This document shows positions 1 to 64,000 of a stretch of 64,000 nt of DNA, one piece after another; positions within the stretch are counted from its first letter, which is position 1, and each line of letters begins with the position of its first letter. Under the pieces are notes generated by a model. The model was not told where the DNA came from. It made no database searches and was given only the letters and a program-made list of their open reading frames with translations. A program made the position numbers and the translations under genes. The stretch comes from Candidatus Nanohaloarchaea archaeon (GTDB lineage: Archaea > Nanohalarchaeota > Nanosalinia > Nanosalinales > Nanosalinaceae), in NCBI GenBank assembly GCA_013343275.1, contig CP046106.1, positions 124,001-188,000 of the forward strand. The letters run 5' to 3'.

Positions 1-831
1 TTGACCTGGAGGGACATAGATTTCAATGGAGACAAAATGTGGGTGACTGTGGATGGCAAGACAGGGGAGAGAACCATCCCTGTAAAGACTTCCATGCCTG
101 TTATGAAAGAGCTATGGGAGGAAAGCAATGCCTCACTGGATGACCCTGTCTTCTTCAAGCAGAATAGAACCTATTGCTGTCCCAAATGCTCAGGAGAAGT
201 CAACTTAGCTTCAAGCAACACCACTAAAGAATACAAGAAATACAAATGCCCTGCCTGTGAATGGGAAGGAGACTATTCTCAGGTAGAGAAAGAAGTTCAA
301 CCACTTACAGATAATGCAGTGAGAAGAATCCTGGAGAGAACTGTAGAAAGAGCAGGCCTAAATAATGAGCTTGATGATAATCCTCATGACTTTTTCAGGA
401 AAGCCAGAGCTATATACAAGGTTAGAATAGGGAATACAGAGCATCAGCTCAGAGCTTTCTTTGGATGGAGTGAAACCAGTGATGCACCAAAACACTACAT
501 TGCCCTGGTAAAAGAAGATCTAGAAAAGGCCCTGGCAGAGGAATATGGAGAAGAAGTAGAGTATGAAAATGGATATGATGAAGATGCATTAAGGCCTGTA
601 GAATGTGAGAACTGTGGCAAGATCTGCTCTGCTACTGAAGACATCTGCAAAGACTGTGGTAATGGATTGACAGAGCAAGGAGAAGAACTCACTCAAGATA
701 GTTCAGATGATCAGGATATGAGAGATTCCTTCATTGATATTGCCAGGGAGAGAGGGATGGATACAGAGGACTTTGATGAGATGCTAGACATGTCTGTAGC
801 AGAGTTCATGGAGTTCATGGCAGAAAATTAA
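1..831 (+). CDS. Tyrosine recombinase (integrase), 5'-truncated by window edge
   Basis: C-terminal catalytic part of a phage/plasmid-type tyrosine integrase. The frame is open from base 1 and starts in the strand that normally follows the first catalytic Arg (TWRDID), so the N-terminal DNA-binding domain and that Arg lie outside the window. Visible are a KTGERTIPV strand, the box-II region NPHDFFRKARA (His129, Arg133) and FGWSETSDAPKHYI with the presumed nucleophile Tyr166, the layout of haloarchaeal integrases. A zinc finger is inserted in the catalytic domain (Cys60/63, Cys83/86) and a second follows the tyrosine (Cys202/205, Cys216/219), before an acidic tail. The His-Arg spacing is HxxxR instead of the usual HxxR. 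It would catalyse integration/excision of the element that extends to its right. The attachment site was not found. Confidence 0.88.
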   Translation: MTWRDIDFNGDKMWVTVDGKTGERTIPVKTSMPVMKELWEESNASLDDPVFFKQNRTYCCPKCSGEVNLASSNTTKEYKKYKCPACEWEGDYSQVEKEVQPLTDNAVRRILERTVERAGLNNELDDNPHDFFRKARAIYKVRIGNTEHQLRAFFGWSETSDAPKHYIALVKEDLEKALAEEYGEEVEYENGYDEDALRPVECENCGKICSATEDICKDCGNGLTEQGEELTQDSSDDQDMRDSFIDIARERGMDTEDFDEMLDMSVAEFMEFMAEN

Positions 832-1427
832 TCTATTCCTATGTTAGGAGCAACTGAAACTTCTTCTAAATCATCTATTTCTATTTTTTGTCTAACCCCT
901 TTTCCTTTCAAAGGTTTAACTACCAGGTAAACTTCTTCTCCTTCTCTATTTAGAGGTTGTCTCTTCTTTATTTGTTCTTTATCGTGTTTGGAGTTATTTT
1001 CAGAATTGTGGGAATAATAATCTCCCTCTATTTTAACTATGCTAAACGCCTCTGCAGTTTCTCCTGAATAAATGTCTCTTTTTCTTTTGTAACCTGGATC
1101 TAGATGAAATTCGTCAAAAACTAGAAATGTCTTCTGCCTGCTTCCTTTACTATTAGGTCCATGTTTGATGTATAGATAAGCCTTGCACTTTTCAGCAGTA
1201 TTCCTTTCTATTATAGATAAACCTCTTGTATTCTTGATCCCAAAAGAGAATTTCTCTATAGTGCCATCCTCAACTGATATATTTCTCTTATATACCTTTT
1301 CAAGCTCTAGCTTTGGCCTTTTAAGCCATTCATTGATGAATACAGATACAAATGCACTAACAAATATTGTGATTACTGAGCTAATTCCTATGCTACTTGT
1401 TGCCAGAACTAATAGATCATCAATCAA
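828..1427 (-). CDS. Membrane-anchored protein, third gene of HEPN operon
   Basis: Protein of 199 aa that I do not recognise. One hydrophobic segment (about residues 8-32) is followed by a basic stop-transfer sequence (KRPK) and a soluble, probably beta-rich domain of about 165 residues. The start is TTG, overlapping the stop of the upstream HEPN gene in a TTGA 4-bp overlap, which argues for translational coupling. It is the last of three minus-strand genes (2544 to 828) joined by 4-bp overlaps and converges on the integrase, overlapping its stop by 4 bp. By position it is probably a partner of the HEPN protein. No enzymatic motif is visible. Confidence 0.7.
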   Translation of the reverse strand: MIDDLLVLATSSIGISSVITIFVSAFVSVFINEWLKRPKLELEKVYKRNISVEDGTIEKFSFGIKNTRGLSIIERNTAEKCKAYLYIKHGPNSKGSRQKTFLVFDEFHLDPGYKRKRDIYSGETAEAFSIVKIEGDYYSHNSENNSKHDKEQIKKRQPLNREGEEVYLVVKPLKGKGVRQKIEIDDLEEVSVAPNIGID

Positions 1428-2095
1428 GGGTTGCCCTCCTGATTTAACTCATCAACCATTGAATCCTCAATTCCAAACCAGCTCTCATAAATTTTAATTG
1501 CCTGATCAACTCGATCATAACTATCTATACCTTTGTCATTCTCAGGTGAGAAGGCCTCTATGTTGTGAGCATAGTCGTTCCTATACATTCTTATTTCATT
1601 CATTACTGAATACTCATTTTCTGAGAGAATACCATGAATCCTAGCTAGAGTTAACTTTCTTTCAAAATTCATATCGTCAAGGAATGAAGTGGAGCCATTG
1701 GTTCCTTTTTCCTCTTTCACCTCTTCCATGTGTTCTTCCAGGCTTTCTGTGACAGCAGACTCAAAGAAAGTTGAAAGCAAGATAACTACTACACTGTATT
1801 CCTCTCTCAAGTAGGATTGCTTTAGAGTATTATAGTGCCAATGTTTGGGTTCAAGTTCTAGAGAACCTAAAATTTCAGAGAAATCTGGGATATCAGGGAC
1901 TAAAAGACTAGGATCTGGTATAGCCTTGGACATCTGGTCTAAAGAGTTCTGCATCTTTAAGGCTCCATGAAGTGCATCTCCAGATTGTAAGGCTCTATGA
2001 ATTACATCCATCTGGCTTTGGAGATTATTTATACCTGCTAGAAAGTTAGAATTTGAACTATTATTTTCGTTGTCTTCTGAATTATTTTCTGTCAT
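1424..2095 (-). CDS. HEPN-domain protein (putative RNase)
   Basis: Protein of 223 aa. The N-terminus (about residues 1-20) is Asn/Ser/Glu-rich and disordered. Residues about 85-215 form an all-helical domain with the motif RNDYAH (Arg172, His177), the R-X4-H signature of HEPN ribonucleases used in toxin-antitoxin, abortive-infection and CRISPR effector proteins. A hydrophobic helix (VVVILLSTFFESAV, about 102-116) matches the first HEPN helix of uncharacterised RiboL-PSP/DUF4145-like proteins. It sits between two membrane proteins, with ATGA overlap to the upstream gene and TTGA overlap to the downstream one. The inferred role is an RNA-cutting effector in a defence or toxin operon; the family assignment rests on the motif and fold pattern only. 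Confidence 0.65.
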   Translation of the reverse strand: MTENNSEDNENNSSNSNFLAGINNLQSQMDVIHRALQSGDALHGALKMQNSLDQMSKAIPDPSLLVPDIPDFSEILGSLELEPKHWHYNTLKQSYLREEYSVVVILLSTFFESAVTESLEEHMEEVKEEKGTNGSTSFLDDMNFERKLTLARIHGILSENEYSVMNEIRMYRNDYAHNIEAFSPENDKGIDSYDRVDQAIKIYESWFGIEDSMVDELNQEGNP

Positions 2096-2544
2096 TTAGA
2101 CACCTCTTGATGGTTTTTCTCCACTAAGATAAATCCTACTAATCCTGCTAAGAGGACTAATAGAATCATAATTACTCGAATAAGCAAAGCTAAGAATTCT
2201 CCAAGTAGCTCTCCTGTTGTACCTAACGATCCAATCTCATAGCTGGATGAGGTAGAGACAATTATTCCTCCTGCTACACCTGCTACAATGCTTTTGGCAT
2301 ATTTTAGAGTTTCTTCTGTGAAATCATGGTATATATCGAAGATTGAAAGATTTAGCTGAACAAGAGCTGAACTTAATGAGAGTACTACTAAAAAGACAGC
2401 AAGATATATTGCTAAAACTGGAGGTATAACTTCTGGGAAATATTTAGCTCCTATATAGAGTAATCCTTCGATTAATGCAAAAATTATCAGTACCTTGGTA
2501 AATATAGAGAGTTCTAAGTTCTTCAGCCTGCTAGAGATATTCAC
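2092..2544 (-). CDS. Four-helix membrane protein, first gene of HEPN operon
   Basis: Protein of 150 aa with about four hydrophobic segments (residues about 14-33, 40-62, 83-100 and 115-142). A short soluble loop of about 20 residues (IYHDFTEETLKYAKS) lies between the second and third. The start is GTG. The layout recalls small membrane sensor/effector proteins of the SLATT or 2TM/4TM effector type found beside nucleotide- or RNA-targeting partners, but there is no diagnostic motif and the function is unknown. It leads the three-gene operon and overlaps the HEPN gene by ATGA. Confidence 0.65.
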   Translation of the reverse strand: MNISSRLKNLELSIFTKVLIIFALIEGLLYIGAKYFPEVIPPVLAIYLAVFLVVLSLSSALVQLNLSIFDIYHDFTEETLKYAKSIVAGVAGGIIVSTSSSYEIGSLGTTGELLGEFLALLIRVIMILLVLLAGLVGFILVEKNHQEVSK

Positions 2545-2652
2545 AAATGGTAATTGAAACTATACTATTTTCAGTTTTTACATGGAATAAGCTAAAAGCT
2601 CCTTCTTTATGGTAGGAGCAGATATTAGTTAGTTTATAATGAATTAATCTAT

Positions 2653-3774
2653 ATGGTTGAGGAGCAATTTAAGAAAAATCCTGTTGAGGTTGTTGAGAAA
2701 AATTTAGATGAGATCTCTCAGGACATGGAAGATCTAGATAAATGGGAGAGAGAATTATTTTCTAGTATAAGTCATGAGGGCAGAGTAAGACCTTCCAGCG
2801 TGGAGAAAAGTATGGAGGCAGGAATTATTGGAGTCCCAATGGATGAAGAAGAGGAAAAGATTATTGAAAATATTATAGAGACAGTTGAGGAAAGTATATT
2901 GCCGAAATTAACTACTATAGATAATCTTTCAGAAAGATTTGCTGTTTACAGAAACAAAGATTCTGGATCTTTGGAAGAATTTGGAAGTCTGTGGGGTAAG
3001 GTAAGCAGTTTGAAGTCTCATGAGTTTGAAGCGTATCTAAAATCCTATTATGATTTGAAGCAAAAAGGTGAAACTAAGTTTGTACCTTATGACTTAGCAA
3101 GGATAAAAAATGATTTTTTTGAGTTTAGTAAGACATTCAAATCAAGATACAAAGGCAGAAATATTGGTAAGAGAGATTTGATACGCACAGAGGACATAGC
3201 TAATATGAAAGAGAGCATAAGTAGGAGTGCTAATGAGAGTTGCTTATCACTGTATAAGAGAAAGTATGGGCAAGATGCACTTCCAGAATTGGAAAAGAGA
3301 CTGACAATGACTGACAATTATAATCATAATGAGGTAGAGGAGGCACTAAAGGACTTATTTTGGATAACTGGAATGAGAACTATCAGGGTAGGAGGAGAAA
3401 ATAGGCCTGGTTCAGATCTGGATGTAATATCTTTCTCTGTAGTTGATGATTTTGGGGTTGCTGTCGAATCTACATCAGGTAATCTCTCAGAAAAGAAGGT
3501 GGGGCAACTACTTAAGCATCCTTCAAAACTACAAAGGGAGCTTGAATCTAAGGTCTATCCCTTGCTTGTTTGTCATGACTATGATGACTTAGAAAATCTT
3601 GATATTGGGGAAAAAGAAGGTTTGAGAAAATGTGCTGAGAATAATGTGGCTATATGGACAAAAGAAACTCTAGAAGAAATACTGGGCCGTCTTGCAACAG
3701 GCAGGCTCAGGCCTGACGGCATTAAGGACTTGTTGGAAGCGTCCATCCCTAATTCTGGAGCTAAAGGCAACTAG
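2653..3774 (+). CDS. PD-(D/E)XK nuclease-like protein
   Basis: Protein of 373 aa. The first 230 residues are helical and charged with no family I recognise. Residues about 230-345 look like a restriction-endonuclease fold: a helix (EALKDLFWITG), then GGENRPGSDLDVI and a core strand VAVESTSG, the positions where PD-(D/E)XK enzymes carry the acidic D and the (D/E)xK strand. Here the strand reads E-S-T, so the catalytic Lys is not in its usual place; a Lys pair follows a few residues later (SEKK). The end of the fold (PLLVCHDYDDLENL, NVAIWTKETLEEI) resembles nucleases of the Mrr/Holliday-resolvase superfamily. It is transcribed alone, divergent from the HEPN operon, and overlaps the next convergent gene by 4 bp. 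Inferred nuclease or nuclease relic. Confidence 0.55.
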   Translation: MVEEQFKKNPVEVVEKNLDEISQDMEDLDKWERELFSSISHEGRVRPSSVEKSMEAGIIGVPMDEEEEKIIENIIETVEESILPKLTTIDNLSERFAVYRNKDSGSLEEFGSLWGKVSSLKSHEFEAYLKSYYDLKQKGETKFVPYDLARIKNDFFEFSKTFKSRYKGRNIGKRDLIRTEDIANMKESISRSANESCLSLYKRKYGQDALPELEKRLTMTDNYNHNEVEEALKDLFWITGMRTIRVGGENRPGSDLDVISFSVVDDFGVAVESTSGNLSEKKVGQLLKHPSKLQRELESKVYPLLVCHDYDDLENLDIGEKEGLRKCAENNVAIWTKETLEEILGRLATGRLRPDGIKDLLEASIPNSGAKGN

Positions 3775-4391
3775 CTCTCTTTGTCGAAGAAGGACTCCAG
3801 ATCTGCAGTTGCCTTAACCTTCTCTGTGGTAGTTCCTTGATTGTCTCTTATATTGAATTTCAGGGTGAATGTGAGGGCCTTAAAATCTTCCACAATTTTT
3901 CCATGATGTCTCACTGCTCCTGCAGGGAGAACTACTTTTCCTCTTATATGATCTAAGCTCTGAATAGTGTCTCCAATACCTTTGCTCTTTCTGCGAATCT
4001 TTTCCTCTTTTATCTGCAAGGTATTAGAGGTTATCTCTTTTTCCTGCTTGGGTGTAACCTCTACATCTGCTAAGTCTACTCTGACTACTTTCCCTTTCAT
4101 CTCTCCATGGTTTACTGCCTTGAATGGTAGAGCGTATTTTCCTGGATAATCTTTCTCCCAGTTAGGTTTGCCTTCAGATCTTATCTTTAGCTCATCTCCT
4201 GGTTGAATCTCTATATCTGATGATGGTTTCTTGAAGTGGTTGAGGTATAGAGATGCAGATACTATTCCAAAAGTCAAGATTGAGAGGAGGGAGCTATAGT
4301 TCTCCCAGACTCCAGGGAGGAAAATATTAACTAGAATTAGTAAAACTACTAAACATCCAATTCCTCCAAGAATTATCCTGTCTGAGTCCAT
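3771..4391 (-). CDS. Two-helix membrane protein with beta-rich domain
   Basis: Protein of 206 aa. Two hydrophobic segments (about 6-26 and 32-50) are followed by about 150 residues of beta-rich sequence with many charged residues (PGDELKI, GKVVRVDLADVEV, TFTLKFNIRD), consistent with an immunoglobulin-like domain. I do not recognise the family. Similar architecture (N-terminal helices plus beta sandwich) recurs in this window at 15690-16256. It overlaps the nuclease-like gene by 4 bp at the 3' ends. Confidence 0.65.
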   Translation of the reverse strand: MDSDRIILGGIGCLVVLLILVNIFLPGVWENYSSLLSILTFGIVSASLYLNHFKKPSSDIEIQPGDELKIRSEGKPNWEKDYPGKYALPFKAVNHGEMKGKVVRVDLADVEVTPKQEKEITSNTLQIKEEKIRRKSKGIGDTIQSLDHIRGKVVLPAGAVRHHGKIVEDFKALTFTLKFNIRDNQGTTTEKVKATADLESFFDKES

Positions 4392-4525
4392 GGGCGTAAT
4401 TTTGGAGACAAGACTTTACCTTCTTTGGGTAGGGGTTGGAGGCCAGATAGGTGCATAAACAAGATCAAGGAATGAATTATAGTAGGAATAAAGGGTAGGA
4501 AATACTTAGTTCTCTCATTCAAGGA
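4392..4525. other. Short intergenic stretch in element
   Basis: No gene, RNA or clear repeat recognised. It separates the two-helix membrane protein from the 3' end of the ATPase operon. Confidence 0.4.
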
Positions 4526-4846
4526 TTAGGCCTTGATTTTAGTCCACTGGTTTCTTGGATTCTTATGCTCTGAGTCAATGCCTTCTATATACTGAGTTAG
4601 CTTGCCTTTTTCTCTCCTGAAACTATCCTGCTCTATCTCACCAAACCAGACCTGCCTATAACCTCTCTGACCTTTCTTTACAATCATCAAATTATACTTG
4701 CCAGTTCCAAAACGATCTCTCACTTTCTTAACCAGTTCAGATTCCCTCTTTATCCTACTATCATCTATCCTGATAGTATCTATGTTCTTGAACTGCTTAG
4801 GACTTAGCTCTTTAGCCACTATCAGTTTAGCATTGTTATCTGCCAT
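4526..4846 (-). CDS. Small element protein, unknown
   Basis: Protein of 106 aa, basic and charged, with a likely compact alpha/beta fold (strand YNLMIVKK, then GYRQVWFGEI, then a charged helix). No family recognised. It is the last gene of the minus-strand operon that carries the HerA/FtsK-like ATPase. Confidence 0.65.
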   Translation of the reverse strand: MADNNAKLIVAKELSPKQFKNIDTIRIDDSRIKRESELVKKVRDRFGTGKYNLMIVKKGQRGYRQVWFGEIEQDSFRREKGKLTQYIEGIDSEHKNPRNQWTKIKA

Positions 4847-4863
4847 GATGACACCTTCTCAAA

Positions 4864-5037
4864 TTATATTTTCTTTTTTGATTTGGAGATCTCTGGCTTC
4901 CAGGTCTTCTCATGTGCGTGCGTATGCGTGGATAACCAGGATTTTTCTTTGGCTGATTCAGTGCTGATGATGTTGAGGGTTTCTCCAGGAAGGGCCTCCA
5001 GGAGGAGAGGGCTGTTGATGTCATACAGATAGCTCAT
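4864..5037 (-). CDS. Small ORF after the ATPase gene (57 aa)
   Basis: Short frame beginning MSYLYDINSPLL and ending KSKKKI, overlapping the 3' end of the ATPase gene by 17 bp. Its amino-acid usage (balanced, acidic/hydrophobic first half) is protein-like, unlike the Ser/Arg/Pro-rich product of the competing frame at 4836-5024. Function unknown. A real but unproven small gene of the ATPase operon. Confidence 0.45.
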   Translation of the reverse strand: MSYLYDINSPLLLEALPGETLNIISTESAKEKSWLSTHTHAHEKTWKPEISKSKKKI

Positions 5038-6499
5038 AGAAAACTTCTCTTCCTTCTCTGGTTTTCTCTATCAATCCTTCTTCTCTCCAGTCTGACAGGT
5101 GATTTCTGGCCATTGTCTCTCCTATATCCATTACTTGCTCCACTTTCTTTCTCTTGAACTTTTGCTCCTTGACAAGCTCTCCTGGAATGCTCACATAGTC
5201 ATTGGAGTTCTCTCCATCGCTCTCTTGCTCCTTGATCTTCTCCTCTACTCTCTCATTATGCTCTTCTACACTCTCCTGGATCTCTTCTCTTACCTGTTTA
5301 ACTTCATTATCCCAGTTCCTGAGTTCTCCATCAAGTTTCAACCATTCCTGTCTAAAGTTCTCTCCAGGTTCTCTATGCCTGGCTCTTGTAGGATAACTCT
5401 TGAAGTCTTTAATCAATGTCTCTGGAGTCCAGAGATAGAAATAATGATCTTCAAGGCCTTTGATCCTCTCCTTATCCTGTTTGGAAAACTCTTCTTTAGT
5501 TCTCTCATCAAGAACTGTCTGGATTCCTTTAGCAGTATTCAACCTGCCAGTAAACAGGTAGTTTAACTGACTTCTAGCTATATCTGAAAGCTCCTCAGGG
5601 TTCTGAGTATCAATGAAAACACTTACTCCCATCTGCCTGCTTTCCTTCAAGAACTCCTCTATAATCTCTCTAAAGGCCTCTGAACTACCTCCATTACCAT
5701 TATCATCTTTCAACAGTTTATGACCTTCTCTAATGAAGATAACAAGGTAAGGCTCTATATCCCCCTGTTTCAATAGTTCCAAGATTCTCTGCAAGATATG
5801 GACTACAGTGAACTTAGTGATTTTATCTGACTGAACTTGAGCAGTCTCCAATATCATTCTCCTGTCCTCACTGTTCAACTCCTTAAACAAGTTGAGTGAG
5901 AGAGGACTGTTTTCACTGGTTACAAGCCTGTGATCTGCAAGCTCTATCAGTGAGTGCTGTATAGGTCTCTTACCTCTCTTAGTTGGAGAACTGATCTTGA
6001 TCCCTGAACTACTTTCTATATAGTCCTGATCTGGTAGCTCCTCAGAGAGCTTCAATAGATCTGCAACATTAGGACTATCCATCTCCTGAATATCGTTTAT
6101 CATGGCGTTAAACAAGGCCTCATGGCTTTGTGATACATCTCCAAGAAGTGCTTTCAAGGAGTCCTCTGAGAGAGTCTTGATAGGTATAGTGAATGGTTGA
6201 ACTGGCTCTGGTTGAGTAAGATTCAAATCAGGTGTAAGTGGTTTGTAGATCTTTCCAGGAAAGGCCTTAGGCTCAGGGTTCTCAGGGTCCTGCCATACCT
6301 CATAGTTTGATCCTTCAGGTAGAACTGAGAATGAGCCTTCTATCTTTGATGAGAATATATCTACTACTTTGACATTCTCCTTTTCCTGGAATACTTCCAT
6401 AGCTCTCTCCAGGATCATTGATTTACCAGTTCCACTTTGTCCTGTTACTCCTGCTCTAACAGGTTTCTTACTGGGATGTGGGAATCTGACCTGTTTCAT
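5021..6499 (-). CDS. HerA/FtsK-like DNA-translocating ATPase with winged-helix tail
   Basis: P-loop ATPase of 492 aa. Walker A is GQSGTGKS at residues 20-27. The Walker B strand YLVIFIREGHK (251-261) has an Arg where the usual Asp precedes the catalytic Glu. The sensor strand SVFIDTQNPEEL (293-304) matches the T-Q-x-P signature of HerA/VirD4/archaeal-virus packaging ATPases. A coiled coil (about 385-430) joins a C-terminal winged helix (about 435-490). A role in moving element DNA (packaging, conjugation or partition) is inferred. The start ATG overlaps the stop of the upstream gene by 4 bp. It lies in one operon with the small proteins at 6496-7699. Confidence 0.75.
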   Translation of the reverse strand: MKQVRFPHPSKKPVRAGVTGQSGTGKSMILERAMEVFQEKENVKVVDIFSSKIEGSFSVLPEGSNYEVWQDPENPEPKAFPGKIYKPLTPDLNLTQPEPVQPFTIPIKTLSEDSLKALLGDVSQSHEALFNAMINDIQEMDSPNVADLLKLSEELPDQDYIESSSGIKISSPTKRGKRPIQHSLIELADHRLVTSENSPLSLNLFKELNSEDRRMILETAQVQSDKITKFTVVHILQRILELLKQGDIEPYLVIFIREGHKLLKDDNGNGGSSEAFREIIEEFLKESRQMGVSVFIDTQNPEELSDIARSQLNYLFTGRLNTAKGIQTVLDERTKEEFSKQDKERIKGLEDHYFYLWTPETLIKDFKSYPTRARHREPGENFRQEWLKLDGELRNWDNEVKQVREEIQESVEEHNERVEEKIKEQESDGENSNDYVSIPGELVKEQKFKRKKVEQVMDIGETMARNHLSDWREEGLIEKTREGREVFYELSV

Positions 6500-7074
6500 A
6501 GCTCATCTCCTCCATAGATAAGTTCTTCCATAGTTTGAACTCTATCCTGAACATAATCACTGGTTATCTGGTTCTCTGAGGTTGCCTCTCCTATTGCATC
6601 TACCTTGCCTTCTGAACTGGAGAACTCTTCTGTAGATATGAAACCTAGATCAGAGAAGGCCTCTTTAACAGATTTCTCTACTTCTTGCTCCCATTCTCTT
6701 ATAGGCTCTTCTAACTTCTCTGCTCTCTCCTTTTTCCCTTCATCTTTCTTATTATACTTCTTAACCTGTTCCTTCAACTCCTCAGCCTTAGAATAGTGCT
6801 TTTTAGCCTCTTTACCATTCTCTACTAGGTAATGGCCTAATTCTGTTACTTCATCAGGCTCTATATCAAAGAAATCAGCTAAAACCTGCTTATTTTCATT
6901 GTATATCTCCTTAATTATCTCAAAGTCATCCATTTTCCTGTAGTCATGCCTTCTACTGCTCTCCTCACAGAACTCCATTAATACCAGTCTAAGCCTCTGA
7001 TCTCTGAAAGAGAACCTATAGCAACTGTAACTTAGCCTGGAGTAACTGCCTGGTTGATATTTCTGTATTCTCAT
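6496..7074 (-). CDS. Coiled-coil element protein, unknown
   Basis: Protein of 192 aa. A basic, Tyr/Arg-rich N-terminus (about 1-45) is followed by a charged helical stretch with a long predicted coiled coil (about 85-140, Lys/Glu-rich). No family recognised. It is coupled by 4-bp overlaps to the ATPase gene downstream and to the 117-aa gene upstream, so it probably works with the ATPase. Confidence 0.65.
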   Translation of the reverse strand: MRIQKYQPGSYSRLSYSCYRFSFRDQRLRLVLMEFCEESSRRHDYRKMDDFEIIKEIYNENKQVLADFFDIEPDEVTELGHYLVENGKEAKKHYSKAEELKEQVKKYNKKDEGKKERAEKLEEPIREWEQEVEKSVKEAFSDLGFISTEEFSSSEGKVDAIGEATSENQITSDYVQDRVQTMEELIYGGDEL

Positions 7075-7424
7075 AGCTCCACCTCCCCAACCTCTCTATG
7101 CAGGGTTTCCAAGATTATCTCATACTGCTCTTGCAGTGAATTAGCCTCTAAAACAAACTCTGCAGGCTCTCCAGTGTAAAGAGAAACCAGGTATTTGAGT
7201 TCTATCTTACTGATCTCCTGCAGGCCTGTAGATTTGAGGACTTCACTGAGTGAGTCATGCTCCTCTATCAAGGACTCTATCCTTTGAAAAGTAGAGGTAG
7301 GGAGTTCCCTCCTTAATTTCTCCAGTCCTGGTTCCTCAGTAATCTTATCTCTGTATTTCTCTAGGAGGCTATCCTGGACATAATTTCCATCATGGAACTC
7401 CTCAGTCATACCTTCTTTCCCCAT
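7071..7424 (-). CDS. Small helical element protein
   Basis: Acidic all-helical protein of 117 aa with no recognised family. It is separated by 2 bp from the upstream 90-aa gene and overlaps the downstream coiled-coil gene by 4 bp, so it belongs to the ATPase operon. Confidence 0.65.
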   Translation of the reverse strand: MGKEGMTEEFHDGNYVQDSLLEKYRDKITEEPGLEKLRRELPTSTFQRIESLIEEHDSLSEVLKSTGLQEISKIELKYLVSLYTGEPAEFVLEANSLQEQYEIILETLHREVGEVEL

Positions 7425-7426
7425 TT

Positions 7427-7699
7427 TTACTCACCTTGGAGGTGTTTCTGCCCCTCAATCATCTTCTGGACAATCCTTCTCCATTCCTCTCTACCTAGTG
7501 AGTTAGAAGTGCCTCCAGGTTGCATGTCTTGGGCTATACTGAGTGCTAATTCTTTGAGCTGTCCTGCATCTAAATCTCTTATCTCAGAGTGTTTTAGGTT
7601 CCTGAACTCTCTGCCCTCAGTAAGGTCTCTAAGCTCTTGGATTTTGTTTTCTGAGATTTTGAAGTCTTCTGGAAAGTTTGTTGTGTTGTCGTCTTTCAT
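7427..7699 (-). CDS. Small element protein, operon leader
   Basis: Charged helical protein of 90 aa with a C-terminal segment (GREEWRRIVQKMIEGQ) that could be a short DNA- or protein-binding helix. No family recognised. First gene of the operon running to the ATPase. Confidence 0.6.
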   Translation of the reverse strand: MKDDNTTNFPEDFKISENKIQELRDLTEGREFRNLKHSEIRDLDAGQLKELALSIAQDMQPGGTSNSLGREEWRRIVQKMIEGQKHLQGE

Positions 7700-7859
7700 T
7701 GTGGTTCACCTTTTTGGTTAAATCTGGAAATGTAGATCCTGGCAGGAGGGATTTTAGCCCCCTGCTCAGGAGAGGGAGCCATGGCTCTTACTTGGAAATG
7801 GCTCAGACCTGCCTTGCGACAGGTAAAAAGTCTAGATAGCCAGTTAGACTGCTCTAGAC
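7700..7859. promoter_or_regulatory. Palindrome-rich spacer between regulator and ATPase operon
   Basis: Contains a perfect 12-bp palindrome GAGCCATGGCTC at 7776-7787 and a perfect 8-bp inverted repeat (AGTCTAGA at 7829-7836, TCTAGACT at 7853-7860) ending at the stop codon of the winged-helix gene. The latter could be a transcription-termination hairpin or an operator for the adjacent regulator. No TATA box could be fixed with confidence. Confidence 0.45.
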
Positions 7860-8156
7860 TCATCTTTCTGGAATATTGATCTTGTTGAGGACTATCTCCC
7901 CTTTCTCAGTGGTTTTGTAGAAAGTCCTACCATCTGCCTCACCTGTTTCCTTAACTAGGCCTTTTTCCTGCAGTTTCTCTACATGGTATTCTATGGTCTG
8001 ATGGGCCTTTCTGAGGTCTTTTGCAATGCTTGAGATGTAATCCTGATTCTCCAAGTGAGCTAATACTTTCCTGGTAGTTCTGCCTCCTACTTCTCTCACC
8101 AATGCATCAAAGTTGGTTTCCTCAGTGTTTCCAGAGTCTTTACCTATACTACTCAT
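7860..8156 (-). CDS. Winged-helix transcriptional regulator (ArsR-like)
   Basis: ATG start chosen at 8156 (MSSIGKDSGN); a TTG at 8177 is in frame but less likely. The 98-aa product has a classic winged helix: ALVREVGGRTTRKVLAHLENQDYI (helices 1-2), a recognition helix around KAHQTIEYHVEKLQEKG, and a wing ending RTFYKTTEKGE. The pattern belongs to the ArsR/MarR-like HTH group common in haloarchaea. Set between mcm and the ATPase operon, it probably controls element genes; palindromes flank its 3' end. Confidence 0.8.
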   Translation of the reverse strand: MSSIGKDSGNTEETNFDALVREVGGRTTRKVLAHLENQDYISSIAKDLRKAHQTIEYHVEKLQEKGLVKETGEADGRTFYKTTEKGEIVLNKINIPER

Positions 8157-8250
8157 GGAACTCACCCCAATTCTCAACTCTATCTACTGATTTTCTCACT
8201 TGATTCTGAACTGTATCTGAGTGGTTGAATGACTCCATAATCTTGATCAC

Positions 8251-10515
8251 CTAGACTTTTGCAACCTTTCCAGGTTCAGGCTCAAAGAACTCGCCCTCAC
8301 TTTTCAGAGATTTTAAGGCCTCCTCTATCTTCTCTTCATCTGCATCCAGAGACTCTATAACTTCTTGCTCATCTTTCTGGCTATCTCCAACTTTCTCCCT
8401 AACTAGCTCCATTACTCCTTTCTTAACCTGAACTGAATCAGTGTTATCAGAGCTTTCAGAACTATCCAAGCCTTGAATCTGTTCTACTGTTATAGGCTCT
8501 CCTTCTCTGAAATCCATAGAACATCTGCATTTAGTGAAAAGCTCTATAGCCCTCTGAGCATCAATCTTCTGGGCTTTATCATCCAGTCTAGACTTTGCAA
8601 ACATCAAAGTGAGCTGGATGAGGTTCCTGATCATTCTTGGGCTTTCAGACTTAACCTCTGCCTTAATGTTGTTAGCCTCAGCATCTGCTAGATTTCCTTT
8701 GATGAATTTGTTGATCAGGTTTCCTGCATCCTCAGTTAATACTGGCTCTTTCTCCTTTGCTAGGCCTCTGTAAATGACCTGAGTCTGCTTATCCATTCCT
8801 TCATCTCTCTCACTGCCTCCTGTTTCCTGGTATCCCTGAATCATCTCATTTGCTATCTCAGAGAGATTCTGTTGCCTGATTCCATAGATCAAAGAGAATC
8901 TATCCTTGAAACCTTGAACCATCTCAGGCAGGTAACTATGTAGTTCCTCATACTGCCCTGTTTCAAAGTCTAGTTTCTCAGTAAAGTTACCAGTAGCTAT
9001 TATAGTGGCTCTACCATTCAGTTCAACATTCTGTGAGGCCTTATCAATAGGAAATTTACCTCTCTCCATAGCAGTGTTAAGCCTGCCTAGTTGCTCACTT
9101 CCTATCTTATCCATCTCATCTACTGAAAGAACTCCTTGATCTGCATAGACTAGCTTTCCTGCTCTGATCTCATAGCCTCCATTATCTAGGTTCTCAACTG
9201 TGGCAGTAAGGCCTACTCCTGTAGAGTTATTATCTGCATAGTATGTGTTTGAGAAAGTCTCCTGGATGTATTCCTGCAGATCTGATTTAGCTAACCCTGG
9301 ATTAGCAACTATCAGGGAATGGATTCTGTCATCATCTCCTCTAGATTCATTCTCTACTCCTCCTATCAGGCTTGCACCCATCACCTCTTTCAAGGTCTGA
9401 GCATCCACAATGTGAGGAGCAAGGCCTAGAGCAAACTCTTTGAAGGCATATGTATCAGGACTATTATTCCAGACCTTAACCTTCTCTTTTACCTCTTCTA
9501 TATCCTCTTGAGAAACTTCCTGCATCTGATCCTTTCTATCCAACCTCTTGAAACTCATTACATCTAGAACAGGATCTAACTCTGTCTGATCATTCTGTCT
9601 AGGAACTCCTCTGATAACTCCTGAAACTCTTACTTTCCTACCTGGAGTAAAGGCCTGCTTAGTATCCTCACTGATATTCTCCTTCTTGATAAAGGCCTCT
9701 AAAGGCTTATTTTCTACAGTCTGAGTTGAAAGAGTAATCTCCTTAACATCCTGAAAGTTTCTATCAACAAGGTCAAATTTCCTGCTACCACATTGACACT
9801 TGTAAGGAGATTTCAGCTTATCTCCATCCTGCTCCTTCTCATACAGGTCTCCACACTTAGAACATTCAAACTCTGCAGAAACTACTTTGGTATAGGAATC
9901 TTTCTCTCCCTCTACCATGGCCTCAATCGTTACAAACTCTCCAATATTCCTGTTATCTCTGGCCTCAGAGATCGTTTTCTCATAGTAATCAACATCTACA
10001 TCAAGCTCCAAGGTAAGACCAGGCAGGTTATCTGATAGATCCTTCTCTATCTCATCCAGAAGATCTATGAACTCATCAGTATTTTCCTCTGCCCAGTCCA
10101 AGATCTCAAACCTTATGCTCTCCAATTCACTCAGGCTTAACTCATAGACTCCATCATCTAATAAGGCCTGAGAAACCTTTTCTCTACCTTCTAAGGATAA
10201 ATAGTTCTTGATATCGCTCCTGATGTCCTTGTAACCTTCAGGTTTGCTGACCTCTTGCTCATCAGGGTTGAGAAGAGTTTCTGCAACATTCTCTCCTCTC
10301 TCATTAATCTCATAGTGGCCTCTCTCAGGTTTGTCCAGGAGGTTTCTCTCATCCTTACTTTCCAGTTTTCTCACTATCTTTGAGAAAGCAGGCTTAGATC
10401 CCTCATAGTTATGATCCTCTCTGAACTTCTCATAAAGATCTGATAAACTTGCAGGAGAGCCTATCTCATCCTGTTTTTCGTAAAACCAGGTAAGGAATTG
10501 GTCCTGTCTGTTCAT
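8251..10515 (-). CDS. mcm: Element-encoded MCM replicative helicase
   Basis: AAA+ hexameric helicase of 754 aa from the chosen start. ATG 10515 is preceded by a GGAGG ribosome-binding site 5 nt upstream, whereas the earlier ATG at 10557 would place the start beside the repeat array. Order of parts: an N-terminal winged helix unusual for MCM (about 1-90); the OB fold with a zinc motif (CSKCG near 220, CQCG near 241); the AAA+ core with Walker A ANPGLAKSD (near 405), Walker B LSVDEMDKI (near 463), sensor 1 IIATGNF, and the Arg-finger/sensor 2 region SPRMIRN (near 628); and a C-terminal winged helix. It unwinds DNA at the element origin. Mobile archaeal elements often carry their own mcm. Length and motifs indicate a functional protein. 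Confidence 0.93.
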   Translation of the reverse strand: MNRQDQFLTWFYEKQDEIGSPASLSDLYEKFREDHNYEGSKPAFSKIVRKLESKDERNLLDKPERGHYEINERGENVAETLLNPDEQEVSKPEGYKDIRSDIKNYLSLEGREKVSQALLDDGVYELSLSELESIRFEILDWAEENTDEFIDLLDEIEKDLSDNLPGLTLELDVDVDYYEKTISEARDNRNIGEFVTIEAMVEGEKDSYTKVVSAEFECSKCGDLYEKEQDGDKLKSPYKCQCGSRKFDLVDRNFQDVKEITLSTQTVENKPLEAFIKKENISEDTKQAFTPGRKVRVSGVIRGVPRQNDQTELDPVLDVMSFKRLDRKDQMQEVSQEDIEEVKEKVKVWNNSPDTYAFKEFALGLAPHIVDAQTLKEVMGASLIGGVENESRGDDDRIHSLIVANPGLAKSDLQEYIQETFSNTYYADNNSTGVGLTATVENLDNGGYEIRAGKLVYADQGVLSVDEMDKIGSEQLGRLNTAMERGKFPIDKASQNVELNGRATIIATGNFTEKLDFETGQYEELHSYLPEMVQGFKDRFSLIYGIRQQNLSEIANEMIQGYQETGGSERDEGMDKQTQVIYRGLAKEKEPVLTEDAGNLINKFIKGNLADAEANNIKAEVKSESPRMIRNLIQLTLMFAKSRLDDKAQKIDAQRAIELFTKCRCSMDFREGEPITVEQIQGLDSSESSDNTDSVQVKKGVMELVREKVGDSQKDEQEVIESLDADEEKIEEALKSLKSEGEFFEPEPGKVAKV

Positions 10516-10557
10516 TGTCCTCCAAACCTCCTCTGAGAGAAATGCCCATGGCCCCAT

Positions 10558-10690
10558 GTGGTTAAGATGGTTAATTGGGTTAATTGAGGTAAATAAACCA
10601 TCTTGTTAGGCCTTGATAGTAGATTTTTCTGGGAATTAACCTCCTTTCTTAACCTAATTAACCTAATTAACCACCTACCCCCTAAGGTGT
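10558..10690. repeat. Inverted arrays of 9-bp iterons; candidate element origin
   Basis: GGTTAA occurs at 10560, 10569 and 10578, exactly 9 bp apart (units GGTTAAGAT, GGTTAATTG, GGTTAATTG). The complementary TTAACC occurs at 10636 and then at 10649, 10658 and 10667, again 9 bp apart (units TTAACCTAA). The two arrays face each other across about 50 bp of A/T-rich DNA containing a smaller inverted pair (GGTAAATAAACC). Position directly upstream of mcm, iteron form and A/T-rich centre are typical of plasmid-type replication origins. An operator for mcm is the alternative, and both may be true. Confidence 0.6.
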
Positions 10691-10708
10691 TTCTATATAG
10701 TATTTCTT

Positions 10709-11044
10709 TCATTGGATCAAATCACCATTACTTGGAATACGCTTTCTGTGGTTGACTGGAGCTTTTTGCAGGCCTACAGTTCTTCTGCAGTTAGGACAGG
10801 CCCAGTTCAAAAGGTCTTTCTGAGAATCTAGTTGATCTATCAGGTGTTCAGATGCAGGATCTTGGTTAAGGAATTGCTTGAGCTTCTTCTCAAAAACTGC
10901 TCTATGAAATACTGCCTCACATTCTGGGCATTGCAGTCTTCTAGGAGCTTCAAATCTGAACAGCTCCAGGACTCTTTCAGTTTTCTCACTGGACTTGAAC
11001 TCAAAGTTTGTTGGAGTCTCTACCATTGTCCTCATCAGAATCAC
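10709..11044 (-). CDS. Zinc-ribbon protein upstream of mcm
   Basis: Protein of 111 aa with two Cys pairs (CPEC near 39-42, CPNC near 83-86) about 40 residues apart and separated by a charged helix, consistent with one zinc-binding module. No family recognised. ATGA overlap with the ribbon-helix-helix gene upstream places it in the same transcript, which then reads into the iteron region and mcm. It may be a DNA-binding or replication accessory protein. Confidence 0.65.
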   Translation of the reverse strand: MILMRTMVETPTNFEFKSSEKTERVLELFRFEAPRRLQCPECEAVFHRAVFEKKLKQFLNQDPASEHLIDQLDSQKDLLNWACPNCRRTVGLQKAPVNHRKRIPSNGDLIQ

Positions 11045-11274
11045 CTCTCCATCTCTGGAGCTGTCTGTTCTCCTGGTTTTGAGTTCATTAATTGTCTGAA
11101 GGCCATGTCAAGAAGATCTCTAACTACTTGGTTTCTGGATTTGTCTTCTGAGGTCTCTGCCAGATCTCTGATTATCTCATCTTGGTAGTTATCTATGTAG
11201 AAACCTACTTTGACTTTCTCTGATTCCTTATTCTGTAATGTAAAGCCTTTTTTAGGGTCTCTAAGCTGATACAT
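11041..11274 (-). CDS. Ribbon-helix-helix DNA-binding protein
   Basis: Protein of 77 aa. A strand (KVKVGFYID) followed by two helices (NYQDEIIRDLAETS; SRNQVVRDLLDMAFRQ) fits the ribbon-helix-helix fold of CopG/ParD/archaeal plasmid copy-control repressors. It is the likely ligand of the CTAACAT operator repeats in the divergent promoter at 11,429-11,467 and therefore probably represses its own operon and possibly mcm. Confidence 0.65.
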   Translation of the reverse strand: MYQLRDPKKGFTLQNKESEKVKVGFYIDNYQDEIIRDLAETSEDKSRNQVVRDLLDMAFRQLMNSKPGEQTAPEMER

Positions 11275-11413
11275 TGTTAGAGCTTACCTCATTGCCAGGG
11301 CCACCAACCCTGGTATCTTCAGATTTTTCTTCTCTGACTTCCTGGAGCTTCTTCTCCAGGTGTCTTTCTAGCTCCTCTCTACTAGCGCCGTCGTTTTCAG
11401 ACTCTGTTCTCAT
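11261..11413 (-). CDS. Small leader ORF of the RHH-mcm operon (50 aa)
   Basis: Short charged frame starting MRTESENDGA and rich in Glu/Arg/Lys (helical middle part). It overlaps the start of the ribbon-helix-helix gene by 14 bp. A TATA-like element (AATATAAG on the minus strand, about 11,439-11,446) lies about 29 bp before its ATG, the spacing expected for leaderless archaeal transcripts. No known family. Confidence 0.45.
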   Translation of the reverse strand: MRTESENDGASREELERHLEKKLQEVREEKSEDTRVGGPGNEVSSNNVSA

Positions 11414-11428
11414 ACTTAGTTCTTACAG

Positions 11429-11517
11429 CTAACATCATCTTATATTCGAACTAACATAGATGTTAGTAAAATAGAACTTCTTTAGAGGGTTTTTTCCTGT
11501 GAGAAAGACTTAAAATA
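11429..11517. promoter_or_regulatory. Divergent promoter with CTAACAT operator
   Basis: A perfect palindrome with 8-bp arms, ACTAACAT-AG-ATGTTAGT, lies at 11,450-11,467. A further half-site CTAACAT lies at 11,429-11,435, 22 bp (two helical turns) from the matching arm. The two sites flank the minus-strand TATA-like element. On the plus strand TTAAAATA at 11,510-11,517 is about 25 bp before the ATG at 11,539. Likely bound by the ribbon-helix-helix protein. Confidence 0.6.
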
Positions 11518-11538
11518 ATAGACTAACAAAAACTTACT

Positions 11539-12732
11539 ATGGAAGATCTGAAAACTGAAAGCGATCTGATTCCTCTAGGCTCAGTTAAAGGAGACCAGGT
11601 GAAGTTCGAACTTGCCTACATCTATACTCTAGGATTAATGCAGGAAGAAATGAAGGATCCATATCAGGATCGAATAATTGAGGAAATGAAACCGCATTTA
11701 AGGAAAATATATGGGGAAGAATGGGTTGTTAACCAAAGTAAGCCTAAATTACGGCAGAAGATTAAAAGACTCGGAGGAGGCTCAGATCTTGTCGAAAAAA
11801 CGAGAGATGAAAGAAAAGTATATCATAAGCTTTCTACAAGGGGAAAAGAGTTCTACAAGAATATTAAGCCAATATTTTCCAGTTTTTCCTCAACAGACAT
11901 TGAAGAAGCGATAATTGACGAAATGGAGACATATATCCATGGTGATCATCACTCTGAATATTACGGGCATGGATATACCTTAGACGACTTCAAGGACTTG
12001 GTGGAAAGGGATTATGATGGAGAAAGAGATTTCGACAAACTTAAGGAAGATGTGGCAACCAGGCTTGGGGTAGGGCCATCTAGAGAAGTATTTGAAAACC
12101 AGTTCTATCAGGTTTTCTCTGATATGCGAGAACAAGCTGTTCCTCGAAAAATGGCTACTTTCCAATCTAGAAAAAACCTCATTATAGAGGCTTTTGAAGA
12201 GCAAAATTCCTCAAAAGAATTGCTTTCATTTGAAGAGATTGGAAATAAGACTGAAATTCTAGATTATCTGCCAAGAAAGGTTTTGAAAAGAGATGTAGAT
12301 AGGTTGCAAGGAGTAGAACCATCTTCAGATAGGATAAAGAAGGCTGTAAAGCAATATGGAAAAAAGGAAGATGAAATACATGTGGCTGATGTAAATGAAG
12401 TATTGAGGCTCTTTAACGACTATGAAAGAGCTGAAGAGATTTTAGAACAGGCAATAAGTAATGATGCTATTTATTTAGAGAGGGAAGGTTCAAAAATCAA
12501 GTGGAAATCTTACGAGTCTCGAAGAAAAGAGAAAGAGAGTAAAGAGGATAAAGAGAATAATGGATACTTAAATTCGCATTCCTACGGTGTCGAAGATTTA
12601 GGTTTCGCTAAAAAGCATCAACTCAAACCTGTTTTGAAAGAAAAGAAAGGTAAATACAAGCTGAGTGATATGGCTAAAGAGTTCCATAGGTCAAATGTTT
12701 ATCTTCCTAACAGGGATATAATCGGTCAATAA
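11539..12732 (+). CDS. Large charged protein with winged-helix-like segments, unknown
   Basis: Protein of 397 aa. Residues about 20-110 contain a possible winged helix (KPKLRQKIKRLGGG, then RKVYHKLSTRGKEF as the wing). The remainder is helical and charged, ending in a Lys/Glu-rich linker and a small basic C-terminal domain. No family recognised and no catalytic motif seen. It is transcribed divergently from the RHH-mcm operon and shares its operator region. It lies at the left edge of the block with no AGGCCT, so it may be recent cargo or the element's own regulator. Confidence 0.65.
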   Translation: MEDLKTESDLIPLGSVKGDQVKFELAYIYTLGLMQEEMKDPYQDRIIEEMKPHLRKIYGEEWVVNQSKPKLRQKIKRLGGGSDLVEKTRDERKVYHKLSTRGKEFYKNIKPIFSSFSSTDIEEAIIDEMETYIHGDHHSEYYGHGYTLDDFKDLVERDYDGERDFDKLKEDVATRLGVGPSREVFENQFYQVFSDMREQAVPRKMATFQSRKNLIIEAFEEQNSSKELLSFEEIGNKTEILDYLPRKVLKRDVDRLQGVEPSSDRIKKAVKQYGKKEDEIHVADVNEVLRLFNDYERAEEILEQAISNDAIYLEREGSKIKWKSYESRRKEKESKEDKENNGYLNSHSYGVEDLGFAKKHQLKPVLKEKKGKYKLSDMAKEFHRSNVYLPNRDIIGQ

Positions 12733-12752
12733 GAGAAGCACTATTTCATATA

Positions 12753-13142
12753 TTATCTCTTTCTATATCTCCACTTATTCTCTCCAGGCATCAAAGGGGA
12801 TAGAATCTTCTTATTGTAGTTCTTACTACTTTGATTTAGCTTCTTCAATCCTTTTTTAGCAACACCTGCAGAGAATCCATAGTCAGCTCCTAAAGCAGTT
12901 GCTAAAGTCTTGAGATTCTTCATTGCTAGACCCATTCTGGTTACTTCAGGACCTATTCTGTCAGTATTATGTTTGAATGTCAGAAGGAACTTATCTTCTT
13001 CTGAGTGTAGCCTGCCTGGTAGATAGTGTCTGTTCAGTGCTAGAGTTCCTTTACTATTCTTCGCTATTTCTAATCTGCCTGCAGGTTTGGCCTCTTGGGG
13101 AACTTTCTCTTTTATTCCAATTTTATTGTAAATTCTTCTCAT
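12753..13142 (-). CDS. Basic protein paired with AbiTii-like gene
   Basis: Very basic protein of 129 aa (Lys/Arg-rich, pI clearly above its acidic neighbours) with no recognised fold; nucleic-acid binding is possible. The start ATG overlaps the stop of the AbiTii-like gene by 4 bp, so the two are co-translated. In an otherwise acidic proteome its charge stands out and fits an RNA/DNA-binding partner or toxin. Confidence 0.6.
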   Translation of the reverse strand: MRRIYNKIGIKEKVPQEAKPAGRLEIAKNSKGTLALNRHYLPGRLHSEEDKFLLTFKHNTDRIGPEVTRMGLAMKNLKTLATALGADYGFSAGVAKKGLKKLNQSSKNYNKKILSPLMPGENKWRYRKR

Positions 13143-13930
13143 TCTTGAACCTCCTTTGCTCTAGAAACAAAGTCGTTAATTTCTCTCCTAGCTCCATCTA
13201 AGAGAGATTCTAACTCGCTTACTTTGGTTATGTAAGGAACTTTTTCTCCTGGGTTTACTCCAAGCTCATCCACCATTACCTGCATTGGAGGTGCTTTCAT
13301 CATTATTTTGTCTGACTCAGCTTTCTCAACTGCTGACTCTACCATATCTAGAGGTTGGGAAATATACATTTCTAGAGGTAGCTCCTCTATCTGTCCACTA
13401 TCGTCCATTAATCTAAATTTCATGGATAATTTCCTGTAATCTTTGTAGTAGTGAGCAGAAGTATCTTCTACCTCTGTTACTCCACTGCTTTCTTCATCTC
13501 TGAATCCATGAACCTCTTTCTCCAGCCATTCAACTTCTTTTTTCATATCTAACTGCTTAGCAAGCCTTAAAGCCATTCTAGCTATAGTGGAGACATCTTC
13601 ATCTGAGTCTATCTTGCTTTCAATTTTCTTTAGAAGTTTTCTTTCATCAGAGGTCTTTTCTTCTTCCTCTTTTCCAGATTCTTCCTCAAATTTCTGCTCA
13701 ATCCTGTCAAAGTTAATGTCTCCTTGGGCTTGGAATGCGTTAACTCCTTCAGCATCTTCAAATATCTGCTCTTGAGACCTATCTATCAGGTTTTTGATCT
13801 CATAACCTACTTTACCTACTCCAAGAAATCCTAGAGTGGTAACAATTAGAGATAGTATTCCTATGGCATGCTCTTGTAGGTATACTGCTAGTGAAATATT
13901 TTCACATCCTTTGGGAATTTTAATATTCAA
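13139..13930 (-). CDS. Membrane-anchored AbiTii-like abortive-infection protein
   Basis: Protein of 263 aa. A hydrophobic helix (about 22-42) is followed by FQAQGDINFDRIEQ, a linker of the kind seen in effector-associated proteins. A helical domain (about 95-145) then carries LLKKIESKI, ALRLAKQLDMKKEVEWLEKEVHGF, matching the AbiTii N-terminal signature (a leading helix, then a Lys-rich helix ending in W-L-x-x-E-x-x-G). A beta/alpha C-terminal part follows (YRKLSMKFRLMDDS). AbiTii domains occur in abortive-infection and phage-defence loci. Coupled by 4-bp overlap to the basic protein downstream. Defence function is inferred from the domain. Confidence 0.65.
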   Translation of the reverse strand: MNIKIPKGCENISLAVYLQEHAIGILSLIVTTLGFLGVGKVGYEIKNLIDRSQEQIFEDAEGVNAFQAQGDINFDRIEQKFEEESGKEEEEKTSDERKLLKKIESKIDSDEDVSTIARMALRLAKQLDMKKEVEWLEKEVHGFRDEESSGVTEVEDTSAHYYKDYRKLSMKFRLMDDSGQIEELPLEMYISQPLDMVESAVEKAESDKIMMKAPPMQVMVDELGVNPGEKVPYITKVSELESLLDGARREINDFVSRAKEVQE

Positions 13931-13944
13931 AGTAGAGTTTTCTT

Positions 13945-14346
13945 TTAAGTTCCAAATTCTTCCTTGTAATGATCATAACTCGTTAGAATATCCATTGACA
14001 ATCCTATCAACATGCAAATACCATTATTTTCTACACCTGTCTTTCTTTTCAAGTTTCTCTTACTTGCTAGACCTCCCCACCGCTGCATGAGCCATTCATG
14101 GTAGGAGTCCATATTTCCTTGTTTTATAGTAGTTAAATCTATTTCCTCTTCAAATTCTTCCTCAAGTAATGCCGTTACACGGTAGTTCTCAATGGCTTCT
14201 ATAGTCTTATCTAAGTCTAGTTCTTCTCCTTTATCGAGCAATATATTCAGTCGACTAACATGTTCTCGCCATAGACTTGGATATTCCATGAAATATCCTC
14301 TAAACCCGAAATTTAAGACTCTTTTGACTATTGTGGTTAGATGCAT
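13945..14346 (-). CDS. Unknown protein upstream of AbiTii-like gene
   Basis: Helical protein of 133 aa with an acidic middle (LLEEEFEEEIDL) and a Trp-rich stretch (SYHEWLMQRWGG). No family recognised. It lies 14 bp upstream of the AbiTii-like gene, on the same strand, and may be the first gene of that operon. A later in-frame Met (residue 20) could be the true start. Confidence 0.55.
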   Translation of the reverse strand: MHLTTIVKRVLNFGFRGYFMEYPSLWREHVSRLNILLDKGEELDLDKTIEAIENYRVTALLEEEFEEEIDLTTIKQGNMDSYHEWLMQRWGGLASKRNLKRKTGVENNGICMLIGLSMDILTSYDHYKEEFGT

Positions 14347-14491
14347 ATGATTAGAAATTCTCTGTATCGATTACAGTAGCAAATAAATCCCCTGACCTTT
14401 GATTGCGCTCTCCAATTATAGTAATCTGTCTGTTAATTGATAACTCTCCAATATAGACGACCTTTCATTACAAGTCCTTTCTGAGTTAGGT
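14347..14491. other. Intergenic spacer
   Basis: A/T-rich spacer between two minus-strand operons. It presumably carries the promoter of the 14,346 gene and the end of the membrane-protein operon; no specific element identified. Confidence 0.35.
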
Positions 14492-15172
14492 TCATTCTTC
14501 GTCACCAAAAACTTTGGACTTAAAGCGGGATTTATAGTAGCCTATAGGGCCAGCAGGCGTTGTTGTTTCTTCTATTTCAAAACCTAAAAATTCTGTGCTA
14601 AATATTATGAAGAAAGAATACAACATTGCTACAGAGAAAGTCGATGATGCGCCCAAAATAAGCAAGTAGGTGAAGACAAAAATTATTGCAGTTTCTGTGC
14701 CCTGAAAAAGGGTTAATTCAGCCAACGTCATCCCAAATTCTACAGTAGTTGAAACTTCTAGGTCCTGAGGTATTAAGTTAGCTCCTGCTATAATAACTGC
14801 AAAAATGTGTAACAAAAGTATCTGACCTCCTGTATACAGAAAGTTATGAGCTGTTCTAACATAGTGATACTCCTCCAGGCCACTAGAAAATTTGCTCAGA
14901 GGCTCTTCAAATGCCAGGATAACACTTCCTGCTGTAAAACACAGGAAAGAAAGATTGAATATAAGGCTCCCAAATCTCTGAAATTCTATCACGGCTATAC
15001 CAAGGGCTAAAAGTGCAGTGACTTGAATTAAGAGAAAAAATATGTTTGCAAAAACCTTGTGCGAGAGAAATTCTTTTGCTATCTGCTTCCAAGTCTGGAG
15101 ATCTCTCAGAGACCCATATTCATCCTTTCTCCAGCTCCACGGCGATCTTACTTTTCTATTATCATCACTCAT
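14492..15172 (-). CDS. Polytopic membrane protein, last gene of AbrB operon
   Basis: Protein of 226 aa with a cytoplasmic N-terminus (about 1-38) and five hydrophobic segments (about 40-60, 68-88, 112-130, 145-165 and 175-195). It ends in a basic/acidic tail. No transport signature recognised. It overlaps the upstream gene by 8 bp and belongs to the four-gene operon starting at 16,399. Confidence 0.7.
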   Translation of the reverse strand: MSDDNRKVRSPWSWRKDEYGSLRDLQTWKQIAKEFLSHKVFANIFFLLIQVTALLALGIAVIEFQRFGSLIFNLSFLCFTAGSVILAFEEPLSKFSSGLEEYHYVRTAHNFLYTGGQILLLHIFAVIIAGANLIPQDLEVSTTVEFGMTLAELTLFQGTETAIIFVFTYLLILGASSTFSVAMLYSFFIIFSTEFLGFEIEETTTPAGPIGYYKSRFKSKVFGDEE

Positions 15173-15689
15173 CTTCAGTTTTCTGAGCCTCCTTAGACAC
15201 TAATGGAATAGTCCATTTTGTTTGATTGGCAACATCTTCAAGGTTATCGCCATTTATTTCCAGTGCTACATATATTACTGCTATCATGAATATAGTGACT
15301 ATAATTGTGGTAAGATAATCTGAACCCGTAGGCTGCCCTCTAAGAAGTAAAGTTGTAATTTGAACAAAGGAGAAGGCGACTAGTGTAATTGTGAACAAGG
15401 TCTCCACTGCGGAGGACTTTTTCTCCTGCTCCATCAATTTCTGATTAAACTGTCTATTTTTCTCAATTTCCTCTAGGAGCGTGTAGTCTTGGAGCTTATC
15501 TATGCCATTATGAGTTAGAACTATGCTATGATTCCAATCAACTAAGTTATAGTCCTCAAGATATTCTATATCCGCTTTACTCACTTCTCTACCATCTACT
15601 TCATCGAAACTCCTGATAGTTGGGGCAGCACCAGTTCTCTCCTTGTGATTCCATATTTCTCTCAGAATTTTTAGGTGTCTCTCATCCAT
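15165..15689 (-). CDS. Winged-helix protein with two transmembrane helices
   Basis: Protein of 174 aa. The N-terminal part (about 1-65) looks like a winged helix (HLKILREIWNHKERTG, VSKADIEYLEDYNLVDW, LTHNGIDKL). A coiled segment follows, then two membrane helices (about 95-113 and 125-145) and a short tail. A DNA-binding domain tied to the membrane suggests a one-component membrane-bound regulator or a sensor for the neighbouring membrane proteins. Middle gene of the AbrB-led operon. Confidence 0.65.
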   Translation of the reverse strand: MDERHLKILREIWNHKERTGAAPTIRSFDEVDGREVSKADIEYLEDYNLVDWNHSIVLTHNGIDKLQDYTLLEEIEKNRQFNQKLMEQEKKSSAVETLFTITLVAFSFVQITTLLLRGQPTGSDYLTTIIVTIFMIAVIYVALEINGDNLEDVANQTKWTIPLVSKEAQKTEDE

Positions 15690-16256
15690 TTAGACCACTT
15701 CAAAACTCTTTACTACAGTTTCTGTATGCTTTTCCCCATCCTCCAAGTATTCGATCAGGATTTGAACTCTCCATTCCCCTTTTTTGGTAGGTTTATACCA
15801 AGAACTGTAAGGATTTGAAGCATTAGTTGTATTATATATCTTGGTGCTTCTTGTCTGCCATCCTTTATGTCTCGTATTGCCATTTAACCAGTCTACAGAT
15901 ACATTATAGGGGAGTTCCTTGGTGTTCCATACCCTAAAATAGATTGTAATATTGTCTCCTGGACTATAGATTTCTCTATCTCCAATTATCTTGGAGTTCG
16001 ATATTTTTAGCTCAGGTTCATATTCTGTCTGAGGTTGTTCTGCCCAAACTGGCTTTATGTAAGGCTCTGAGCCAATAAAATCTATATCAGGAAGTTCTCC
16101 AGTAACATAGACTCCTGCTATAAGATGTCTGGCATAAGGGGAAGTAAAAGGAACAGTAATAATAAATACGATCAAACCACCTATAACAGCAGAAATGAGC
16201 TGTTTTCTAGATACATGAGAGAAAAACTTGTCCTTTAATTTACTATAATATCCCAT
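15690..16256 (-). CDS. Membrane-anchored exported beta-sandwich protein
   Basis: Protein of 188 aa. A basic N-terminus and one hydrophobic helix (about 20-38) are followed by an exported-looking domain. It has several N-x-S/T sequons (NIT, NVS, NTT, NAS) and a beta-sandwich pattern (ELKISNSKI, NITIYFRVWN, GEWRVQILIEYL) as in CARDB/immunoglobulin-like surface proteins. Its ATG overlaps the TAA of the AbrB gene upstream (TAATG) and its stop abuts the next gene, so the operon is tight. Confidence 0.7.
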   Translation of the reverse strand: MGYYSKLKDKFFSHVSRKQLISAVIGGLIVFIITVPFTSPYARHLIAGVYVTGELPDIDFIGSEPYIKPVWAEQPQTEYEPELKISNSKIIGDREIYSPGDNITIYFRVWNTKELPYNVSVDWLNGNTRHKGWQTRSTKIYNTTNASNPYSSWYKPTKKGEWRVQILIEYLEDGEKHTETVVKSFEVV

Positions 16257-16399
16257 TATTCAACCTCCTTCAGGACTAACTTTCCCTCTTTATTTAAAAC
16301 AAACTCTAGTTCTTGACCATTTTCCCATCCTTTGGCTTTTCTCATTGATTTGGGAACTGTGATTACTGCTTGGCCATTGGGTTTGACTTGGAGCTTCAT
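16256..16399 (-). CDS. AbrB/SpoVT-type DNA-binding protein (47 aa)
   Basis: Tiny swapped-hairpin AbrB protein. It begins MKLQVKPNGQAVITVPKSMR and continues with a GWENGQELEFVLN turn and LVLKEV, the canonical SpoVT/AbrB/MazE layout. It heads a four-gene operon of membrane proteins. An inverted pair ACAGT/ACTGT (16,400-16,416) directly abuts its start codon, a plausible autoregulatory operator. It could be an antitoxin-type partner to the downstream genes or a simple operon repressor. Confidence 0.82.
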   Translation of the reverse strand: MKLQVKPNGQAVITVPKSMRKAKGWENGQELEFVLNKEGKLVLKEVE

Positions 16400-16854
16400 A
16401 CAGTTATGGTTACTGTTAAAAAGTTAAGAACTTATTGCGTTAATAGAAGGTAGGAAGGCCTTATAATAAACAGCGAGGTTGAAGAAGGGCCGGTCCACTA
16501 CTCTACGTGTTCATTTACATTACTCGCTTTCTGAACCACTTCTTCGTCAACCTAAATAAACCGCTCGAAAAACTACGCTCAACCACGGGCGAAGAGGTTC
16601 CGGCAAGTGGGGAAAAGCGATTCTTCTCTTCAGAGCGAGAGAACAAGCTATCAAGAGAAGGAGCTGAATGATGCCTATGACTTAGGAAACTCTGTGAGCA
16701 GGTTCCCTCCTCTGCGAGGATTAGATCCTATGCGCGCGCAGACCTCAAAATTTCTGGAATCTTCGTAATAAATCAGAAGTTTACGTTCTATGCGCATAGG
16801 CGGGCGTAGAAATAATGAGAAATCTTATAGTATTTATTTTATACTCTTGTAGAT
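16400..16854. other. Gene-free junction between acquired block and Mrr locus
   Basis: No credible ORF. It contains one AGGCCT at 16,456, the first after a 5.7-kb gap. Near-complementary arms AGGTTGAAGAAG and CTTCTTCGTCAACCT are separated by about 50 nt (possible structured RNA). A copy of AAGGGCCGGTCCA lies at 16,485-16,497, repeated at 17,903. Local palindromes include TATGCGCATA near 16,790. It is likely a recombination junction or the right border of the acquired block. Confidence 0.4.
16485..16497 (+). repeat. 13-bp direct repeat, copy 1
   Basis: AAGGGCCGGTCCA, identical to copy 2 at 17,903-17,915. The pair brackets the Mrr nuclease and its small partner. Confidence 0.4.
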
Positions 16855-17556
16855 ATGGGGCAGAGTAGGAGACAAAACGAGCCAGAAGTAGAGGATATTA
16901 ATTTAGATGAAATACCTCCAATTGGAGCTCCTATTCTTTCACTAGGCCTTCTCTATGCGGCAGTTACAGTAGGTTTTGGAGATCTAATGATAAACTTAGT
17001 AGTCGGTGGCGCAGGAGTAGTGCTCTTGGGATTTTTCGCTTTCAAGCTTGGAACATTGTACAAACAGCGAGGCCCTAAAAGAGCAGTTAGATGGGCGACA
17101 ACCGCGCCCGTCGATAGAGTAGAAGACTATTCTCTCGACCTCCAAACAAGCTCGGGAGTAGAGAAAACAGAGGAAGGGATAACTCTAGAGCACTTGAGAG
17201 AGATAGATCCTTATGATTTCGAAGAGTTCGTAGCGAAGGTATGGAGAGGTAGAGGATATGAAGCAGAAGTAACACAGGGAAGTCAGGATCGAGGAATCGA
17301 TGTTGTAGCAGAGAAATCAGAACCATACAACGAGAAAGAGCTTATACAGGTAAAGCGGAAAGGAGAAGGAAACAAGGTTAGCGCTCCAACAGTTCGGAAA
17401 TGTTCTGGACTGAAAAACAAGAACGGGGTCGATAAAGTATTGGTAGTTACTTCAACAGACTTCACAGCTCAGGCAAAGGAAGAAGCCGAAGATTATAACT
17501 TAAAATTAGTAGATGGACGTAAACTTTTGGAATTATACGAAGATAACGTAGAATAA
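16855..17556 (+). CDS. Membrane-tethered Mrr-family restriction endonuclease
   Basis: Protein of 233 aa. Two hydrophobic segments (about 26-42 and 46-69) are followed by a linker. The Mrr catalytic domain (about 115-230) has a DPYDFEEFVAKVW helix, a G-Y-E-A-E-V strand, QDRGIDVVAE with Asp149, and the IQVKR strand with Gln165 and Lys167, i.e. the D...QxK active site of Mrr enzymes. The family cuts modified or foreign DNA; tethering to the membrane by two helices is common in haloarchaeal relatives and suggests action at the site of DNA entry. The next gene follows by 17 bp. All catalytic residues are present. Confidence 0.85.
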   Translation: MGQSRRQNEPEVEDINLDEIPPIGAPILSLGLLYAAVTVGFGDLMINLVVGGAGVVLLGFFAFKLGTLYKQRGPKRAVRWATTAPVDRVEDYSLDLQTSSGVEKTEEGITLEHLREIDPYDFEEFVAKVWRGRGYEAEVTQGSQDRGIDVVAEKSEPYNEKELIQVKRKGEGNKVSAPTVRKCSGLKNKNGVDKVLVVTSTDFTAQAKEEAEDYNLKLVDGRKLLELYEDNVE

Positions 17557-17573
17557 TAGGTGAAAAATACTTT

Positions 17574-17816
17574 ATGGGAGTTGTAAAGCGCGACGGCAAA
17601 TGGAGACTTGAAAAGAAGAAAGAAGGAGTTTACCTAGTGACGGAGAGAGGCGAACAAAAGGCAAAAATCATTACAGGAGAATATGAGCCCTCAGGCCCAA
17701 TGAATGATGAGAGAAATGATATGATGTCCCAAGTGATAGAGGTTAGAGATTTCGAAGAGGCGAAGAAAGAGTTCAAGAGTTTCGCCTCAGGAGGATCTTC
17801 CGGAGGCCTTTTCTAA
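17574..17816 (+). CDS. Small partner protein of Mrr nuclease
   Basis: Protein of 80 aa. It has a beta-rich start (MGVVKRDGKWRLEKKKEGVY), a helix (DFEEAKKEFKSFA) and a Gly/Ser tail. No family recognised. It lies 17 bp after the Mrr gene on the same strand, so a partner or control role is possible. Confidence 0.6.
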   Translation: MGVVKRDGKWRLEKKKEGVYLVTERGEQKAKIITGEYEPSGPMNDERNDMMSQVIEVRDFEEAKKEFKSFASGGSSGGLF

Positions 17817-17902
17817 TGGAAATAATGGTATAACTATCTATGGATTTTGACAGCTTTGATGCCACTCAGAAGAAGAGGTTCATCTGAACACGTACCTCAG
17901 AT

Positions 17903-17915
17903 AAGGGCCGGTCCA
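17903..17915 (+). repeat. 13-bp direct repeat, copy 2
   Basis: AAGGGCCGGTCCA, identical to 16,485-16,497; see copy 1. Confidence 0.4.
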
Positions 17916-17945
17916 AGCTTTTTCCTTTGGTGGACTTGTCTTCTT

Positions 17946-18602
17946 TCAGTTTTCTTTGATTGTGTGGTATAACTGGGAAGGAGTGTATATCTCAGGTCCG
18001 TGTCTCATTGTAAAGTCTTCAGTATCTGTGAAGTCTTCGTCGTATGTCACGATTACCGCATCTCTTTCTAGGGCCTCTGCCACTATTCCTGCATCTTCTG
18101 GATAGTCGCTTGTAGGTATAGGCTCGATTTCTACCGGTGTCGCATTTTCCTGGAGGAATTGGTGAACGGTATCGTTTGTTTTGTTTTCTTTGATGTGTGC
18201 GAATGTTGAAGGAAAATACAGTTCAACGTCTTTCTCTGCCGCTTTCTCGAGCATTTGAACTGTTTCTTCAAGAGGCTCCCTTATTTCAAGGCGCCGGTAG
18301 TCTAGGCCATCTTCTCCTCTGATATCTGACTGGTCTGATGAGTTAACGGGCAGATATGCCGTGGTTGATCTATCGGCGTTCATCTGCAAATCTATCAGAA
18401 TATTTTCATCCAGAAATATGTTATTATGCAGGGGCTCTTTGTAGTCCTTAATCAGATTTTGATTGAATCCTTTCGTGGCACGAGGTGTATCCGATATTGC
18501 TGCCTGCAGGTCTGACTCCGTTTCTCCAGAATCGCTGGGTTCAAGAAACCGGGATTTAAGCTTCACCAGCGACTCTCTCATAGAATGTAAACTGAGATCC
18601 AT
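17946..18602 (-). CDS. PIN-domain ribonuclease-like protein
   Basis: Protein of 218 aa. After about 55 poorly conserved residues comes the first PIN strand NNIFLDENILIDL (Asp65 and Asn67, where PIN enzymes carry D-x-N). It ends with DAVIVTYDEDFTD (about 185-198), the T-x-D motif of the C-terminal acidic site. PIN proteins are Mg-dependent single-strand RNases, often toxins (VapC) or RNA-processing factors. No antitoxin-like partner precedes it; the gene is divergent from an unknown protein at 18,633. Its length exceeds typical VapC (about 130 aa), so a non-toxin role is equally possible. Confidence 0.68.
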   Translation of the reverse strand: MDLSLHSMRESLVKLKSRFLEPSDSGETESDLQAAISDTPRATKGFNQNLIKDYKEPLHNNIFLDENILIDLQMNADRSTTAYLPVNSSDQSDIRGEDGLDYRRLEIREPLEETVQMLEKAAEKDVELYFPSTFAHIKENKTNDTVHQFLQENATPVEIEPIPTSDYPEDAGIVAEALERDAVIVTYDEDFTDTEDFTMRHGPEIYTPSQLYHTIKEN

Positions 18603-18632
18603 TTTTTAATATTTGTCGGTGACAACATATGT

Positions 18633-19034
18633 ATGGGTTTTTCAGCGCAGGAACTGGATACTCGACAGACTGATGTAGAAGATCTGAGCGAACTTGAGAC
18701 TGTTTCTCACATGTATGGCCTTGTACAGAGCTATCAGAACGATAGGGAACAGAAGCAACTCGAAAAAGTCTATGATCAGGTGAAGAATTACAAGATAGCC
18801 AAGGCACCGGGAACACGTAGCGATCCTGTTGAGGAAGGCCTTGATCTCTGGGGAGAGATCGGCGCTTACTGGGATATGACAGGTAAGTACGATGGCAAGG
18901 CTCTGGCAGCTGCAACACCTATACTTGCTACAGAGGCCGATGATCTCGGAGTGAACGTGGAAGATGCTGAGAGCTTGGAGGAACTGAGAGATATACTGGA
19001 TGAAGGAATCGACTACTTTGAAGGCCTGGAATAA
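18633..19034 (+). CDS. Unknown acidic protein
   Basis: Acidic, mostly helical protein of 133 aa with no family recognised. It is transcribed divergently from the PIN gene with a 30-bp gap. A relation to that gene (for example inhibitor) is possible but unsupported. Confidence 0.6.
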   Translation: MGFSAQELDTRQTDVEDLSELETVSHMYGLVQSYQNDREQKQLEKVYDQVKNYKIAKAPGTRSDPVEEGLDLWGEIGAYWDMTGKYDGKALAAATPILATEADDLGVNVEDAESLEELRDILDEGIDYFEGLE

Positions 19035-19058
19035 ATAGAAAAAGAGAAAGAGGTCGTT

Positions 19059-19310
19059 TTATCCGTAGTGTTCTTCCAGATAGTCTACGATGTCGTCAGA
19101 TTCCGGCATCGTGGTATCGGTGTTTGGATCGACAAGTACAGGTACTCCGGTCTGACCTGATACTTCTTCTACACGTGCTCTGTCGCCGTTAGGCCTTACC
19201 TGGCGTGCGACGAAGTCGATCTGTAGTTCTGTAAGTTTTTCACGCACTTTCTTGCAGTAAGGGCATCCTTCGAACTGGTAGAGTTCAAGCATTTCATCTG
19301 GTTCTGACAT
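19059..19310 (-). CDS. Glutaredoxin-like protein
   Basis: Protein of 83 aa with the redox motif CPYC after the first strand (LELYQFEGCPYC) and the TGVPVLVDP cis-Pro loop, ending IVDYLEEHYG. It is a thioredoxin-fold glutaredoxin that reduces disulfides in the cytosol. Length and motifs are complete. It could also be described as a glutathione S-transferase N-terminal-like Grx, common in haloarchaea. Confidence 0.88.
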   Translation of the reverse strand: MSEPDEMLELYQFEGCPYCKKVREKLTELQIDFVARQVRPNGDRARVEEVSGQTGVPVLVDPNTDTTMPESDDIVDYLEEHYG

Positions 19311-19372
19311 AGTTTTCTTTCACCTGTCAAAAAGATGCTCTCCAGAAACTTTTATCGTAAATGGAAAAATGT

Positions 19373-19810
19373 TTACTCGGCTTTCTTCGAGGCCAGCTCC
19401 AGGACCTCTTTATGCTCATCGTATGTCAGAAGGCCGTTACAGTCCTCCTTTGATAGGAAAAACCCTTTCTCGTGTTCGTCGTGAGGGTTCTGCTCGACAT
19501 CAGCAATCGCCTCGGGATCGACTTCTACAAGAAAGGCCTTGTACTCTCGCTTAACTTCTTCGCCATCTTCGTCTTCGAAGCTCCACTCGACAGTGTGGTC
19601 CAGGTTCTCGATACTTTGAATCTGGCCTTCGTCAATACCGGCTTCCTCCCCCAGTTCCAGCTTTACGGTATGCTGGTAGTCGTCTTCCTCTAGGTGGCCT
19701 TTCGGCAGCTCCCATCCCTCCCAGTTCTTCTTCCTGTTCAGGATCAGGTACCGGTTCTCCCTGCTTGGCTTCTTGTGTGCTACGATAACTACGCCTTTTT
19801 CAGTTCTCAT
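19373..19810 (-). CDS. Nudix hydrolase (diadenosine tetraphosphatase-like)
   Basis: Protein of 145 aa. It starts with a strand MRTEKGVVIVAHK. The Nudix box is LPKGHLEEDDYQHTVKLELG followed by EEAGI. The metal-binding Glu residues are kept, but the usual Arg of the REUXEE core is Leu here (L-E-L-G-E-E). The ELPKGHLE start resembles Ap4A hydrolases, which remove alarmone-like dinucleotides. The Arg change may weaken catalysis; identity as a Nudix protein is secure, substrate is not. Confidence 0.82.
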   Translation of the reverse strand: MRTEKGVVIVAHKKPSRENRYLILNRKKNWEGWELPKGHLEEDDYQHTVKLELGEEAGIDEGQIQSIENLDHTVEWSFEDEDGEEVKREYKAFLVEVDPEAIADVEQNPHDEHEKGFFLSKEDCNGLLTYDEHKEVLELASKKAE

Positions 19811-19909
19811 ACTCTGGATTTTCTACCTCTGATTTTATTATTTTGATTGTATCTGGGGAACGGTTTTTATACCTACGGACCTGATTTATTATTGTCCGGT
19901 GTCAAAACT

Positions 19910-20539
19910 ATGATAGGCCGTCTTAAAAAGTTAATATCTGATCTATTCAGCTCAACTGAACAGGATGACATAAGTATAGGCCTTTATGGTCCTCCAAACG
20001 CAGGTAAGTCCACGCTCGCTAACCAGATCTCCAAGGATTTAACAGGAGAGGAAATGAGCAATGTTTCGGAGGTGCCTCACGAAACCAGGGCTGTAGAGAA
20101 GAAGGAGCAGGTAACACTGGAAGCTGAGGACGGCCGGACGATCGACATGAATCTTCTGGACATGCCAGGTATTTCCACCAATGTAGATTTCCAGGACTTT
20201 ACAGAGCACGGCCTTGAAGAAGAGGAATCGAAGGATCGTGCAAAAGAAGCGACAAAAGGAATTGTAGAGGCTATCAAGTATCTTGATGATGTCGATGCAT
20301 GTCTTGTGATCTTTGATTCGACTGAGGATCCTTACACTCAGGTAAATGTTACTATAATTGGAAACTTGGAGGCCAAGGATATCCCGATCTTGATCCTGGC
20401 GAACAAGACGGACCTTGAGGATGCTGATCCTTCCAGAGTCCGTGATGCTTTCCCTCAACACCCTGTTCTGGAGGTTTCTGCGAAGGAAGGTGAAAATATT
20501 GACAAACTTTATCAGGAAATAATTGAAAGGTTAAGTTGA
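19910..20539 (+). CDS. Era-like small GTPase
   Basis: Start chosen at ATG 19,910 (MIGRLKKLIS); the frame is open upstream to 19,847 but that part is not GTPase-like. The 209-aa product has G1 GPPNAGKST, G3 DMPG, G4 NKTD and G5 SAK in normal order: a complete Era/Obg-type GTPase without extra domain. It is immediately followed by the DUF2073 gene (TGATG, 1-bp overlap) and a zinc-ribbon gene, a trio conserved in archaea. Ribosome- or RNA-related function is likely for the group. Confidence 0.85.
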   Translation: MIGRLKKLISDLFSSTEQDDISIGLYGPPNAGKSTLANQISKDLTGEEMSNVSEVPHETRAVEKKEQVTLEAEDGRTIDMNLLDMPGISTNVDFQDFTEHGLEEEESKDRAKEATKGIVEAIKYLDDVDACLVIFDSTEDPYTQVNVTIIGNLEAKDIPILILANKTDLEDADPSRVRDAFPQHPVLEVSAKEGENIDKLYQEIIERLS

Positions 20540-20928
20540 TGAGCGACGATGGAGTTACAATAGAATTTCTCTCAAGAGACAAGCTTTCCGGCCACGAGCT
20601 TGACGACAAGCTCGACTTGGTGCTGGAGAAGGTGAAGGACGACGCAGTCCTCGTACTTGAGGAAGGATGGACTCCTGAAGAAAAGCGTACGCTCATCACC
20701 GATGCAATGGAGCAGGTGGACGACGAATTCCCGGGAATCGAGTTCATGGGGCTTAACTCCGGTCAGTCAAGACTTGACAAGGCCCGTAATCTTGTATATG
20801 ACAAACTTTTCGATGAGAAACCGCGCAGAGGCCTGACAATTGTCGGTAACTCCCGTGTAATGGAGAAAATCAAGGAAGAGAGGGACGCTGTTTCGTTCCT
20901 CGCAAAACTTGAGAATGAAAAGGAGTAG
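20539..20928 (+). CDS. DUF2073-family protein, partner of the GTPase
   Basis: Protein of 129 aa from ATG 20,539. The pattern VTIEFLSRDKL, KVKDDAVLVLEEGWTPEEKRTLI, MEQVDDEFPGIEFM matches the archaeal DUF2073 family, found next to an Era-like GTPase and a zinc-ribbon protein. Its start overlaps the GTPase stop by 1 bp. The C-terminal part (RGLTIVGNSRVMEKIK) is typical of the family. Biochemical role not known to me. Confidence 0.72.
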   Translation: MSDDGVTIEFLSRDKLSGHELDDKLDLVLEKVKDDAVLVLEEGWTPEEKRTLITDAMEQVDDEFPGIEFMGLNSGQSRLDKARNLVYDKLFDEKPRRGLTIVGNSRVMEKIKEERDAVSFLAKLENEKE

Positions 20929-20982
20929 GTCGAAAATCCTATGGCAGATTTTCTTGATCAGACTTCACGAGGTGAACTCTAA

Positions 20983-21363
20983 GTGCCTCACCGTTGTATG
21001 AACTGCGGTAAAACTTACGATGAGGATTCTGAGGAGCTTATCTCTGGATGTGAATGCGGTTCATCTCTTTTCATGTATGAGAACGAGCCGGAGGCCTCTG
21101 AAGAAGAGGAGGTTGAGGAAGAGCTGGTTAAATCTGATATCGAGGAGATGGTTGCCGCCGGTGAGAAGCAGAGAGGCAACATCAGTATAGAGTTCGACCT
21201 CGAATCGATCAAAGTTGAGGAAGAAGGAGTCTACAATATCAATGTCTCCCGACTCCTGGAAGAAGTACCACTTGTAATCGAGAAAAGAGAGGGAACATAC
21301 CATATACACCTGCCTTCAGCCTTCAACAGGCAGGACAGAAATGTAGATGTTCAGGATCTGTAG
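20983..21363 (+). CDS. Zinc-ribbon protein (DUF2072-like)
   Basis: Protein of 126 aa with a GTG start. An N-terminal zinc ribbon (CMNCGKTY and CECGSSLF), an acidic spacer (about 35-50) and a C-terminal beta domain (GVYNINVSRLLEE, PLVIEKREGTYHIHLP) match the DUF2072 Zn-ribbon family that accompanies DUF2073 and the Era-like GTPase. Third gene of the conserved cluster, about 54 bp downstream of the second. Confidence 0.7.
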   Translation: MPHRCMNCGKTYDEDSEELISGCECGSSLFMYENEPEASEEEEVEEELVKSDIEEMVAAGEKQRGNISIEFDLESIKVEEEGVYNINVSRLLEEVPLVIEKREGTYHIHLPSAFNRQDRNVDVQDL

Positions 21364-21418
21364 CCTGAAGCTTTAAATCGAGGCCTTCTAAACTTTAACT
21401 TAAGGTGCACGGTTTTTT

Positions 21419-21700
21419 ATGAGCGAAGACGAAGATACGGAAGAAGTGCGGGAGAAAGATGTTTTCGGCCTTCCTAAGCTTACATTAAATGCTGAAGTTG
21501 GAATCTCCTTCACGTTGTTCATCCTGGGGTCGCTGTTACTGTTCTCAGTGCTTTACCCGATGAGATACTCTGCAGACCTGATGCCTGCATACCTAGGCTT
21601 CCTGATGATCATGGTGGCCTACTTTTTCAGTATAGAGGCAATCAGGGAGCTGGAGGATAAGGAGCACTACCTTTCCGAGAGACTGATGGGCGGCGAGTGA
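21419..21700 (+). CDS. Small two-helix membrane protein
   Basis: Protein of 93 aa with an acidic N-terminus and two hydrophobic segments (about 27-46 and 53-72), ending in an acidic helix. No family recognised. Confidence 0.65.
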   Translation: MSEDEDTEEVREKDVFGLPKLTLNAEVGISFTLFILGSLLLFSVLYPMRYSADLMPAYLGFLMIMVAYFFSIEAIRELEDKEHYLSERLMGGE

Positions 21701-21749
21701 TTGACACTCTTCAGTTACAAATAAAACTCTTAACCATTCTATTTTTTCT

Positions 21750-22031
21750 ATGGCCAGCAGGGAACTTGACCTCGACTTCGAATTTTCAAACGATGAACTA
21801 GCAAATTTTCTGGAAAGCTTCGCAGATAAGATAAGAGAAGGAGAAGTAGGCCTGAGCTTCAAAGGTAAGGAAGAAGTAAGAATCGAGCCAAACCAGGAGA
21901 ACACATTAAGTATGGAGTTCGAGGAAGGCGACGAATACCGGGAACTTGAAATAGAGTTCGTACTCAAGGAAGAAAGAGCGGTATCCAAGGACGCTGACGG
22001 AAGAAAGAAGATCTCAGTAGAAATAGTATAA
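21750..22031 (+). CDS. Amphi-Trp-domain-like small protein
   Basis: Acidic protein of 93 aa. A helix with LANFLESFADKIREGEVGLSFKG followed by alternating strands (VRIEPNQENTLSMEFEE, LEIEFVLK) follows the amphi-Trp pattern, in which a Trp-ended amphipathic strand pair is common in halophilic archaea. Function unknown. The closing Trp of the family is absent here. Confidence 0.55.
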   Translation: MASRELDLDFEFSNDELANFLESFADKIREGEVGLSFKGKEEVRIEPNQENTLSMEFEEGDEYRELEIEFVLKEERAVSKDADGRKKISVEIV

Positions 22032-22087
22032 AAATAATTTCCTTCTCTACTTTTGTCTTCCTTGGGAGCTGAGACAGCAGAATATTT

Positions 22088-22465
22088 CTAATTCCCGAAG
22101 CTCTCAAGCACTTCAATCATCCGGGCGTTCTGCTCTATAATCTTGTCCAGCTTCTCCTCGATATTCGAGGAGTTCATAGAACCTGAACCTTCGGATACAT
22201 CCTTGCTGCTGTTCTGACTGCTCTGAGTCATAGGGTTGCTACCTGAGGAATCGCTGCCGCTACTGGAACTGTCCTTCTGCAGGCCTCCCTCCTCAAGCAC
22301 CTCTATAGGAGTATCATCTTCCTCCTGATTATCGGCGTTCTTCTCAGCCTCTTCACGGAGTGTGGAGAAGTTTCCTGGGCCTCCACCTCCTCCGCCATCG
22401 CTGGCGCTCTTGGCTTTTTCCTTTTCATCCTTTACAGAATCCTTCACGTTATCATAGTAGCTCAT
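22088..22465 (-). CDS. Low-complexity protein, paralogue 1
   Basis: Protein of 125 aa. A long disordered Ser/Gly/Asp/Asn-rich region (with a run of Gly) ends in a short amphipathic helix (IEEKLDKIIEQNARMIEVLESF). The upstream gene ends in a related helix, so the two are paralogues that probably dimerise through it. Acidic disordered proteins of this type in halophiles often decorate membranes or nucleoprotein; no function assigned. Confidence 0.6.
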   Translation of the reverse strand: MSYYDNVKDSVKDEKEKAKSASDGGGGGGPGNFSTLREEAEKNADNQEEDDTPIEVLEEGGLQKDSSSSGSDSSGSNPMTQSSQNSSKDVSEGSGSMNSSNIEEKLDKIIEQNARMIEVLESFGN

Positions 22466-22817
22466 TTTCTATATCACCTTTCAACTTGTCGTTGCTGTCG
22501 TCCTGAGTATCTCGAGTATTTTTTACATCGCTGTCCGGAATGCTTTCAAGCAGCTGGATAATCCTCTCGTTCTGCTCGTGGATATCCTCCAAAGTAACCT
22601 TGCTCTCATCCACCGCATTGCCATCGCCTTCAGCACTTGGAATAGCAATACCGCTACCGCTGCTGGAATCAGAGTCACTGTCCTGACTCTTGCTATCCTT
22701 GCCCTGGCTGACACGGGCCTCGTTACCTCGATCACGGCCTTTACGTGAGTTATCGGCAGGGCTGATAGAAACCTCTTCCTCCTCGGAGTCGGAATTCCCT
22801 CTATTATCGAACAGCAT
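22452..22817 (-). CDS. Low-complexity protein, paralogue 2
   Basis: Start chosen at ATG 22,817 (MLFDNRGNSD); the longer frame to 22,991 reads through the divergent gene. The 121-aa product has a Ser/Asp/Gly-rich disordered body and a C-terminal helix (LEDIHEQNERIIQLLESI) resembling that of the downstream gene. It overlaps the next gene by 14 bp; the pair forms one operon. Confidence 0.6.
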   Translation of the reverse strand: MLFDNRGNSDSEEEEVSISPADNSRKGRDRGNEARVSQGKDSKSQDSDSDSSSGSGIAIPSAEGDGNAVDESKVTLEDIHEQNERIIQLLESIPDSDVKNTRDTQDDSNDKLKGDIENELL

Positions 22818-22870
22818 AAAGAGAGACTTTACAGTCCTGAAATAAAAGCTTTGCCGGGACAACGGTAAAC

Positions 22871-23350
22871 ATGAAAGTAGAAATAAAACCAACCGAGAAA
22901 CCAGAACAGCTGGAAGACAACCTTGAGAAACGAGCAGAAGACGCAGAAACCAGTAACGGCCACGTAATAGCCGAGGTAAGAAACCCGGCAATCATTGAGA
23001 GGCTTCCAGGAGTAGAGAAATACTGGATCGACGATGAGGAACACGAAGGCCTCAAAGGAAGACCTGTACAGGAACAGGCCTACGCCCGAATACACTCCAA
23101 AGAAGACTTAGTGAAGGCCTTCCTGGCAACAGTCGACGGCTACGACCTGAGAATTCTAGACTGCGGCGATGAATGGGATCTCAGGCTGTTGAAAAGGTTC
23201 AACCCTGATATCAAGGAACTGGAGTTCGACGAACCAAAGGAAGTGCTCGGAATCAATAAGGCACTTTTCCAGCATGAAGGCCTTGAAGAGATAGAGATAG
23301 AGGTCGACCAGGAAGACATTCAAATGGTTTACGAATTCATGATGTACTAG
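22871..23350 (+). CDS. Unknown protein, alpha/beta
   Basis: Protein of 159 aa. Strand-helix pattern MKVEIKPTEKPEQLEDNLEKR, HVIAEVRNPAIIERLPGV, then DLVKAFLATVDGYDLRILDCGDEWDLRLLKRF. No catalytic motif recognised. The first half recalls RNA-binding THUMP/PUA-like folds, but this is a guess from pattern only. Confidence 0.6.
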   Translation: MKVEIKPTEKPEQLEDNLEKRAEDAETSNGHVIAEVRNPAIIERLPGVEKYWIDDEEHEGLKGRPVQEQAYARIHSKEDLVKAFLATVDGYDLRILDCGDEWDLRLLKRFNPDIKELEFDEPKEVLGINKALFQHEGLEEIEIEVDQEDIQMVYEFMMY

Positions 23351-23408
23351 TCGTGAAGTTCCGTTGCAAAACTTAAAATTGATTGACTACTAAGATATGT
23401 GATATAGA

Positions 23409-23720
23409 ATGGAAAAGGAGATAGATTTCGACCGCGTAGAATACGCAACTAACAGAGAGATAGAAAACGATGAAGGAGAGAAAACCGGCTACGTCAAAAT
23501 GTTTTCCTATGATACAGAGCTGTACTTCTACGAGATCGAATGCCCTTACTGCCAGAACGTTTTCGAGGGTGAACAGGAACTAGACCAGCGACCTTGGTGG
23601 ATCGAATGCCCTGACTGCACGAGAAGCATCAACGTCTACCGCATCAAGGACAAGGCCGAGAAAAAAGTCAAGAACCGAGGCCCTGAAGGCGTAGAAGACG
23701 CAGACGTAGACGTCACATAA
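23409..23720 (+). CDS. Small zinc-ribbon protein
   Basis: Protein of 103 aa with two CxxC pairs (CPYC and CPDC) about 20 residues apart, forming a zinc ribbon (about 38-65) between a strand-rich N-terminus and a basic/acidic tail. No specific family; likely nucleic-acid or protein binding. Confidence 0.65.
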   Translation: MEKEIDFDRVEYATNREIENDEGEKTGYVKMFSYDTELYFYEIECPYCQNVFEGEQELDQRPWWIECPDCTRSINVYRIKDKAEKKVKNRGPEGVEDADVDVT

Positions 23721-23722
23721 AC

Positions 23723-24421
23723 TTATTCATCAATTCTTCTTTCCTCATATTCGTTCAACATAAAGGCCATCGCTTCTTCAGGCCCTACATCGTTCTCAAG
23801 TAGATTGTTGTAGCTTTCAGCAGCCAGTTCTGTCTCCTCTGCTAGAGCTTCAGGATCGGAGTAGTTGGAGTCGCGTAGACTATCTACTCTTCTATCGACT
23901 TTTCTATCCTCTTCTAGGATGCCTTCTCTGTACATGTTCAGTAACTGGGTTGAGGCCTCTGTGACAGGGAGGTTGTCTGAAAAAGTTCCTTCATAGCGGA
24001 GCTCCTGATCTCTGTGCTTTAGTTCATGTGCAACGCTACCGACAGGATCGAACTCAGAATACGTTCCATCGCGGGTTCTGGTAAAGACAAGAACTTCGTC
24101 CTCGCCGTGAATATAGGCTGCGCCCTGAGTTAGGTCAAGATCCTCGTCTATATAATCTACATCCTCTCTATCATCTACAATAACTAAATCTGCTTCGTCA
24201 ACAGCAGGATCAACATCAAACTGCGACAGGTAATCGCTTCCTGCTTCAAGAAGCCGGCCTTCAAAACCATCTTTCCTCTCATTAAGTTTACTGACTTCTT
24301 TCTTTGTCAGGCCTCTACTGTTTTCTAACACAGGCTCTCCATCCATAACAGACTTCATATCATCGGACCAGAATCGCTCCTCGTCTTTGACTTCGTCTTC
24401 TTCAGTAACAGGACGCGGCAT
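23723..24421 (-). CDS. Zincin-like putative metallopeptidase
   Basis: Protein of 232 aa. It contains VAHELKHRDQE (HExxH near residues 131-135). The preceding strand ADLVIVDD and the phrase EVLVFTRTRDGTYSEFDP before the helix look like an edge strand and approach to a zincin active site. A later Glu (TEAST) could be the third ligand. No signal peptide, so it is probably cytosolic. An unrelated-looking second zincin-type protein lies at 51,419. Confidence 0.6.
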   Translation of the reverse strand: MPRPVTEEDEVKDEERFWSDDMKSVMDGEPVLENSRGLTKKEVSKLNERKDGFEGRLLEAGSDYLSQFDVDPAVDEADLVIVDDREDVDYIDEDLDLTQGAAYIHGEDEVLVFTRTRDGTYSEFDPVGSVAHELKHRDQELRYEGTFSDNLPVTEASTQLLNMYREGILEEDRKVDRRVDSLRDSNYSDPEALAEETELAAESYNNLLENDVGPEEAMAFMLNEYEERRIDE

Positions 24422-24451
24422 AACTGTTGTTACTCATAGATAAATAAAAGT

Positions 24452-25411
24452 TTACTGGTGGAGCTCGGACTCGGAAATATACTTTTTCTCTTCACCTAGC
24501 CAGTCTCTAATCTGGCCCGCTAATTCGCTTCCATATTTCTTCAGATTATCTATCTCGGAGACAGTGGTTCCGGTATCTTTAGATTTACTCAGCGGCTTCC
24601 CCTGCTCGTCGGCAATCATCGGGCCAAGGAAGTAGGCCGGCGTCTCTCCGCATGCAAGGTCGGTGATTCTCGCGACTTTAAGCACCTTGGAAGTCTTCTG
24701 ACCCTTCTCCGCATCCCTGTAGTCGCCGCCAAAAACATGCACCGCGACATCCCGGCCAGGATCACGCACAGGATCAACCAGGTAATAAACACCGATAGGC
24801 CCGTCAAGAGAAGTAGATGAGAAACCGGAGCTGCATTCAGAGCTCCAGCACGAATGCACCATCTCATCACACTCGCTGGAAAAGGCCGAACCCTTCGCAT
24901 GAGAGAAACCACAGCTACTGCATACACCAGTCACAGGAGACCGATACCTTCTCCTGAAGCCGCCGCCAAATATCTCGTCAAAATCATCAATATTATTCAA
25001 AACATTACGCAAGGCCTGAAGATAGGACTCATCACGGTAATCAGAAAGATAGTTAACCTCAATATCGACAGTTTCGGCCTCAAGGCCTTCCAGAAAATCT
25101 TTGATCTCATCTACTCTATGCTCAGCAACGTTCTCATGTTTTCCGCAGCTGCAGTCTCGCTGGAAAAACAATTTCATCACTCTGCTGTTGTCAGGCCTGT
25201 GATGCTCGTGGATGTGCGCGCTCCAGTCAGTATCGCAGCACCAGAGATCCAGCTCCATACCCAGTTCATCGGCGATCACCGCCGCATAACCGATACTTAA
25301 CAGGTTACCGACGTGAAGCTCTCCTGAAGGCCTGAATCCTACAGCAACTTTCTCTCCTTCCACGTTCTGAATTTCCTGAAAATCTGACGTGATCTCAAAA
25401 TCCTTCTTCAT
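24452..25411 (-). CDS. Class I aminoacyl-tRNA synthetase catalytic domain (LysRS-I-like), no anticodon domain
   Basis: Protein of 319 aa. The HIGH-type motif is HVGN (33-36) after RPSGEL, and the KMSKS-type loop is KPLSKSK (272-278). Between them lie a Cys-rich insert (CSSCGF near 164 plus other Cys) and FGGDYRDAEKGQKTS, positions that match class I lysyl-tRNA synthetase. Full LysRS-I enzymes are about 500 aa or more and end in a helical anticodon-binding domain, which is absent here; the gene ends soon after KLSKS-type sequence. It is either a mini-synthetase/paralogue used for another purpose or a split enzyme whose partner is elsewhere. Confidence 0.62.
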   Translation of the reverse strand: MKKDFEITSDFQEIQNVEGEKVAVGFRPSGELHVGNLLSIGYAAVIADELGMELDLWCCDTDWSAHIHEHHRPDNSRVMKLFFQRDCSCGKHENVAEHRVDEIKDFLEGLEAETVDIEVNYLSDYRDESYLQALRNVLNNIDDFDEIFGGGFRRRYRSPVTGVCSSCGFSHAKGSAFSSECDEMVHSCWSSECSSGFSSTSLDGPIGVYYLVDPVRDPGRDVAVHVFGGDYRDAEKGQKTSKVLKVARITDLACGETPAYFLGPMIADEQGKPLSKSKDTGTTVSEIDNLKKYGSELAGQIRDWLGEEKKYISESELHQ

Positions 25412-25515
25412 ACAGCTTGGTTTAAGTTCTCAAGATTCAAAAAAATAGCAAACATCTTTCGCTGTAACTTATCTAAATTTCTGCAATACACATAATTAGC
25501 TCCCGACCACCAACC

Positions 25516-25523
25516 ATATTTAA
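25516..25523 (+). promoter_or_regulatory. TATA-like element of tRNA-Thr
   Basis: ATATTTAA, about 34 bp before the tRNA-Thr 5' end. Confidence 0.45.
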
Positions 25524-25553
25524 CAGTTAACACCTCCTACAACAAATACACAG

Positions 25554-25627
25554 GCCTCGATGGCTCAGCCTGGCTAGAGCGGCCCCCTTGTAAGGGGCAG
25601 GTCGAGGGTTCAAATCCCTCTCGGGGC
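25554..25627 (+). tRNA. tRNA-Thr (anticodon UGU)
   Basis: A cloverleaf folds cleanly. The acceptor stem is GCCTCGA/TCGGGGC, the anticodon arm is GCCCC-CTTGTAA-GGGGC with anticodon TGT, and the T-arm carries GGTTCAAATCC. CCA is not encoded. An AGGCCT hexamer overlaps its first nucleotides. Confidence 0.95.
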
Positions 25628-25663
25628 TTAATCTGAAAGCGAGGTGTGCGGAGAAAAATATTT

Positions 25664-26422
25664 TTATTCTTCTATCTGCTGCCTTATATGATCTAATCTT
25701 TCATCTTCGCCTCTGATATTGTCCTCTACTCTTTTCACAACTTTTATGAAGTTTTTTAAGCCTATTTTCCCTCCTTCGGCTTCGCCAGCATTTAATACTC
25801 TCTCAATTTGGTTTATCCGGTCAGAAGATATCTCTTCAGCATACTTCACTGCTTTAAGTTCATCTTCGGGCATAGAAATACTTCTTTTGCTCTCCTCATG
25901 GTTTGAAAGGTGTTCCAGATATTTGAGATGTCTCTGGATTTTAGCATATTTGCTTTTCAAGGGTGTAAGCGATAGAGAACCTCGCCCATACAGATAATGG
26001 TTAATGGGACCGTTAGCATTCTTCTCTATCTTTCCTTCTGAATCTATTTTGCTCAATCTTTTTTCCAGAGATCTATCAACTTTCTCTATCCTTTCTAGAT
26101 TGTACTCAAATAGAGCATCGTAAATTGCTTTATAGACCTCTTTGTGGGAAATATCTTCTTTTCCTCTCAAATCGAATTTTTTCTTACTTCTTCCACCTGG
26201 CACCTTGTAATACTCCTCTTCGTTAAATTTGTCGATCAAGAAATCAATCCGGGAGTCAGCAGCCTCAAAAACTTCTTTCAACTGCTCTTTGCTAGATGTC
26301 TTATCTAACTGGTTCATGCCACCACTCGCAATAAAATGAACCGCCTCTTCCCGCCCTTTTCTATCGACGAGACCTAATTTTGAAAAGAAATCATCGAACT
26401 TCTTCTCGAGTTTTGATGGCAT
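25664..26422 (-). CDS. Unknown helical protein
   Basis: ATG start at 26,422 preferred over the TTG at 26,446. Charged, helical product of 252 aa with a central pattern KVPGGRSKKKFDLRG and a basic region (RKKKF, SKYAKIQRHLKYLEHL). No family recognised. AGGCCT is absent from its coding region, which may mark it as a later arrival. Confidence 0.6.
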   Translation of the reverse strand: MPSKLEKKFDDFFSKLGLVDRKGREEAVHFIASGGMNQLDKTSSKEQLKEVFEAADSRIDFLIDKFNEEEYYKVPGGRSKKKFDLRGKEDISHKEVYKAIYDALFEYNLERIEKVDRSLEKRLSKIDSEGKIEKNANGPINHYLYGRGSLSLTPLKSKYAKIQRHLKYLEHLSNHEESKRSISMPEDELKAVKYAEEISSDRINQIERVLNAGEAEGGKIGLKNFIKVVKRVEDNIRGEDERLDHIRQQIEE

Positions 26423-26825
26423 TGAAACTATGTTTTCTGACCTCAAATAAAAATTCTTTTATCTTAACAGATGGTTTTCTAAGAGGGCAAGGCTTTCAGA
26501 GTCTCTTTTTCTTCCCCTCTTTCTTTGACTCTCCATACTCCCTCGGTTTTGGAGTTGTAGCTGTTCTTATGCCTCAATAAAGGATAGATACTGCTGCGGA
26601 AATAATATTCCTACTATTTAAAGTTGAGGCCTCAAGTTTTCTGTATAGGTTCCCGTTGCATTTGTGAGGTGTAGCGGATAGACCTGCTCAGGAACTCTTT
26701 TTGGGGTTCTAGGGGTCGGAGGCTTTGTTGATCTTCAGTCCCTTAATGAGTTTGCTTTTTTCTCGAGTTTTCAGATTTTTTTGGTAGCCCGGGTTTTGCT
26801 TGGCGGCTGGCCGGGCTAAACACAC
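26423..26825. other. Gene-free stretch, possible structured RNA
   Basis: No credible protein gene. From 26,640 to 26,820 there are several nested complementary segments. GGTTCC (near 26,648) pairs with GGAAC (near 26,693) around an AGGT/ACCT pair. TAGCCCGG (26,785-26,792) is perfectly complementary to CCGGGCTA (26,811-26,818). The stretch was checked for SRP, RNase P and tRNA signatures and none was found. It may be an unassigned non-coding RNA. Confidence 0.35.
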
Positions 26826-27098
26826 TTATTCCTCTGATTCCTGGGCCTCGACTTCTTTCTCGAACATCTCTGGCAGTTTCTCCACTACATGATCTACAGC
26901 CTTCTCATCTGTCGGTACTGTGAACCTTTTCTTGTACTGCGGTTCTTCGTCCTGGTAGAAGCCGGTGGCGATCTGCAGGAAGCTGTTCTCCGATCCGTCG
27001 TCCTGTATGGCCTTATTGCGGCTTACCTCGATGAATTTTTCTCCTGGAAAGTTTCCGTAGTCTCGTCTTTCTTTCTCGATTGTTTCAAATTCTACCAT
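26826..27098 (-). CDS. Small acidic protein, unknown
   Basis: Start chosen at ATG 27,098 (MVEFETIEKE); the frame is open further but that part overlaps a repeat. The 90-aa acidic product has a strand-rich core (EKFIEVSRNKA, SFLQIATGFYQ, KRFTVP) and a C-terminal helix. It may be a small DNA/RNA-binding protein of the transcription-accessory type; no family name assigned. A 10-bp inverted repeat (AAATTCTACC/GGTAGAATTT) overlaps the start codon, suggesting autoregulation. Confidence 0.65.
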   Translation of the reverse strand: MVEFETIEKERRDYGNFPGEKFIEVSRNKAIQDDGSENSFLQIATGFYQDEEPQYKKRFTVPTDEKAVDHVVEKLPEMFEKEVEAQESEE

Positions 27099-27129
27099 GA
27101 TATCAGGTAGTTTTACGGTAGAATTTGAT

Positions 27130-27174
27130 TTAAGCATTCTTCCTCTGGAAGATGCGTTTCTCAAACTCTACCAT
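27130..27174 (-). CDS. 14-codon upstream ORF echoing the next gene start
   Basis: Encodes MVEFEKRIFQRKNA. Its first codons repeat the start of the downstream gene (ATGGTAGAG/A TTTGAG/A A), ending 31 bp before that gene. It is either a regulatory upstream ORF or a remnant of a partial duplication. Confidence 0.35.
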   Translation of the reverse strand: MVEFEKRIFQRKNA

Positions 27175-27251
27175 ATCTGATTTTTGAGGTAAAAGCTATT
27201 TGTAGAAAAGGGATTCAAAAATAGGAGAACTGTATGATGAAGCAAGGCCTG

Positions 27252-27329
27252 TTATTCGTCGTCCTCTTCTTCGTCTTCATCGTTGTCTTCTTCCATCTTG
27301 CTGAACTTCTTTGTAAGGCCTAGTCCCAT
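27252..27329 (-). CDS. 25-aa highly acidic peptide
   Basis: Encodes MGLGLTKKFSKMEEDNDEDE plus five more residues (mostly Glu/Asp). A TATA-like TTTAAATA on the minus strand (27,352-27,359) is about 26 bp before the ATG, the distance expected for a leaderless transcript. Small size leaves it uncertain. Confidence 0.4.
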   Translation of the reverse strand: MGLGLTKKFSKMEEDNDEDEEEDDE

Positions 27330-27394
27330 AACGTGGTGTGGTATAGGTCTGTATTTAAAGAGAGCGGATAGAAGAAAAGAGGTAAATCCGGGGT

Positions 27395-28360
27395 TTATTC
27401 TTTTTCTTCGATGTCGAGGCCTTCCATGAGGTCTCTGTAGCCTTTCCGGACTGTGACTTCTGTTACTCCTACTGTGTCTGCTATCTCTGTCTGTGTGAGT
27501 TCCTGGTCTCTCTGCTGTGATGCGAGGTAGATCGCTGCGGCTACGATGCTGCCTGGGCTTCTGCCTGCGAGAAGGTTTTCTCTTCTTGCGTCAAGGATGT
27601 ATTTCCGGGCCTGTGCCTGTGTCTCTCCTGAGATTCCGAGTTCCTCGGAGAACCTCGGCAGGAAATCTTCTGGTTTAACTGGTGTAATTCCTAGGTCGAG
27701 TTCTTTGGCGATGTACCGGTAGGTCTGGCCCAGCTTTCTCTTGTCGACGCCGCCTTCGTCCGAGATCTCCTTCATTGTACGTGGGATTCTCTGATTTCTT
27801 GCCACGATGTATACCAGTGCCGCGACAACCCTCTCGATTCTCCGACCTTTGATCAGACCTTCTTCCAGTGCCTTCTCGTAGAGTCTGGATGCTTCCTCCT
27901 TGACGGTTTCCGGGAGGTTGAGAACATCGACCAGCCGACCTATATCTCTGAGAGCTGTCTTCATCTTCTTGTCTTTAGACTCGCCGATCCTGTTCTGCCA
28001 CTTCTGCATCCTGTAGTACTGCCCACGCTTACCTGACGAAACATTTCTCATCTCGGAGCCACGGCCTATCGAGGTCCGGATCCCTTTACCTGCTTTAGTA
28101 TATGTTATAGGTGAACCTGTTCGGGCCTTCTTCTGTTTCTCCTCTGCTGAGAAAGCTCTAGGGCTTGCTGACTCCTCTACACGGTCCTCGTCAACAACTG
28201 TGCCACATTCTCTGCATATAAGCTCTGCCTGCGCCGATTTCTCTATAAAATCGGAAGCACCGCAGTTAGGGCACTTGAATCCTTCCTCTTCGTTTTTCTC
28301 TTCGGCCTCTTCCGGCCCTTCAAACTTGGTGTCTTCACTATCTACATCTACTTCTCCCAT
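27395..28360 (-). CDS. tfb: Transcription initiation factor B
   Basis: Start at ATG 28,360 (MGEVDVDSED) preferred to the preceding GTG. The product is about 321 aa with an acidic leader, a zinc ribbon (CPNCGASDF...CRECGTVVDED, about 30-55), the B-finger linker (SPRAFSAEEKQKKARTGSP) and two cyclin-type repeats (about 130-220 and 225-318). It recruits RNA polymerase to TATA-bound TBP. Complete and typical of archaeal TFB. Confidence 0.97.
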   Translation of the reverse strand: MGEVDVDSEDTKFEGPEEAEEKNEEEGFKCPNCGASDFIEKSAQAELICRECGTVVDEDRVEESASPRAFSAEEKQKKARTGSPITYTKAGKGIRTSIGRGSEMRNVSSGKRGQYYRMQKWQNRIGESKDKKMKTALRDIGRLVDVLNLPETVKEEASRLYEKALEEGLIKGRRIERVVAALVYIVARNQRIPRTMKEISDEGGVDKRKLGQTYRYIAKELDLGITPVKPEDFLPRFSEELGISGETQAQARKYILDARRENLLAGRSPGSIVAAAIYLASQQRDQELTQTEIADTVGVTEVTVRKGYRDLMEGLDIEEKE

Positions 28361-28499
28361 AACCAATCACCTTCACTATTATATGGACAGAAAGCTTCAA
28401 AAACCTTTTCCTCGGTAAATACAGGGCCTCTACCAGTGTTTAACAGTATCTCTCATCTGGGTCGGTGATTTAATACCTGAAACCGGTAATTATGTCTTG

Positions 28500-29258
28500 A
28501 TGGATGTCGAGGAACTCGGAAGACTGTGGGGATCTCTAGACGATATAGAAAACTACACGTACAGAGAGGTCCATGATAACGATAAACCGGATTTTGAAGG
28601 CCTGAAAGAAGGTTTCAACGATCTCGAGGATCTAAACCGTTTGAAAGCTGCTCTCGTAATGCTCCGCCAGAAGAAGGGAGCAAGTATAACCCAGAAGTTC
28701 GATAGCAAAAACTCTCTGGAGGAATTCGCGGACTTTCTATCAGAACAAGGCCTCCACGTCTGGACAGGAGTAGGCTTGGAGGAAGATGATTTCGTCTACG
28801 CAGAGGTCTTCCTCAGTTACCGGAGTCGGCCTAAAGGCTTCTTCGACAGCTACCAGGATATGAGGGATAAGAGACCGGCACAGTACCACAGAAAGATGGG
28901 AGAGTTCTTCGGCTACCCGGAGGAAAGCATAGAGGCCTTTCTCCGCAAGCCTTCGCTGCTGCAGAGGGCAAGAGAGTTCCTGGCCTACCATCTGGGACTG
29001 TCGCTGGAAAGGCAGAATATCAACGGGGTAAAGGAGTCTATAGAGAAGTACGGCGATGACTTATCTGACAGGCAGAAAAAAGATGTCAGGACCTTGATCT
29101 TCTACATGCTGGATGACTCCGAGCAAGCGTTTAACTGTGCCGTGGAGACTGCCGAGGCCCGCAGGGAAAGCCTGGAAGAACTGAGGGATGAGGAAGATGT
29201 AGATTTCACAGGCCTTCAGGAGAGTTATGCAGAGATGCTGGATGGTTTCGGGGAGTAG
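28500..29258 (+). CDS. Unknown acidic helical protein
   Basis: ATG at 28,500. Helical, acidic protein of 252 aa; a Tyr/Arg-rich middle (YRSRPKGFFDSYQDMRDK) could bind a ligand or partner. No family recognised. It is divergent from tfb with a 139-bp shared region. Confidence 0.6.
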   Translation: MDVEELGRLWGSLDDIENYTYREVHDNDKPDFEGLKEGFNDLEDLNRLKAALVMLRQKKGASITQKFDSKNSLEEFADFLSEQGLHVWTGVGLEEDDFVYAEVFLSYRSRPKGFFDSYQDMRDKRPAQYHRKMGEFFGYPEESIEAFLRKPSLLQRAREFLAYHLGLSLERQNINGVKESIEKYGDDLSDRQKKDVRTLIFYMLDDSEQAFNCAVETAEARRESLEELRDEEDVDFTGLQESYAEMLDGFGE

Positions 29259-29298
29259 GTATACTTTCTTTAGTGCTGACTACTAATTTCTGGATAGA

Positions 29299-29658
29299 AT
29301 GGCTGTTGCTATTGTAGAGCTCAAGAACGACGTGAATCTAGGCCGGAACGCTACTGTTCAGCTGGAGGAGATGGGTGTGAACTCGAACACCTATACTGTC
29401 GACCAGCTGATGGATCTGCCTGGAGAGGTAGCAAGGAGACTGGAGGAGGCAGATGCGGTAATAGCTCTGGCAGATATGACCGACAGCAACTATATCTCGG
29501 AGGCCGTCTCCCAGATAATAAAGATAGATGCCGGTACAGAGAAACCGGTAGCAAAGGTACTAGATGAAAAAGGCGTTAGAGACAGGCACACATACCAGAG
29601 AGAGCTCAAAAGCCTTACAAACGAGAGAGCTGAAAGACTCGCCAGAGAAATAAACTGA
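29299..29658 (+). CDS. Small alpha/beta protein, weakly lumazine/riboflavin-synthase-like
   Basis: Protein of 119 aa. The opening strand VAIVELKND, YTVDQLMDLPGEVARRLEEADAVIALADM and closing helix NERAERLAREI follow the outline of the small lumazine-synthase/archaeal riboflavin-synthase fold. Key substrate residues could not be confirmed, so only the fold is suggested. No riboflavin genes are adjacent. Confidence 0.4.
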   Translation: MAVAIVELKNDVNLGRNATVQLEEMGVNSNTYTVDQLMDLPGEVARRLEEADAVIALADMTDSNYISEAVSQIIKIDAGTEKPVAKVLDEKGVRDRHTYQRELKSLTNERAERLAREIN

Positions 29659-29691
29659 CTACTTAAAAATAAAACCTCAAACTGAAACTCT

Positions 29692-30519
29692 ATGGAACTA
29701 CCTGACAAATCCAGCATACTAGGCCTCGCTCTAACACTAGTATTCATAGCTACATCCATATACACTTTCTCAACAACTCCAAAAGTAGTAACTATAGGCT
29801 TTGTAGCATTTGCAGCAATGATGATGGGAGGCCTCCTGGCACTTAGAGATATCAAGTCTCACAAAATGATAGTCTGGCTCTACGGAATGTCAGGTGGCGC
29901 AGCCTTCGCATCGGTAATGCTTTTCATACTGCCACAGGCCCTCAACTTATCCAAAAACTTTGGAGCAGCAGGAATAATCGCAGGTTTCCTGGCAGGGCTT
30001 GTACTTCACTCGGCAAGCCACAGACTTACACACAGCGTGACAAAAGGCCACAGCAGCCTCTGGTCTGTATCCCTGCACTCGATAACAGCAGGACTTATTA
30101 TAGGCCTGATCTACAACCAGATGCCGTCCGCAGCACTAACACTCGGCCTTGCAATAGTATCACACAAGCTTCCAGCAGGATACATGGTTGCTGACAGATT
30201 GAAGAGAGATAGGGAATCCTTCTGGATGAAACTTCTACTGCCAGCATCAGGCATCGGAGCAATGGCCTCCCTTGTCAATATCTTCTCTGTTTCACTGGGA
30301 ACTACTTCGAGAGCACTGTTCTTCGGTTTCTCGGCCGGAATATTTCTTCACCTTGCGCTTGACTTCATACCGAACCCGGAGCCGGAATCGCATCTACGGA
30401 AAATCCTTACCGGCGATGAAGACCCGCATCACCACGAACTTGACGAAATCACAATACACTGCCTGGCCTCGACAATTATAGGGGCAGCAGTAATAATACT
30501 TGCAGCATTAACAGTTTAG
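29692..30519 (+). CDS. ZIP-family metal transporter
   Basis: Protein of 275 aa with about eight hydrophobic segments. The ZIP metal path residues are visible: HSITAGLIIG in TM4 and SHKLPAG in TM5, where ZIP proteins usually show HS...G and HE-x-P-E-G. The Glu is replaced by Lys (HKLPAG), which may alter ion choice. A His-rich loop (DPHHHELDE) lies near the C-terminus. It probably imports divalent metal (Zn, Fe or Mn) into the cytosol. Confidence 0.8.
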   Translation: MELPDKSSILGLALTLVFIATSIYTFSTTPKVVTIGFVAFAAMMMGGLLALRDIKSHKMIVWLYGMSGGAAFASVMLFILPQALNLSKNFGAAGIIAGFLAGLVLHSASHRLTHSVTKGHSSLWSVSLHSITAGLIIGLIYNQMPSAALTLGLAIVSHKLPAGYMVADRLKRDRESFWMKLLLPASGIGAMASLVNIFSVSLGTTSRALFFGFSAGIFLHLALDFIPNPEPESHLRKILTGDEDPHHHELDEITIHCLASTIIGAAVIILAALTV

Positions 30520-30533
30520 GAGGGGGAAAGTTG

Positions 30534-31679
30534 ATGATACGTGACTCTCTACACGGATATATACAGCCAAGTGAGGAGGAGTGGGCGGTGCTTGACTCGC
30601 CGGAAATGCAGAGACTTAGAAGAATAAGACAGATGGGGCTATCACCTCTGGTATATCCTTCTGGCACACATACCCGTTTCCAGCACTCTCTGGGCGTGAT
30701 GCATATTGCAGGTAGATTTGCGGAAAGTTTAAACCTCAACGAACAGAGAACCAAGGAAGTCAGAATGGCAGGACTACTGCACGACATTGGTCATGGTCCT
30801 TTCAGCCATGCCTCTGAAACAGTGGCGGAGCAGAAAGGCCTTTCCCATGAGGAAATCTCCTGTAGAAAGGTCGATAAGCTGGAAGACAAGTTCTCTGTAT
30901 CTGCGGACAGAGTCAAGAAAATGATAAGAGGTGAGCTAGAGGTAGGGCAGATAGTAGCAGGCGATATCGATGCAGACAGGATGGACTATCTACAGAGGGA
31001 TGCGCATACTTCAGGTGTGGAGTACGGCCATATAGATTCAGATACTATTATACGGCTGGCTCAGATAGACTCTCGCAGACTTGTATTCGACTACAAGGCA
31101 GTTCAGGCGCTGGAAGCACTTCTAACAGCCCGCTTCCATATGATAAAATCGGTTTATGTCCACGATACTTCAAGGATAGCGGAGAAAATGCTGGAGAGGG
31201 CTCTGGAGGACTATGTTCAGAAGAACTCTCTGGAGAAAATGATGGGTATGGATGACTACACTGCCCATACTGAACTCCTCAACTCAAGCGGAGTTGCCGA
31301 GAAATATTACTCAAGAATCAAGGACCGGAAACTGTTTAAGACAGCGCTCAGCTGGGACGTGGAAAACCGTTCAAGAGAGGAGCTGGAACGTCTGGAGGAA
31401 AAGATAGATGAGAAACAACTGGAGAAGGAGATTGCTGAAACAGCAGCCGTGCCGCAGGAAAAAGTAATTACAAGCAAACCCTGGACGCCTGAAATCAAGG
31501 ATATTGATATAAAAGTGAAGAGAGGTTCCAAGGTCCAGAAACTCTCCAGCTACTCTCCGATACCAGAAGCACTTAGCAGGGCCGAATGGAGACTGGTCGA
31601 TATGAACGTGTACACAGATCAGGCTCGTAAAGCAAAAGTCAGGGAAGCCGCGGAACAGGTACTTGAGGAAAAGCTATGA
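30534..31679 (+). CDS. HD-superfamily phosphohydrolase (dGTPase/SAMHD1-like)
   Basis: ATG at 30,534. Protein of 381 aa with RDSLHGYI at the N-terminus, TRFQHSLGVMHIA (metal His), LLHDIGHGPFSHA (HD motif) and DIDADRMDYLQRD, the set that defines the YdhJ/SAMHD1-type HD phosphohydrolases. These act on nucleoside triphosphates or related phosphates. The next gene overlaps by 4 bp (ATGA). Confidence 0.9.
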   Translation: MIRDSLHGYIQPSEEEWAVLDSPEMQRLRRIRQMGLSPLVYPSGTHTRFQHSLGVMHIAGRFAESLNLNEQRTKEVRMAGLLHDIGHGPFSHASETVAEQKGLSHEEISCRKVDKLEDKFSVSADRVKKMIRGELEVGQIVAGDIDADRMDYLQRDAHTSGVEYGHIDSDTIIRLAQIDSRRLVFDYKAVQALEALLTARFHMIKSVYVHDTSRIAEKMLERALEDYVQKNSLEKMMGMDDYTAHTELLNSSGVAEKYYSRIKDRKLFKTALSWDVENRSREELERLEEKIDEKQLEKEIAETAAVPQEKVITSKPWTPEIKDIDIKVKRGSKVQKLSSYSPIPEALSRAEWRLVDMNVYTDQARKAKVREAAEQVLEEKL

Positions 31680-32200
31680 CTCTCAATGTAGAGAAATACC
31701 TGGAACTCTACAGTGAGACACAGGGCCTCATGCCAGAGAAACTGCAGGAATACGGCGAAAAATATCGGGAGCAAGGCCATCTGACTCAGGATCAGCTATA
31801 TGAGATAGCGTATGAGTCATCGACTAGAAGCGCCTACCACGTCAGAAAGAATCCGGAGAAAATCTGTCGGGAGGTAACAACCAACATTCTTGGGGCCGAA
31901 GGCGATTTCTCGAAAATCGCACTGGCCTCGTCGCTGAAAGGGTTCAAGGCCCCAACAGCTTCCTGCATACTCACCGCACTAAACCCGGAGAAACACGCAG
32001 TAGTTGACACCCGGGTATGGGCCTCGCTAGAACGGTTTGGAGGCCTGGAAAGGAGAAAAGAGAGCTTCGGCCCGTTCGACTACATAGAAATGATAAAGCC
32101 TATTCGGGAAATCGCGGAGGAGCAAGGCTATTCAGCAGCCGAGATAGGATATGCGCTGTTCGCCCACGACTACGACAAAAGAGAAGGAACACTCCACTGA
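31676..32200 (+). CDS. HhH-GPD-like protein
   Basis: Protein of 174 aa. The pattern LKGFKAPTASCILTALNPEKHAVVDTRVWASLERFG resembles the helix-hairpin-helix plus Asp segment of endonuclease III/AlkA-type base-excision glycosylases (hairpin, then V-V-D-x-R-V-W). The usual Fe-S cysteines are absent. Translationally coupled to the HD gene. DNA-repair role inferred, moderate certainty. Confidence 0.5.
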   Translation: MTLNVEKYLELYSETQGLMPEKLQEYGEKYREQGHLTQDQLYEIAYESSTRSAYHVRKNPEKICREVTTNILGAEGDFSKIALASSLKGFKAPTASCILTALNPEKHAVVDTRVWASLERFGGLERRKESFGPFDYIEMIKPIREIAEEQGYSAAEIGYALFAHDYDKREGTLH

Positions 32201-32354
32201 TATGGTTTAAAAGAATTCACTTCAAACCAGTTCAACACAGGCCTCGAATGCCATTTCTCTGGAAATGGCCTCAGCTTGATCAAACTTAGCTCGAAAGTTT
32301 GGCGAGGGTCGAAAACTCTAAAGAGTTTTCTTGGCCCACACAAGATTAAATCTT
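32201..32354 (+). other. Hairpin-rich leader before tRNA-Pro
   Basis: Four short inverted repeats in series: GCCATTTC/GAAATGGC, AAACTT/AAGTTT, GAAAACTCT/AGAGTTTTC and AAGAT/ATCTT, the last ending 1 bp before the tRNA. It may be a structured pre-tRNA leader or small RNA. No protein frame found. Confidence 0.45.
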
Positions 32355-32427
32355 GGCGGGATGGTGTAGTGGACTATCATTGGCCGTTTGGGACGGCCAG
32401 ACCCCGGTTCAAATCCGGGTCCTGCCA
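32355..32427 (+). tRNA. tRNA-Pro (anticodon UGG)
   Basis: Acceptor stem GGCGGGA/TCCTGCC, anticodon arm GGCCG-TTTGGGA-CGGCC with anticodon TGG, T-arm with GGTTCAAATCC. CCA not encoded. Confidence 0.95.
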
Positions 32428-32576
32428 AAATTTATTCCTTAGCTGTTTTTCTCCCTAAGTTTTTGTGTGCGTGGATATAGGATCTGTTATTTTAGATAAA
32501 GTATCAACTGCACTCGTATCGAAAAAGTTTTTAACTATTTTCGAGTGATAACCTCTTATGAATCTGGAAAATTCTG

Positions 32577-33791
32577 GTGGGTACGAAAAGCAGTCCGGAA
32601 CTACCCGGCTGGCTTGATGAAGAGGCCTACAGTAATCATAGAGATACTGTTGAATATTGCTATGAGAATGGCTGGATAACAGGTCTGGCTGTAGCTCTTG
32701 ATACTTTCTTTCAAACTTGGTCTAGGAATGAATTAGCTGATCGTCCTGATTTTGAGCTGGTTGATACTGATGAAGGGTATTCGGCTCTGCAGGAGGAAGG
32801 CGAAGAAGTTAGGTATAGCGAACTTTACGATAGACTACTGCAGGCGCAGGATCTAGGATCAGAGTTTCTGCAGAACAGCCCATCTAACCCAGCTCAGGTA
32901 CTGGATAATGTATCAATGATAAGGAATGTAGCAACTCATAGAGCATCGGATGATGGTGATGGCTACTATGCGGAACCTCCTCTGGATGAAGAGGGCGATT
33001 TCTTTGATTATACTGAGGAAGGTTTGATTGACGCCAGTCCGGAAGATGCGGTAAACATTTATGAGGAGATTCTGGGGATTTCGGAAGAGGAGTCATTAAT
33101 GCAACGGGGGATGGGAGATGCAGAAATGAGCTTTTATGGTGAAGAGATTCTATCTAGCCCTGATATTGATACTGTGCTGGATACGGATTCAGAGGAGTCT
33201 AACTCTTCTGGAATAAACTACCTAAACTCTATAGCCTCTGCAATGTATCATGGATTAGGAAGCCCGCATTTGAATGAAACTTCCAGAAACGGCTATACTA
33301 CCCGCTATAATCCAGCTCAGCCTGCAGCAGCTATATTGTTTTGTAACTGGTTTGAACAGACTATACCTGAGTTGGTTGAAAGTGAATACCGATCCCAGGG
33401 TTTAGATGAAAGCATTCTCCCTGATGAGAGTCCTGAAAGAGATAATCAGGTCTTCCTGAGTGATTGGGTTGAGGAAGATATAATCTCTGACCTCGATATT
33501 TTGCCGACAACTGCCTACCCTAATGCTCTTGAAAACCCTCAACAGAGACTTCAAGACCTAGATGATCTAGCGCAAGATTTCAGGCACAACTTGAACTCTT
33601 ATGGAAGAATAGAGGATCTAGAGGTAAGAGATAACATATGGCATGCCTACGAGATGATGCATCTCATGAGCGACCGGGAAGGCCATACAACCAACAATTT
33701 CGAATTATTCGGAGAAGAGGCCGAACAACAGAGAAGATCCAGGCCCTATATGTTGAAGACAGAGAGACTTTCCCGATGGCCCAGTTCTTAG
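32577..33791 (+). CDS. Large HEPN-like protein upstream of ATP-grasp gene
   Basis: Acidic protein of 404 aa with a GTG start (no better start in frame). An N-terminal helical domain contains SMIRNVATHRAS with Arg116 and His121 in R-X4-H spacing, as in HEPN RNases. A second helical half (about 215-395) has a related layout, so this may be a duplicated HEPN-like protein. No catalytic motif beyond this. Its 3' end overlaps the ATP-grasp gene by 16 bp. Function unknown; the pairing suggests a ligase plus helical partner system. Confidence 0.5.
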   Translation: MGTKSSPELPGWLDEEAYSNHRDTVEYCYENGWITGLAVALDTFFQTWSRNELADRPDFELVDTDEGYSALQEEGEEVRYSELYDRLLQAQDLGSEFLQNSPSNPAQVLDNVSMIRNVATHRASDDGDGYYAEPPLDEEGDFFDYTEEGLIDASPEDAVNIYEEILGISEEESLMQRGMGDAEMSFYGEEILSSPDIDTVLDTDSEESNSSGINYLNSIASAMYHGLGSPHLNETSRNGYTTRYNPAQPAAAILFCNWFEQTIPELVESEYRSQGLDESILPDESPERDNQVFLSDWVEEDIISDLDILPTTAYPNALENPQQRLQDLDDLAQDFRHNLNSYGRIEDLEVRDNIWHAYEMMHLMSDREGHTTNNFELFGEEAEQQRRSRPYMLKTERLSRWPSS

Positions 33792-34576
33792 AACCGTACC
33801 CGATTGGATTTTTATCTTTTGAAGGTAACAAATATCTCATGGAGCTAGGTATTCTTGGGCCTGAGGATCATGATGTTTTCGGGGAAGTAGCTGAGATCTT
33901 GAGTGATGGAGATGTATCTGTCGACTTTCTGGATCCAGAGAGCTATCATTCTCCAGAGGATCTTGAGAGTTACGATGGTGTTTTCCTGAAGAAGTCTAGA
34001 GAGCCTGGTTTCCGAACTTTAAAAGATGCTGAACTTGATGGCATACCTACTTTCAATGGTTTCTGTGCACATATGAAGACCAATCATAACCCTGGTTCTT
34101 ACTGGCATCTCAAGCAGGCAGGGCTCGATGTTCCCGAGGGTTCTTCTACAGGCCTGGACGGTGATGTAGTGGTGAAGCCGAGGACGGAGACTATGAGAGA
34201 GGAGCCCTGGAGAGAGCAGGATCCTGAACCTGATACTGATCACTTTTACCAGAGATTTATTGAAAACGGAGGTATAGACTACAAGCTCTATGTCACAGAT
34301 CTGGGGAGCGAGACAAATGTTACAGCGCTCTCAGCTGATTCCAAGCTTCTCTATAACCCTGACGAGAGAACCCAGATCGAAACAGATCAGGAGATGCAGG
34401 AGATCGGGGAAAAATGTGTAGAGGCCTTTGATGCAAGGATTTTAGGTATAGATCTGATAAGGCCGGATTCTGGTACCTATGTTGTAGATGTTAACGCTGC
34501 ACCGAGTTACAGAGGTACAGGTGATGAAGAAGTGGTTGCGGAAAGCCTTGAAGATTTCTTGTATGAAAATATTTAG
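33776..34576 (+). CDS. ATP-grasp ligase (RimK-like)
   Basis: Start at ATG 33,776 (MAQFLEPYPI), giving 266 aa. Central strands GDVVVKPRTETM (Lys for ATP) and ARILGIDLIRPDSGTYVVDVNAAPSYRG (metal-binding Asp/Asn) are the ATP-grasp signature, RimK/glutathione-synthetase type. Such enzymes join an amino acid or amine to a carboxylate. Overlaps the preceding HEPN-like gene by 16 bp; together they may form a modification unit. Substrate unknown. Confidence 0.78.
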   Translation: MAQFLEPYPIGFLSFEGNKYLMELGILGPEDHDVFGEVAEILSDGDVSVDFLDPESYHSPEDLESYDGVFLKKSREPGFRTLKDAELDGIPTFNGFCAHMKTNHNPGSYWHLKQAGLDVPEGSSTGLDGDVVVKPRTETMREEPWREQDPEPDTDHFYQRFIENGGIDYKLYVTDLGSETNVTALSADSKLLYNPDERTQIETDQEMQEIGEKCVEAFDARILGIDLIRPDSGTYVVDVNAAPSYRGTGDEEVVAESLEDFLYENI

Positions 34577-36246
34577 TCCAGCAAGTCTTTAACCTCTTCT
34601 ATTGAGCTCACCTGCAGAACTTCTTCCGCTTTACTTGACGACTTCTCCTGTTCTATCTCTTTAATCTCTGACTTTACGCCCGGTACTACTCCGGAGGACA
34701 TGCTTAATTCATCGAGACCGAGGCCGACAAGAAGTTCTGTTAGTTGAGGGTTTCCTGCCATTTCTCCGCACATTCCTACCCATGCATCGTTTTCACGGCC
34801 TTTCTCAACTGTCTGTTTAATTGAACGCAGTACTGAAGGGTAAAGAGGGTTCTGGAGCTCTGCTACTTCGCTGTCTGTTCTGGAAGCTGCCATGGTGTAC
34901 TGTGTGAGGTCGTTGGTGCCGATACTCAGGAAGTCTGCTCTCTCCGCCAGCTCACCTGCCATCTGAACTGTGGAAGGAGTCTCCACCATTAACCCAAGTT
35001 CAGGCCTCGCATAGTCTTTCTCTTCTTCCTCAAGTTCCTGTTCCAGCTCTTCTACTTTTTCTAGCGCGCTGTCGAACTCCTCTACGCTGGAAACCATAGG
35101 AAACATTACTCCGAGGTTGCTACCGTTCTCGGAAGCAGCTGCGCGGAGCAAGGCCTTCATCTGAGTATCGAACAGTTCTTCTCCCTCGCTGTCGAATGCC
35201 AGTCTTATACCTCTCTTTCCCAGGAATGGGTTGTCGGTTTCCTCAAGATCTAGATAAGGTACAGGTTTATCCCCGCCTATATCCATAGTTCTTACAATCA
35301 CTCTGTCGTCAGGGAACTGGTCCAGGGCATCTACATAGTTTTCGTAGTGTTCTTCCTCTGTAGGAGGCTGTTCACGATCCAGGAACATGAACTCTGTGCG
35401 GTAGAGGCCTATTCCATCTGCGCCTTTTTCAGCAGCTTGCTTAACTTCTTCATGGTTGGCTACATTGGCTGCGACTTCTATCTTTTTCCCGTCTCCGGTT
35501 GCAACGCGTTCTCTGATTACTTCTGCCTTTTCAGACTTCTTTACCTGCTTCAACTGCTCCTCACTGGGATCTACAACCACGTTTCCGTTTTCCCCATCTA
35601 CAAGCACTTCCTCTCCTTCCTTCAGGCCTTCCAGGGTTCCGGTACCGACTACAGCAGGGATGCCCATAGATTTCGATAGTATAGCTACGTGCGATGTTCT
35701 GCTCCCTTTTGCTGTTACCAGGCCCTCTACCTTTGATCTATCCATCTCAGAGGTATCGGACGGCTTCAGGTTCTCGGCAACTATAACTGCTTCATCTGGA
35801 ATATCTGAGAGATTCGTACGCTCCTCGCCTACAAGGATACTGATCAGGCGATCCCTAACATCCCGCAGATCGTCCGCTCTCTCCTTCATACGGCCTTCCT
35901 GAGACTCCAGCTGACTGATAGGATCTTCGAACCCTTTCCTGACCGCGGCTTCTGCTGTAATGCCTTCCTCAATATTGTCCTCTATACCGGAGGTGATCTG
36001 AGGATCCTCCAGGAACTGGATCTGGGCCTTGAAAATATCGCCTTCATCGCCTTCGGACTTCTCACCTGTCTTCTCAGCAGCCTCCTCCAGCTGACTCCTG
36101 GCCTCTTCCTTTGCAGACTCAAATCTTTCTTTCTCATCCTCAGCAGTCTTATCCGATTTCTCTTCGATTGAGAAATCTGTTTCTTCATGTCTCACGATTT
36201 TTCCTGAGGCCTTCTGCTGTGTAATCCCTGTTCCCTCTATCTCCAT
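34573..36246 (-). CDS. ptsI: PTS enzyme I (phosphoenolpyruvate-protein phosphotransferase)
   Basis: Protein of 557 aa. It has a HPr-binding helical N-terminus (about 30-140), the phosphohistidine loop GSRTSHVAIL with His186, and the PEP-binding barrel (GADGIGLYRTEFMF, DIGGDKPVPYL, MVETPSTV, SIGTNDLTQYTMA, GMCGEMAGN). It transfers phosphate from PEP to HPr. All key motifs are intact. Only 7 bp separate it from HPr, with EIIA and EIIC upstream on the same strand. Confidence 0.95.
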   Translation of the reverse strand: MEIEGTGITQQKASGKIVRHEETDFSIEEKSDKTAEDEKERFESAKEEARSQLEEAAEKTGEKSEGDEGDIFKAQIQFLEDPQITSGIEDNIEEGITAEAAVRKGFEDPISQLESQEGRMKERADDLRDVRDRLISILVGEERTNLSDIPDEAVIVAENLKPSDTSEMDRSKVEGLVTAKGSRTSHVAILSKSMGIPAVVGTGTLEGLKEGEEVLVDGENGNVVVDPSEEQLKQVKKSEKAEVIRERVATGDGKKIEVAANVANHEEVKQAAEKGADGIGLYRTEFMFLDREQPPTEEEHYENYVDALDQFPDDRVIVRTMDIGGDKPVPYLDLEETDNPFLGKRGIRLAFDSEGEELFDTQMKALLRAAASENGSNLGVMFPMVSSVEEFDSALEKVEELEQELEEEEKDYARPELGLMVETPSTVQMAGELAERADFLSIGTNDLTQYTMAASRTDSEVAELQNPLYPSVLRSIKQTVEKGRENDAWVGMCGEMAGNPQLTELLVGLGLDELSMSSGVVPGVKSEIKEIEQEKSSSKAEEVLQVSSIEEVKDLLD

Positions 36247-36253
36247 TATTTTT

Positions 36254-36520
36254 TCACCCCTCTGGTGTAGTGATAACTTTTTCTAGTGCATCGAGGGCCT
36301 CTTCTGCGTCCTCGCCTTCTGCCTCTATCTTCATTTTATCGCCCTGTTTGAGACCGAGGCTTGTAATGGCCAGCATGCTTCTGGCATCGACAGGTTCCTC
36401 GTCTCCCTCTGCATCGCTGATTTTCAGTTCGCAGTCGTACTCCTGTGCAGTCTCCACAAATTTTGATGCAGGCCTTGCATGTAGTCCTGCCTCCGGTACT
36501 ATCTCCACAGTTCTCTCCAT
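36254..36520 (-). CDS. ptsH: PTS phosphocarrier HPr
   Basis: Protein of 88 aa. GLHARPAS with phosphoryl-accepting His14, and ARSMLAITSLGL, the conserved Ser loop. It passes phosphate from EI to EIIA. Second-to-last gene of the minus-strand PTS run, abutting EI and overlapping EIIA by 1 bp. Confidence 0.95.
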   Translation of the reverse strand: MERTVEIVPEAGLHARPASKFVETAQEYDCELKISDAEGDEEPVDARSMLAITSLGLKQGDKMKIEAEGEDAEEALDALEKVITTPEG

Positions 36521-36987
36521 TACTTGGATACCTCTTCTTCGATTATCTCCATTATTTTTTCTGCATTATCCGCTTCAAGAAGTTTGTTGCGAACGTCTTC
36601 GTGTATAAGCGAGCGCGAGATACTACTGAGCACGTCCAGGTATTCGTCTTCAGTACCTTCCGGGAAGAGCAGCATGAAGAGCAGTCTTGCAGGTTCTCCA
36701 TCAGCTGCTCCAAAATTCACTCCGTTTTCAGCACGGATGAATGCTGCAGAAGGCTCCGTAACGGCCTCAGTCTTTGCATGAGGTATTCCAATCCCTTTGC
36801 CCACTCCTGTAGTGGCCTCTTCCTCCCTCTCTTTCAGGGCCTTCAGTGCTTTTTCCGTATCATTTATTTTGCCTTTCTGGTCTATAAGCTGTAGGAGGCC
36901 TTCTATTGCTTCTGTCTTGTTTTCGAAATCTCTGTCAAGTTCGATGGTTTCCGGTGATATGAGTGATTGAAGGGCTTTGCTGCTCAT
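36520..36987 (-). CDS. PTS EIIA, fructose/mannitol type
   Basis: Protein of 155 aa. The motif TTGVGKGIGIPHAKT holds active His70; the rest follows PTS EIIA type 2 (NtrN/FruA-EIIA). It relays phosphate from HPr to the separate EIIB. It lies between EIIC and HPr in the same strand. Confidence 0.93.
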   Translation of the reverse strand: MSSKALQSLISPETIELDRDFENKTEAIEGLLQLIDQKGKINDTEKALKALKEREEEATTGVGKGIGIPHAKTEAVTEPSAAFIRAENGVNFGAADGEPARLLFMLLFPEGTEDEYLDVLSSISRSLIHEDVRNKLLEADNAEKIMEIIEEEVSK

Positions 36988-37072
36988 ATGGTTATGGATT
37001 GGGTTCTGTACGGGTTTAAACTTTCCCTGGTAGGAGGGGTGAAAAAGAAAAATAAGAAAGGTATGGGTATTT

Positions 37073-38185
37073 TTATTCCTCTGAAGTTTCCTCTGATTCG
37101 TCTACGTCTGGCTTGAGTAGTGTTACCATTCCTGCTGTGACCACGGTTCCTAGAGCAAGTGCTCCGAGGAAGGCCAGTGGCTTGTTTGATAGAGGTACTA
37201 CGAAGATACCTCCGTGTGGTGCAGGCATTGTAACGTTCATCGCCATTGATGCCGCTCCTGCGACTCCTGATCCTACCATGAGGCTTGGAATGACTCTGGC
37301 TGGATCGGATGCTGCGTAAGGGATTGCTCCCTCTGTAACGAAGGAGAATCCCAGGACTGTGGCCGACTTGGCGTTCTCATACATCTCTTTCGGATATTTC
37401 TGAGGTGCTAGGAAGTTGGACAGCGCCATTCCAAGTGGCGGTGTCATTCCTGCGATCATTGCTGCAGCCATAGGCTGCGCAACCATTGGATCGCTGCTCA
37501 GAAGTCCTACGGAGAATACATAGGCGACCTTGTTGACAGGTCCTCCCATGTCGAATGCCATCATCAGGCCGATGATTGCTCCTAGTCCCAGGGCCTGTGT
37601 TGTACCCATCGACTGCAGGAAGCCTGTGAGGGCCTGGTTTGCAAGTGCGATTGGTACGCCCAGGAATAGGAGTAGAACCGGTGCCAGGATTGCGGTTGTT
37701 GCAACCGGCACAACTAGAATCGGCATAAGTGAATCAAGTGATTCCGGTACGTCCAGATTCTTGATGTATCTGGCGACGTAACCTGCCAGGAGTCCTGCGA
37801 TGAGGGCTCCCAGGTATCCGGCGACTAGCGGAGCGTCTGTACCTGTTGCTCCACTGAAGCCCATGACTTTTGCAGCTGCGGACATAACGCCGTTCTGCTG
37901 TAGTAGGTAGGACAGGATGAAACCTGGTGCGAGTGCAGGTCTATCTGCTATCGCATAGGCCACGTAGGCACCGAGTACCGGTACCATCAGTGTAAGTCCT
38001 GCTATCCCGATCTGGGCAAGGAACCATCCCAGGCTGCCTGTGTTGCTGAATACTGCTTGCGTGTCTCCAACTGCATAGGCAATTGCCAGGAAGATTCCGC
38101 CGACGGTTACGAAGGGAATCATGTAGGAAACTCCAGTCATCAAGTTTTCCTTGGTAGTCTGGAGATCTTCCTTTGAAAAGGTCAT
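37073..38185 (-). CDS. PTS EIIC, fructose permease
   Basis: Start at ATG 38,185 (MTFSKEDLQT). Membrane protein of about 370 aa with about nine hydrophobic segments. The family signatures MIPFVTVGGIFLAIAYAVG, MAFDMGGPVNKVA and SFVTEGAIPYAASDP (the GxITEGAIPF-like loop) identify the fructose EIIC permease. It imports and phosphorylates fructose with the EIIA/EIIB relay. No fused EIIB domain, as in haloarchaea, where EIIB is separate. Confidence 0.94.
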   Translation of the reverse strand: MTFSKEDLQTTKENLMTGVSYMIPFVTVGGIFLAIAYAVGDTQAVFSNTGSLGWFLAQIGIAGLTLMVPVLGAYVAYAIADRPALAPGFILSYLLQQNGVMSAAAKVMGFSGATGTDAPLVAGYLGALIAGLLAGYVARYIKNLDVPESLDSLMPILVVPVATTAILAPVLLLFLGVPIALANQALTGFLQSMGTTQALGLGAIIGLMMAFDMGGPVNKVAYVFSVGLLSSDPMVAQPMAAAMIAGMTPPLGMALSNFLAPQKYPKEMYENAKSATVLGFSFVTEGAIPYAASDPARVIPSLMVGSGVAGAASMAMNVTMPAPHGGIFVVPLSNKPLAFLGALALGTVVTAGMVTLLKPDVDESEETSEE

Positions 38186-38242
38186 TATAGTAACCCGTGA
38201 GAAAATTGCCTTCACTCCTATTTAAAATAAACTATTTAAACA

Positions 38243-38275
38243 GGTTTCTGTAGGGCCTTTTTTACCCTGTAGAAC
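38243..38275. promoter_or_regulatory. Imperfect palindrome in the EIIC/1-PFK divergent promoter
   Basis: GGTTTCTGTAGGG and CCCTGTAGAACC form an imperfect inverted repeat between the two divergent PTS units, near TATTTAAA on the minus strand. It is a likely operator for a fructose-responsive regulator (GlpR-type in haloarchaea); no such regulator is encoded nearby. Confidence 0.4.
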
Positions 38276-38287
38276 CAATAACAGGTT

Positions 38288-39193
38288 ATGATCCTTACCG
38301 TAACTTTCAATCCTGCAATAGACCACACATACGTAATTGACGAAGATCTGGAGAGCGAAAAGATTATGCGAACCAGCGAATCACATTTCGACGCCGGAGG
38401 AAAAGGTATCAACGTAGCCTCCTACCTGAATACTCTGGGTCACGACTCGCTGGCGACAGGCCTCCTCGGAGGATTTACAGGAGATTATATCCGAACGGAA
38501 CTGGACAGGGAAGGCCTGGCCCATGATTTCGCTGAGGGGGGAATCACAAGGATAAATACTACTGTAGCAGGCGATAATGAGGAGTACAAGCTGAACCATT
38601 CCGGTCCAGAGACAGGGGAAAAGGCCGTGGAACGTGTTCTGAGCAAGGTTTCCAGCAGAAGCCCTGGTAAAGTTGTGATATCTGGCAGTCTGCCTCCAGG
38701 CCTGGATAGCTCCGCGGTTGAGGAGATCGCTAGCGAAGTGGAGACAGATGTAGCAGTTGACCTTCACGGCGATGTGCTTGGAGAACTGGAGGAAAAGTAC
38801 TTTCTAGCGAAGCCCAACAGAAATGAGCTGTCCGAGGCAACAGGTATCGATATAGATAGCATACAGAAATGCAGAGAAGCTGCTGAAAAACTGCTTGATA
38901 GAGGGTTCGAGAACGTTCTGGCATCGATGGGAGAGGACGGAGCACTTCTGGTTACAGAGGAGAGAGCTCTCTATGCGGAAGGCCTTGACTCCGATGTAGC
39001 AGATACCACTGGTGCCGGTGATGCAATGCTTTCCGCAATGCTGGCAGGGTTAGAAGAGAATAAGGATAAAAAAGAAGCCTTCAGAAAGGCCCTGGCATTT
39101 GCTACTCTAGTAGTTGAGACTCCAGGAACAGGTAAGCCTGAAATAGAGAAAATGAATGATTATGTAGAAAGGGTTGAAGTTGAAGAGCTGTGA
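38288..39193 (+). CDS. fruK: 1-phosphofructokinase (PfkB family)
   Basis: Protein of 301 aa. It opens MILTVTFNPAIDHTY, and has AGGKGINVASYLNTLG (substrate site) and DTTGAGDAMLSAMLAG (PfkB signature 2 with catalytic Asp), all typical of FruK/LacC-type kinases. Converts fructose-1-phosphate from the PTS to fructose-1,6-bisphosphate. Divergent from EIIC and followed by EIIB in convergent orientation (2-bp gap). Confidence 0.92.
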   Translation: MILTVTFNPAIDHTYVIDEDLESEKIMRTSESHFDAGGKGINVASYLNTLGHDSLATGLLGGFTGDYIRTELDREGLAHDFAEGGITRINTTVAGDNEEYKLNHSGPETGEKAVERVLSKVSSRSPGKVVISGSLPPGLDSSAVEEIASEVETDVAVDLHGDVLGELEEKYFLAKPNRNELSEATGIDIDSIQKCREAAEKLLDRGFENVLASMGEDGALLVTEERALYAEGLDSDVADTTGAGDAMLSAMLAGLEENKDKKEAFRKALAFATLVVETPGTGKPEIEKMNDYVERVEVEEL

Positions 39194-39195
39194 TT

Positions 39196-39579
39196 TCAGG
39201 AGAACAGTTCCTTGATCTTCTTAACGAGCCCCATTGAGTTAGTATCGGACTTGTACTCTACATGTTCTTCTCTGTTCTCTTTAGCTTCCTTAACCTTATC
39301 TATTAACTCTTCTGCATCTGTTACTGCGGCCTGAACCTGTGTATGCAGGGAGGTCATATCCTCGAACCTCTCGGTATCTACAGAGATATCGGATGCAATA
39401 ATAGCTGCATCAGCCTCTTCGATATCTTCCTCGTTCAGGACGTTCTCGGTGCCTGAAGAACCATGAACTTCAACTTTTATCTCGTCGTCAGTACCTTCAA
39501 CTGCTTCTTCAAGGCTTTCCGCCGCCATCTGGCTGTGAGCGATACCGGTCGGGCACCCAGTAACTGCAACTAGCTTCAT
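39196..39579 (-). CDS. PTS EIIB, fructose type
   Basis: Protein of 127 aa. AVTGCPTGIAHSQMAAESLE carries the phosphocysteine Cys9, the exact EIIB-fructose signature. Ends in a charged tail. Separate from the EIIA-EIIC run, on the opposite side of fruK. Confidence 0.93.
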   Translation of the reverse strand: MKLVAVTGCPTGIAHSQMAAESLEEAVEGTDDEIKVEVHGSSGTENVLNEEDIEEADAAIIASDISVDTERFEDMTSLHTQVQAAVTDAEELIDKVKEAKENREEHVEYKSDTNSMGLVKKIKELFS

Positions 39580-39614
39580 ATACTCCTACACTTCTCGGAG
39601 CTGGAATAAAAGCT

Positions 39615-40244
39615 TTACCGCCCGACGATCTCGAAAACCCTCTCACGCAACAGTTTCGGAGAGTCAACAACTTCATCCGCGTTAGAAGGCGCATCTCCCC
39701 CTGATTCAGAGTAACCTATACAGTAGAGGCCTGCACCTTTAGCCGAAGCAACACCGGCCTCAGTATCGTCAACAGCAACAGCATCCTCCGGATCAACACC
39801 TAGACTTTCTACCGCCATTCTGTAGGTCTCAGGCTCCGGCTTGCCCTTGCCATCCACATCACCGGAGTCAACAACTGCATCAAAATCCAGGTCAAACCTG
39901 TCAATCACGTAGCCAGGCCAGTAAGAACCTGTAGCAAGACCGATAAGAAGACCTAGATCTCGCAGCTCCTGAATAAACTCTTTCAGGCCTTCCATAAGTT
40001 CGGCCTTCTCACAGTAAACCTCTTCAGCCCTGCTCTCGTACATCTCAAAGAACTCTTCTCTGGAGACCTCTACATCGAAATCCTCACACAGCTTCTCGTA
40101 AGTATTTGTAATGCTCATGCCAGCAAGCCTGTCAGGATCAACTTCCGAACCTGTGGCCTCCCGGTAGATCTCTTTCTCTGCTCTATTCCAGTGTTTCTCG
40201 GTATCAACAACGACGCCATCCAGGTCAAAAATTACTGCCTCCAT
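39615..40244 (-). CDS. HAD-superfamily hydrolase (beta-phosphoglucomutase-like)
   Basis: Start at ATG 40,244. Protein of 209 aa with FDLDGVVVDTE (motif I, nucleophile Asp), LATGSYW (motif II), GKPEPETY (motif III Lys) and AVDDTEAGVASAKGAG (motif IV). Cap domain of the beta-PGM/phosphatase type. Acts on a sugar or small phosphate ester; next to fructose genes it may handle sugar phosphates. Confidence 0.85.
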   Translation of the reverse strand: MEAVIFDLDGVVVDTEKHWNRAEKEIYREATGSEVDPDRLAGMSITNTYEKLCEDFDVEVSREEFFEMYESRAEEVYCEKAELMEGLKEFIQELRDLGLLIGLATGSYWPGYVIDRFDLDFDAVVDSGDVDGKGKPEPETYRMAVESLGVDPEDAVAVDDTEAGVASAKGAGLYCIGYSESGGDAPSNADEVVDSPKLLRERVFEIVGR

Positions 40245-40403
40245 AAAGTAAGAAACCGTGCAGCCGCAATAAAAATCTGGTATAAACACCGGCCTAACTT
40301 AATTCCAGGAAGCCTTTCCGAATCTAGAAATCCATTATTTCTCTACCTGCACCACTAACCTACAGAGGCCGGTTTTAAATAACTCTAAGCCCAATTAACT
40401 GGC

Positions 40404-41777
40404 ATGAAGAAGGCCTTGCTGCTGATAATAACGATTTTCCTGATTTCTATAACAGCAGCTTTTCCGGCCTCTCTGAAAGTTGTGGACCGTACAGCTTCTC
40501 CCGACGAACCTGCAAACTTCCAGGTTGAGATAAAGAATAATTACAGCACCGAGCAGTCCTTCCGTGTCTCACCTCATGCAGGAAACCTTGACTGGTTCTT
40601 CAACGACGGCCCTATAACACTTGATCCTTCTGAAAACGGCACAATCAATATTACTGTAACTCCTTCCGTAAATTCCTATCCTCATAACTGGCAGTTCGAT
40701 CTACGGGTCTGGATGACAGGCACAAACCGCTTCGAAATGCTCTCCAGCTACTACCGTGTCGAGAGAAGAGCCGAGCTTGAGGTAGTATCTACAGGCCTAC
40801 AGAAGAAATTTGTGAAGCCAGGCCATGAAAATAGTTTGAATATAACTGTCAGAAATCTGGGAACTGAAAGCCTTGAGGACTACAGTTTTGTTCTTAGCTA
40901 CATGAACAGGGCTGTGGAGAGAGGAGGAGAAACTCTCCTACCGGGAACCGATCAGAGAATGCCTGGCCAGAAGACTTACAGCTTTAATCTTGAAGTACCA
41001 GAAGGCACTCCTCCTGGAAACATAACACCGGTCCTGAAGGTAGTTTACGACAACAAGACCAGGGTCTACAACTACTCATTCCATGTTGAGAAAGTAACCA
41101 ACGTTTTCCGATTACAGAACGGTACTGACGGTGCCTGGGGTTTTACTAAAGAGCTTTACGCTGAAAACAGAGGAAATACCAAGGTTAACGTTACTTTTGA
41201 TGAAACTGTACCTGTCTACGTAACTCCATTCGTAGCTTACAGCGCTGAACCAGATGAGGTAGTTCACAGCCAGAGCAAAGCAACATATGTCTGGAAATAC
41301 GCGCTTTCTCCTGGTGAGGAAGCTACTGTACAGTACAGCGTGAACTACTGGATGCCGGCACTGATTGTACTGCTTATAGTTGCTGGGCTTGTAGCTCTGA
41401 AACGTTTGGGCAGCACAGCTACTATTACAAAGACAGCGCGGAAAGAAGACGGGATGGTTAAAGTAGGTATCGAGGTAAAGAATAATTCGGACAGAGTACT
41501 CAGCGACCTGGCTGTCGTCGACTTCGTACCTGATATAGCCTCCGTCTCACAGAACTTCAACGTTGCAACGCCAGAAATCCATAGAACAGGTGAAGGAACA
41601 AAGCTTGAATGGCGTATAGATTCTTTAAGGCCTGGAGAGGAGAGAGTATACGAGTACAGGATAAAGCCTAAGGTAGAGGTTGAAGGAGGAGCGACTTTAC
41701 AGCCTGCGGAGATCAAAAAAGGAGAAGAAACCCTTGCCCTATCCTCAGAGCGCTCAGTCGAGTTCAGCCCCGAGTAA
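40404..41777 (+). CDS. Surface protein with signal peptide, CARDB-like repeats and C-terminal membrane segment
   Basis: Protein of 457 aa. Signal peptide (KKALLLIITIFLISITAAF), then beta-sandwich domains in tandem with many N-x-S/T sequons (NGT, NIT, NNT) fitting glycosylation. A hydrophobic stretch (about 316-334) is followed by a further beta domain. Resembles NEW3/CARDB-type envelope proteins that stabilise archaeal cell surfaces. Single-gene unit. Confidence 0.72.
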   Translation: MKKALLLIITIFLISITAAFPASLKVVDRTASPDEPANFQVEIKNNYSTEQSFRVSPHAGNLDWFFNDGPITLDPSENGTINITVTPSVNSYPHNWQFDLRVWMTGTNRFEMLSSYYRVERRAELEVVSTGLQKKFVKPGHENSLNITVRNLGTESLEDYSFVLSYMNRAVERGGETLLPGTDQRMPGQKTYSFNLEVPEGTPPGNITPVLKVVYDNKTRVYNYSFHVEKVTNVFRLQNGTDGAWGFTKELYAENRGNTKVNVTFDETVPVYVTPFVAYSAEPDEVVHSQSKATYVWKYALSPGEEATVQYSVNYWMPALIVLLIVAGLVALKRLGSTATITKTARKEDGMVKVGIEVKNNSDRVLSDLAVVDFVPDIASVSQNFNVATPEIHRTGEGTKLEWRIDSLRPGEERVYEYRIKPKVEVEGGATLQPAEIKKGEETLALSSERSVEFSPE

Positions 41778-41822
41778 CCCACTTAAAGATTCGGTTGGTT
41801 AAAACAGTATACGGTTCTCACA

Positions 41823-41838
41823 CCCGACTTAGCTCAGT
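41823..41838 (+). repeat. Copy of tRNA-Tyr 5' end
   Basis: CCCGACTTAGCTCAGT, 16 bp identical to the first 16 nt of the tRNA-Tyr gene 61 bp downstream. It is followed by a hairpin (GAAGCT/AGCTTC). Likely a partial tRNA duplication or integration scar. Confidence 0.55.
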
Positions 41839-41883
41839 GCGAAGCTGGAAAAAGCTTCTTGAAAGAGACTAAGATAGAGAACT

Positions 41884-41957
41884 CCCGACTTAGCTCAGTC
41901 TGGCAGAGCGGTCGACTGTAGATCGACTTGTCCCAGGTTCAAATCCTGGAGTCGGGA
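41884..41957 (+). tRNA. tRNA-Tyr (anticodon GUA)
   Basis: Acceptor stem CCCGACT/AGTCGGG, anticodon arm GTCGA-CTGTAGA-TCGAC with anticodon GTA, T-arm GGTTCAAATCC. CCA not encoded; no intron seen. Confidence 0.95.
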
Positions 41958-41965
41958 CTACCTTT

Positions 41966-42348
41966 CTATATAATCTCTTCTACAGGATTTCTTAGCACAA
42001 TTTTACCTACTGCTGCACCAATTAGCGCTCCAGCAATGACGTCAAACAGGAAATGCACTCCGAGATAGAGTCTGGAGAAACAGATCAGTGTCGCCATTGT
42101 GTACAGATACGGCCTTAACCCAGGTTTCCTACCTGAGAGAATTACTGCTAGTGTCCAGGCAACTGCCGAATGACCTGAAGGGAAGGAAGATGTGGTTGTG
42201 GATACTAGATGTTCTGCCAATTCAGGCCTGCTACAAGTAGAGCTGCGACGGAGAACGACGCCAGAGAAGTTACATTAGTGAAAAACTGGTTTAGCAGCGG
42301 GCTTCTCATGGCCTGTATAAGACCGTATTCTCCGGCGGCGTAGATCAT
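41966..42348 (-). pseudogene. PAP2-family phosphatase, broken
   Basis: The C-terminal part (41,966-42,220 frame) has SFPSGHSAVAW and SRLYLGVHFLFDVIAGALIG, motifs 2 and 3 of PAP2 phosphatases. The N-terminal helix piece (MIYAAGEYGLIQAMRSPLLN, start 42,348) lies in another frame and stops at 42,205. Between the two, motif 1 (KxxxxxxRP) and roughly 40 expected residues are missing. So a frameshift plus deletion has inactivated the gene, or an assembly error is present. The enzyme would dephosphorylate a membrane lipid phosphate. Confidence 0.7.
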
Positions 42349-42364
42349 AAGTCTTTTTCCTCTT

Positions 42365-43501
42365 CTAGAAAGTGTTTATCTGGTTCTCCACGCATTTCTT
42401 GGTTATTTCATCGATACTGTCGAGATGTCTCTGGATTATTTCCTGGAATTCTTCTTTCTCTGCGGGTGTTTCGACCTCGATCAGCTTCGGGTCGTCTATC
42501 GGAGCCCCTATCTGTGAGAGCATCTTCACCTGAGCGTATTCTCCGGTCTCTTCGTGTATGCTTTTCGCTATCTCACGTGACAGCAGGTTGTAGATCTTCC
42601 CGACGTGGGTAACAGGGTTTTTACCGGAGGCAGCCTCCATGCTCATCGATCTGTGCGGTGTTATCAGGCCGTTAACACGGTTTCCTCTGCCAACCGATCC
42701 ATCGTCACCCATCTCTGCCGAGGTCCCTGTAACAGTCATGTAGATCTCTTCCTCCTCTATATCATCGGCTGTATTGACATGTACTTCGGGATCCAGGCCG
42801 TTCTCACGCGCCTTTCTCTCGGCAACATCTCTCACGTTTTCGATATGGTTTCTGTAGTCATCCATGGAACCGGTTCGTGAGGAAATTGCTGGAGCTGCAA
42901 CAGTAAGAGTTATGCCCTCGCCCTGTCTCAAACCCATGACTTTCACGTCCTCTCCGCACTGATCAAGCTGTCTAACACCTTTCTCCACCTGCTTCACGGT
43001 TTTCTCTGCCGGTGAGAGAGGTGCGTGGCCTACGCCAAAGCTGGTGTCGTTCGACATTCTCTGTTCTCTCTCGTAGACTGCTGCCAGATCAGTAGACGTC
43101 TCTCCAATCCGGGACTTGAACTCTATTTGCGAAGGATCCAGGGCCTTGAAATTATCTTCAATATACTCTTTCGCGGCGTCCAGCGCTATCTTGTCGACGG
43201 GAATCTCTTCACCTTCAAACTGCTTCGTCGCACGGCCTGTCAACAGAATAAAGATAGGTTCTATAACTTCTCCACTATTGAACTCTGGATTGGACTCTCC
43301 AGCTACCAGCTGGGCCTCGTCTGTGTTGTGATGCAGTATGTGGCCGAATCTGTCTCTGTACTCTCTGGAGAGCTCGCGGGAGATCTTCTCGGCGATGCCG
43401 TCGCAGATGCTGTCTGGATGGCCAAGCCCTTTCCGCTCTACCAGTTCTACTTCTCTGTTTTTGACAGGGTCTGACTGTGTCTCGGTTCTTGAGATATTCA
43501 T
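42365..43501 (-). CDS. mat: S-adenosylmethionine synthetase, archaeal type
   Basis: Start at ATG 43,501 (MNISRTETQ). Protein of 378 aa with [46 protein letters not shown] and [20 protein letters not shown], typical of the archaeal MAT family, which differs from bacterial MetK. Makes SAM from Met and ATP. The PCMT gene, whose product uses SAM, lies 40 bp upstream on the same strand. Confidence 0.96.
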
Positions 43502-43541
43502 GTTGAGTACTGGTCTCTGTGGTTTCAATAATCTAGTGGTC

Positions 43542-44177
43542 TCAGAGGTTTTCTTCACGGTATTCTTCAGGTAATTCAGGCCCTTCATCCTCTTCCTCGA
43601 AAGGCATGAACCGGACCGGAGAGTGATCTGTTATCTCGCCTTTCTCGTACTTCCGGAGAACCTGTCCGTGATCCACGTAGACCGGTGCAACGATGATTCC
43701 ATCCTCGGTAAGATGTCTGCGTGCCTCATCGAAAGAGTCGATAGCACAGGAGTACAGTATCCTGTCGAATTCACCTTCTACAGGATTGAAACCGTTTCCA
43801 TGGAGAATTTTTACGTTGTCGTAATCCAGTCTCTCACGGGAGTTCTCGATTACTTCCTCGATGATGTCTACTCCGATAACCTCTCCATCTGTCAACTCGG
43901 CAAGTAGAGCTACCTGGTACCCGGAACCGGAACCAATCTCAATCACTCGATCATTTTCCCCGACATCCAGCAACTCAGTGTTCTCCGCGATAACACTGGG
44001 CTGAGAAGTCACTGAACCGCCGGCTATCGGCAGAGGAGTATCAGCATAGGCCTTATCTTTATGCGGCTCAGGGACAAAATCCTTCCTGTCCACGTTCCTG
44101 AAGGCCTGCTCCACTCTATCCGACTCTATAATACCTCTTTCAACCAGACGGTCAACCATCTCATCGTTAGACTCCAT
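43542..44177 (-). CDS. pcm: Protein-L-isoaspartate O-methyltransferase
   Basis: Protein of 211 aa. SQPSVIAENTELL, VIEIGSGSGYQVALLAEL (SAM site) and GEVIGVDIIEEV match PCMT. It repairs isoaspartyl residues in aged proteins. Followed by the SAM synthetase gene. Confidence 0.93.
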   Translation of the reverse strand: MESNDEMVDRLVERGIIESDRVEQAFRNVDRKDFVPEPHKDKAYADTPLPIAGGSVTSQPSVIAENTELLDVGENDRVIEIGSGSGYQVALLAELTDGEVIGVDIIEEVIENSRERLDYDNVKILHGNGFNPVEGEFDRILYSCAIDSFDEARRHLTEDGIIVAPVYVDHGQVLRKYEKGEITDHSPVRFMPFEEEDEGPELPEEYREENL

Positions 44178-44264
44178 AAAAGGCCTTATTCTGGGCCTAG
44201 AGTTTTCAGTTTTGTGACCGGGGATAGAACGCGGAGAAGTTAAGAAAAAAGGAAAGAGAGGATT

Positions 44265-44777
44265 CTATTCCAGCTTGCTGTCGATACTCTGAAGGAGCTT
44301 CCTTATCTCTTTCAGTTCCTGAAGCTGTTCGTCTGAGCCGGTTTCTTTCTTACCGGTGCTCTGGCCTTTCTCCTTTTTCAGGTGTCTGTTGATGATCTGT
44401 TCGACCTCTCGCGGGTTGTCGATGCTGTTGAAACGCATCTCGACTCCCTGACCTCCAGCAGTGGAGATTTCGATATTTCCGTAGTCGAAGTAGCTGCCGA
44501 GGACTCCCTGACTGAAGCTGATGTTCTGTACCTTGTCGAAACCGATCTTCTGCACGTTACGCGAGAGAACACCGGACTTCCTGTAAAGGCCTTGATCGGT
44601 AACCACGAAGTACGTGTTTTTGACGCTGTAGTAAGCGCCAACGATAATCGCAATACCGATAAGGAACGGAATCAGCGGAATACCGACGATAACAGCTGGC
44701 AAAATGCTTTTGATACGAGGCTGGCCCTGCCACAGAACCTCCTCATCATCGTCCAGATTAACCCAGTCAACTGACAT
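44265..44777 (-). CDS. PH-domain membrane protein (YdbS-like)
   Basis: Protein of 170 aa. EEVLWQGQPRI, two adjacent hydrophobic helices (about 26-52) and TYFVVTDQGLYRKSGVLSRNVQKI, the hallmark of bacterial PH (bPH2) YdbS/YdbT proteins. C-terminal coiled coil. Membrane-associated; function in this family is not defined. Confidence 0.85.
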   Translation of the reverse strand: MSVDWVNLDDDEEVLWQGQPRIKSILPAVIVGIPLIPFLIGIAIIVGAYYSVKNTYFVVTDQGLYRKSGVLSRNVQKIGFDKVQNISFSQGVLGSYFDYGNIEISTAGGQGVEMRFNSIDNPREVEQIINRHLKKEKGQSTGKKETGSDEQLQELKEIRKLLQSIDSKLE

Positions 44778-44820
44778 AACAGAAAAATATTCGAGAGAAA
44801 GAAAAATTAAACTAACGGCC

Positions 44821-45438
44821 TCACTCCTCTATAATACTGGAGGCCTTCTCAATCTCATACTCTACAATGCCGTGATTGGACCCTTCCATAATGTACTTCT
44901 CGATCTCTCCGTTCAACTCCTCTAAAACTTTCTCAGTGGCGTTAACTCTTTCAAGAGGGATGTGAGGATCGTTATCAGAACAGCCGATGAACACAGGGGT
45001 CTCTTCCAGGTCACCGCTGAAATCTCCGATCTCTTCTCCAATAAGGCCTCCGCTGAACAGGATCGCTCCGCCGTATCTGTCAGGATTCGATGCTGTATAC
45101 TCTGAGGCCAGGCAGGCTCCCTGAGAGAAACCAAGGAGATATACGTTGTCTTTTCCAACTTTTTCAGAGGCCTTCTCTACCAGCGTGTCTACTTTGCGCA
45201 GTGCGGAGTCCAGATGCGGTTGATTTTTCTCCCGTGGCTCAAGAAAGCTGTGGGGATACCAGGTCCTGCGAGAGGCCTGAGGAGCAAGATACGCTGCCTC
45301 AGGAAGCTGTTCGGAAAGCTGGATCATTCCTCCTGCGGAAGCGCCACGACCGTGAAGCATGATAACGGCCTTTTCCGCTTCCTTCAGATCAAGGCCTGCG
45401 GTCTGTACCGGTTGATCTTCGTGTATCTCTTCTGTCAC
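44821..45438 (-). CDS. Phospholipase/carboxylesterase, MhqD-like
   Basis: Protein of 205 aa. Alpha/beta hydrolase with VIMLHGRGASAGG, LLGFSQGACLA (nucleophile Ser), SDNDPHIPL (Asp) and GSNHGI (His), complete triad. It overlaps the dioxygenase gene by 4 bp. The pairing of a ring-cleaving dioxygenase and this esterase recalls the mhqOD quinone-resistance genes of Bacillus; it probably hydrolyses the ring-cleavage product. Confidence 0.85.
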   Translation of the reverse strand: MTEEIHEDQPVQTAGLDLKEAEKAVIMLHGRGASAGGMIQLSEQLPEAAYLAPQASRRTWYPHSFLEPREKNQPHLDSALRKVDTLVEKASEKVGKDNVYLLGFSQGACLASEYTASNPDRYGGAILFSGGLIGEEIGDFSGDLEETPVFIGCSDNDPHIPLERVNATEKVLEELNGEIEKYIMEGSNHGIVEYEIEKASSIIEE

Positions 45439-46364
45439 TGGTTGATCTCCTCCTCTCTGAACTCTGGAAGGTTCTCTAGAATCTCCTCTCTACGATCCTG
45501 AAGCTCTTCAGGCAGCACGAAGTTTGTTCCGAGCTCCTCTACAGACTCATCTGCGGTATAGCCAGGCCCCATGGTGGAGAACTCGAAGAGAACTCCGGTA
45601 GGCATCCGGCAGTAGATCGAGGAGAAGTACTTCCTGCTGATAACTGGTGATGGCTGAAGGCCGATTCTCTGCAGTTGATCTCTCCATTTCTCGAGTTCTT
45701 GCTCGCTTTCTGCAGCTTTAAACGCGGTGTGGTGGACACTGCCTCGGCCCATCCTGCCGTGTTCAGAAGTCTCGATTATCTCAACTCCAGAACCATCTTC
45801 TGCCTCGTAGTAAGTATCTTCAAGGCCTTTAATCTCTTCCAGATCCATTATATCAAGTACTTTCTCCAAGTCCTCAGAGCTGTGGGCCTGTACTGTTACG
45901 TGGTGCATTCCACGGATCTGGTTTTCTTCTGGAACAGTGCTGTCGGGCCATGGCGTGTAGTCTTCGGTATCTTCCGGGATCAGTCGAAGTGAGAGGCCGT
46001 CAGGGTCTTCAAAACTTAGAGTTTCTTTCCCATGCCATTTTTCATTTTCAAAGTCGAGGCCTTCATCTTCCAGTCTATCTTTCCAGTAATCTACTGAGTT
46101 CTCGGGTATTCTGAGGCCTAGCTCTGTGATCATTCCGGCGCCGGGCTTTCCTTTTTGCTGGGCCATTCCGGGGAAGAATGTTACGCTGGTGCCGGGGGAG
46201 CCTTCTCTGTCGCCGTAGAATAGGTGGTACATCTCCGGTGCGTCGTGGTTGACAGTTTTCTTGACCATGCGGAGGCCTAGAGTGTTTACGTAGAACTTGG
46301 CGTTTTCTGTTGGGTCGCCTGCGATCGCTGTGAAATGGTGGAGGCCTTTAACTTCTGGTGTCAT
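45435..46364 (-). CDS. Ring-cleaving dioxygenase, glyoxalase fold (MhqO-like)
   Basis: Protein of 309 aa with two VOC modules: GLHHFTAIAGDPTENAKFY in the first, GMHHVTVQAHSSEDLE in the second, plus a later HHTAF (about 219) and FEFST with the metal Glu. These match the extradiol dioxygenase/MhqO family that opens hydroquinone rings. First gene of the two-gene minus-strand unit; the HxlR regulator is divergent, so quinone stress is the likely trigger. Confidence 0.88.
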   Translation of the reverse strand: MTPEVKGLHHFTAIAGDPTENAKFYVNTLGLRMVKKTVNHDAPEMYHLFYGDREGSPGTSVTFFPGMAQQKGKPGAGMITELGLRIPENSVDYWKDRLEDEGLDFENEKWHGKETLSFEDPDGLSLRLIPEDTEDYTPWPDSTVPEENQIRGMHHVTVQAHSSEDLEKVLDIMDLEEIKGLEDTYYEAEDGSGVEIIETSEHGRMGRGSVHHTAFKAAESEQELEKWRDQLQRIGLQPSPVISRKYFSSIYCRMPTGVLFEFSTMGPGYTADESVEELGTNFVLPEELQDRREEILENLPEFREEEINQ

Positions 46365-46373
46365 AATGTTATC

Positions 46374-46391
46374 TGGTTTGAAAACGAACCA
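46374..46391. promoter_or_regulatory. Operator palindrome of the mhq-like cluster
   Basis: TGGTTTGAAAACGAACCA is a near-perfect palindrome between the divergent genes. The plus-strand TATA-like ATTAAATA follows about 30 bp before the regulator start. Likely HxlR site. Confidence 0.55.
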
Positions 46392-46424
46392 TTAAATAAA
46401 GTGAAGGGACACAGGTGTAACCAC

Positions 46425-46763
46425 ATGCAACAGGAAAACGCTGGGCCGTGCTCGATAGTCGAATCGTTCGACATGATTGGCTCGAAATGGAAACTGATAG
46501 TACTCAACGACCTGCAGGGCGGAGAGAAAAGGTTCAACCAGCTGAAGAGATCGACAGAGGCCTCCTCGAGGACGCTTTCACGTGTACTTCAGAACCTGAA
46601 GGGTGAAGGCCTTGTAGAGAAAAGAGTCGAAGATGGAAACCCGGTAGCAACTTTTTACTCGTTGACCGAGGCCGGAAAATCGCTGTGCCCGGTATTCGAA
46701 GAGATAGAGGACTGGGCTGATGAATGGCTGAACGAGGCAGAAATTAAAAATTCGGAGGCCTGA
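46425..46763 (+). CDS. HxlR-family transcriptional regulator
   Basis: Start at ATG 46,425 (MQQENAGPCS); the longer frame overlaps the operator. Protein of 112 aa with GPCSIVESFDMIGSKWKLIVLNDLQGG, FNQLKRSTEASSRTLSRVLQNL (recognition helix) and a YSLTEAGKSL wing. The single Cys (CSI) is where HxlR/HypR proteins sense quinones or oxidants. Likely represses the divergent dioxygenase/esterase pair. Confidence 0.9.
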   Translation: MQQENAGPCSIVESFDMIGSKWKLIVLNDLQGGEKRFNQLKRSTEASSRTLSRVLQNLKGEGLVEKRVEDGNPVATFYSLTEAGKSLCPVFEEIEDWADEWLNEAEIKNSEA

Positions 46764-46772
46764 AACTTTTTC

Positions 46773-47339
46773 ATGAACTTCAAAGAAAAGTACTCAGATT
46801 TCTTCGAAACACTGCATCCGAACTACTGGGACGAGGACCGGTTCGTACCGGCGGTAGGCCCGGAAGACGCGGATGTAATGATGATAGGCGAGGCCCCGGG
46901 AGCGAACGAAGTGGAGGAAGGAGAGCCTTTCGTCGGAAGAGCTGGAGAACGACTCAATGATATACTTCACGATATCGATGTTGATCGGGACGAAATCTAT
47001 ATTACCAATCTGGTGAAGATCAGGCCTCCTGACAACCGCGATCCGAAAAGCGATGAGATCGAGGCCTGGGCACCGCTTCTCGAACAGGAAATCGAGAACG
47101 TCGAGCCGGATATAATCGTGACTCTGGGGAACTTCGCATCCAAGCACATGCTCGATACTTCCAAAGGAATCAGCAAGATTCACGGCCGGATATTCACACG
47201 TGAGGGCCAGAAAATCATGCCGGTATACCATCCGGCAGCAACACTGTACGACCGATCTAAAGGCCCGGAACTTGAGAAAGACCTGAGAAAGGCCTTTGGG
47301 AAAGAAGAGTCTGGTCAGAAGAAGTTCACTGATTTCTAG
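46773..47339 (+). CDS. Uracil-DNA glycosylase, family 4-like, without Fe-S cysteines
   Basis: Protein of 188 aa. GEAPGANEVEEGEPFVGRAGERL (motif A, 39-61), ITNLVKIRPPDNRDP and YHPAATLY (motif B) define UDG family 4. Family 4 binds a [4Fe-4S] cluster with four Cys; here the Cys in VKxRPP is Ile83, the one after the NRDP region is Trp99, and the protein contains no cysteine at all. Removes uracil from DNA, presumably with a cluster-free fold. Confidence 0.88.
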   Translation: MNFKEKYSDFFETLHPNYWDEDRFVPAVGPEDADVMMIGEAPGANEVEEGEPFVGRAGERLNDILHDIDVDRDEIYITNLVKIRPPDNRDPKSDEIEAWAPLLEQEIENVEPDIIVTLGNFASKHMLDTSKGISKIHGRIFTREGQKIMPVYHPAATLYDRSKGPELEKDLRKAFGKEESGQKKFTDF

Positions 47340-47378
47340 GCCGGAAAATACTTCAGACTTCCCACCTTAACTTTCACT

Positions 47379-47567
47379 ATGGTAGGGTCGCCTTATCAGG
47401 GCCGTGAAAGTATAGAGAAACTTGTCCAGGAGGAAGAGCTACCGGACCTGTCCGATTTCTCATACAGGGAAGGCCTAAGTGGCGATAGAGATATAATCTA
47501 TGAGGAAGACAGTATGAAGGCCTGGCTTTCGGCAGAGTACTCTCTCGATCTGTCGGAGGAGCTGTAG
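47379..47567 (+). CDS. Small acidic protein, unknown
   Basis: Acidic protein of 62 aa with no recognised family; located between the UDG and m5C methyltransferase genes. It may be a small regulator or a partner of either. Confidence 0.5.
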   Translation: MVGSPYQGRESIEKLVQEEELPDLSDFSYREGLSGDRDIIYEEDSMKAWLSAEYSLDLSEEL

Positions 47568-47609
47568 AGCCTTCTCCATTCTAAAAGTTTAGTAACCTAA
47601 AAATACTCT

Positions 47610-48476
47610 ATGAAGAAGTACAAACCTATAATCGATGACTGGGATGCCTTCAAGGCAGAATCAGACGAGCATCCGGTTAACGCTGTCAGAAAAAACCCGC
47701 TGAAGGCAAAGGAAGACTTCGAGGAGAAACTTGCTGAGAGATTTCAATATGAGAAAGCAGACTGGGCCGATGGAATCTACAGGCTCGATACGGAATCCCC
47801 GGGGAAAAGCCTTCTGCACTGGAGAGGAGAGTACTATGTACAGGAGGAATCCGCAGCCCTACCTATAGAAGTACTGGATCCAAAGCCCGGAGAAAAAGTA
47901 CTTGACATGTGCGCCGCACCTGGGGGAAAAACCACTCAGATAGCTGCAAAAATGAATAATAAAGGCCTTGTAGTAGCAAACGATGAATCCAGCCAGCGAA
48001 TGAAAAGCTTGCACGCCAACGTCTACAGGACAGGCTCAGCTATTGTAGACGCCACCAACTACGATGCCCGAAGGCTACCTGAGGAGAAATTCGACAGAAT
48101 ACTTGTCGATGCACCCTGTTCGGGTGAAGGAGATCGTTTCTACGAAACATTTACAGCTATCGATGAGCAGGACTCCCGTGACCTGGCCAAGCTACAGTTT
48201 CAGATACTGGAAAAGGCCTCACAGATGATCAGAGAAGGAGGAACGGTTGTCTATTCCACATGTACTATCAGCCCGATTGAAAACGAGGGAGTGGTACAGA
48301 GAGCTGTAGATGAGACAGAACTGGAACTTAAAGAGATCGAAACCAGTATACCGCACGTAGAAGGGGTAGACTCTTTCGAGGATCTTGATTACGATGCTGA
48401 TATGAGCAAATGCGTCCGCGTATATCCACATCACGTTAATTCAGGGGTGATCTTCGTTGCAAAACTTGAGAAGTAA
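47610..48476 (+). CDS. RNA m5C methyltransferase (NOL1/NOP2/Sun family)
   Basis: Protein of 288 aa. VLDMCAAPGGKTTQIA (SAM site), DAPCSGEG (near 168, catalytic Cys) and STCTISPIENE (near 216, second Cys). Comparable to archaeal Trm4-type tRNA methyltransferases. Overlaps the PUA-domain gene by 20 bp, which supplies an RNA-binding domain as a separate polypeptide. Confidence 0.92.
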   Translation: MKKYKPIIDDWDAFKAESDEHPVNAVRKNPLKAKEDFEEKLAERFQYEKADWADGIYRLDTESPGKSLLHWRGEYYVQEESAALPIEVLDPKPGEKVLDMCAAPGGKTTQIAAKMNNKGLVVANDESSQRMKSLHANVYRTGSAIVDATNYDARRLPEEKFDRILVDAPCSGEGDRFYETFTAIDEQDSRDLAKLQFQILEKASQMIREGGTVVYSTCTISPIENEGVVQRAVDETELELKEIETSIPHVEGVDSFEDLDYDADMSKCVRVYPHHVNSGVIFVAKLEK

Positions 48477-48891
48477 AGGATACCGCTATCTGGAGGACAG
48501 GTTTGGAATAGAGGAAGGCGATCTTGAGAGCCTGGAGCTTGTAGAGCGGCATGATGATCTGTGGCTGGCCTCGGAAGAGGAAACAGGTTACGACGCCGAG
48601 ACTCGAGGGATAAGAGCGCTTCGGGATACCGGTATTGGCCTTAAACCCACGACTTATCTGTTGCAGCAGCTAGATGAGAAAATTGAGAAAAATATCGTTG
48701 ACCTGACGGACGAAGAGTTCAAGGATCTGCTGGCCAGGGAAAACATGATTGACAGAGAACTGAGTGAGGGAGGATACGTGGCCCTGAAATATGGTTCAAG
48801 GATCGTAGGCTGCGGTTTCTACAAGAACGAGAAGGTCTCCAGCAGGATTCCCAAAGGCCGCTCAAAAGAACTTCTGAAAGCGCTTTTCTAG
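48457..48891 (+). CDS. PUA-domain RNA-binding protein
   Basis: Protein of 144 aa, TTG start, overlapping the methyltransferase gene. The C-terminal part GGYVALKYGSRIVGCGFYKNEKVSSRIPKG matches the PUA domain (GGYV... VGxGxYxxG type). Likely helps the methyltransferase bind tRNA. Confidence 0.7.
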   Translation: MQNLRSKGYRYLEDRFGIEEGDLESLELVERHDDLWLASEEETGYDAETRGIRALRDTGIGLKPTTYLLQQLDEKIEKNIVDLTDEEFKDLLARENMIDRELSEGGYVALKYGSRIVGCGFYKNEKVSSRIPKGRSKELLKALF

Positions 48892-49130
48892 TGTCCGTCG
48901 CCTGAACTATCGATTATAGCTTCCAGAATATAGACGACGAGTAACAGGCCTGTCAGCTGCGCTGCAATTATCTCAGGAGTGGTGGATATCTGGAGCAGGT
49001 TAGTGGAGCCGTAACCCTGGTTCTTCAGAAGCATAAAGTCGTAGCCAAGGACGGCAACTGTCATTATATCTACAACTGTAGATCCCTCAATCTTTTCCCG
49101 AAGACCTCCGCCACTACTACCGTAACTCAT
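48888..49130 (-). CDS. Small membrane protein
   Basis: Protein of 80 aa with two hydrophobic segments (about 20-37 and 53-71). No family recognised. Overlaps the PUA gene end by 4 bp. Confidence 0.6.
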   Translation of the reverse strand: MSYGSSGGGLREKIEGSTVVDIMTVAVLGYDFMLLKNQGYGSTNLLQISTTPEIIAAQLTGLLLVVYILEAIIDSSGDGH

Positions 49131-49194
49131 AGTTTCAGATTTCGAGGCCTGAAATAAATAAGCTACCTGTCTCTAACTCCAGGCCCTCTTTACC

Positions 49195-49202
49195 TATATA
49201 AA
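49195..49202 (+). promoter_or_regulatory. TATA box of 5S rRNA
   Basis: TATATAAA, centred about 29 bp before the 5S start, with a purine-poor upstream context; typical archaeal TATA spacing. Confidence 0.7.
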
Positions 49203-49227
49203 AGTTACAGTCTGTATTTTTGCATAC

Positions 49228-49338
49228 TGGCGGCCATAGCGAGGGGGCAACACCCGTACCCATTCCGAACACGGAAGTAAAGTCCCTCAGCGATCGCATC
49301 AGTACTGCCTTTTCGGCGGAAGCGTGCGGACGCTGCCA
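49228..49338 (+). rRNA. rrf: 5S rRNA
   Basis: Stem TGGCGGC/GCTGCCA closes the molecule. The loop sequence CCCGTACCCATTCCGAACACGG is the conserved 5S core. It stands alone, with no 16S or 23S within the window. Ends are estimated from the terminal stem. Confidence 0.93.
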
Positions 49339-49403
49339 GACTATTTTTACCTTTCGTTTCTCCGATCGAAAGAGTTAATTACTTCTTCTGTGAAGACACT
49401 GTC

Positions 49404-50090
49404 ATGATCTCTGCTCTTGAGGACGCAGTCAGGGGATACTGGCCCTATAAAATCTCTACTGTACTTGTTCTGCTGATTCTCTTCTTCGGGTCTGTAATGG
49501 TGATGGATCAGAGGATTGATGCTAACTCTGATGCTGCGATCGCAAATGTAGAAGTAACAGCAAACCTTTCCGCAGTATACGCATTCCAGCACTACTATAA
49601 CAGTACCAATCAATCTCAAAACGTTCAGAAGATGCAGGGTTTGAGAGAGGATACTCTGGACAGCTCCCAGACTGTCAAGAGAGGAAAAGTTTACCAGGCG
49701 GCGCTTTTTACTGGGTTTGCAATAAAGCAGATAGATCCCTTTTACCGTGTTCCCTGTCTAGAAACCTCAGACGGCTGTATATTCTATTTAGATAAGAGCG
49801 TCAGGCAGGAAATTAGTTCCATACTTGATAAGTCGGGCTCGGAGCAGTTTCTCAGAGATTTCGCAGACAACTATAACTTGACTGTTGAAGAACGGTTCTA
49901 CAACAAGTACTCCAGAAATAACACTGGGACTCCAGGAAGTTTCGGTGCATCATTGCTGGAGAAAGGCTCTGGGAAAGAACTGGATGCTACAACTTTCACA
50001 GTTAATGCCCTCTACCTGGCTATACTTGGACTAATTATCTCAACTTTTGCTGCATTCCTGCGAGAGATGATTAAAGGTGATAGAAGCTGA
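49404..50090 (+). CDS. Two-helix membrane protein, unknown
   Basis: Protein of 228 aa with hydrophobic segments at about 17-33 and 199-220 and a large outside domain with N-x-S/T sequons (NLS, NST, NQS) and a Cys pair. No family recognised. The downstream Nudix gene overlaps its stop. Confidence 0.6.
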   Translation: MISALEDAVRGYWPYKISTVLVLLILFFGSVMVMDQRIDANSDAAIANVEVTANLSAVYAFQHYYNSTNQSQNVQKMQGLREDTLDSSQTVKRGKVYQAALFTGFAIKQIDPFYRVPCLETSDGCIFYLDKSVRQEISSILDKSGSEQFLRDFADNYNLTVEERFYNKYSRNNTGTPGSFGASLLEKGSGKELDATTFTVNALYLAILGLIISTFAAFLREMIKGDRS

Positions 50091-50521
50091 GTAAGCTCAC
50101 TTCGTGGATTCTCTGGAAGGGAGAAAATATTGGGGCAAAAATTCTCTCTAAGTTTCTGTGGCCGCCGGCAGCAGCACACACAGTAGTAATCAGAGATGGA
50201 AGTTTACTGGCTGTGAATACTGGAGAGTACCTCATGCTGCCAGGAGGCCTTCTTGACGCAGGAGAAAGCTTTGAGGATGCAGCAGTCAGGGAGACAAGAG
50301 AGGAAACAGGCCTGGAGATCGAACTGAGAAATGAAATAAAGATAGAGCGTAGAGAAGGCCTAGGGCCTGCAGCTTTCTTCACTGCAGATGTGGCTGGTGG
50401 AGAAATGCAGGGGTCGTGGGAAGGAGAACCGTGCTGGGTTCCTCTGGAACAGGTGGAAGATCACCGGTGGCGTTACAACAGGGATATGCGCTCGCTTATC
50501 GATGAAGCAGAAACCAGATGA
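50087..50521 (+). CDS. Nudix hydrolase with probable CTG start
   Basis: The frame needed for a full Nudix fold (HTVVIRDGSLLAV strand before the box) reaches back to 50,087. The codon there is CTG, overlapping the TGA of the previous gene in a CTGA 4-bp overlap; no ATG, GTG or TTG precedes the strand. The 144-aa product has GGLLDAGESFEDAAVRETREETGLE, a complete Nudix box. The GTG at 50,213 would delete the first strand. Substrate unknown. Confidence 0.75.
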   Translation: MSKLTSWILWKGENIGAKILSKFLWPPAAAHTVVIRDGSLLAVNTGEYLMLPGGLLDAGESFEDAAVRETREETGLEIELRNEIKIERREGLGPAAFFTADVAGGEMQGSWEGEPCWVPLEQVEDHRWRYNRDMRSLIDEAETR

Positions 50522-50555
50522 AACTGGTAAATAAGTTGACACCAATCTCTGCAAC

Positions 50556-51419
50556 ATGGTAACAACTCAAGGCCTGAGGGCCAATGGTAAAATCTTTCTA
50601 CTCATATCAGTACTTACAGGAGTATTCCTCGGCGCCGGATACCTTCTAGGCGGTACAGGAGGCATGATTATAGGCCTTCTGATTGCAGGAGTAATGAATA
50701 TCGCAAGCTACTGGTTCTCCGACCGTATCGTACTCAAGATGTACGGCGCTGAAGAGATAAAAGAGGAGGAAAACCCTGAAATACACCAGATGGTTGAAAA
50801 ACTGGCCTCTAACGCTGGCATACCGAAACCAAGAATCTACAGATCCTCCATGCAGGTGCCGAACGCCTTCGCAACAGGAAGAAACCCGGAAAAAGGCGTA
50901 GTATGCGTAACCGACGGCCTCATGAACTCTCTAAATCAGGAGGAAATCGAAGGAGTAATCGCCCATGAACTGGCCCACATCAGGAACCGCGACACATTAA
51001 TCAATACAGCAGTTGCAACAGTTGCCGGAGCACTAGGCTTCCTGGCAGAAATGGCTTTCTGGGGAGCAATGTTCGGAGGCCGAGAAGAAGACGGAGAAAT
51101 GATCTCCGCACTCGCATTAATGATCATCACTCCGCTGATAGCTACAGTTATCCGGCTGGCAGTATCCAGAAGCATGGAGTATAGGGCCGATGCCCACGCA
51201 GTACAGATACACGGCCAGAAACAAGGTCTTTCCTCAGCACTAAAAAAGATAAACAGGGCGAGCTCCGGGCCTCAAAGGAGGCACGTTAACCGTTCGCAGG
51301 AGGCCGCTGCAAACCTGTTTATAGAAAATCCTTTCTCCAGCCACGGCATAACCAAATGGTTCTCAACGCACCCTGCGCTCCACGACAGGCTGAAGAACAT
51401 CGAGAAGACTGAACTATAA
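50556..51419 (+). CDS. htpX: M48 metalloprotease HtpX
   Basis: Protein of 287 aa. Two N-terminal hydrophobic helices (about 13-30 and 33-50), VIAHELAHIRNRDT (HExxH) and EYRADAHAV (third-ligand Glu) identify HtpX, a membrane protease that degrades misfolded membrane proteins. Overlaps the next gene (TAATG). Confidence 0.93.
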   Translation: MVTTQGLRANGKIFLLISVLTGVFLGAGYLLGGTGGMIIGLLIAGVMNIASYWFSDRIVLKMYGAEEIKEEENPEIHQMVEKLASNAGIPKPRIYRSSMQVPNAFATGRNPEKGVVCVTDGLMNSLNQEEIEGVIAHELAHIRNRDTLINTAVATVAGALGFLAEMAFWGAMFGGREEDGEMISALALMIITPLIATVIRLAVSRSMEYRADAHAVQIHGQKQGLSSALKKINRASSGPQRRHVNRSQEAAANLFIENPFSSHGITKWFSTHPALHDRLKNIEKTEL

Positions 51420-52198
51420 TGGCAGGGATCGCTGGCAACATCAACAGAACCTCGGACGCCTGGAAAGCAGATTACTGGGACAGAGTCGATCAGGTAGAGG
51501 ATGAGACAGGCCTGGACTTCTCTGAGTCTATAGACGATATCGAGAAAAAGGAGATGCCAGCGTTGGCCTCAATGGAGAAAAGAACGTACAGTATCGACGG
51601 CCAGGAATACGACCGCAACGTACTGAACATAAGCAACACCTTCGACTACCTCAACCCGGAGCTACAGCAGCACGTTCTTTCGCATGAAGGTATCCATGCA
51701 CTGGATTTCGAAAATGAACTTGTTCCACAGCTAGAGGCCTCGAGAAATATTTCTCCGGATGCAGCCCAGAGAATTTCTGTTCTGAAAGATCAGGGCCGTG
51801 ACAGGAAGGAAGGAGTTACTCAGGCCATCAACAAGAGGATTGCTCCGGATGCCAGCTCCCATTACTTCTACCCTGATGAAACCCGTGAAGTAGAGCAACT
51901 GCTCGAACAGAATGGAACAGATCTCGACTCAGAACTTCTAGAGGAGACGCAGAGTCTGGAAGAAGATATTGTAGATGCATACCGCGAAATAGATGCTCAG
52001 GTATCAGCGCCAGGTCTCTACTTCGAGTACGGTTCTTTCAACGGTACTGATTACAGCGTGATGGTGCTTGGAGAAGATGCAGAGGCCTATGGAGGAAATC
52101 TTACCGATGACTACCTGCTTGATGAGGAGAAGGGTCTTACGGATCTCGATTACGATGAGTTTGTTGATGCTGATCTGGAGAAGTATGATCTGGATTAG
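51419..52198 (+). CDS. Putative zincin-like peptidase downstream of HtpX
   Basis: Acidic protein of 259 aa with VLSHEGIHALDFE (HExxH near 89-93). It shares a 1-bp overlap with htpX, suggesting joint expression. Remaining sequence unfamiliar; whether it is a working protease is uncertain. Confidence 0.6.
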   Translation: MAGIAGNINRTSDAWKADYWDRVDQVEDETGLDFSESIDDIEKKEMPALASMEKRTYSIDGQEYDRNVLNISNTFDYLNPELQQHVLSHEGIHALDFENELVPQLEASRNISPDAAQRISVLKDQGRDRKEGVTQAINKRIAPDASSHYFYPDETREVEQLLEQNGTDLDSELLEETQSLEEDIVDAYREIDAQVSAPGLYFEYGSFNGTDYSVMVLGEDAEAYGGNLTDDYLLDEEKGLTDLDYDEFVDADLEKYDLD

Positions 52199-52228
52199 AA
52201 ATGAAGAAAAGAAGAGGTATGAAGGCCT

Positions 52229-53197
52229 TTAGAGTGTTGTGTGTTCTCCGATTACTGCGTCGTTGATGTCCATGTCGTCGATTTCTGATTTCTGGTCGAT
52301 GATTGAGTTCCGGATGTCGGAGTTCTTGATGGTGGCCTCTGGGAATATGATTGAGTTCTGTACTTTTGCGTTTTCCAGTTGAACTCCTTCCATGATGAAA
52401 ACGTTGTCTCCGACTTCCGAGTTCTTTACACTGTCCGCGTTGTTGATACTTCCGTCAACTACTGTCTCGAATGCGTCAAGGTATCCGCGTGGCGTTCCCA
52501 CGTCGAACCAGTAACCGTCGAAGCTGAACGCGTAGGTAGGTGTCTGATTGTGCGCCCATTCAATAAGCCGGCCTGGCTCATCCAGGTACTGGTCTGCCGG
52601 AACATCTGTCTGCTTGAAATGCTGTTCGTACTCTTCGAAAAGAGAGACCTTGTCCTGTGGGAAGTAGTAGACCGCGATCGATCCCAGTGTTGAAGGCGGG
52701 TTCTCAGGTTTCTCAACGAAATCCATGATCTGATCGCCTTCAAGATCCACGACACCGATGCTTTTCGCGATCTCTTCGTCCTTCACATCGAATACAACAT
52801 TCGCCGGAGCATCTTTTTCACGGCAGAAATCCAGGAACTCAGATGTATCAAAGCTGTAGATATTGTCTCCGCCGATAACAACCAGGTCATCGTCAAGGCC
52901 TTCCTTCTCGATCAAGTTGATGATCGCACCGATAGTACCGGGCTTCTCCTCCTCAGAGTCCTGATTCTCGACAACTACTCGAGCATTCCTATCGTACTCC
53001 TCAACATAGTCTTCGAAATCCCCGGCGAATTTCTCGTTCGTCGAGATAATAGTCTCGTCAACCTCCTCATCCAGATCCTCAAGAATATAGTCAATTATAG
53101 GTTTTTCCTCTCCAAGAGGCAATAACGGCTTTGCACGGTCCTTGGTAATAGGCCACAAACGAGTAGCATGGCCTCCAGCAAGCACAATAGCTTTCAT
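52229..53197 (-). CDS. Sugar nucleotidyltransferase with left-handed beta-helix tail
   Basis: Protein of 322 aa. KAIVLAGGHATRLWPITKDRAKPLLPLG, GGDNIY and VEKPENPPS are nucleotidyltransferase signatures. C-terminal hexapeptide-like repeats (SVKNSEVGDNVFIMEGVQLENA...) form a beta helix. Makes NDP-sugars for glycans. Confidence 0.9.
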   Translation of the reverse strand: MKAIVLAGGHATRLWPITKDRAKPLLPLGEEKPIIDYILEDLDEEVDETIISTNEKFAGDFEDYVEEYDRNARVVVENQDSEEEKPGTIGAIINLIEKEGLDDDLVVIGGDNIYSFDTSEFLDFCREKDAPANVVFDVKDEEIAKSIGVVDLEGDQIMDFVEKPENPPSTLGSIAVYYFPQDKVSLFEEYEQHFKQTDVPADQYLDEPGRLIEWAHNQTPTYAFSFDGYWFDVGTPRGYLDAFETVVDGSINNADSVKNSEVGDNVFIMEGVQLENAKVQNSIIFPEATIKNSDIRNSIIDQKSEIDDMDINDAVIGEHTTL

Positions 53198-53342
53198 ACG
53201 TAATACAACGTAATACCAACTTAAATATCTCTGCCGAATCTTCAGAAAAGATTCGAGTCAAAGTAATTTTTACTCAATTCTGCGAGCTCGGGTAAACGCA
53301 CCGACCAAAAGACAGAAACCAGTAACTATCGAAGGCCTTCAC

Positions 53343-54428
53343 ATGAGCAACAGGAAAATCCTGCACGTCGATATGGACTCCTTCTACGCATCACTGGAGA
53401 AGGAGAGGAAAGGCCTTGAAGGCCCGATCGTGATATGTGTCTACTCCGGCCGTACAGAGGATTCCGGCGCGGTATCGACATGCAGTTATGAGGCCCGTGA
53501 TCTGGGCATCCATGCTGCGATGCCGATTACCAGAGCCAAGGAGATAGCGGATGAGTCAGGACAAGAAGTTCATTTCCTGCCGATGGACCGCGAGTACTAC
53601 CGTCAGGTATCCGATGAGATCCGAGAACAGATTTACGAAAACTACACGGAGAGGATCGAACAGGCCTCTATAGATGAAGCATACCTGGATACAACCGGAG
53701 AGGTTGAAAGTTTCGAGGAGGCCGAGGCCATAGCAAAAGAAATCCAGAAAGAGGTCGAGGAAAAGTTCGGCATCACCTGTTCTGTGGGAATCGGGCCGAA
53801 CAAATTGGTGGCGAAAATCGCCTCCGACCGTGAAAAACCTGAAGGTCTCACAGTCGTTAAACCGGATGAAGTCGATGAGTTCATGCGTTCTCTCGATCTG
53901 GAGGATATCCACGGAATCGGCGATAAAACCGTTGAAAAACTTGAGGCCCTTGGAATCACATCTGTAGAGGAACTAGCCAAGGCTGACACTCGGCAACTCA
54001 TCGAGGAGTTCGGACAGAACCTGGGAGTAAAGATACAGGAAAAGGCCCGCGGAGTTGACGATGAATCGGTAGAGGAGAGAGGCCAGAAACAGATCACACG
54101 TATTACTACTCTTGATCAGAACTCACGCAGTGTTAACCATATCAAAACCTATTTTCCAGATCTGGCTGATGAGATATTCGAGCAACTGGATGATAAAGGC
54201 CTTTACTTCGGAAAGGTAGTGCTTGTAGTTATCGATTCGGACATCCAGATGCATACACGGTCGAAGACTTTGAAAGCCCGGATTCAGGACAAAGAAAAGT
54301 TTATAGAGGTAGAAGAGGCCTTGCTGGAAGATTTCATGGATGGTTTCGATGGAGAGGTGCGCCGGATAGGCCTCAGGGTTTCTGACTTGGAGGAAGGTAG
54401 CGGTCAGAGAAGGCTGGGGAGTTTCTAG
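53343..54428 (+). CDS. dinB: DNA polymerase IV (Y family)
   Basis: Protein of 361 aa. HVDMDSFYASLEKER, EQASIDEAYLD (catalytic acidic residues) and CSVGIGPNKLVAKIASD fit DinB. The end QRRLGSF is a PCNA-interacting (PIP) motif. Translesion synthesis. Confidence 0.96.
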   Translation: MSNRKILHVDMDSFYASLEKERKGLEGPIVICVYSGRTEDSGAVSTCSYEARDLGIHAAMPITRAKEIADESGQEVHFLPMDREYYRQVSDEIREQIYENYTERIEQASIDEAYLDTTGEVESFEEAEAIAKEIQKEVEEKFGITCSVGIGPNKLVAKIASDREKPEGLTVVKPDEVDEFMRSLDLEDIHGIGDKTVEKLEALGITSVEELAKADTRQLIEEFGQNLGVKIQEKARGVDDESVEERGQKQITRITTLDQNSRSVNHIKTYFPDLADEIFEQLDDKGLYFGKVVLVVIDSDIQMHTRSKTLKARIQDKEKFIEVEEALLEDFMDGFDGEVRRIGLRVSDLEEGSGQRRLGSF

Positions 54429-54435
54429 AGATATT

Positions 54436-55413
54436 TTATTCTTCTACTGAGAAGTTGTGGTCTTCGGATTTGTCGGCTGCGATCTTGATCTCGTCAAGCA
54501 GCTGACATTTACGGCATATATCAGATGAGCATGGTTCTCCGCATTTCTCGCATTCCTGTATCTGATTCTCATCTGATTTATAGTCTATTTCGTCTTCTAC
54601 CATGTCAGAGATCTCTCTGCCGTGCGATACTATCTGATTCTTGACGCCAGGCATCTCGGATTCCAACTTGTTCAAAAAGCTCTTTACCATAGGCCTCATC
54701 GAACCTTCCTGTACGTGTGGACAGCGATCGATAACGCCGAGATCGTGGATACGGGAGTAAAGCGCTACTTCTTTCTCTCGTACATCTCGCAGAGGCTTAA
54801 TCCTCTGAGTAAACTTTTCATGGTCTGAAGGGTCTTTCTTCGGGCCGATACGTGCCATACGTTTCATGTCGCCTTTGATATGGTTCATCATTATGGCCTG
54901 GGCCTCGTCATCGAGGTTGTGGCCGATTGCCATCTTATCTGCGTCTACCTCTCTGCACAGCTTGTTAAGGAGGTCTCTGCGCATGATTCCGCAGTAAGTA
55001 CAGTTACCTTTCGCTCCTGCGTCCGCTACATCGTCCATCTTCAGGTCGTAGTAGTCATCGTACTTTCCAAGCTTCAATTCTACACCTAGCTCATCGCAGA
55101 GCTCTTCTGCTGCGGAGATAGATTCATCACGGTAAGGATCGATACCTTCATGTACTGATACTCCGATTATCTCGATGTCAGGCCTTTCTCCGAAAATCTC
55201 TACCAGTTGCTCCAGCATGACGGCCGAGTCTTTTCCGCCGGAGAGGCCTACTGCGATAGTGTCTCCGGATTCTACAAGGTTGCCTTCTCTGATCGTTTTC
55301 TTGATTTTCTTGTTGATATCGATCGAGAAGTGCTCTTTGCAGAGGGCCCGGCCCTCGTACTCTCTGTGGATTACCGCGGGTTCTCCGCATTTCGAACAGG
55401 TTTCGTCAGTCAT
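54436..55413 (-). CDS. tRNA 2-thiolation protein (TtcA/NcsA family)
   Basis: Start at ATG 55,413. Protein of 325 aa with an N-terminal zinc motif (CSKCG...CKEHF), VGLSGGKDSAVML (PP-loop), CTYCGIMRRDLL (catalytic Cys pair) and a C-terminal zinc finger (CEKCG...CRKC). Adenylates and thiolates tRNA uridine/cytidine. Confidence 0.92.
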   Translation of the reverse strand: MTDETCSKCGEPAVIHREYEGRALCKEHFSIDINKKIKKTIREGNLVESGDTIAVGLSGGKDSAVMLEQLVEIFGERPDIEIIGVSVHEGIDPYRDESISAAEELCDELGVELKLGKYDDYYDLKMDDVADAGAKGNCTYCGIMRRDLLNKLCREVDADKMAIGHNLDDEAQAIMMNHIKGDMKRMARIGPKKDPSDHEKFTQRIKPLRDVREKEVALYSRIHDLGVIDRCPHVQEGSMRPMVKSFLNKLESEMPGVKNQIVSHGREISDMVEDEIDYKSDENQIQECEKCGEPCSSDICRKCQLLDEIKIAADKSEDHNFSVEE

Positions 55414-55498
55414 ACAGAAAAAGAAGTAGTTGAAATCTTTTAATCCCATCTGCACTTTCAGAAGGCAGCTGGTTAAAAAATTAACAATCTCTGGCTTG

Positions 55499-56152
55499 CT
55501 ACTCGATAAATCTTTTTAGCTCGGCCAGTCGGGTTACTCTGTGTGTTGGATCGAGTTCAGGCCTTTCTCCGTAGCTTTCTACAAGTATTGAGTCGATTCC
55601 TGCGTTTTCTGCGGCTTTGATATCTGATTCTGTGTCGCCGACCATTACCGGGTTGCTGCAGTCCATGTAGTTCATTGCGGCTTCCAGCATCTCTGTGCTT
55701 GGCTTTCTCTGGTTGAAGTACTCCTGTATAGGGTCCATTGGAGGGGCGTTGATTATCCGGAAATGGCCTTCAAGTCCGAAATGGTCAAATGTGAAGTTGG
55801 TGGTTCTACGCGGGGCGTTTGTTGCAACAGCTTTCTCCACATCAAGGTTGTCAAGTATCGTTCCTACCTGTGGGAAGGGTGTGATGTAGTGTTCTTCCAT
55901 GAGCCTGATCTTGCTGTCCTGTACAGTGTTTTCGATCTTCTGCAGCTGCTTCCATGATGCACCTTTTCTGTTGAGAAGTTTCTGAACTTTCTCCGCTGAG
56001 GAGGCCTTTGCAACTGTCATTGCATCGTCTACATCCATTTCTATGCCGTGTTTCTTTGCTGCGTTGATCCTGACTTTGTCCATCCACAGAAAGTTGTTAA
56101 CAGCTGAGTCAAGCAGCACTCCGTCCTTGTCGAAAATTATTCCGTCATACAT
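55499..56152 (-). CDS. HAD-superfamily phosphatase, paralogue 1
   Basis: Protein of 217 aa. FDKDGVLLDS, ATNAPRR and VGDTESDIKAAENAG are HAD motifs I, II and IV. In tandem with a second HAD gene at 56,192. Substrate unknown. Confidence 0.85.
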   Translation of the reverse strand: MYDGIIFDKDGVLLDSAVNNFLWMDKVRINAAKKHGIEMDVDDAMTVAKASSAEKVQKLLNRKGASWKQLQKIENTVQDSKIRLMEEHYITPFPQVGTILDNLDVEKAVATNAPRRTTNFTFDHFGLEGHFRIINAPPMDPIQEYFNQRKPSTEMLEAAMNYMDCSNPVMVGDTESDIKAAENAGIDSILVESYGERPELDPTHRVTRLAELKRFIE

Positions 56153-56191
56153 TTCTTCTAGAACCCTTCAACTAATTCGGGGCCAAGGCTT

Positions 56192-56872
56192 TTATTCAGA
56201 ACGGTCTGCAACTACGTGATCTACGATCTCTTCAAGAGAGTCTACCTCAAAACTGTGGCCTGTCTGCGCCTCTCCATGTCTCCTCACCCATGCGGAATCC
56301 ATCTGTGCGTTCTCTGCTGCCCTGAGATCGGAGTCTGAATCACCGATGTAGATGAAAGGATTTCTTTTCAACTCGGCCTTCGCAAGTTCCAGGTGGTTAG
56401 GGTGAGGTTTCCTGTCCCTGAGATCCTCGAAGTTCCGTATACCGGCGTAGAACTTGAAGTACTGTTTGAGATCGAAGTACTCCATCATCGTCTTAACTGC
56501 GGATTCAGGGGCGTTACTGATTACGGCCAGAGGAATATCTCTCTGATGTAGATCCTTCACTGTCTTCTCCGCCGAAGGATAAAGCTCGAAGTTTCCGTTC
56601 TCCAGTTGCTCTCTCCTCGCAGTAGTGGTTTCCTGGGCAACTAGAGACCAGATTTCCCGTGGATCAACACCTAGCTCGGAGGACTTCTTCAAGCAGGCCT
56701 TGTATCCTCTATCGCCGAGAACTGCGTTCTTGTCTTTGCGGGAAAGCTCCTCTGGATCAATATCTTTCTCCTTGAGTGCGTGGCCTACTGCTCTGTACTT
56801 CCATTCTTCGTCATCGACGAGCGAGTTAAGAAGCACGCCGTCCATATCGAAGATCACTGAGTTGTAGGCCAT
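56192..56872 (-). CDS. HAD-superfamily phosphatase, paralogue 2
   Basis: Protein of 226 aa with FDMDGVLLNS, ISNAPES and IGDSDSDLRAAENA. The motifs and length match the neighbouring HAD gene (39-bp gap), so the two probably arose by duplication. Confidence 0.85.
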   Translation of the reverse strand: MAYNSVIFDMDGVLLNSLVDDEEWKYRAVGHALKEKDIDPEELSRKDKNAVLGDRGYKACLKKSSELGVDPREIWSLVAQETTTARREQLENGNFELYPSAEKTVKDLHQRDIPLAVISNAPESAVKTMMEYFDLKQYFKFYAGIRNFEDLRDRKPHPNHLELAKAELKRNPFIYIGDSDSDLRAAENAQMDSAWVRRHGEAQTGHSFEVDSLEEIVDHVVADRSE

Positions 56873-56982
56873 ACTACTTGGTAAGGCACGTAAAGCTTTA
56901 ACTTCTGACGATTAATCTCGGCGACTTCATCGAATGGTTTTTACCTTTTGAGAAGTATAACGTGGCTAAGGTGGAATAAGTT

Positions 56983-57408
56983 ATGTATGATAGTATAGTT
57001 TTGCCAACTGACGGCAGCGAGGGAACTGAGAACGCGGTAAACCATGCACTAGGCCTTGCAGAGAAGTTTGATGCAGAACTTCACGTTATCAACGTGGTCG
57101 ATGTCAGAAACTTTTACGACGGCGTTAACTGGGAGGAAGTACTTGAAAACGTGGAGCTACAGGGGGAAGTAATAGTCGGAGATGTAGTAGATAGAGCCGA
57201 GGAGAAAGGCCTTGACGTGACAGAGAACGTGACAAGAGGAATTCCGCATCAGGAGATCAACGACTACGTCGAGGAGAAAGACGCTGACCTCATCGTGATG
57301 GGTACTCACGGCAGGGAAGGAGTAGAAAGACTGCTACTGGGTAGTGTAACAGAGAAAGTGCTCAGAACCTCAGAAGTGCCGGTCCTGACAGTAGGCCTGG
57401 AAGACTAA
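56983..57408 (+). CDS. Universal stress protein (UspA family)
   Basis: Protein of 141 aa. VLPTDGSEG start, MGTHGREGVERLLLGSVTEKV (G-2x-G-9x-G(S/T) ATP-binding motif) and VPVLTV end. Complete UspA fold. Confidence 0.93.
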   Translation: MYDSIVLPTDGSEGTENAVNHALGLAEKFDAELHVINVVDVRNFYDGVNWEEVLENVELQGEVIVGDVVDRAEEKGLDVTENVTRGIPHQEINDYVEEKDADLIVMGTHGREGVERLLLGSVTEKVLRTSEVPVLTVGLED

Positions 57409-57500
57409 TTAAAAACATTTACTTCACCTTTCTCTTCTACACAGTATATCTATCGCACGAAGGAACTTCGAGAGCTCCTGAACGAAAGCATCTTACAGAT

Positions 57501-57589
57501 GCCAGCGTGGCGGAGTCTGGTTGAACGCGGCAGATTCGAGATCTGCTGGCCCATATGCGGCCTCCCCGGTTCAAATCCGGGCGCTGGCG
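57501..57589 (+). tRNA. tRNA-Ser (anticodon CGA)
   Basis: Type II tRNA with a long variable arm: acceptor GCCAGCG/CGCTGGC, anticodon arm GCAGA-TTCGAGA-TCTGC with anticodon CGA. Confidence 0.95.
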
Positions 57590-57596
57590 ATCGTTC

Positions 57597-58166
57597 TTAT
57601 TCGTGTACCCCAGGTTGATTTTTCAGGCATTCTCTGAATTCTTCTGGGTATCCTTCTACTCTGAGCAGGTGGACGAGACCGTCTTTGACGGGTTTGAGGT
57701 ATTCATGTTCTTCTAGAAGTTCTTCGTCCTGCAGTGCATTGGTGGCCAGTGACGAAAGGAAGTCGTCAAAAATGATGTTCTGAAGGTTTTTCTGATTTAT
57801 TTCACACTTCCGCAGCATCTTCTTTGTGAATGCTATGTTCAGCTCTTTGATCTCTTCCTTATTTTTCTGCAGTAGCTCTACATCTTTTTCCCTGTTAAGT
57901 TCTTCCAGTTCCTCTTTTATCTCCTGGAACCAGAATTCGGCGATTCCCTGGTAGTTAAGCCGGTAGTACTGTGCTTTCTTTCTCTCACCTTTCTCCGTGA
58001 AATTTAGCTCGTTAAGCTGTTTGATAATCCGACTTATTGAGGACTGAGGCTTGTCAAGTTCCTCTGCGATTTTAGTCGAGTAGCTGCCTGGATTCGATTG
58101 AGCTATTCTCTGTAAAACCTGAACAGAGAGTTCAGAATTCAGTATAGATGGAAATTCCTCTTTCAC
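57597..58166 (-). CDS. Winged-helix transcriptional regulator
   Basis: Protein of 189 aa. VQVLQRIAQSNPGSYSTKIAEELDKPQSSISRIIKQLNEL (HTH with recognition helix) and QYYRLNYQG wing, followed by a coiled coil. MarR/TrmB-like. Divergent from the histone gene with a 76-bp gap and may control it. Confidence 0.82.
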   Translation of the reverse strand: MKEEFPSILNSELSVQVLQRIAQSNPGSYSTKIAEELDKPQSSISRIIKQLNELNFTEKGERKKAQYYRLNYQGIAEFWFQEIKEELEELNREKDVELLQKNKEEIKELNIAFTKKMLRKCEINQKNLQNIIFDDFLSSLATNALQDEELLEEHEYLKPVKDGLVHLLRVEGYPEEFRECLKNQPGVHE

Positions 58167-58242
58167 ATCTTCCAGTTTATCGACATCACATATTAAAAAA
58201 TACTTCGATCGTATAACATTATACCTAATAGGAGTGATCGAT

Positions 58243-58443
58243 ATGGAATTTTCAATCTACAGAATGAAGCAGGTACTGAAAGGAGAAACCGATAAAAGAG
58301 TCTCAGAAGATGCAGCGACAGCTCTAGGCGAGCAAATGGATGAATACGGTGAAGAAGTTGCTTCCAGAGCTGTAGATATTGCTGCTGAAGACGGTAGAAA
58401 GACTGTCAGAGCCGAAGACATCAGAAAGGCCTTGAGAAACTAA
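58243..58443 (+). CDS. Archaeal histone
   Basis: Start at ATG 58,243 (MEFSIYRMK); a GTG at 58,234 is also possible. The 66-aa single histone fold (KRVSEDAATALGEQMDEYGEEVASRAVDIAAEDGRKTVRAEDIRKAL) is complete and acidic at the surface, as in halophiles. Packs DNA as dimers. Confidence 0.92.
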   Translation: MEFSIYRMKQVLKGETDKRVSEDAATALGEQMDEYGEEVASRAVDIAAEDGRKTVRAEDIRKALRN

Positions 58444-58569
58444 GTATTTCTCTGAAGGCCTGGATTTGACTATCTTTCCTCTTCAAGTTCAGAAATTCTA
58501 TTTTTCTAACTCTCTATTACTGTAGCTGGAGTTAAGATAAAGAATAATCTGTGGAAGGGGAGTCGCTCT

Positions 58570-58881
58570 CTAGAATGGAGGCATATCGTCTTCAGGTTCC
58601 TGCGGGCCTCCCATGCCGTCGTCCATTCCTTCTTCCATGCCTGGGCCCATTGGATCTGATTCCATTCCCTGGTCTTCAAGTTCGTCCATGAGTTCTTTGA
58701 CGTCGTTGATGAGTTTTCTCAGAGATCTCTCTGAGTCAGGGTCCTGGACTTCCTGCTCCAGTTCTGTTATCTTGCCTTGCAGCTCTCTGGCGGTTTTCCC
58801 CTCCCCGGGAAATGTATCTAGCAGCATTTCTGCAGAGTCAATTACTGCTTCAGCCTCTTCCTTGGCTTCATCTAGTGACAT
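58570..58881 (-). CDS. Small helical protein with Met/Gly-rich acidic tail
   Basis: Start at ATG 58,881. Protein of 103 aa: a helical hairpin (about 1-70), then a disordered tail with repeated Met-Gly-Pro/Glu/Asp. Chaperone- or GimC-like shape by layout only; the tail recalls the DnaK-type C-terminus. No family assigned. Confidence 0.6.
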   Translation of the reverse strand: MSLDEAKEEAEAVIDSAEMLLDTFPGEGKTARELQGKITELEQEVQDPDSERSLRKLINDVKELMDELEDQGMESDPMGPGMEEGMDDGMGGPQEPEDDMPPF

Positions 58882-58985
58882 AAAGATCAAAACAGGGTAA
58901 ATCTATTTAAAAACCTTTTGATGAGGAGATTTTCCGGTAGAAATAGAATAAATAGGGGGTTGGAGAAAAAGCAGAGAGGTGTTTT

Positions 58986-59429
58986 TTACTCTACTTCTTC
59001 CTCAATTTCTGCGAAAGCGAACTTCCGGCCTACGGAGGTAACTTCTACTTCGTACTTCTTTCCAACTTCTCCGCCAGGGACGAAGACCACAAAACCTTCT
59101 ACTCTTGCAATACCATCGCCTTTGCTTCCAAGGTCTTCGACTTCAAGCTCTACAGTTTCGCCTTCGGAAACAGGCTTATCAAGTTCTTCTTCATCTTCCT
59201 CGGATTCTTCTTCCTCAAACTCCTCTTCTTCGTCTTCAAACTCTTCCTCAACTTCTTCGGAAGCTTCCTCGAACTCTTCTTCAGTCTCCTCGATTTCCTC
59301 TTCAAGGGCTTCTTCAGCCTCTTCAAGCTCTTCTTCGACTTCTTCGACTTCTTCTTCCATTTCCTCTAGGTTTTCGTCGTCAAACTGATCTTCAAAATCT
59401 CCTGTTTCATCTTCGATATTATCTGCCAT
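58986..59429 (-). CDS. TRAM-domain protein with long acidic N-terminal extension
   Basis: Start at ATG 59,429. Protein of 147 aa. Residues about 1-85 are almost wholly Glu/Asp with few others. The C-terminal part (ELEVEDLGSKGDGIARVEGFVVFVPG...KYEVEVTSVGRKFAFAEI) is a standard single TRAM domain that binds RNA. In archaea small TRAM proteins act as cold-shock-like RNA chaperones. The acidic arm is far longer than usual. Confidence 0.85.
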   Translation of the reverse strand: MADNIEDETGDFEDQFDDENLEEMEEEVEEVEEELEEAEEALEEEIEETEEEFEEASEEVEEEFEDEEEEFEEEESEEDEEELDKPVSEGETVELEVEDLGSKGDGIARVEGFVVFVPGGEVGKKYEVEVTSVGRKFAFAEIEEEVE

Positions 59430-59520
59430 AGGTATATGCACCTTACAAACAATCAAGACACTGGAGATTTTTATAAAGACATCGAATCCGAATAAAAGAA
59501 ATGCTGCCAAATAACTATCT

Positions 59521-60135
59521 ATGCCAGCACAAGGAGACCAGTGCATCTTCTGCCAGCTAATGGAGCAGCCAGAACAACTCAACATAATCGCAGAGACAGA
59601 CAACTTCTACGTATGGCACGAATATCCAGAGCCAAGAGCCAGAGGCCAGGCCAACGTAGTACCCAAAGAACACAAAGAATCGATAATGGAGCTCTCACCG
59701 GCAGAGTACAGCGAGGCCATGACACTGGTCAGAGAAGTAATGGAGAAAGCAAAAGACGGCATCGATGCAGAAGGCCTCACAGTTGTAATACCGGAAGGCC
59801 AGATGGGAGGCCAGATGCTGGACCACATGTACATACAGATATTCCCACGGTTCGAGGACGACGAAAACGCAGGCACACCGGCCTCAGCAGTCTTCCCGCA
59901 GAAAGAAATGAGCGAACAGGAAATCAAAGACACAGCCGACACAATGGCCTCAATAGATGCCAACTTCCAGACAGAGACCATCGAACCACACCCCGACAGT
60001 CAGAAATTCAAGGAAAACTCAGGTAACTCGGCCTCGATAAATACAGGTCCTGAAGAGGAAACAGAGAATGGAGACCAGGAACAGGAAACCGAGGAGGCCT
60101 CAGATTTCGAAGGAAAAAGTTACAGCTGGGAGTAA
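59521..60135 (+). CDS. HIT-family protein with degenerate histidine triad
   Basis: Protein of 204 aa. CIFCQ zinc-like pair, EYPEPRARGQANVVPKEH and GGQMLDHMYIQIFPR, where HIT enzymes carry H-x-H-x-H. Only His102 remains; the central nucleophile is Tyr104 and the third is Gln106. Catalysis as a normal nucleotide hydrolase is unlikely. The acidic disordered C-terminal part (about 130-204) is long. May have become a binding protein. Confidence 0.85.
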   Translation: MPAQGDQCIFCQLMEQPEQLNIIAETDNFYVWHEYPEPRARGQANVVPKEHKESIMELSPAEYSEAMTLVREVMEKAKDGIDAEGLTVVIPEGQMGGQMLDHMYIQIFPRFEDDENAGTPASAVFPQKEMSEQEIKDTADTMASIDANFQTETIEPHPDSQKFKENSGNSASINTGPEEETENGDQEQETEEASDFEGKSYSWE

Positions 60136-60242
60136 GTTAGCCCGCTAAATATTCTACACCTGTTTTTATTTTCTCTGGCAGAACCAAACTAAATTCTGGA
60201 CTGCGGAAAATGCTTTTAACATTCCGAGTCTGAAATCGGTGT

Positions 60243-63200
60243 ATGACCGACTACAATCCAGAAAAAATTGAAGAAACAGTTCTCAATCAATGGAACGAGA
60301 ACGACACCAGGAAAAAAGTACTGAACAGAAACAAGGGAAATGAAAGGTTCTACTTCCTTGACGGGCCTCCTTACGCATCAGGAAATATTCACATGGGTAC
60401 AGGCCTCAACAAAATACTGAAGGACTTCTATCTACGATTCCACAGGAAGCTTGGCTACAATGTACACAGCCAGCCAGGTTACGATACTCACGGCCTTCCA
60501 ATCGAGAACAAGGTTGAGGAGGAGAAAGGCTTCAACTCGAAGAAAGAGATCGAGGAGTTCGGTGTAGAGAACTTCATTAAGGAATGCCAGAAGTTCGTCG
60601 ACCAGCATATCGACCAGATGAACGACGACTTCGAGGACATGGGAGTCTGGATGGACTGGGAGAACCCTTACGTAACGTACCACGACTACTACATTGAAGG
60701 CGCATGGCAGACCTTCAAGGAAGCCTACCAGAAAGACTTCCTGTACGAGGACCAGTACCCTGTACATATCTGCACACGCTGTGAAACAGCAGTAGCGTAC
60801 AACGAAATTGAGTATACTAAACTGAATGATCCAGAGGTCTACGTCGCTATGCCAGTCAGAGACTCCGATACCGAGTTCTTGATCTGGACTACAACTCCAT
60901 GGACACTGCCGGCAAACGCAGCGATCATGGTAGGTCCAAGCTACAAGTACTCTCTTGTACAGTTCAACGACAGAAAAGTCTGGATGGCCTCAGAACTCGT
61001 CGATGAGATAATGGACAAGTTCGGTATAGAGGAGTACGATATACTGAAAGAGGTTGAAGGTTCAGAGCTTGAAGGCCTCGAATACGACCACCCTCTGGAA
61101 AACATTGTTCCTGCACAGGATAAAGTGCAGGGCCGTGTAGTTCTATCCGAGCGCTACGTCGATCTGGAAGGAGGAACAGGCCTTGTACACTCCGCACCGG
61201 GACACGGTAAGGAGGACTACGAGGTAGGCCAGGAAAACGATATTAAACAGATCTCTCCTGTCGATCTGAAAGGAGAGTTCACAGAAGAAGCCGGAAAGTA
61301 TGAGGGAACATACGTTAAGGATGCGGACCCGGAGATCATGGATGATCTCGCCGACCAGCTTCTCTACTCCGGCGAAATAAGACACGAATATCCGAAGTGC
61401 TGGAGATGCGACACCCCATTACTACAGCTCTCGATCCCGCAGTGGTTCTTCGGAGCTACAAAGTTCAGAGAGGAACTGATCGAAAGCAACGAAGAGGTTA
61501 ACTGGGTTCCTGACTGGGCCGGCCAGAAGTTCCATGAATGGCTGGAACAGCTCGGCGACTGGCCTGTATCCCGGCAGCGTTACTGGGGAATCCCGCTTCC
61601 AATCTGGGAGTGCAACGACTGCGACCACACCAAGGTCATCGGAGACAGATCAGAGCTTCCGGAAGTACCCGACGATCTTCACAGGCCTTACATCGACAAT
61701 GTAGAGCTTGACTGTGAGGAATGTGGCGGCACAATGGAAAGAATTCCTGACGTGCTGGATGTATGGTTCGATTCAGGGGTAGCTCCATGGGCCTCACTGA
61801 AGCATCCGGAGATCGACTTCAGCTTCGAGGAACATAATCCTGTAGATCTTGAGCTTGAAGGATTCGACCAGATCCGTGGATGGTGGAACAGCCAGTTCAT
61901 AACATCGCACATGACCTATGATCAGAAACCTTTCGAGAACGTCATCTACCACGGAAAGGTAATGCTTGATGGCAAGGAAATGTCGAAGTCCAAAGGTATT
62001 GTAGTCTCTCCAGGAGAGGCCATCGAGAAATACGGTAGAGACGTACTCAGATTCTTCATCCTGTCCGGAGACCCAAGCGACGATCTTAACTTCACATGGG
62101 ACAAGATGGAGGAAAACCAGGAGTTCATGAACATCCTCTGGAACACCTACAACTACAAAGAAACCTACACAGAGGAAAGAGAAAGGCCTGAGGACCTCAA
62201 CATTGAGGATGAATGGATTCTATCCAGGTTGAATACTCTTATCGAGGATGTCCGAGAGTACTCAACTGAGCCAAATTATCAGGCCTTCAAGGCTGCTCAA
62301 GAGGTAGAAAGGTTTACTAAAGAGGATCTCTCCCGTGGATACATCAAGATGATCCGTGACAGGCTCCGGCCTGGATACGAGGGAGATGACAGGAAGGCTG
62401 CCGAATGGACTCTGCAGAAAGTCTGCGACGAGCTTCTCCAGGTTATGTCGCCTTTCCTACCTTACCTGACAGAGTACCTCTACTCTGGTGAAGCAGACTC
62501 CATCCATATGCTGGATTATCCAGAGGTAGAGGAAGAGTTCATCGATGAGGCCCTTGAAAGGGAGATGGAGCTGTTCCAAGATATTGAGGAGGCCGTTGCC
62601 CGGCTTCGACAGGAGAAAGGAATCAAGCTCCGTCACCCTGTCAAGAAGGTCACTGTATCAGGCAGCGAAGAAGTCAGAGAGGCCGTTGAGAGCCTGGAAG
62701 AGCTTCTGGAGGAGCGATTGAATACGCGCGATGTTTCTTTCGAGAAAGTCGAGCTGGATTATGAGGTAAAGCTTGACTACGCGAAGGCCGGCCCGGAGCT
62801 TGGAGGAGATGTAAAATCCGTTGAGTCTTCGCTGGCTGAGATGGATCACAACGATCTTGCTGATAAAATCGAAGACGGAGAATCAATAGAAGTCGGAGGC
62901 CACGAGCTGAGCTCTGATATGTTCGAGGTCAGAAGCTTTGTTCCTGAAGGAATGGAGGGAGAAGAGTTCTCCGAGGGAACCGTCTACATCGACGACGAAA
63001 TGACAGAAGAGCTGAAAGATGAGGCCCTGGTTGCAGAAGTTCTCAGAGAGCTGCAGCAAGCCAGAAAAGAGGCCGAACTGGATGTAGAGGATACAGTCGA
63101 TGTCTCGTTCGGTGGTGACGTTGGGCCTGTACAGGATAATATCGAAACTGTCAGGGATCGTGTGAACGTGGCCTCGATTGACTTCGAGGATAGGGATCTC

Positions 63201-63269
63201 GAGTTCTCAGGAAGCGTCGAGTTCGAGGATAGAAAAGTTTCCTACAGCTTTTCGAGGCCTGTGGAGTAA
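60243..63269 (+). CDS. ileS: Isoleucyl-tRNA synthetase
   Basis: Protein of 1008 aa. HMGTG (HIGH site, His50), CP1 editing domain, QRYWGIPLPIWEC, Zn-binding CEEC region, VLDVWFDSGVAPWA, KEMSKSKGI (near 578) and an anticodon-binding helical domain. Full length. Charges tRNA-Ile. Confidence 0.97.
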   Translation: MTDYNPEKIEETVLNQWNENDTRKKVLNRNKGNERFYFLDGPPYASGNIHMGTGLNKILKDFYLRFHRKLGYNVHSQPGYDTHGLPIENKVEEEKGFNSKKEIEEFGVENFIKECQKFVDQHIDQMNDDFEDMGVWMDWENPYVTYHDYYIEGAWQTFKEAYQKDFLYEDQYPVHICTRCETAVAYNEIEYTKLNDPEVYVAMPVRDSDTEFLIWTTTPWTLPANAAIMVGPSYKYSLVQFNDRKVWMASELVDEIMDKFGIEEYDILKEVEGSELEGLEYDHPLENIVPAQDKVQGRVVLSERYVDLEGGTGLVHSAPGHGKEDYEVGQENDIKQISPVDLKGEFTEEAGKYEGTYVKDADPEIMDDLADQLLYSGEIRHEYPKCWRCDTPLLQLSIPQWFFGATKFREELIESNEEVNWVPDWAGQKFHEWLEQLGDWPVSRQRYWGIPLPIWECNDCDHTKVIGDRSELPEVPDDLHRPYIDNVELDCEECGGTMERIPDVLDVWFDSGVAPWASLKHPEIDFSFEEHNPVDLELEGFDQIRGWWNSQFITSHMTYDQKPFENVIYHGKVMLDGKEMSKSKGIVVSPGEAIEKYGRDVLRFFILSGDPSDDLNFTWDKMEENQEFMNILWNTYNYKETYTEERERPEDLNIEDEWILSRLNTLIEDVREYSTEPNYQAFKAAQEVERFTKEDLSRGYIKMIRDRLRPGYEGDDRKAAEWTLQKVCDELLQVMSPFLPYLTEYLYSGEADSIHMLDYPEVEEEFIDEALEREMELFQDIEEAVARLRQEKGIKLRHPVKKVTVSGSEEVREAVESLEELLEERLNTRDVSFEKVELDYEVKLDYAKAGPELGGDVKSVESSLAEMDHNDLADKIEDGESIEVGGHELSSDMFEVRSFVPEGMEGEEFSEGTVYIDDEMTEELKDEALVAEVLRELQQARKEAELDVEDTVDVSFGGDVGPVQDNIETVRDRVNVASIDFEDRDLEFSGSVEFEDRKVSYSFSRPVE

Positions 63270-63285
63270 CAGAGGTGATCCAGCA

Positions 63286-64000
63286 ATGACAGAAGAAGTA
63301 GGGCCAGCTGTAGATTTCATTAAAGGTATTGACGAAGATGACAGGGTTGTGATTATCCATCACTGGGATATGGATGGCACATCCAGCTCAGTTATCACCT
63401 CCAGGATCTTGGAAGAGGTTAGAGGCCGTCCAGCGGACGAAGTCTCTATTCCTGAGGAAAGAGCCTACCATCTAGGTGAGGACGATCACAGGAAACTGGA
63501 GGATGCTGACAAACTGATTGTTCTAGACTTCAACCTGAAGGCCGACGAACTTGAAGAGCTGAACCAGGATCAGGACGTGCTGGTAGTTGACCACCACAGC
63601 TTTGATCGTGTGCCTGATGTTCCGTTCGTCAATCCGAGAGAGTTCGATGATGAAGTCTATGTACCGTGCAGCAAGATCTGTCTCGATATTGCAGAACAGT
63701 TCGGTATAAGAGAGCAGGTTAAATGGATTGCAGGCCTCGGAGTAATACAGGATTTCGGAGTAGATTCCTGCCCGGAGCTTTTCGAGGAACTGAAACAGGA
63801 GTACAAGGAATTCTTCCCGGAAGAACTCAGTCAACAACAGCTGGCGAAAAACTGCGAATACGGCCGGTACAGTAGTGTTCTTAACATCAAACCGTACCGT
63901 GACTCCGCACACTTTGCAAAACTCGCATATGAGGCCCTGATGAAATCAGAGGACTTGAAAGAGTTAGAGGCCCAAGAGGAGTACCGTCAGGTCTATGAGG
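63286..64000 (+). CDS. DHH-family phosphoesterase (RecJ-like), 3'-truncated by window edge
   Basis: ATG 63,286 (MTEEVGPAVD) begins 16 bp after the IleRS stop and the frame is open to the window end (238 codons visible). HHWDMDGTSSS (DHH motif I), VLDFNLK (II) and LVVDHHSFD (III, DHH) are seen, typical of archaeal RecJ/single-strand exonuclease or oligoribonuclease proteins. Possibly co-transcribed with ileS. Confidence 0.88.
   Translation, partial: MTEEVGPAVDFIKGIDEDDRVVIIHHWDMDGTSSSVITSRILEEVRGRPADEVSIPEERAYHLGEDDHRKLEDADKLIVLDFNLKADELEELNQDQDVLVVDHHSFDRVPDVPFVNPREFDDEVYVPCSKICLDIAEQFGIREQVKWIAGLGVIQDFGVDSCPELFEELKQEYKEFFPEELSQQQLAKNCEYGRYSSVLNIKPYRDSAHFAKLAYEALMKSEDLKELEAQEEYRQVYE

Follow-up and report, generated by a model that had tools for sequence, protein, structure and literature searches.

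The hexameric palindrome AGGCCT is iterated throughout the genome of a nanohaloarchaeon and several of its relatives. This phenomenon is real, strong and lineage-specific, and something acting on the DNA itself keeps AGGCCT in these genomes. We put at slightly below one half the probability that AGGCCT is the selected recognition site of a sequence-specific protein that binds or processes DNA. Such a bound protein would be the cause of the enrichment, and selection rather than biased repair would keep the sites.

Abundance and distribution of AGGCCT

The window, i.e. the whole stretch of 64,000 nucleotides analyzed here, represents bases 124,001-188,000 of a 915,886-bp single-contig genome (G000). 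Its 144 copies of AGGCCT compare with 12.6 expected from base composition (11.4-fold), and the runner-up palindromic hexamer, CTGCAG, lies far below at 3.0-fold. The genome as a whole carries 1,803 copies, about 9-10 times expectation, compared with 419 of the reversed word TCCGGA. A preliminary description of the window had proposed an excess of about 25-fold. This value holds for the densest 3.3 kb, where the exact count agrees with the copy number given there (Table 1), but for the window and the genome generally it has to be lowered to 9- to 11-fold. Each of twenty 20-kb samples across the genome contained 26-49 copies, and the enrichment is therefore global.

In 400 kb evenly sampled from G000, we counted 768 copies against 87, 112 and 254 expected from Markov models of order 0, 1 and 2, respectively. 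The comparison with Markov expectation thus gave two answers: low-order models under-predict AGGCCT 3- to 7-fold, whereas an order-4 model expects 775 copies and thereby reaches the observed number, since the excess already lies in AGGCC and GGCCT. The 8.8-fold excess in this sample (next palindrome, 2.6-fold) is a gross over-representation as in the class of highly iterated palindromes (HIPs), and AGGCCT, with its core GGCC at length 4, was the top over-represented palindrome at lengths 4, 6 and 8.

The enrichment extends to related genomes. The family set comprised 19 genomes (G000-G018), including Ca. Nanohalovita haloferacivicina BNXNv (G001), a congener of G000, and Ca. Nanohalococcus occultus SVXNc (G006; both PMC10266531). 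Seven of them are enriched, with 1,803 (G000), 2,466 (G001), 3,601 (G002), 4,489 (G003), 762 (G011), 2,095 (G016) and 1,481 (G018) copies, and the remaining twelve contain 55-338 each. The densest is G003, 'Nanohaloarchaea archaeon SG9' (CP012986.1; SG9 below), with 4 copies per kb, and enrichment among the relatives reaches 24-fold. Counts across the phylum revealed no AGGCCT enrichment in other nanohaloarchaeal families. In a tree of RpoB fragments, 11 genomes without enrichment, nine from the family and two outgroups, share a supported branch; the opposite side holds the enriched genomes along with the non-enriched G010 (presumably Ca. Nanohalobium constans LC1Nh), G012 and G017, while the row of G018 was too incomplete for placement. 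This pattern requires three changes of enrichment state and suggests, though it does not prove, an old origin of the enrichment followed by losses. In a scan of a genome collection, dense non-repeat AGGCCT was found, among the at least 120 matches listed, only at two nanohaloarchaeal loci; the best viral contigs among the matches listed represented repeats or local clusters, or contained other palindromes of equal enrichment. The literature searched yielded no prior account of AGGCCT iteration in nanohaloarchaea, in agreement with the preliminary description, which knew of none.

Table 1. Location and properties of the features described in the text
Feature	Location	Strand	Remarks
AGGCCT, dispersed	1..64000	.	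144 copies, mean one per 444 bp (exact count)
Densest stretch	43501..46800	.	17 AGGCCT in 3.3 kb (exact count)
AGGCCT-free low-GC island	10770..16455	.	5,686-bp gap, 37.7% GC
AbiTii-like gene	13139-13930	-	AbiTii Pfam match, 3.8e-10; inside the AGGCCT-free island
Mrr-type restriction endonuclease gene	16855-17556	+	flanks the AGGCCT-free island
AGGCCT-free stretch with primase-MCM fusion protein	L363:144-13583 (G001)		13.4 kb
Stretch with large surface-protein-like ORFs	L025:6217-16057 (G000)		9.8 kb; 41 GGCC, 0 AGGCCT against about 12 expected (genome ratio)
Eco57I-like Type IIG restriction-modification gene	L417:8424-12579 (SG9, 481,001-501,000)		split into two frames; break at CA-dinucleotide repeat encoding THTHTH
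NgoPII-type GGCC restriction gene and neighbouring C5 methyltransferase	L423:2488-4407 (G010); L424:7276-9175 (G008)		fits strong GGCC avoidance

Reading frames, protein composition and conservation

Simple ORF calls in G000 assigned 124, 252 and 407 copies to the three reading frames. Compared with shuffles in which protein sequence and codon usage stay unchanged, every frame shows a 4.4- to 4.8-fold excess; the 65 kb between genes contain 126 copies (10.6-fold; 26.7-fold between the genes of SG9). AGGCCT is therefore present both within genes, whatever the frame, and between them, as HIPs are, and the combination of an all-frame excess over codon shuffles with an about 11-fold intergenic enrichment excludes codon or amino-acid bias as its cause, just as the preliminary description had argued from copies in all three frames and in intergenic DNA. 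Protein composition instead follows the motif. Arg-Pro pairs occur at 1.54 times expectation in SG9 compared to 0.75-0.88 in non-enriched relatives, i.e. they are about doubled, and Gly-Leu pairs at 1.42 compared to 0.98-1.04. AGGCCT thus alters the proteins of its carriers.

Between G000 and G001 (147 ortholog pairs, median protein identity 82%), 155 of 265 sites are conserved (58%, against ∼20-24%; 22% for all hexamers), which places AGGCCT first among 113 common hexamers. Between SG9 and G000, conservation amounts to 29% and 57%, depending on the direction, against a background of 12%; the non-enriched G004 retains only 2% of the SG9 sites, compared to the 29% in G000. In three-way alignments, ancestral sites (present in SG9 and one member of the genus) were retained in the other member in 30/48 (63%) and 30/41 (73%) cases, against 0.44-0.45 for controls, an excess based on only 41-48 sites per comparison. 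Sites common to G000 and G001 were found in SG9 in 30 of 47 cases (control, 0.25). We set aside an estimate of ancestral density obtained in the style of capture-recapture, since it is inflated by gains. Taken together, presence in all frames and between genes, conservation at orthologous sites and occurrence in other family members bear out the earlier proposal of a DNA-level signal comparable to HIP1.

The AGGCCT-free stretches at 10,770-16,455 of the window and in G001 coincide with islands (Table 1), which is compatible with slow accumulation of sites after arrival. The island in the window probably represents recently acquired DNA. The segment from 10,770 to 17,556, with its AbiTii-like and Mrr-type genes, is likely a defence island, and the 13.4-kb stretch of G001 is probably an integrated mobile element. 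As a separate observation, TGCA reaches only 0.10 of expectation in SVXNc (samples L068-L070), perhaps tied to the GDGCHC methylation system published for this strain.

Specificity and mutual exclusion of the sites

The form of the motif differs between lineages. G002, SG9, G016 and G018 show a sharp word, with AGGCCT enriched 18- to 24-fold and one-off words at most modestly more frequent than expected. G000 and G001, in contrast, also show an excess of the one-sided words AGGCCN/NGGCCT (2.3- to 3.7-fold), in all frames and between genes (2.6- to 3.3-fold); the corresponding values in SG9 are 1.7-fold between genes and about 1 in frames. One-off deviations are concentrated at the first and last base in G000 and G001, not clearly so in G002, G003 and G016. 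A longer hidden motif was ruled out: the flanks combine independently, and there is no extension beyond six bases. The non-enriched G008, G009 and G010 avoid even the core GGCC (0.14- to 0.28-fold), and in G008 and G010 a C5 methyltransferase adjoins an NgoPII-type restriction gene (Table 1).

The sites also exclude each other. Apart from a near-random spacing at larger distances, all three well-sampled genomes showed a depletion of pairs less than about 45 bp apart (283 seen, 514 expected), the relative frequency of pairs being about 0.2 for sites in contact and reaching 1 at a distance of about 50 bp. The deficit persists against codon shuffles and in-gene, in-frame re-placement (28/54, 52/92 and 89/168 seen/expected in the three genomes, about 3.3, 4.5 and 6.5 standard deviations less than in-gene placement would give). 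Inverted repeats of 6 bp with equal GC content and other palindromes showed no close-pair depletion, leaving aside the 'other palindrome' row of G001, where runs of N distort the result. One-sided sites are likewise excluded from the neighbourhood of AGGCCT in G000 and G001, while in SG9 they are not. In precisely those genomes in which they are strongly enriched, the one-sided words thus act like genuine sites. Hairpin avoidance was rejected as the reason, because generic inverted repeats are not depleted and the hairpin potential of one-sided sites, which is the same in both lineages, does not explain the difference in exclusion. We also rejected helical or other periodicity, as no period except that of the codon (3) was prominent in all genomes.

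The mutual exclusion of sites less than about 45 bp apart is in favour of a site bound by a protein and may be read as the footprint, about 45 bp wide, of a putative bound protein. It is the strongest hint against hairpins and against pure mutation bias. Biased mutation or repair could make and restore AGGCCT as a by-product without function, and the amino-acid distortion and the presence in all contexts would fit such a drive; exceptional HIPs, too, may be epiphenomena according to Elhai (PMC4390886). We nevertheless regard this explanation as unlikely: exclusion within 45 bp is not expected from a simple bias, the deamination neighbours AGGTCT/AGACCT are not depleted, and none of the 19 family genomes contains MutS, which Elhai's model requires. 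A context-dependent bias could also give all-frame enrichment and amino-acid change, and it is mainly the mutual exclusion that stands against it.

The DNA uptake sequences of Neisseria and Haemophilus resemble AGGCCT in their thousands of dispersed copies; unlike this 6-bp palindrome, they are 9-12 bp long, non-palindromic and tied to competence. It is very unlikely that AGGCCT serves as an uptake or self-recognition signal sustained by molecular drive in cells importing environmental DNA. Such uptake has been proposed for nanohaloarchaea (PMC10266531), and the genome-wide spread, cross-genus persistence and absence from apparently foreign islands recall uptake sequences, but 6 bp discriminate poorly, and if fragments of kilobase size are taken up, no exclusion on the scale of 45 bp is expected.

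Candidate proteins and comparison with known iterated palindromes

Whole-genome searches for methyltransferase families did not reveal a cognate enzyme in G000 and SG9, the complete genomes with enrichment. PF00145 (C5 methylase) gave no match in the enriched G000, G001, G002, G003 and G011, and among G000-G012 such enzymes were found only in G006, G008 and G010. PF02086 (D12) had no match over the cut-off in any of the 19 genomes. The only strong match to PF01555 among enriched genomes was found in G001, and neither G000 nor SG9 contains a PF00145, PF01555 or PF02086 match over the cut-off; below the threshold, PF01555 matched a single protein of G000, which resembles THUMP/UPF0020 RNA methylases. 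For PF02384 (N6_Mtase), G000 gave this THUMP protein again and one weak match below the cut-off, while G001 encodes a full-length N6 methylase. In SG9, PF02384 matched the broken Eco57I-like gene, which is split at a CA repeat, a possible phase-variable switch. DndC (TIGR03183) of the Dnd phosphorothioate system and MutS (MutS_V; positive in 11 of 14 controls) are both absent from 19/19 family genomes. SAM synthetase did not correlate with enrichment, and an OGG-like protein (window 31676-32200) is found in enriched and non-enriched genomes alike. Genes present only in enriched genomes, as judged by gene content and synteny in partial sequence of the relatives, were mostly housekeeping genes without a convincing candidate.

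These results weaken the methylation mark considered in the preliminary description, and of its repair mark they exclude the MutS-dependent form. A modification at AGGCCT by an unrecognized enzyme, or by one supplied by the haloarchaeal host, could still underlie the repeats as for cyanobacterial HIPs, which we consider rather unlikely. The motif has the form typical of Type II methyltransferase sites, a strict 6-bp palindrome; its relaxation to one-sided words in one genus is reminiscent of drift of enzyme specificity, and methyltransferase export from a nanohaloarchaeon to its host has been reported (PMC11001535). Besides the missing enzymes, the published methylome of a relative argues against it, containing GDGCHC only, in a species that is non-enriched. 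Methylation of the same word, a further point in favour of this explanation, is known from Alcanivorax borkumensis SK2, where nearly all of 1,674 AGGCCT are methylated (PMC12128166). This and StuI-type systems are restriction systems, whose sites are usually avoided rather than amplified; AGGCCT is enriched, and the genomes rich in it yielded no cognate restriction-modification gene pair. M.Ssp6803II of Synechocystis (PMC6560206) shares the GGCC core, but there a known m4C methyltransferase marks GGCC, whereas neither G000 nor SG9 yielded an m4C/D12-type enzyme.

The closest parallel is provided by the cyanobacterial HIPs (HIP1, GCGATCGC, and its alternates; PMC4390886). Like AGGCCT, they are short dispersed palindromes, a single word dominating in each genome, that lie within as well as between genes, are conserved, have a patchy distribution among relatives and are replaced or lost in some lineages, and in the genus of G000 the one-off variants are likewise biased to the outer bases. 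They differ in their carriers (HIP1 occurs in cyanobacteria and is lost by symbiotic ones; AGGCCT in archaeal symbionts), in density (1-2 per kb compared to up to 4) and in GC content (at least 75% in Elhai's alternates compared to 67%), and exclusion within 45 bp is demonstrated here for AGGCCT. Elhai's model of HIPs combines a cognate methyltransferase with MutS-based (GmeC-dependent) mismatch repair (PMC4390886). Since G000 and SG9 lack a cognate methyltransferase of the tested families and MutS is absent, this model cannot operate here as written.

The selected recognition site favoured above would be read by a protein that recognizes the strict 6-bp palindrome, probably as a dimer, and that may act no more than about once in every 45 bp. 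In the genus of G000 it would also accept AGGCCN/NGGCCT, while in SG9 all six bases would be needed. Sites would accumulate and persist genome-wide within the limits of protein-coding constraint, be thin in newly arrived DNA and be missing in some lineages, including G010 with its GGCC restriction system. Candidate tasks are chromosome packing, entry of recombination or repair, and self-marking. The size of the site speaks against this protein: 6 bp without extended flanks is less than an ordinary helix-turn-helix regulator usually reads and fits restriction or modification enzymes better. More tentatively, and with somewhat less confidence than in the recognition site itself, AGGCCT may represent methylation-independent archaeal iterated palindromes: a lattice of thousands of protein-altering sites for a putative binding or nicking protein with a ∼45-bp footprint and a specificity that has drifted between genera.

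The function of iterated palindromes has been open for decades, with the link to a methyltransferase as the main published clue. AGGCCT behaves as a highly iterated palindrome yet lacks, as far as tested, this one known correlate of the class, and it does so at higher density in archaea with genomes of about 1 Mb. With neither this link nor MutS, another cause is needed, at least here. Mutual exclusion and the lineage-specific difference in specificity provide new measurable handles, and because the carrier Nanohalovita haloferacivicina BNXNv is available in co-culture, both methylation and protein binding at AGGCCT are directly testable.

What the first reader, a model, noticed from the sequence alone, without database searches (positions are those of the whole stretch)
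10558..10690. Facing arrays of 9-bp iterons upstream of mcm
Seen: GGTTAA at 10,560/10,569/10,578 and TTAACC at 10,649/10,658/10,667, exact 9-bp period, inverted about an A/T-rich 50-bp centre. Established: plasmid origins often carry iterons next to the initiator/helicase gene. No Cdc6/Orc gene was recognised in this window, so a novel initiation route with MCM alone or with the RHH/zinc-ribbon protein is possible.
Basis: partly seen in the sequence, partly recalled or inferred. Interest (0 to 1): 0.66.

Follow-up and report, generated by a model that had tools for sequence, protein, structure and literature searches.

The report
Iteron origin of an archaeal mobile element
Two facing rows of short DNA repeats beside a virus-type copy of the MCM helicase gene are probably the replication start site of a 17 kb mobile element in a small archaeon, most likely read by that helicase itself, which matters because helicase and start-site recognition would then be one protein.

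Summary
The repeats are real: GGTTAA at 10560/10569/10578 facing TTAACC at 10649/10658/10667, plus one at 10636. No such facing array occurs elsewhere in the 64 kb window; tandem GGTTAA pairs occur nowhere else in the 916 kb genome.

They lie in the leader of a second, element-type mcm. The host has its own mcm and two Orc1/Cdc6 genes elsewhere. The element is about 17.2 kb, inserted at tRNA-Ile.

The only orthologous mcm found (40% identity) has another word (TGTGA) in the same place, facing, same 9-bp period. pMEFER01, pTN3 and Altivir_8 each have their only facing array within 0.6 kb of the mcm start. In the pTN3 family the sites keep their positions inside mcm while flanking letters change together (TTGAAC, GGAAC, CGAAC).

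This MCM has an extra N-terminal winged helix; the neighbouring RHH genes are not homologous between the two elements. Best reading: the element's origin, bound by the MCM itself, as in SaPI Rep or Cch2 (0.62; origin alone about 0.75). Main rival: operator of the mcm promoter. A 2026 preprint already proposed origin recognition by viral MCM wHTH domains; candidate cis sites and their co-variation are added here.

The parts
10560..10583 (+). left array: GGTTAA x3 at 9-bp period (10560, 10569, 10578); degenerate 4th copy AGGTAA at 10587-10592
10636..10672 (-). right array, facing: TTAACC at 10649, 10658, 10667 (9-bp period) plus an off-phase copy at 10636-10641
10584..10648 (.). 65-bp centre between the arrays, 35% G+C (element mean 39%); overlaps the off-phase TTAACC at 10636
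8251..10515 (-). element-type MCM helicase, 754 aa from the ATG at 10515 (longest ORF starts at 10557); Walker A and B, arginine finger and zinc ribbon present, C-terminal winged helix resembles that of host MCM
10270..10515 (-). N-terminal winged-helix domain of the MCM (residues 1-82), absent from host MCM: candidate iteron reader
   Evidence: pLDDT 88.5, pTM 0.80; Foldseek: DtxR/MntR winged helices, probability 1.00
10519..10523 (-). GGAGG ribosome-binding site for the mcm start at 10515
   Evidence: direct reading
10693..10700 (-). TATA-like CTATATAG; its expected transcription start (~25 bp downstream) would fall in the right array, so initiator or repressor binding there could control mcm
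   Evidence: direct reading; inference
10709..11035 (-). small four-cysteine zinc-ribbon-like protein
   Evidence: weak zinc-ribbon matches
11041..11274 (-). ribbon-helix-helix protein, 77 aa; no homologue in 27 relatives of the order
5021..6499 (-). HerA/FtsK-type ATPase of the element
7860..8177 (-). winged-helix protein downstream of mcm
1..831 (+). C-terminal part of the element's tyrosine integrase (whole gene G000:C1:123395-124831), next to tRNA-Ile(GAT) at C1:123260-123334
16487..16497 (+). right attachment site: GGGCCGGTCCA, copy of the 3' end of tRNA-Ile; right end of the 17.2 kb element
17905..17915 (+). second copy of the attachment core, right end of a 1.4 kb cassette with an Mrr-type endonuclease

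Best explanation
The facing arrays are the replication origin of a ~17.2 kb integrative element (a plasmid- or provirus-like element sitting at tRNA-Ile). After excision, the element's own MCM, which carries an extra N-terminal winged helix, binds the 9-bp half-sites. The two opposed rows would seat two MCM assemblies facing each other, which open the DNA between them and recruit the host replisome, without an element-borne Orc1/Cdc6. Because the array also covers the expected start of the mcm transcript, the same binding would probably repress mcm, as in iteron plasmids. Shown by computation: the array, its uniqueness, the second mcm, the winged helix (model), the element borders, and the conserved architecture with changed letters in relatives. 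Inferred: binding by MCM, origin activity, two-assembly loading, autoregulation.
For: Unique array in genome and window. Element context: second mcm beside a host mcm, integrase at tRNA-Ile, att copies, different insert at the same tRNA in a congener. The only orthologous mcm in 28 genomes has facing TGTGA half-sites at a 9-bp period 34 bp upstream of its start. In pMEFER01, pTN3 and Altivir_8 the sole facing array of the whole record lies within 0.6 kb of the mcm start; none lies near the three host mcm genes used as controls. In the pTN3 family eight half-sites keep their positions inside mcm over 100 to 56% protein identity while the flank changes in concert, TTGAAC to GGAAC to CGAAC, and a candidate HTH helix changes with it: TKNMVYRVKSDF, TKSMIARMRKDF, TKSMIDRMRWDF. 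The array there is coding DNA, not a promoter. N-terminal winged helix modelled in this MCM and detected by profile in those of pMEFER01, Altivir_8 and G009. The RHH proteins are not shared. Precedent: SaPI Rep and Cch2 initiator helicases bind iterons beside their gene (PMC7581432); viral MCM wHTH proposed for origin recognition (PMC12934983); putative origins beside rep genes in pT26-2 plasmids (PMC6972569).
Against: No binding or replication data. 12 of 17 MCM-element contexts scanned had no array near mcm by the strict definition, including pFS01 and the second mcm of G009 (which has a winged helix); several of these were only partly fetched. The array overlaps a plausible promoter, so an operator role alone could explain it here. 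The centre is not unusually A/T-rich. GC skew does not prove an origin: the detrended minimum is at 11455, 0.8 kb away, but gene strand confounds it. The helix-to-iteron correspondence rests on three classes, and the helix in pTN3 MCM was picked by eye (no Pfam match).
Confidence: 0.62

Rival explanations
1. The arrays are only an operator: the upstream RHH (or zinc-ribbon, or wHTH) protein coats the 9-bp repeats over the mcm promoter and represses mcm; the origin lies elsewhere.
For: CTATATAG at 10693-10700 places the expected start site inside the right array; an RHH gene lies just upstream in both this element and G003; RHH proteins are known to bind tandem short repeats (own knowledge); direct GGTTAACG arrays sit before a regulator-like gene in many prophages.
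Against: The RHH proteins of the two elements are not homologous although both elements have facing 9-bp arrays; in pTN3 the array is inside the mcm coding region, and in pMEFER01 and Altivir_8 it is 370-580 bp from mcm; no RHH gene was identified at those loci.
Confidence: 0.25
2. The arrays are a partition (centromere-like) site for an RHH adaptor protein.
For: RHH gene nearby; parC-type sites are short repeat arrays flanking a promoter (own knowledge).
Against: No ParA- or ParM-type ATPase was recognised among the element genes scanned; the association across elements is with mcm.
Confidence: 0.05
3. Chance or low-complexity repeat without function.
For: GGTTAA-like 9-bp repeats also occur in unrelated bacterial contigs.
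Against: No facing 6-mer array in 64 kb of shuffled sequence; unique in the genome; conserved architecture in relatives.
Confidence: 0.03

Closest known systems
Thermococcales virus and pTN3-type MCMs with N-terminal wHTH (PMC12934983, 2026 preprint)
   Same: Element-borne MCM with an extra N-terminal DNA-binding domain, no element Orc1/Cdc6 recognised, integrase, HerA/FtsK ATPase
   Different: Other host lineage and other N-terminal sequence; in the text passages read, the preprint names no cis sites, whereas here the half-sites are located and shown to co-vary
pT26-2 plasmid family incl. pMEFER01 (PMC6972569)
   Same: MCM as putative Rep, putative origin next to rep gene in 12 of 15
   Different: That study found no origin consensus; the common feature proposed here is the facing-array architecture, not the letters
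SaPI Rep and SCCmec Cch2 initiator helicases (PMC7581432)
   Same: Helicase binds short iterons beside its own gene and is thought to load as two hexamers
   Different: Those bind by a C-terminal domain and belong to other helicase families; this is an archaeal MCM with an N-terminal winged helix
Iteron plasmids of bacteria (RepA/RepE type)
   Same: Tandem short repeats beside the initiator gene, probably overlapping its promoter
   Different: Iterons there are mostly direct and about 17-22 bp with a helicase loaded separately (own knowledge); here 9-bp, facing, with initiator and helicase in one protein

Membership tests
Archaeal MCM-encoding integrative element (pTN3/pT26-2 kind, broad sense) | MCM distinct from the host's | tested here: met
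Archaeal MCM-encoding integrative element (pTN3/pT26-2 kind, broad sense) | tyrosine integrase and att duplication at a tRNA | tested here: met
Archaeal MCM-encoding integrative element (pTN3/pT26-2 kind, broad sense) | shared core genes or capsid genes of pT26-2 or pTN3 families | not tested
   core genes were not compared; only MCM, integrase and a HerA/FtsK ATPase were recognised; Pfam and PHROGs scans named no capsid gene
Initiator-helicase with cognate iteron origin (SaPI Rep / Cch2 mode) | short repeats beside the helicase gene | tested here: met
Initiator-helicase with cognate iteron origin (SaPI Rep / Cch2 mode) | helicase carries a sequence-specific DNA-binding domain | tested here: inconclusive
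   winged-helix fold predicted; binding not tested
Initiator-helicase with cognate iteron origin (SaPI Rep / Cch2 mode) | binding and origin activity shown | not testable with these tools
   needs gel shift and replication assay
SaPI Rep / Cch2 protein family | homology of the helicase | tested here: not met
   it matches Pfam MCM and solved archaeal/eukaryotic MCMs
Orc1/Cdc6-dependent archaeal origin | orc1/cdc6 gene next to the origin | tested here: not met
   Orc1/Cdc6 genes at C1:196 kb and 736 kb only; the array is at 134.6 kb

The most novel reading that the evidence does not exclude
Archaeal mobile elements widely use an MCM that is initiator and helicase in one, reading facing 9-11 bp iterons that co-evolve with its added winged helix, so that MCM loading needs no Orc1/Cdc6.
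Probability: 0.5. Interest if true: 0.75.

Novelty: new variant of a known kind. Interest (0 to 1): 0.6.

Why it matters
How a replicative MCM can be placed on DNA without Orc1/Cdc6 is an open question. The half-sites located here, and the natural specificity variants in the pTN3 family (TTGAAC, GGAAC, CGAAC with matching helix changes), make the published hypothesis of origin recognition by MCM wHTH domains directly testable by domain and iteron swaps. It also gives a simple rule for finding origins of archaeal plasmids and viruses whose origin sequences share no consensus.

Tried and rejected
Search for relatives of this MCM in genome contigs and viral contigs found none, likewise for pTN3, Altivir_8 and pMEFER01 MCMs. 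An alignment of eight diverse MCMs was too divergent to search with. The exact iteron word was sought in viral and genome collections: 12 hits with facing arrays and 68 viral contigs with a triple repeat, none with an MCM by HMM, so the word itself carries no family signal; many hits are Bacteroidetes tandem repeats or prophage promoter arrays. A 206-residue model of the MCM N-terminus was poor and its fold matches not significant; the 90-residue model was good. Profile comparison of the G009 N-terminus with the two-sequence profile was not significant. GC skew was judged uninformative because gene strand dominates. An A/T-rich unwinding centre was not supported. A 126-nt single-strand fold is stable (z -3.3) but follows trivially from facing repeats.

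Full report
What is there. GGTTAA stands at 10560, 10569 and 10578 and TTAACC at 10649, 10658 and 10667, each row with an exact 9-bp period, the rows facing each other; one more TTAACC is at 10636 and a degenerate copy at 10587. The pair GGTTAANNNGGTTAA is found four times in the 915,886-base genome, all here, with none for the reversed control pattern. A general scan for facing arrays of any word found one place in the 64 kb window, this one, and none in shuffled windows with 6-mers. The centre is 65 bp with 35% G+C, which is ordinary for the element.

Where it lies. The mcm ORF runs to 10557, but the likely start is the ATG at 10515 behind GGAGG; the orthologue in G003 aligns from that methionine. 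The array is therefore in the 5' leader, 45-157 bp upstream. On the mcm strand a TATA-like CTATATAG at 10693-10700 would start transcription inside the right array (inference). Upstream, in the same direction, lie a four-cysteine protein (10709-11035) and a ribbon-helix-helix protein (11041-11274).

It belongs to a mobile element. The host mcm is another gene at C1:111.7 kb, and two Orc1/Cdc6 genes are at 196 and 736 kb. A tyrosine integrase lies directly behind tRNA-Ile(GAT) at C1:123.3 kb. The tRNA end GGGCCGGTCCA recurs at window 16487-16497 and 17905-17915. The first copy closes a 17,163-bp element of 39.3% G+C, against 45% for the window; composition changes at 16.5-17 kb. The congener G001 carries different DNA at the same tRNA, with synteny resuming at window 18.6 kb, so this is an integration hotspot. 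The element also encodes a HerA/FtsK-type ATPase and an AbiTii-like gene.

Relatives. In the 28 genomes held for this order only G003 has an MCM with the same N-terminal region (40% identity over the protein). Its mcm leader has no GGTTAA array. It has TGTGA/TCACA half-sites in facing pairs with the same 9-bp period, 34-137 bp upstream of the start, and this is the only facing array in the 20 kb fetched. Of the other element genes compared, only the integrase is recognisably shared (28.6% identity). The RHH genes of the two elements do not find each other.

Other MCM elements. Seventeen MCM-element contexts and three host mcm loci were scanned. Five elements have an array close to mcm, each the only one in its record: this one, G003, pMEFER01 (TTCGG, 11 bp, 373 bp from the mcm start), pTN3 (TTTGAAC, 9 bp, 245 bp inside the gene) and Altivir_8 (GATATA, 10 bp, 584 bp away). 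Eleven had no array at all by this definition; the virus BJ1 gave five 5-mer hits, all at least 2 kb from mcm. For the three elements available as complete records, a random position within 0.6 kb of the mcm start would have a chance of roughly 5-7% each (own estimate).

Concerted change. Five Thermococcales genomes carry pTN3-type MCMs. Aligned DNA shows GAAC/GTTC cores at the same eight positions in all five (one shifted by 1 bp). The bases next to the core change together: TTGAAC/GTTCAA in three close relatives, GGAAC/GTTCC at every site in the 73% relative, CGAAC/GTTCG at nearly every site in the 56% relative. The encoded linker diverges just there while its surroundings stay conserved, as expected if DNA sites drive the protein sequence. 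A segment that looks like an HTH recognition helix differs by class: TKNMVYRVKSDF, TKSMIARMRKDF, TKSMIDRMRWDF. pTN3 has a second cluster, with CGAAC, in the neighbouring gene TNaP3-05. This is the behaviour of binding sites tracking a binder, and because the array is coding DNA an operator is an unlikely explanation there.

The candidate reader. Residues 1-90 of the element MCM are predicted with good confidence as a winged helix (pLDDT 88.5, pTM 0.80; the alignment holds only two sequences and the other four models were weaker); the best solved-structure matches are DtxR/MntR-type winged helices (probability 1.00, E about 5e-3). Host MCM alignments begin only after about residue 109 of the 768-aa ORF. 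Winged-helix profiles are also found at the N-terminus of the MCMs of pMEFER01 and Altivir_8 and G009.

Mechanism. Most likely, MCM subunits bind the two opposed rows through the winged helix, two assemblies face each other, open the DNA and recruit the host replisome; binding over the transcription start would limit mcm expression. Array, context, fold model and co-variation are shown; binding, loading and replication are inferred. The main rival is a pure operator for the RHH protein; it explains the window but not pTN3, pMEFER01 or Altivir_8.

Known background. SaPI Rep and Cch2 are initiator helicases with iterons next to their gene (PMC7581432). Putative origins of pT26-2 plasmids lie near rep genes without a consensus (PMC6972569). 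A 2026 preprint proposed that viral MCMs of Thermococcales recognise origins through N-terminal wHTH domains (PMC12934983). What is added here is the candidate cis sites, their shared architecture across unrelated words, and their concerted change. Since the general idea is published and no experiment was possible, it is rated a new variant of a known kind.

Noticed in passing
L089 (pTN3) 4406-4900 and 4086-4164; L165-L169: Half-site arrays inside the mcm gene of pTN3-type elements change letters in concert (TTGAAC, GGAAC, CGAAC) at fixed positions; pTN3 has a second CGAAC array in the upstream gene TNaP3-05.
   Followed up: partly
L064 2483-2585: IMG/VR phage contig with GGTTAATTA x3 facing TTAACCCTA x3 directly behind a large replication gene that reads like a P4/D5-type primase-helicase and before terminase-like genes: the same word and layout beside a replication gene in a bacterial phage.
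   Followed up: partly
window 16487-17915: Two tandem copies of the tRNA-Ile att core bound a 1.4 kb cassette with an Mrr-type endonuclease (PADLOC PDC-S02/type IV-like): a possible separate defence cassette at the hotspot.
   Followed up: no
window 13139-13930: AbiTii-like gene inside the element.
   Followed up: no
G000:C1:113763-114509 (L040 7763-8509): Gene next to host mcm encodes a protein that reads like an OB-fold/RPA protein and whose C-terminal ~75 residues resemble the C-terminal winged helix of MCM; similar hits occur near mcm in most relatives.
   Followed up: no
L042 13748-15751: The G003 element MCM lacks the C-terminal winged helix that the window MCM has.
   Followed up: no
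L108, L109, L125, L131, L136, L140, L141, L143, L158 and others: Viral contigs with direct GGTTAACG arrays at 9 bp just before a gene starting M(T/S)D(V)MW(S)I: probably a promoter or operator array of a prophage regulator.
   Followed up: no
window 19847-20928: Era-like GTPase and OapB-family (origin-associated protein) genes sit just right of the integration hotspot.
   Followed up: no
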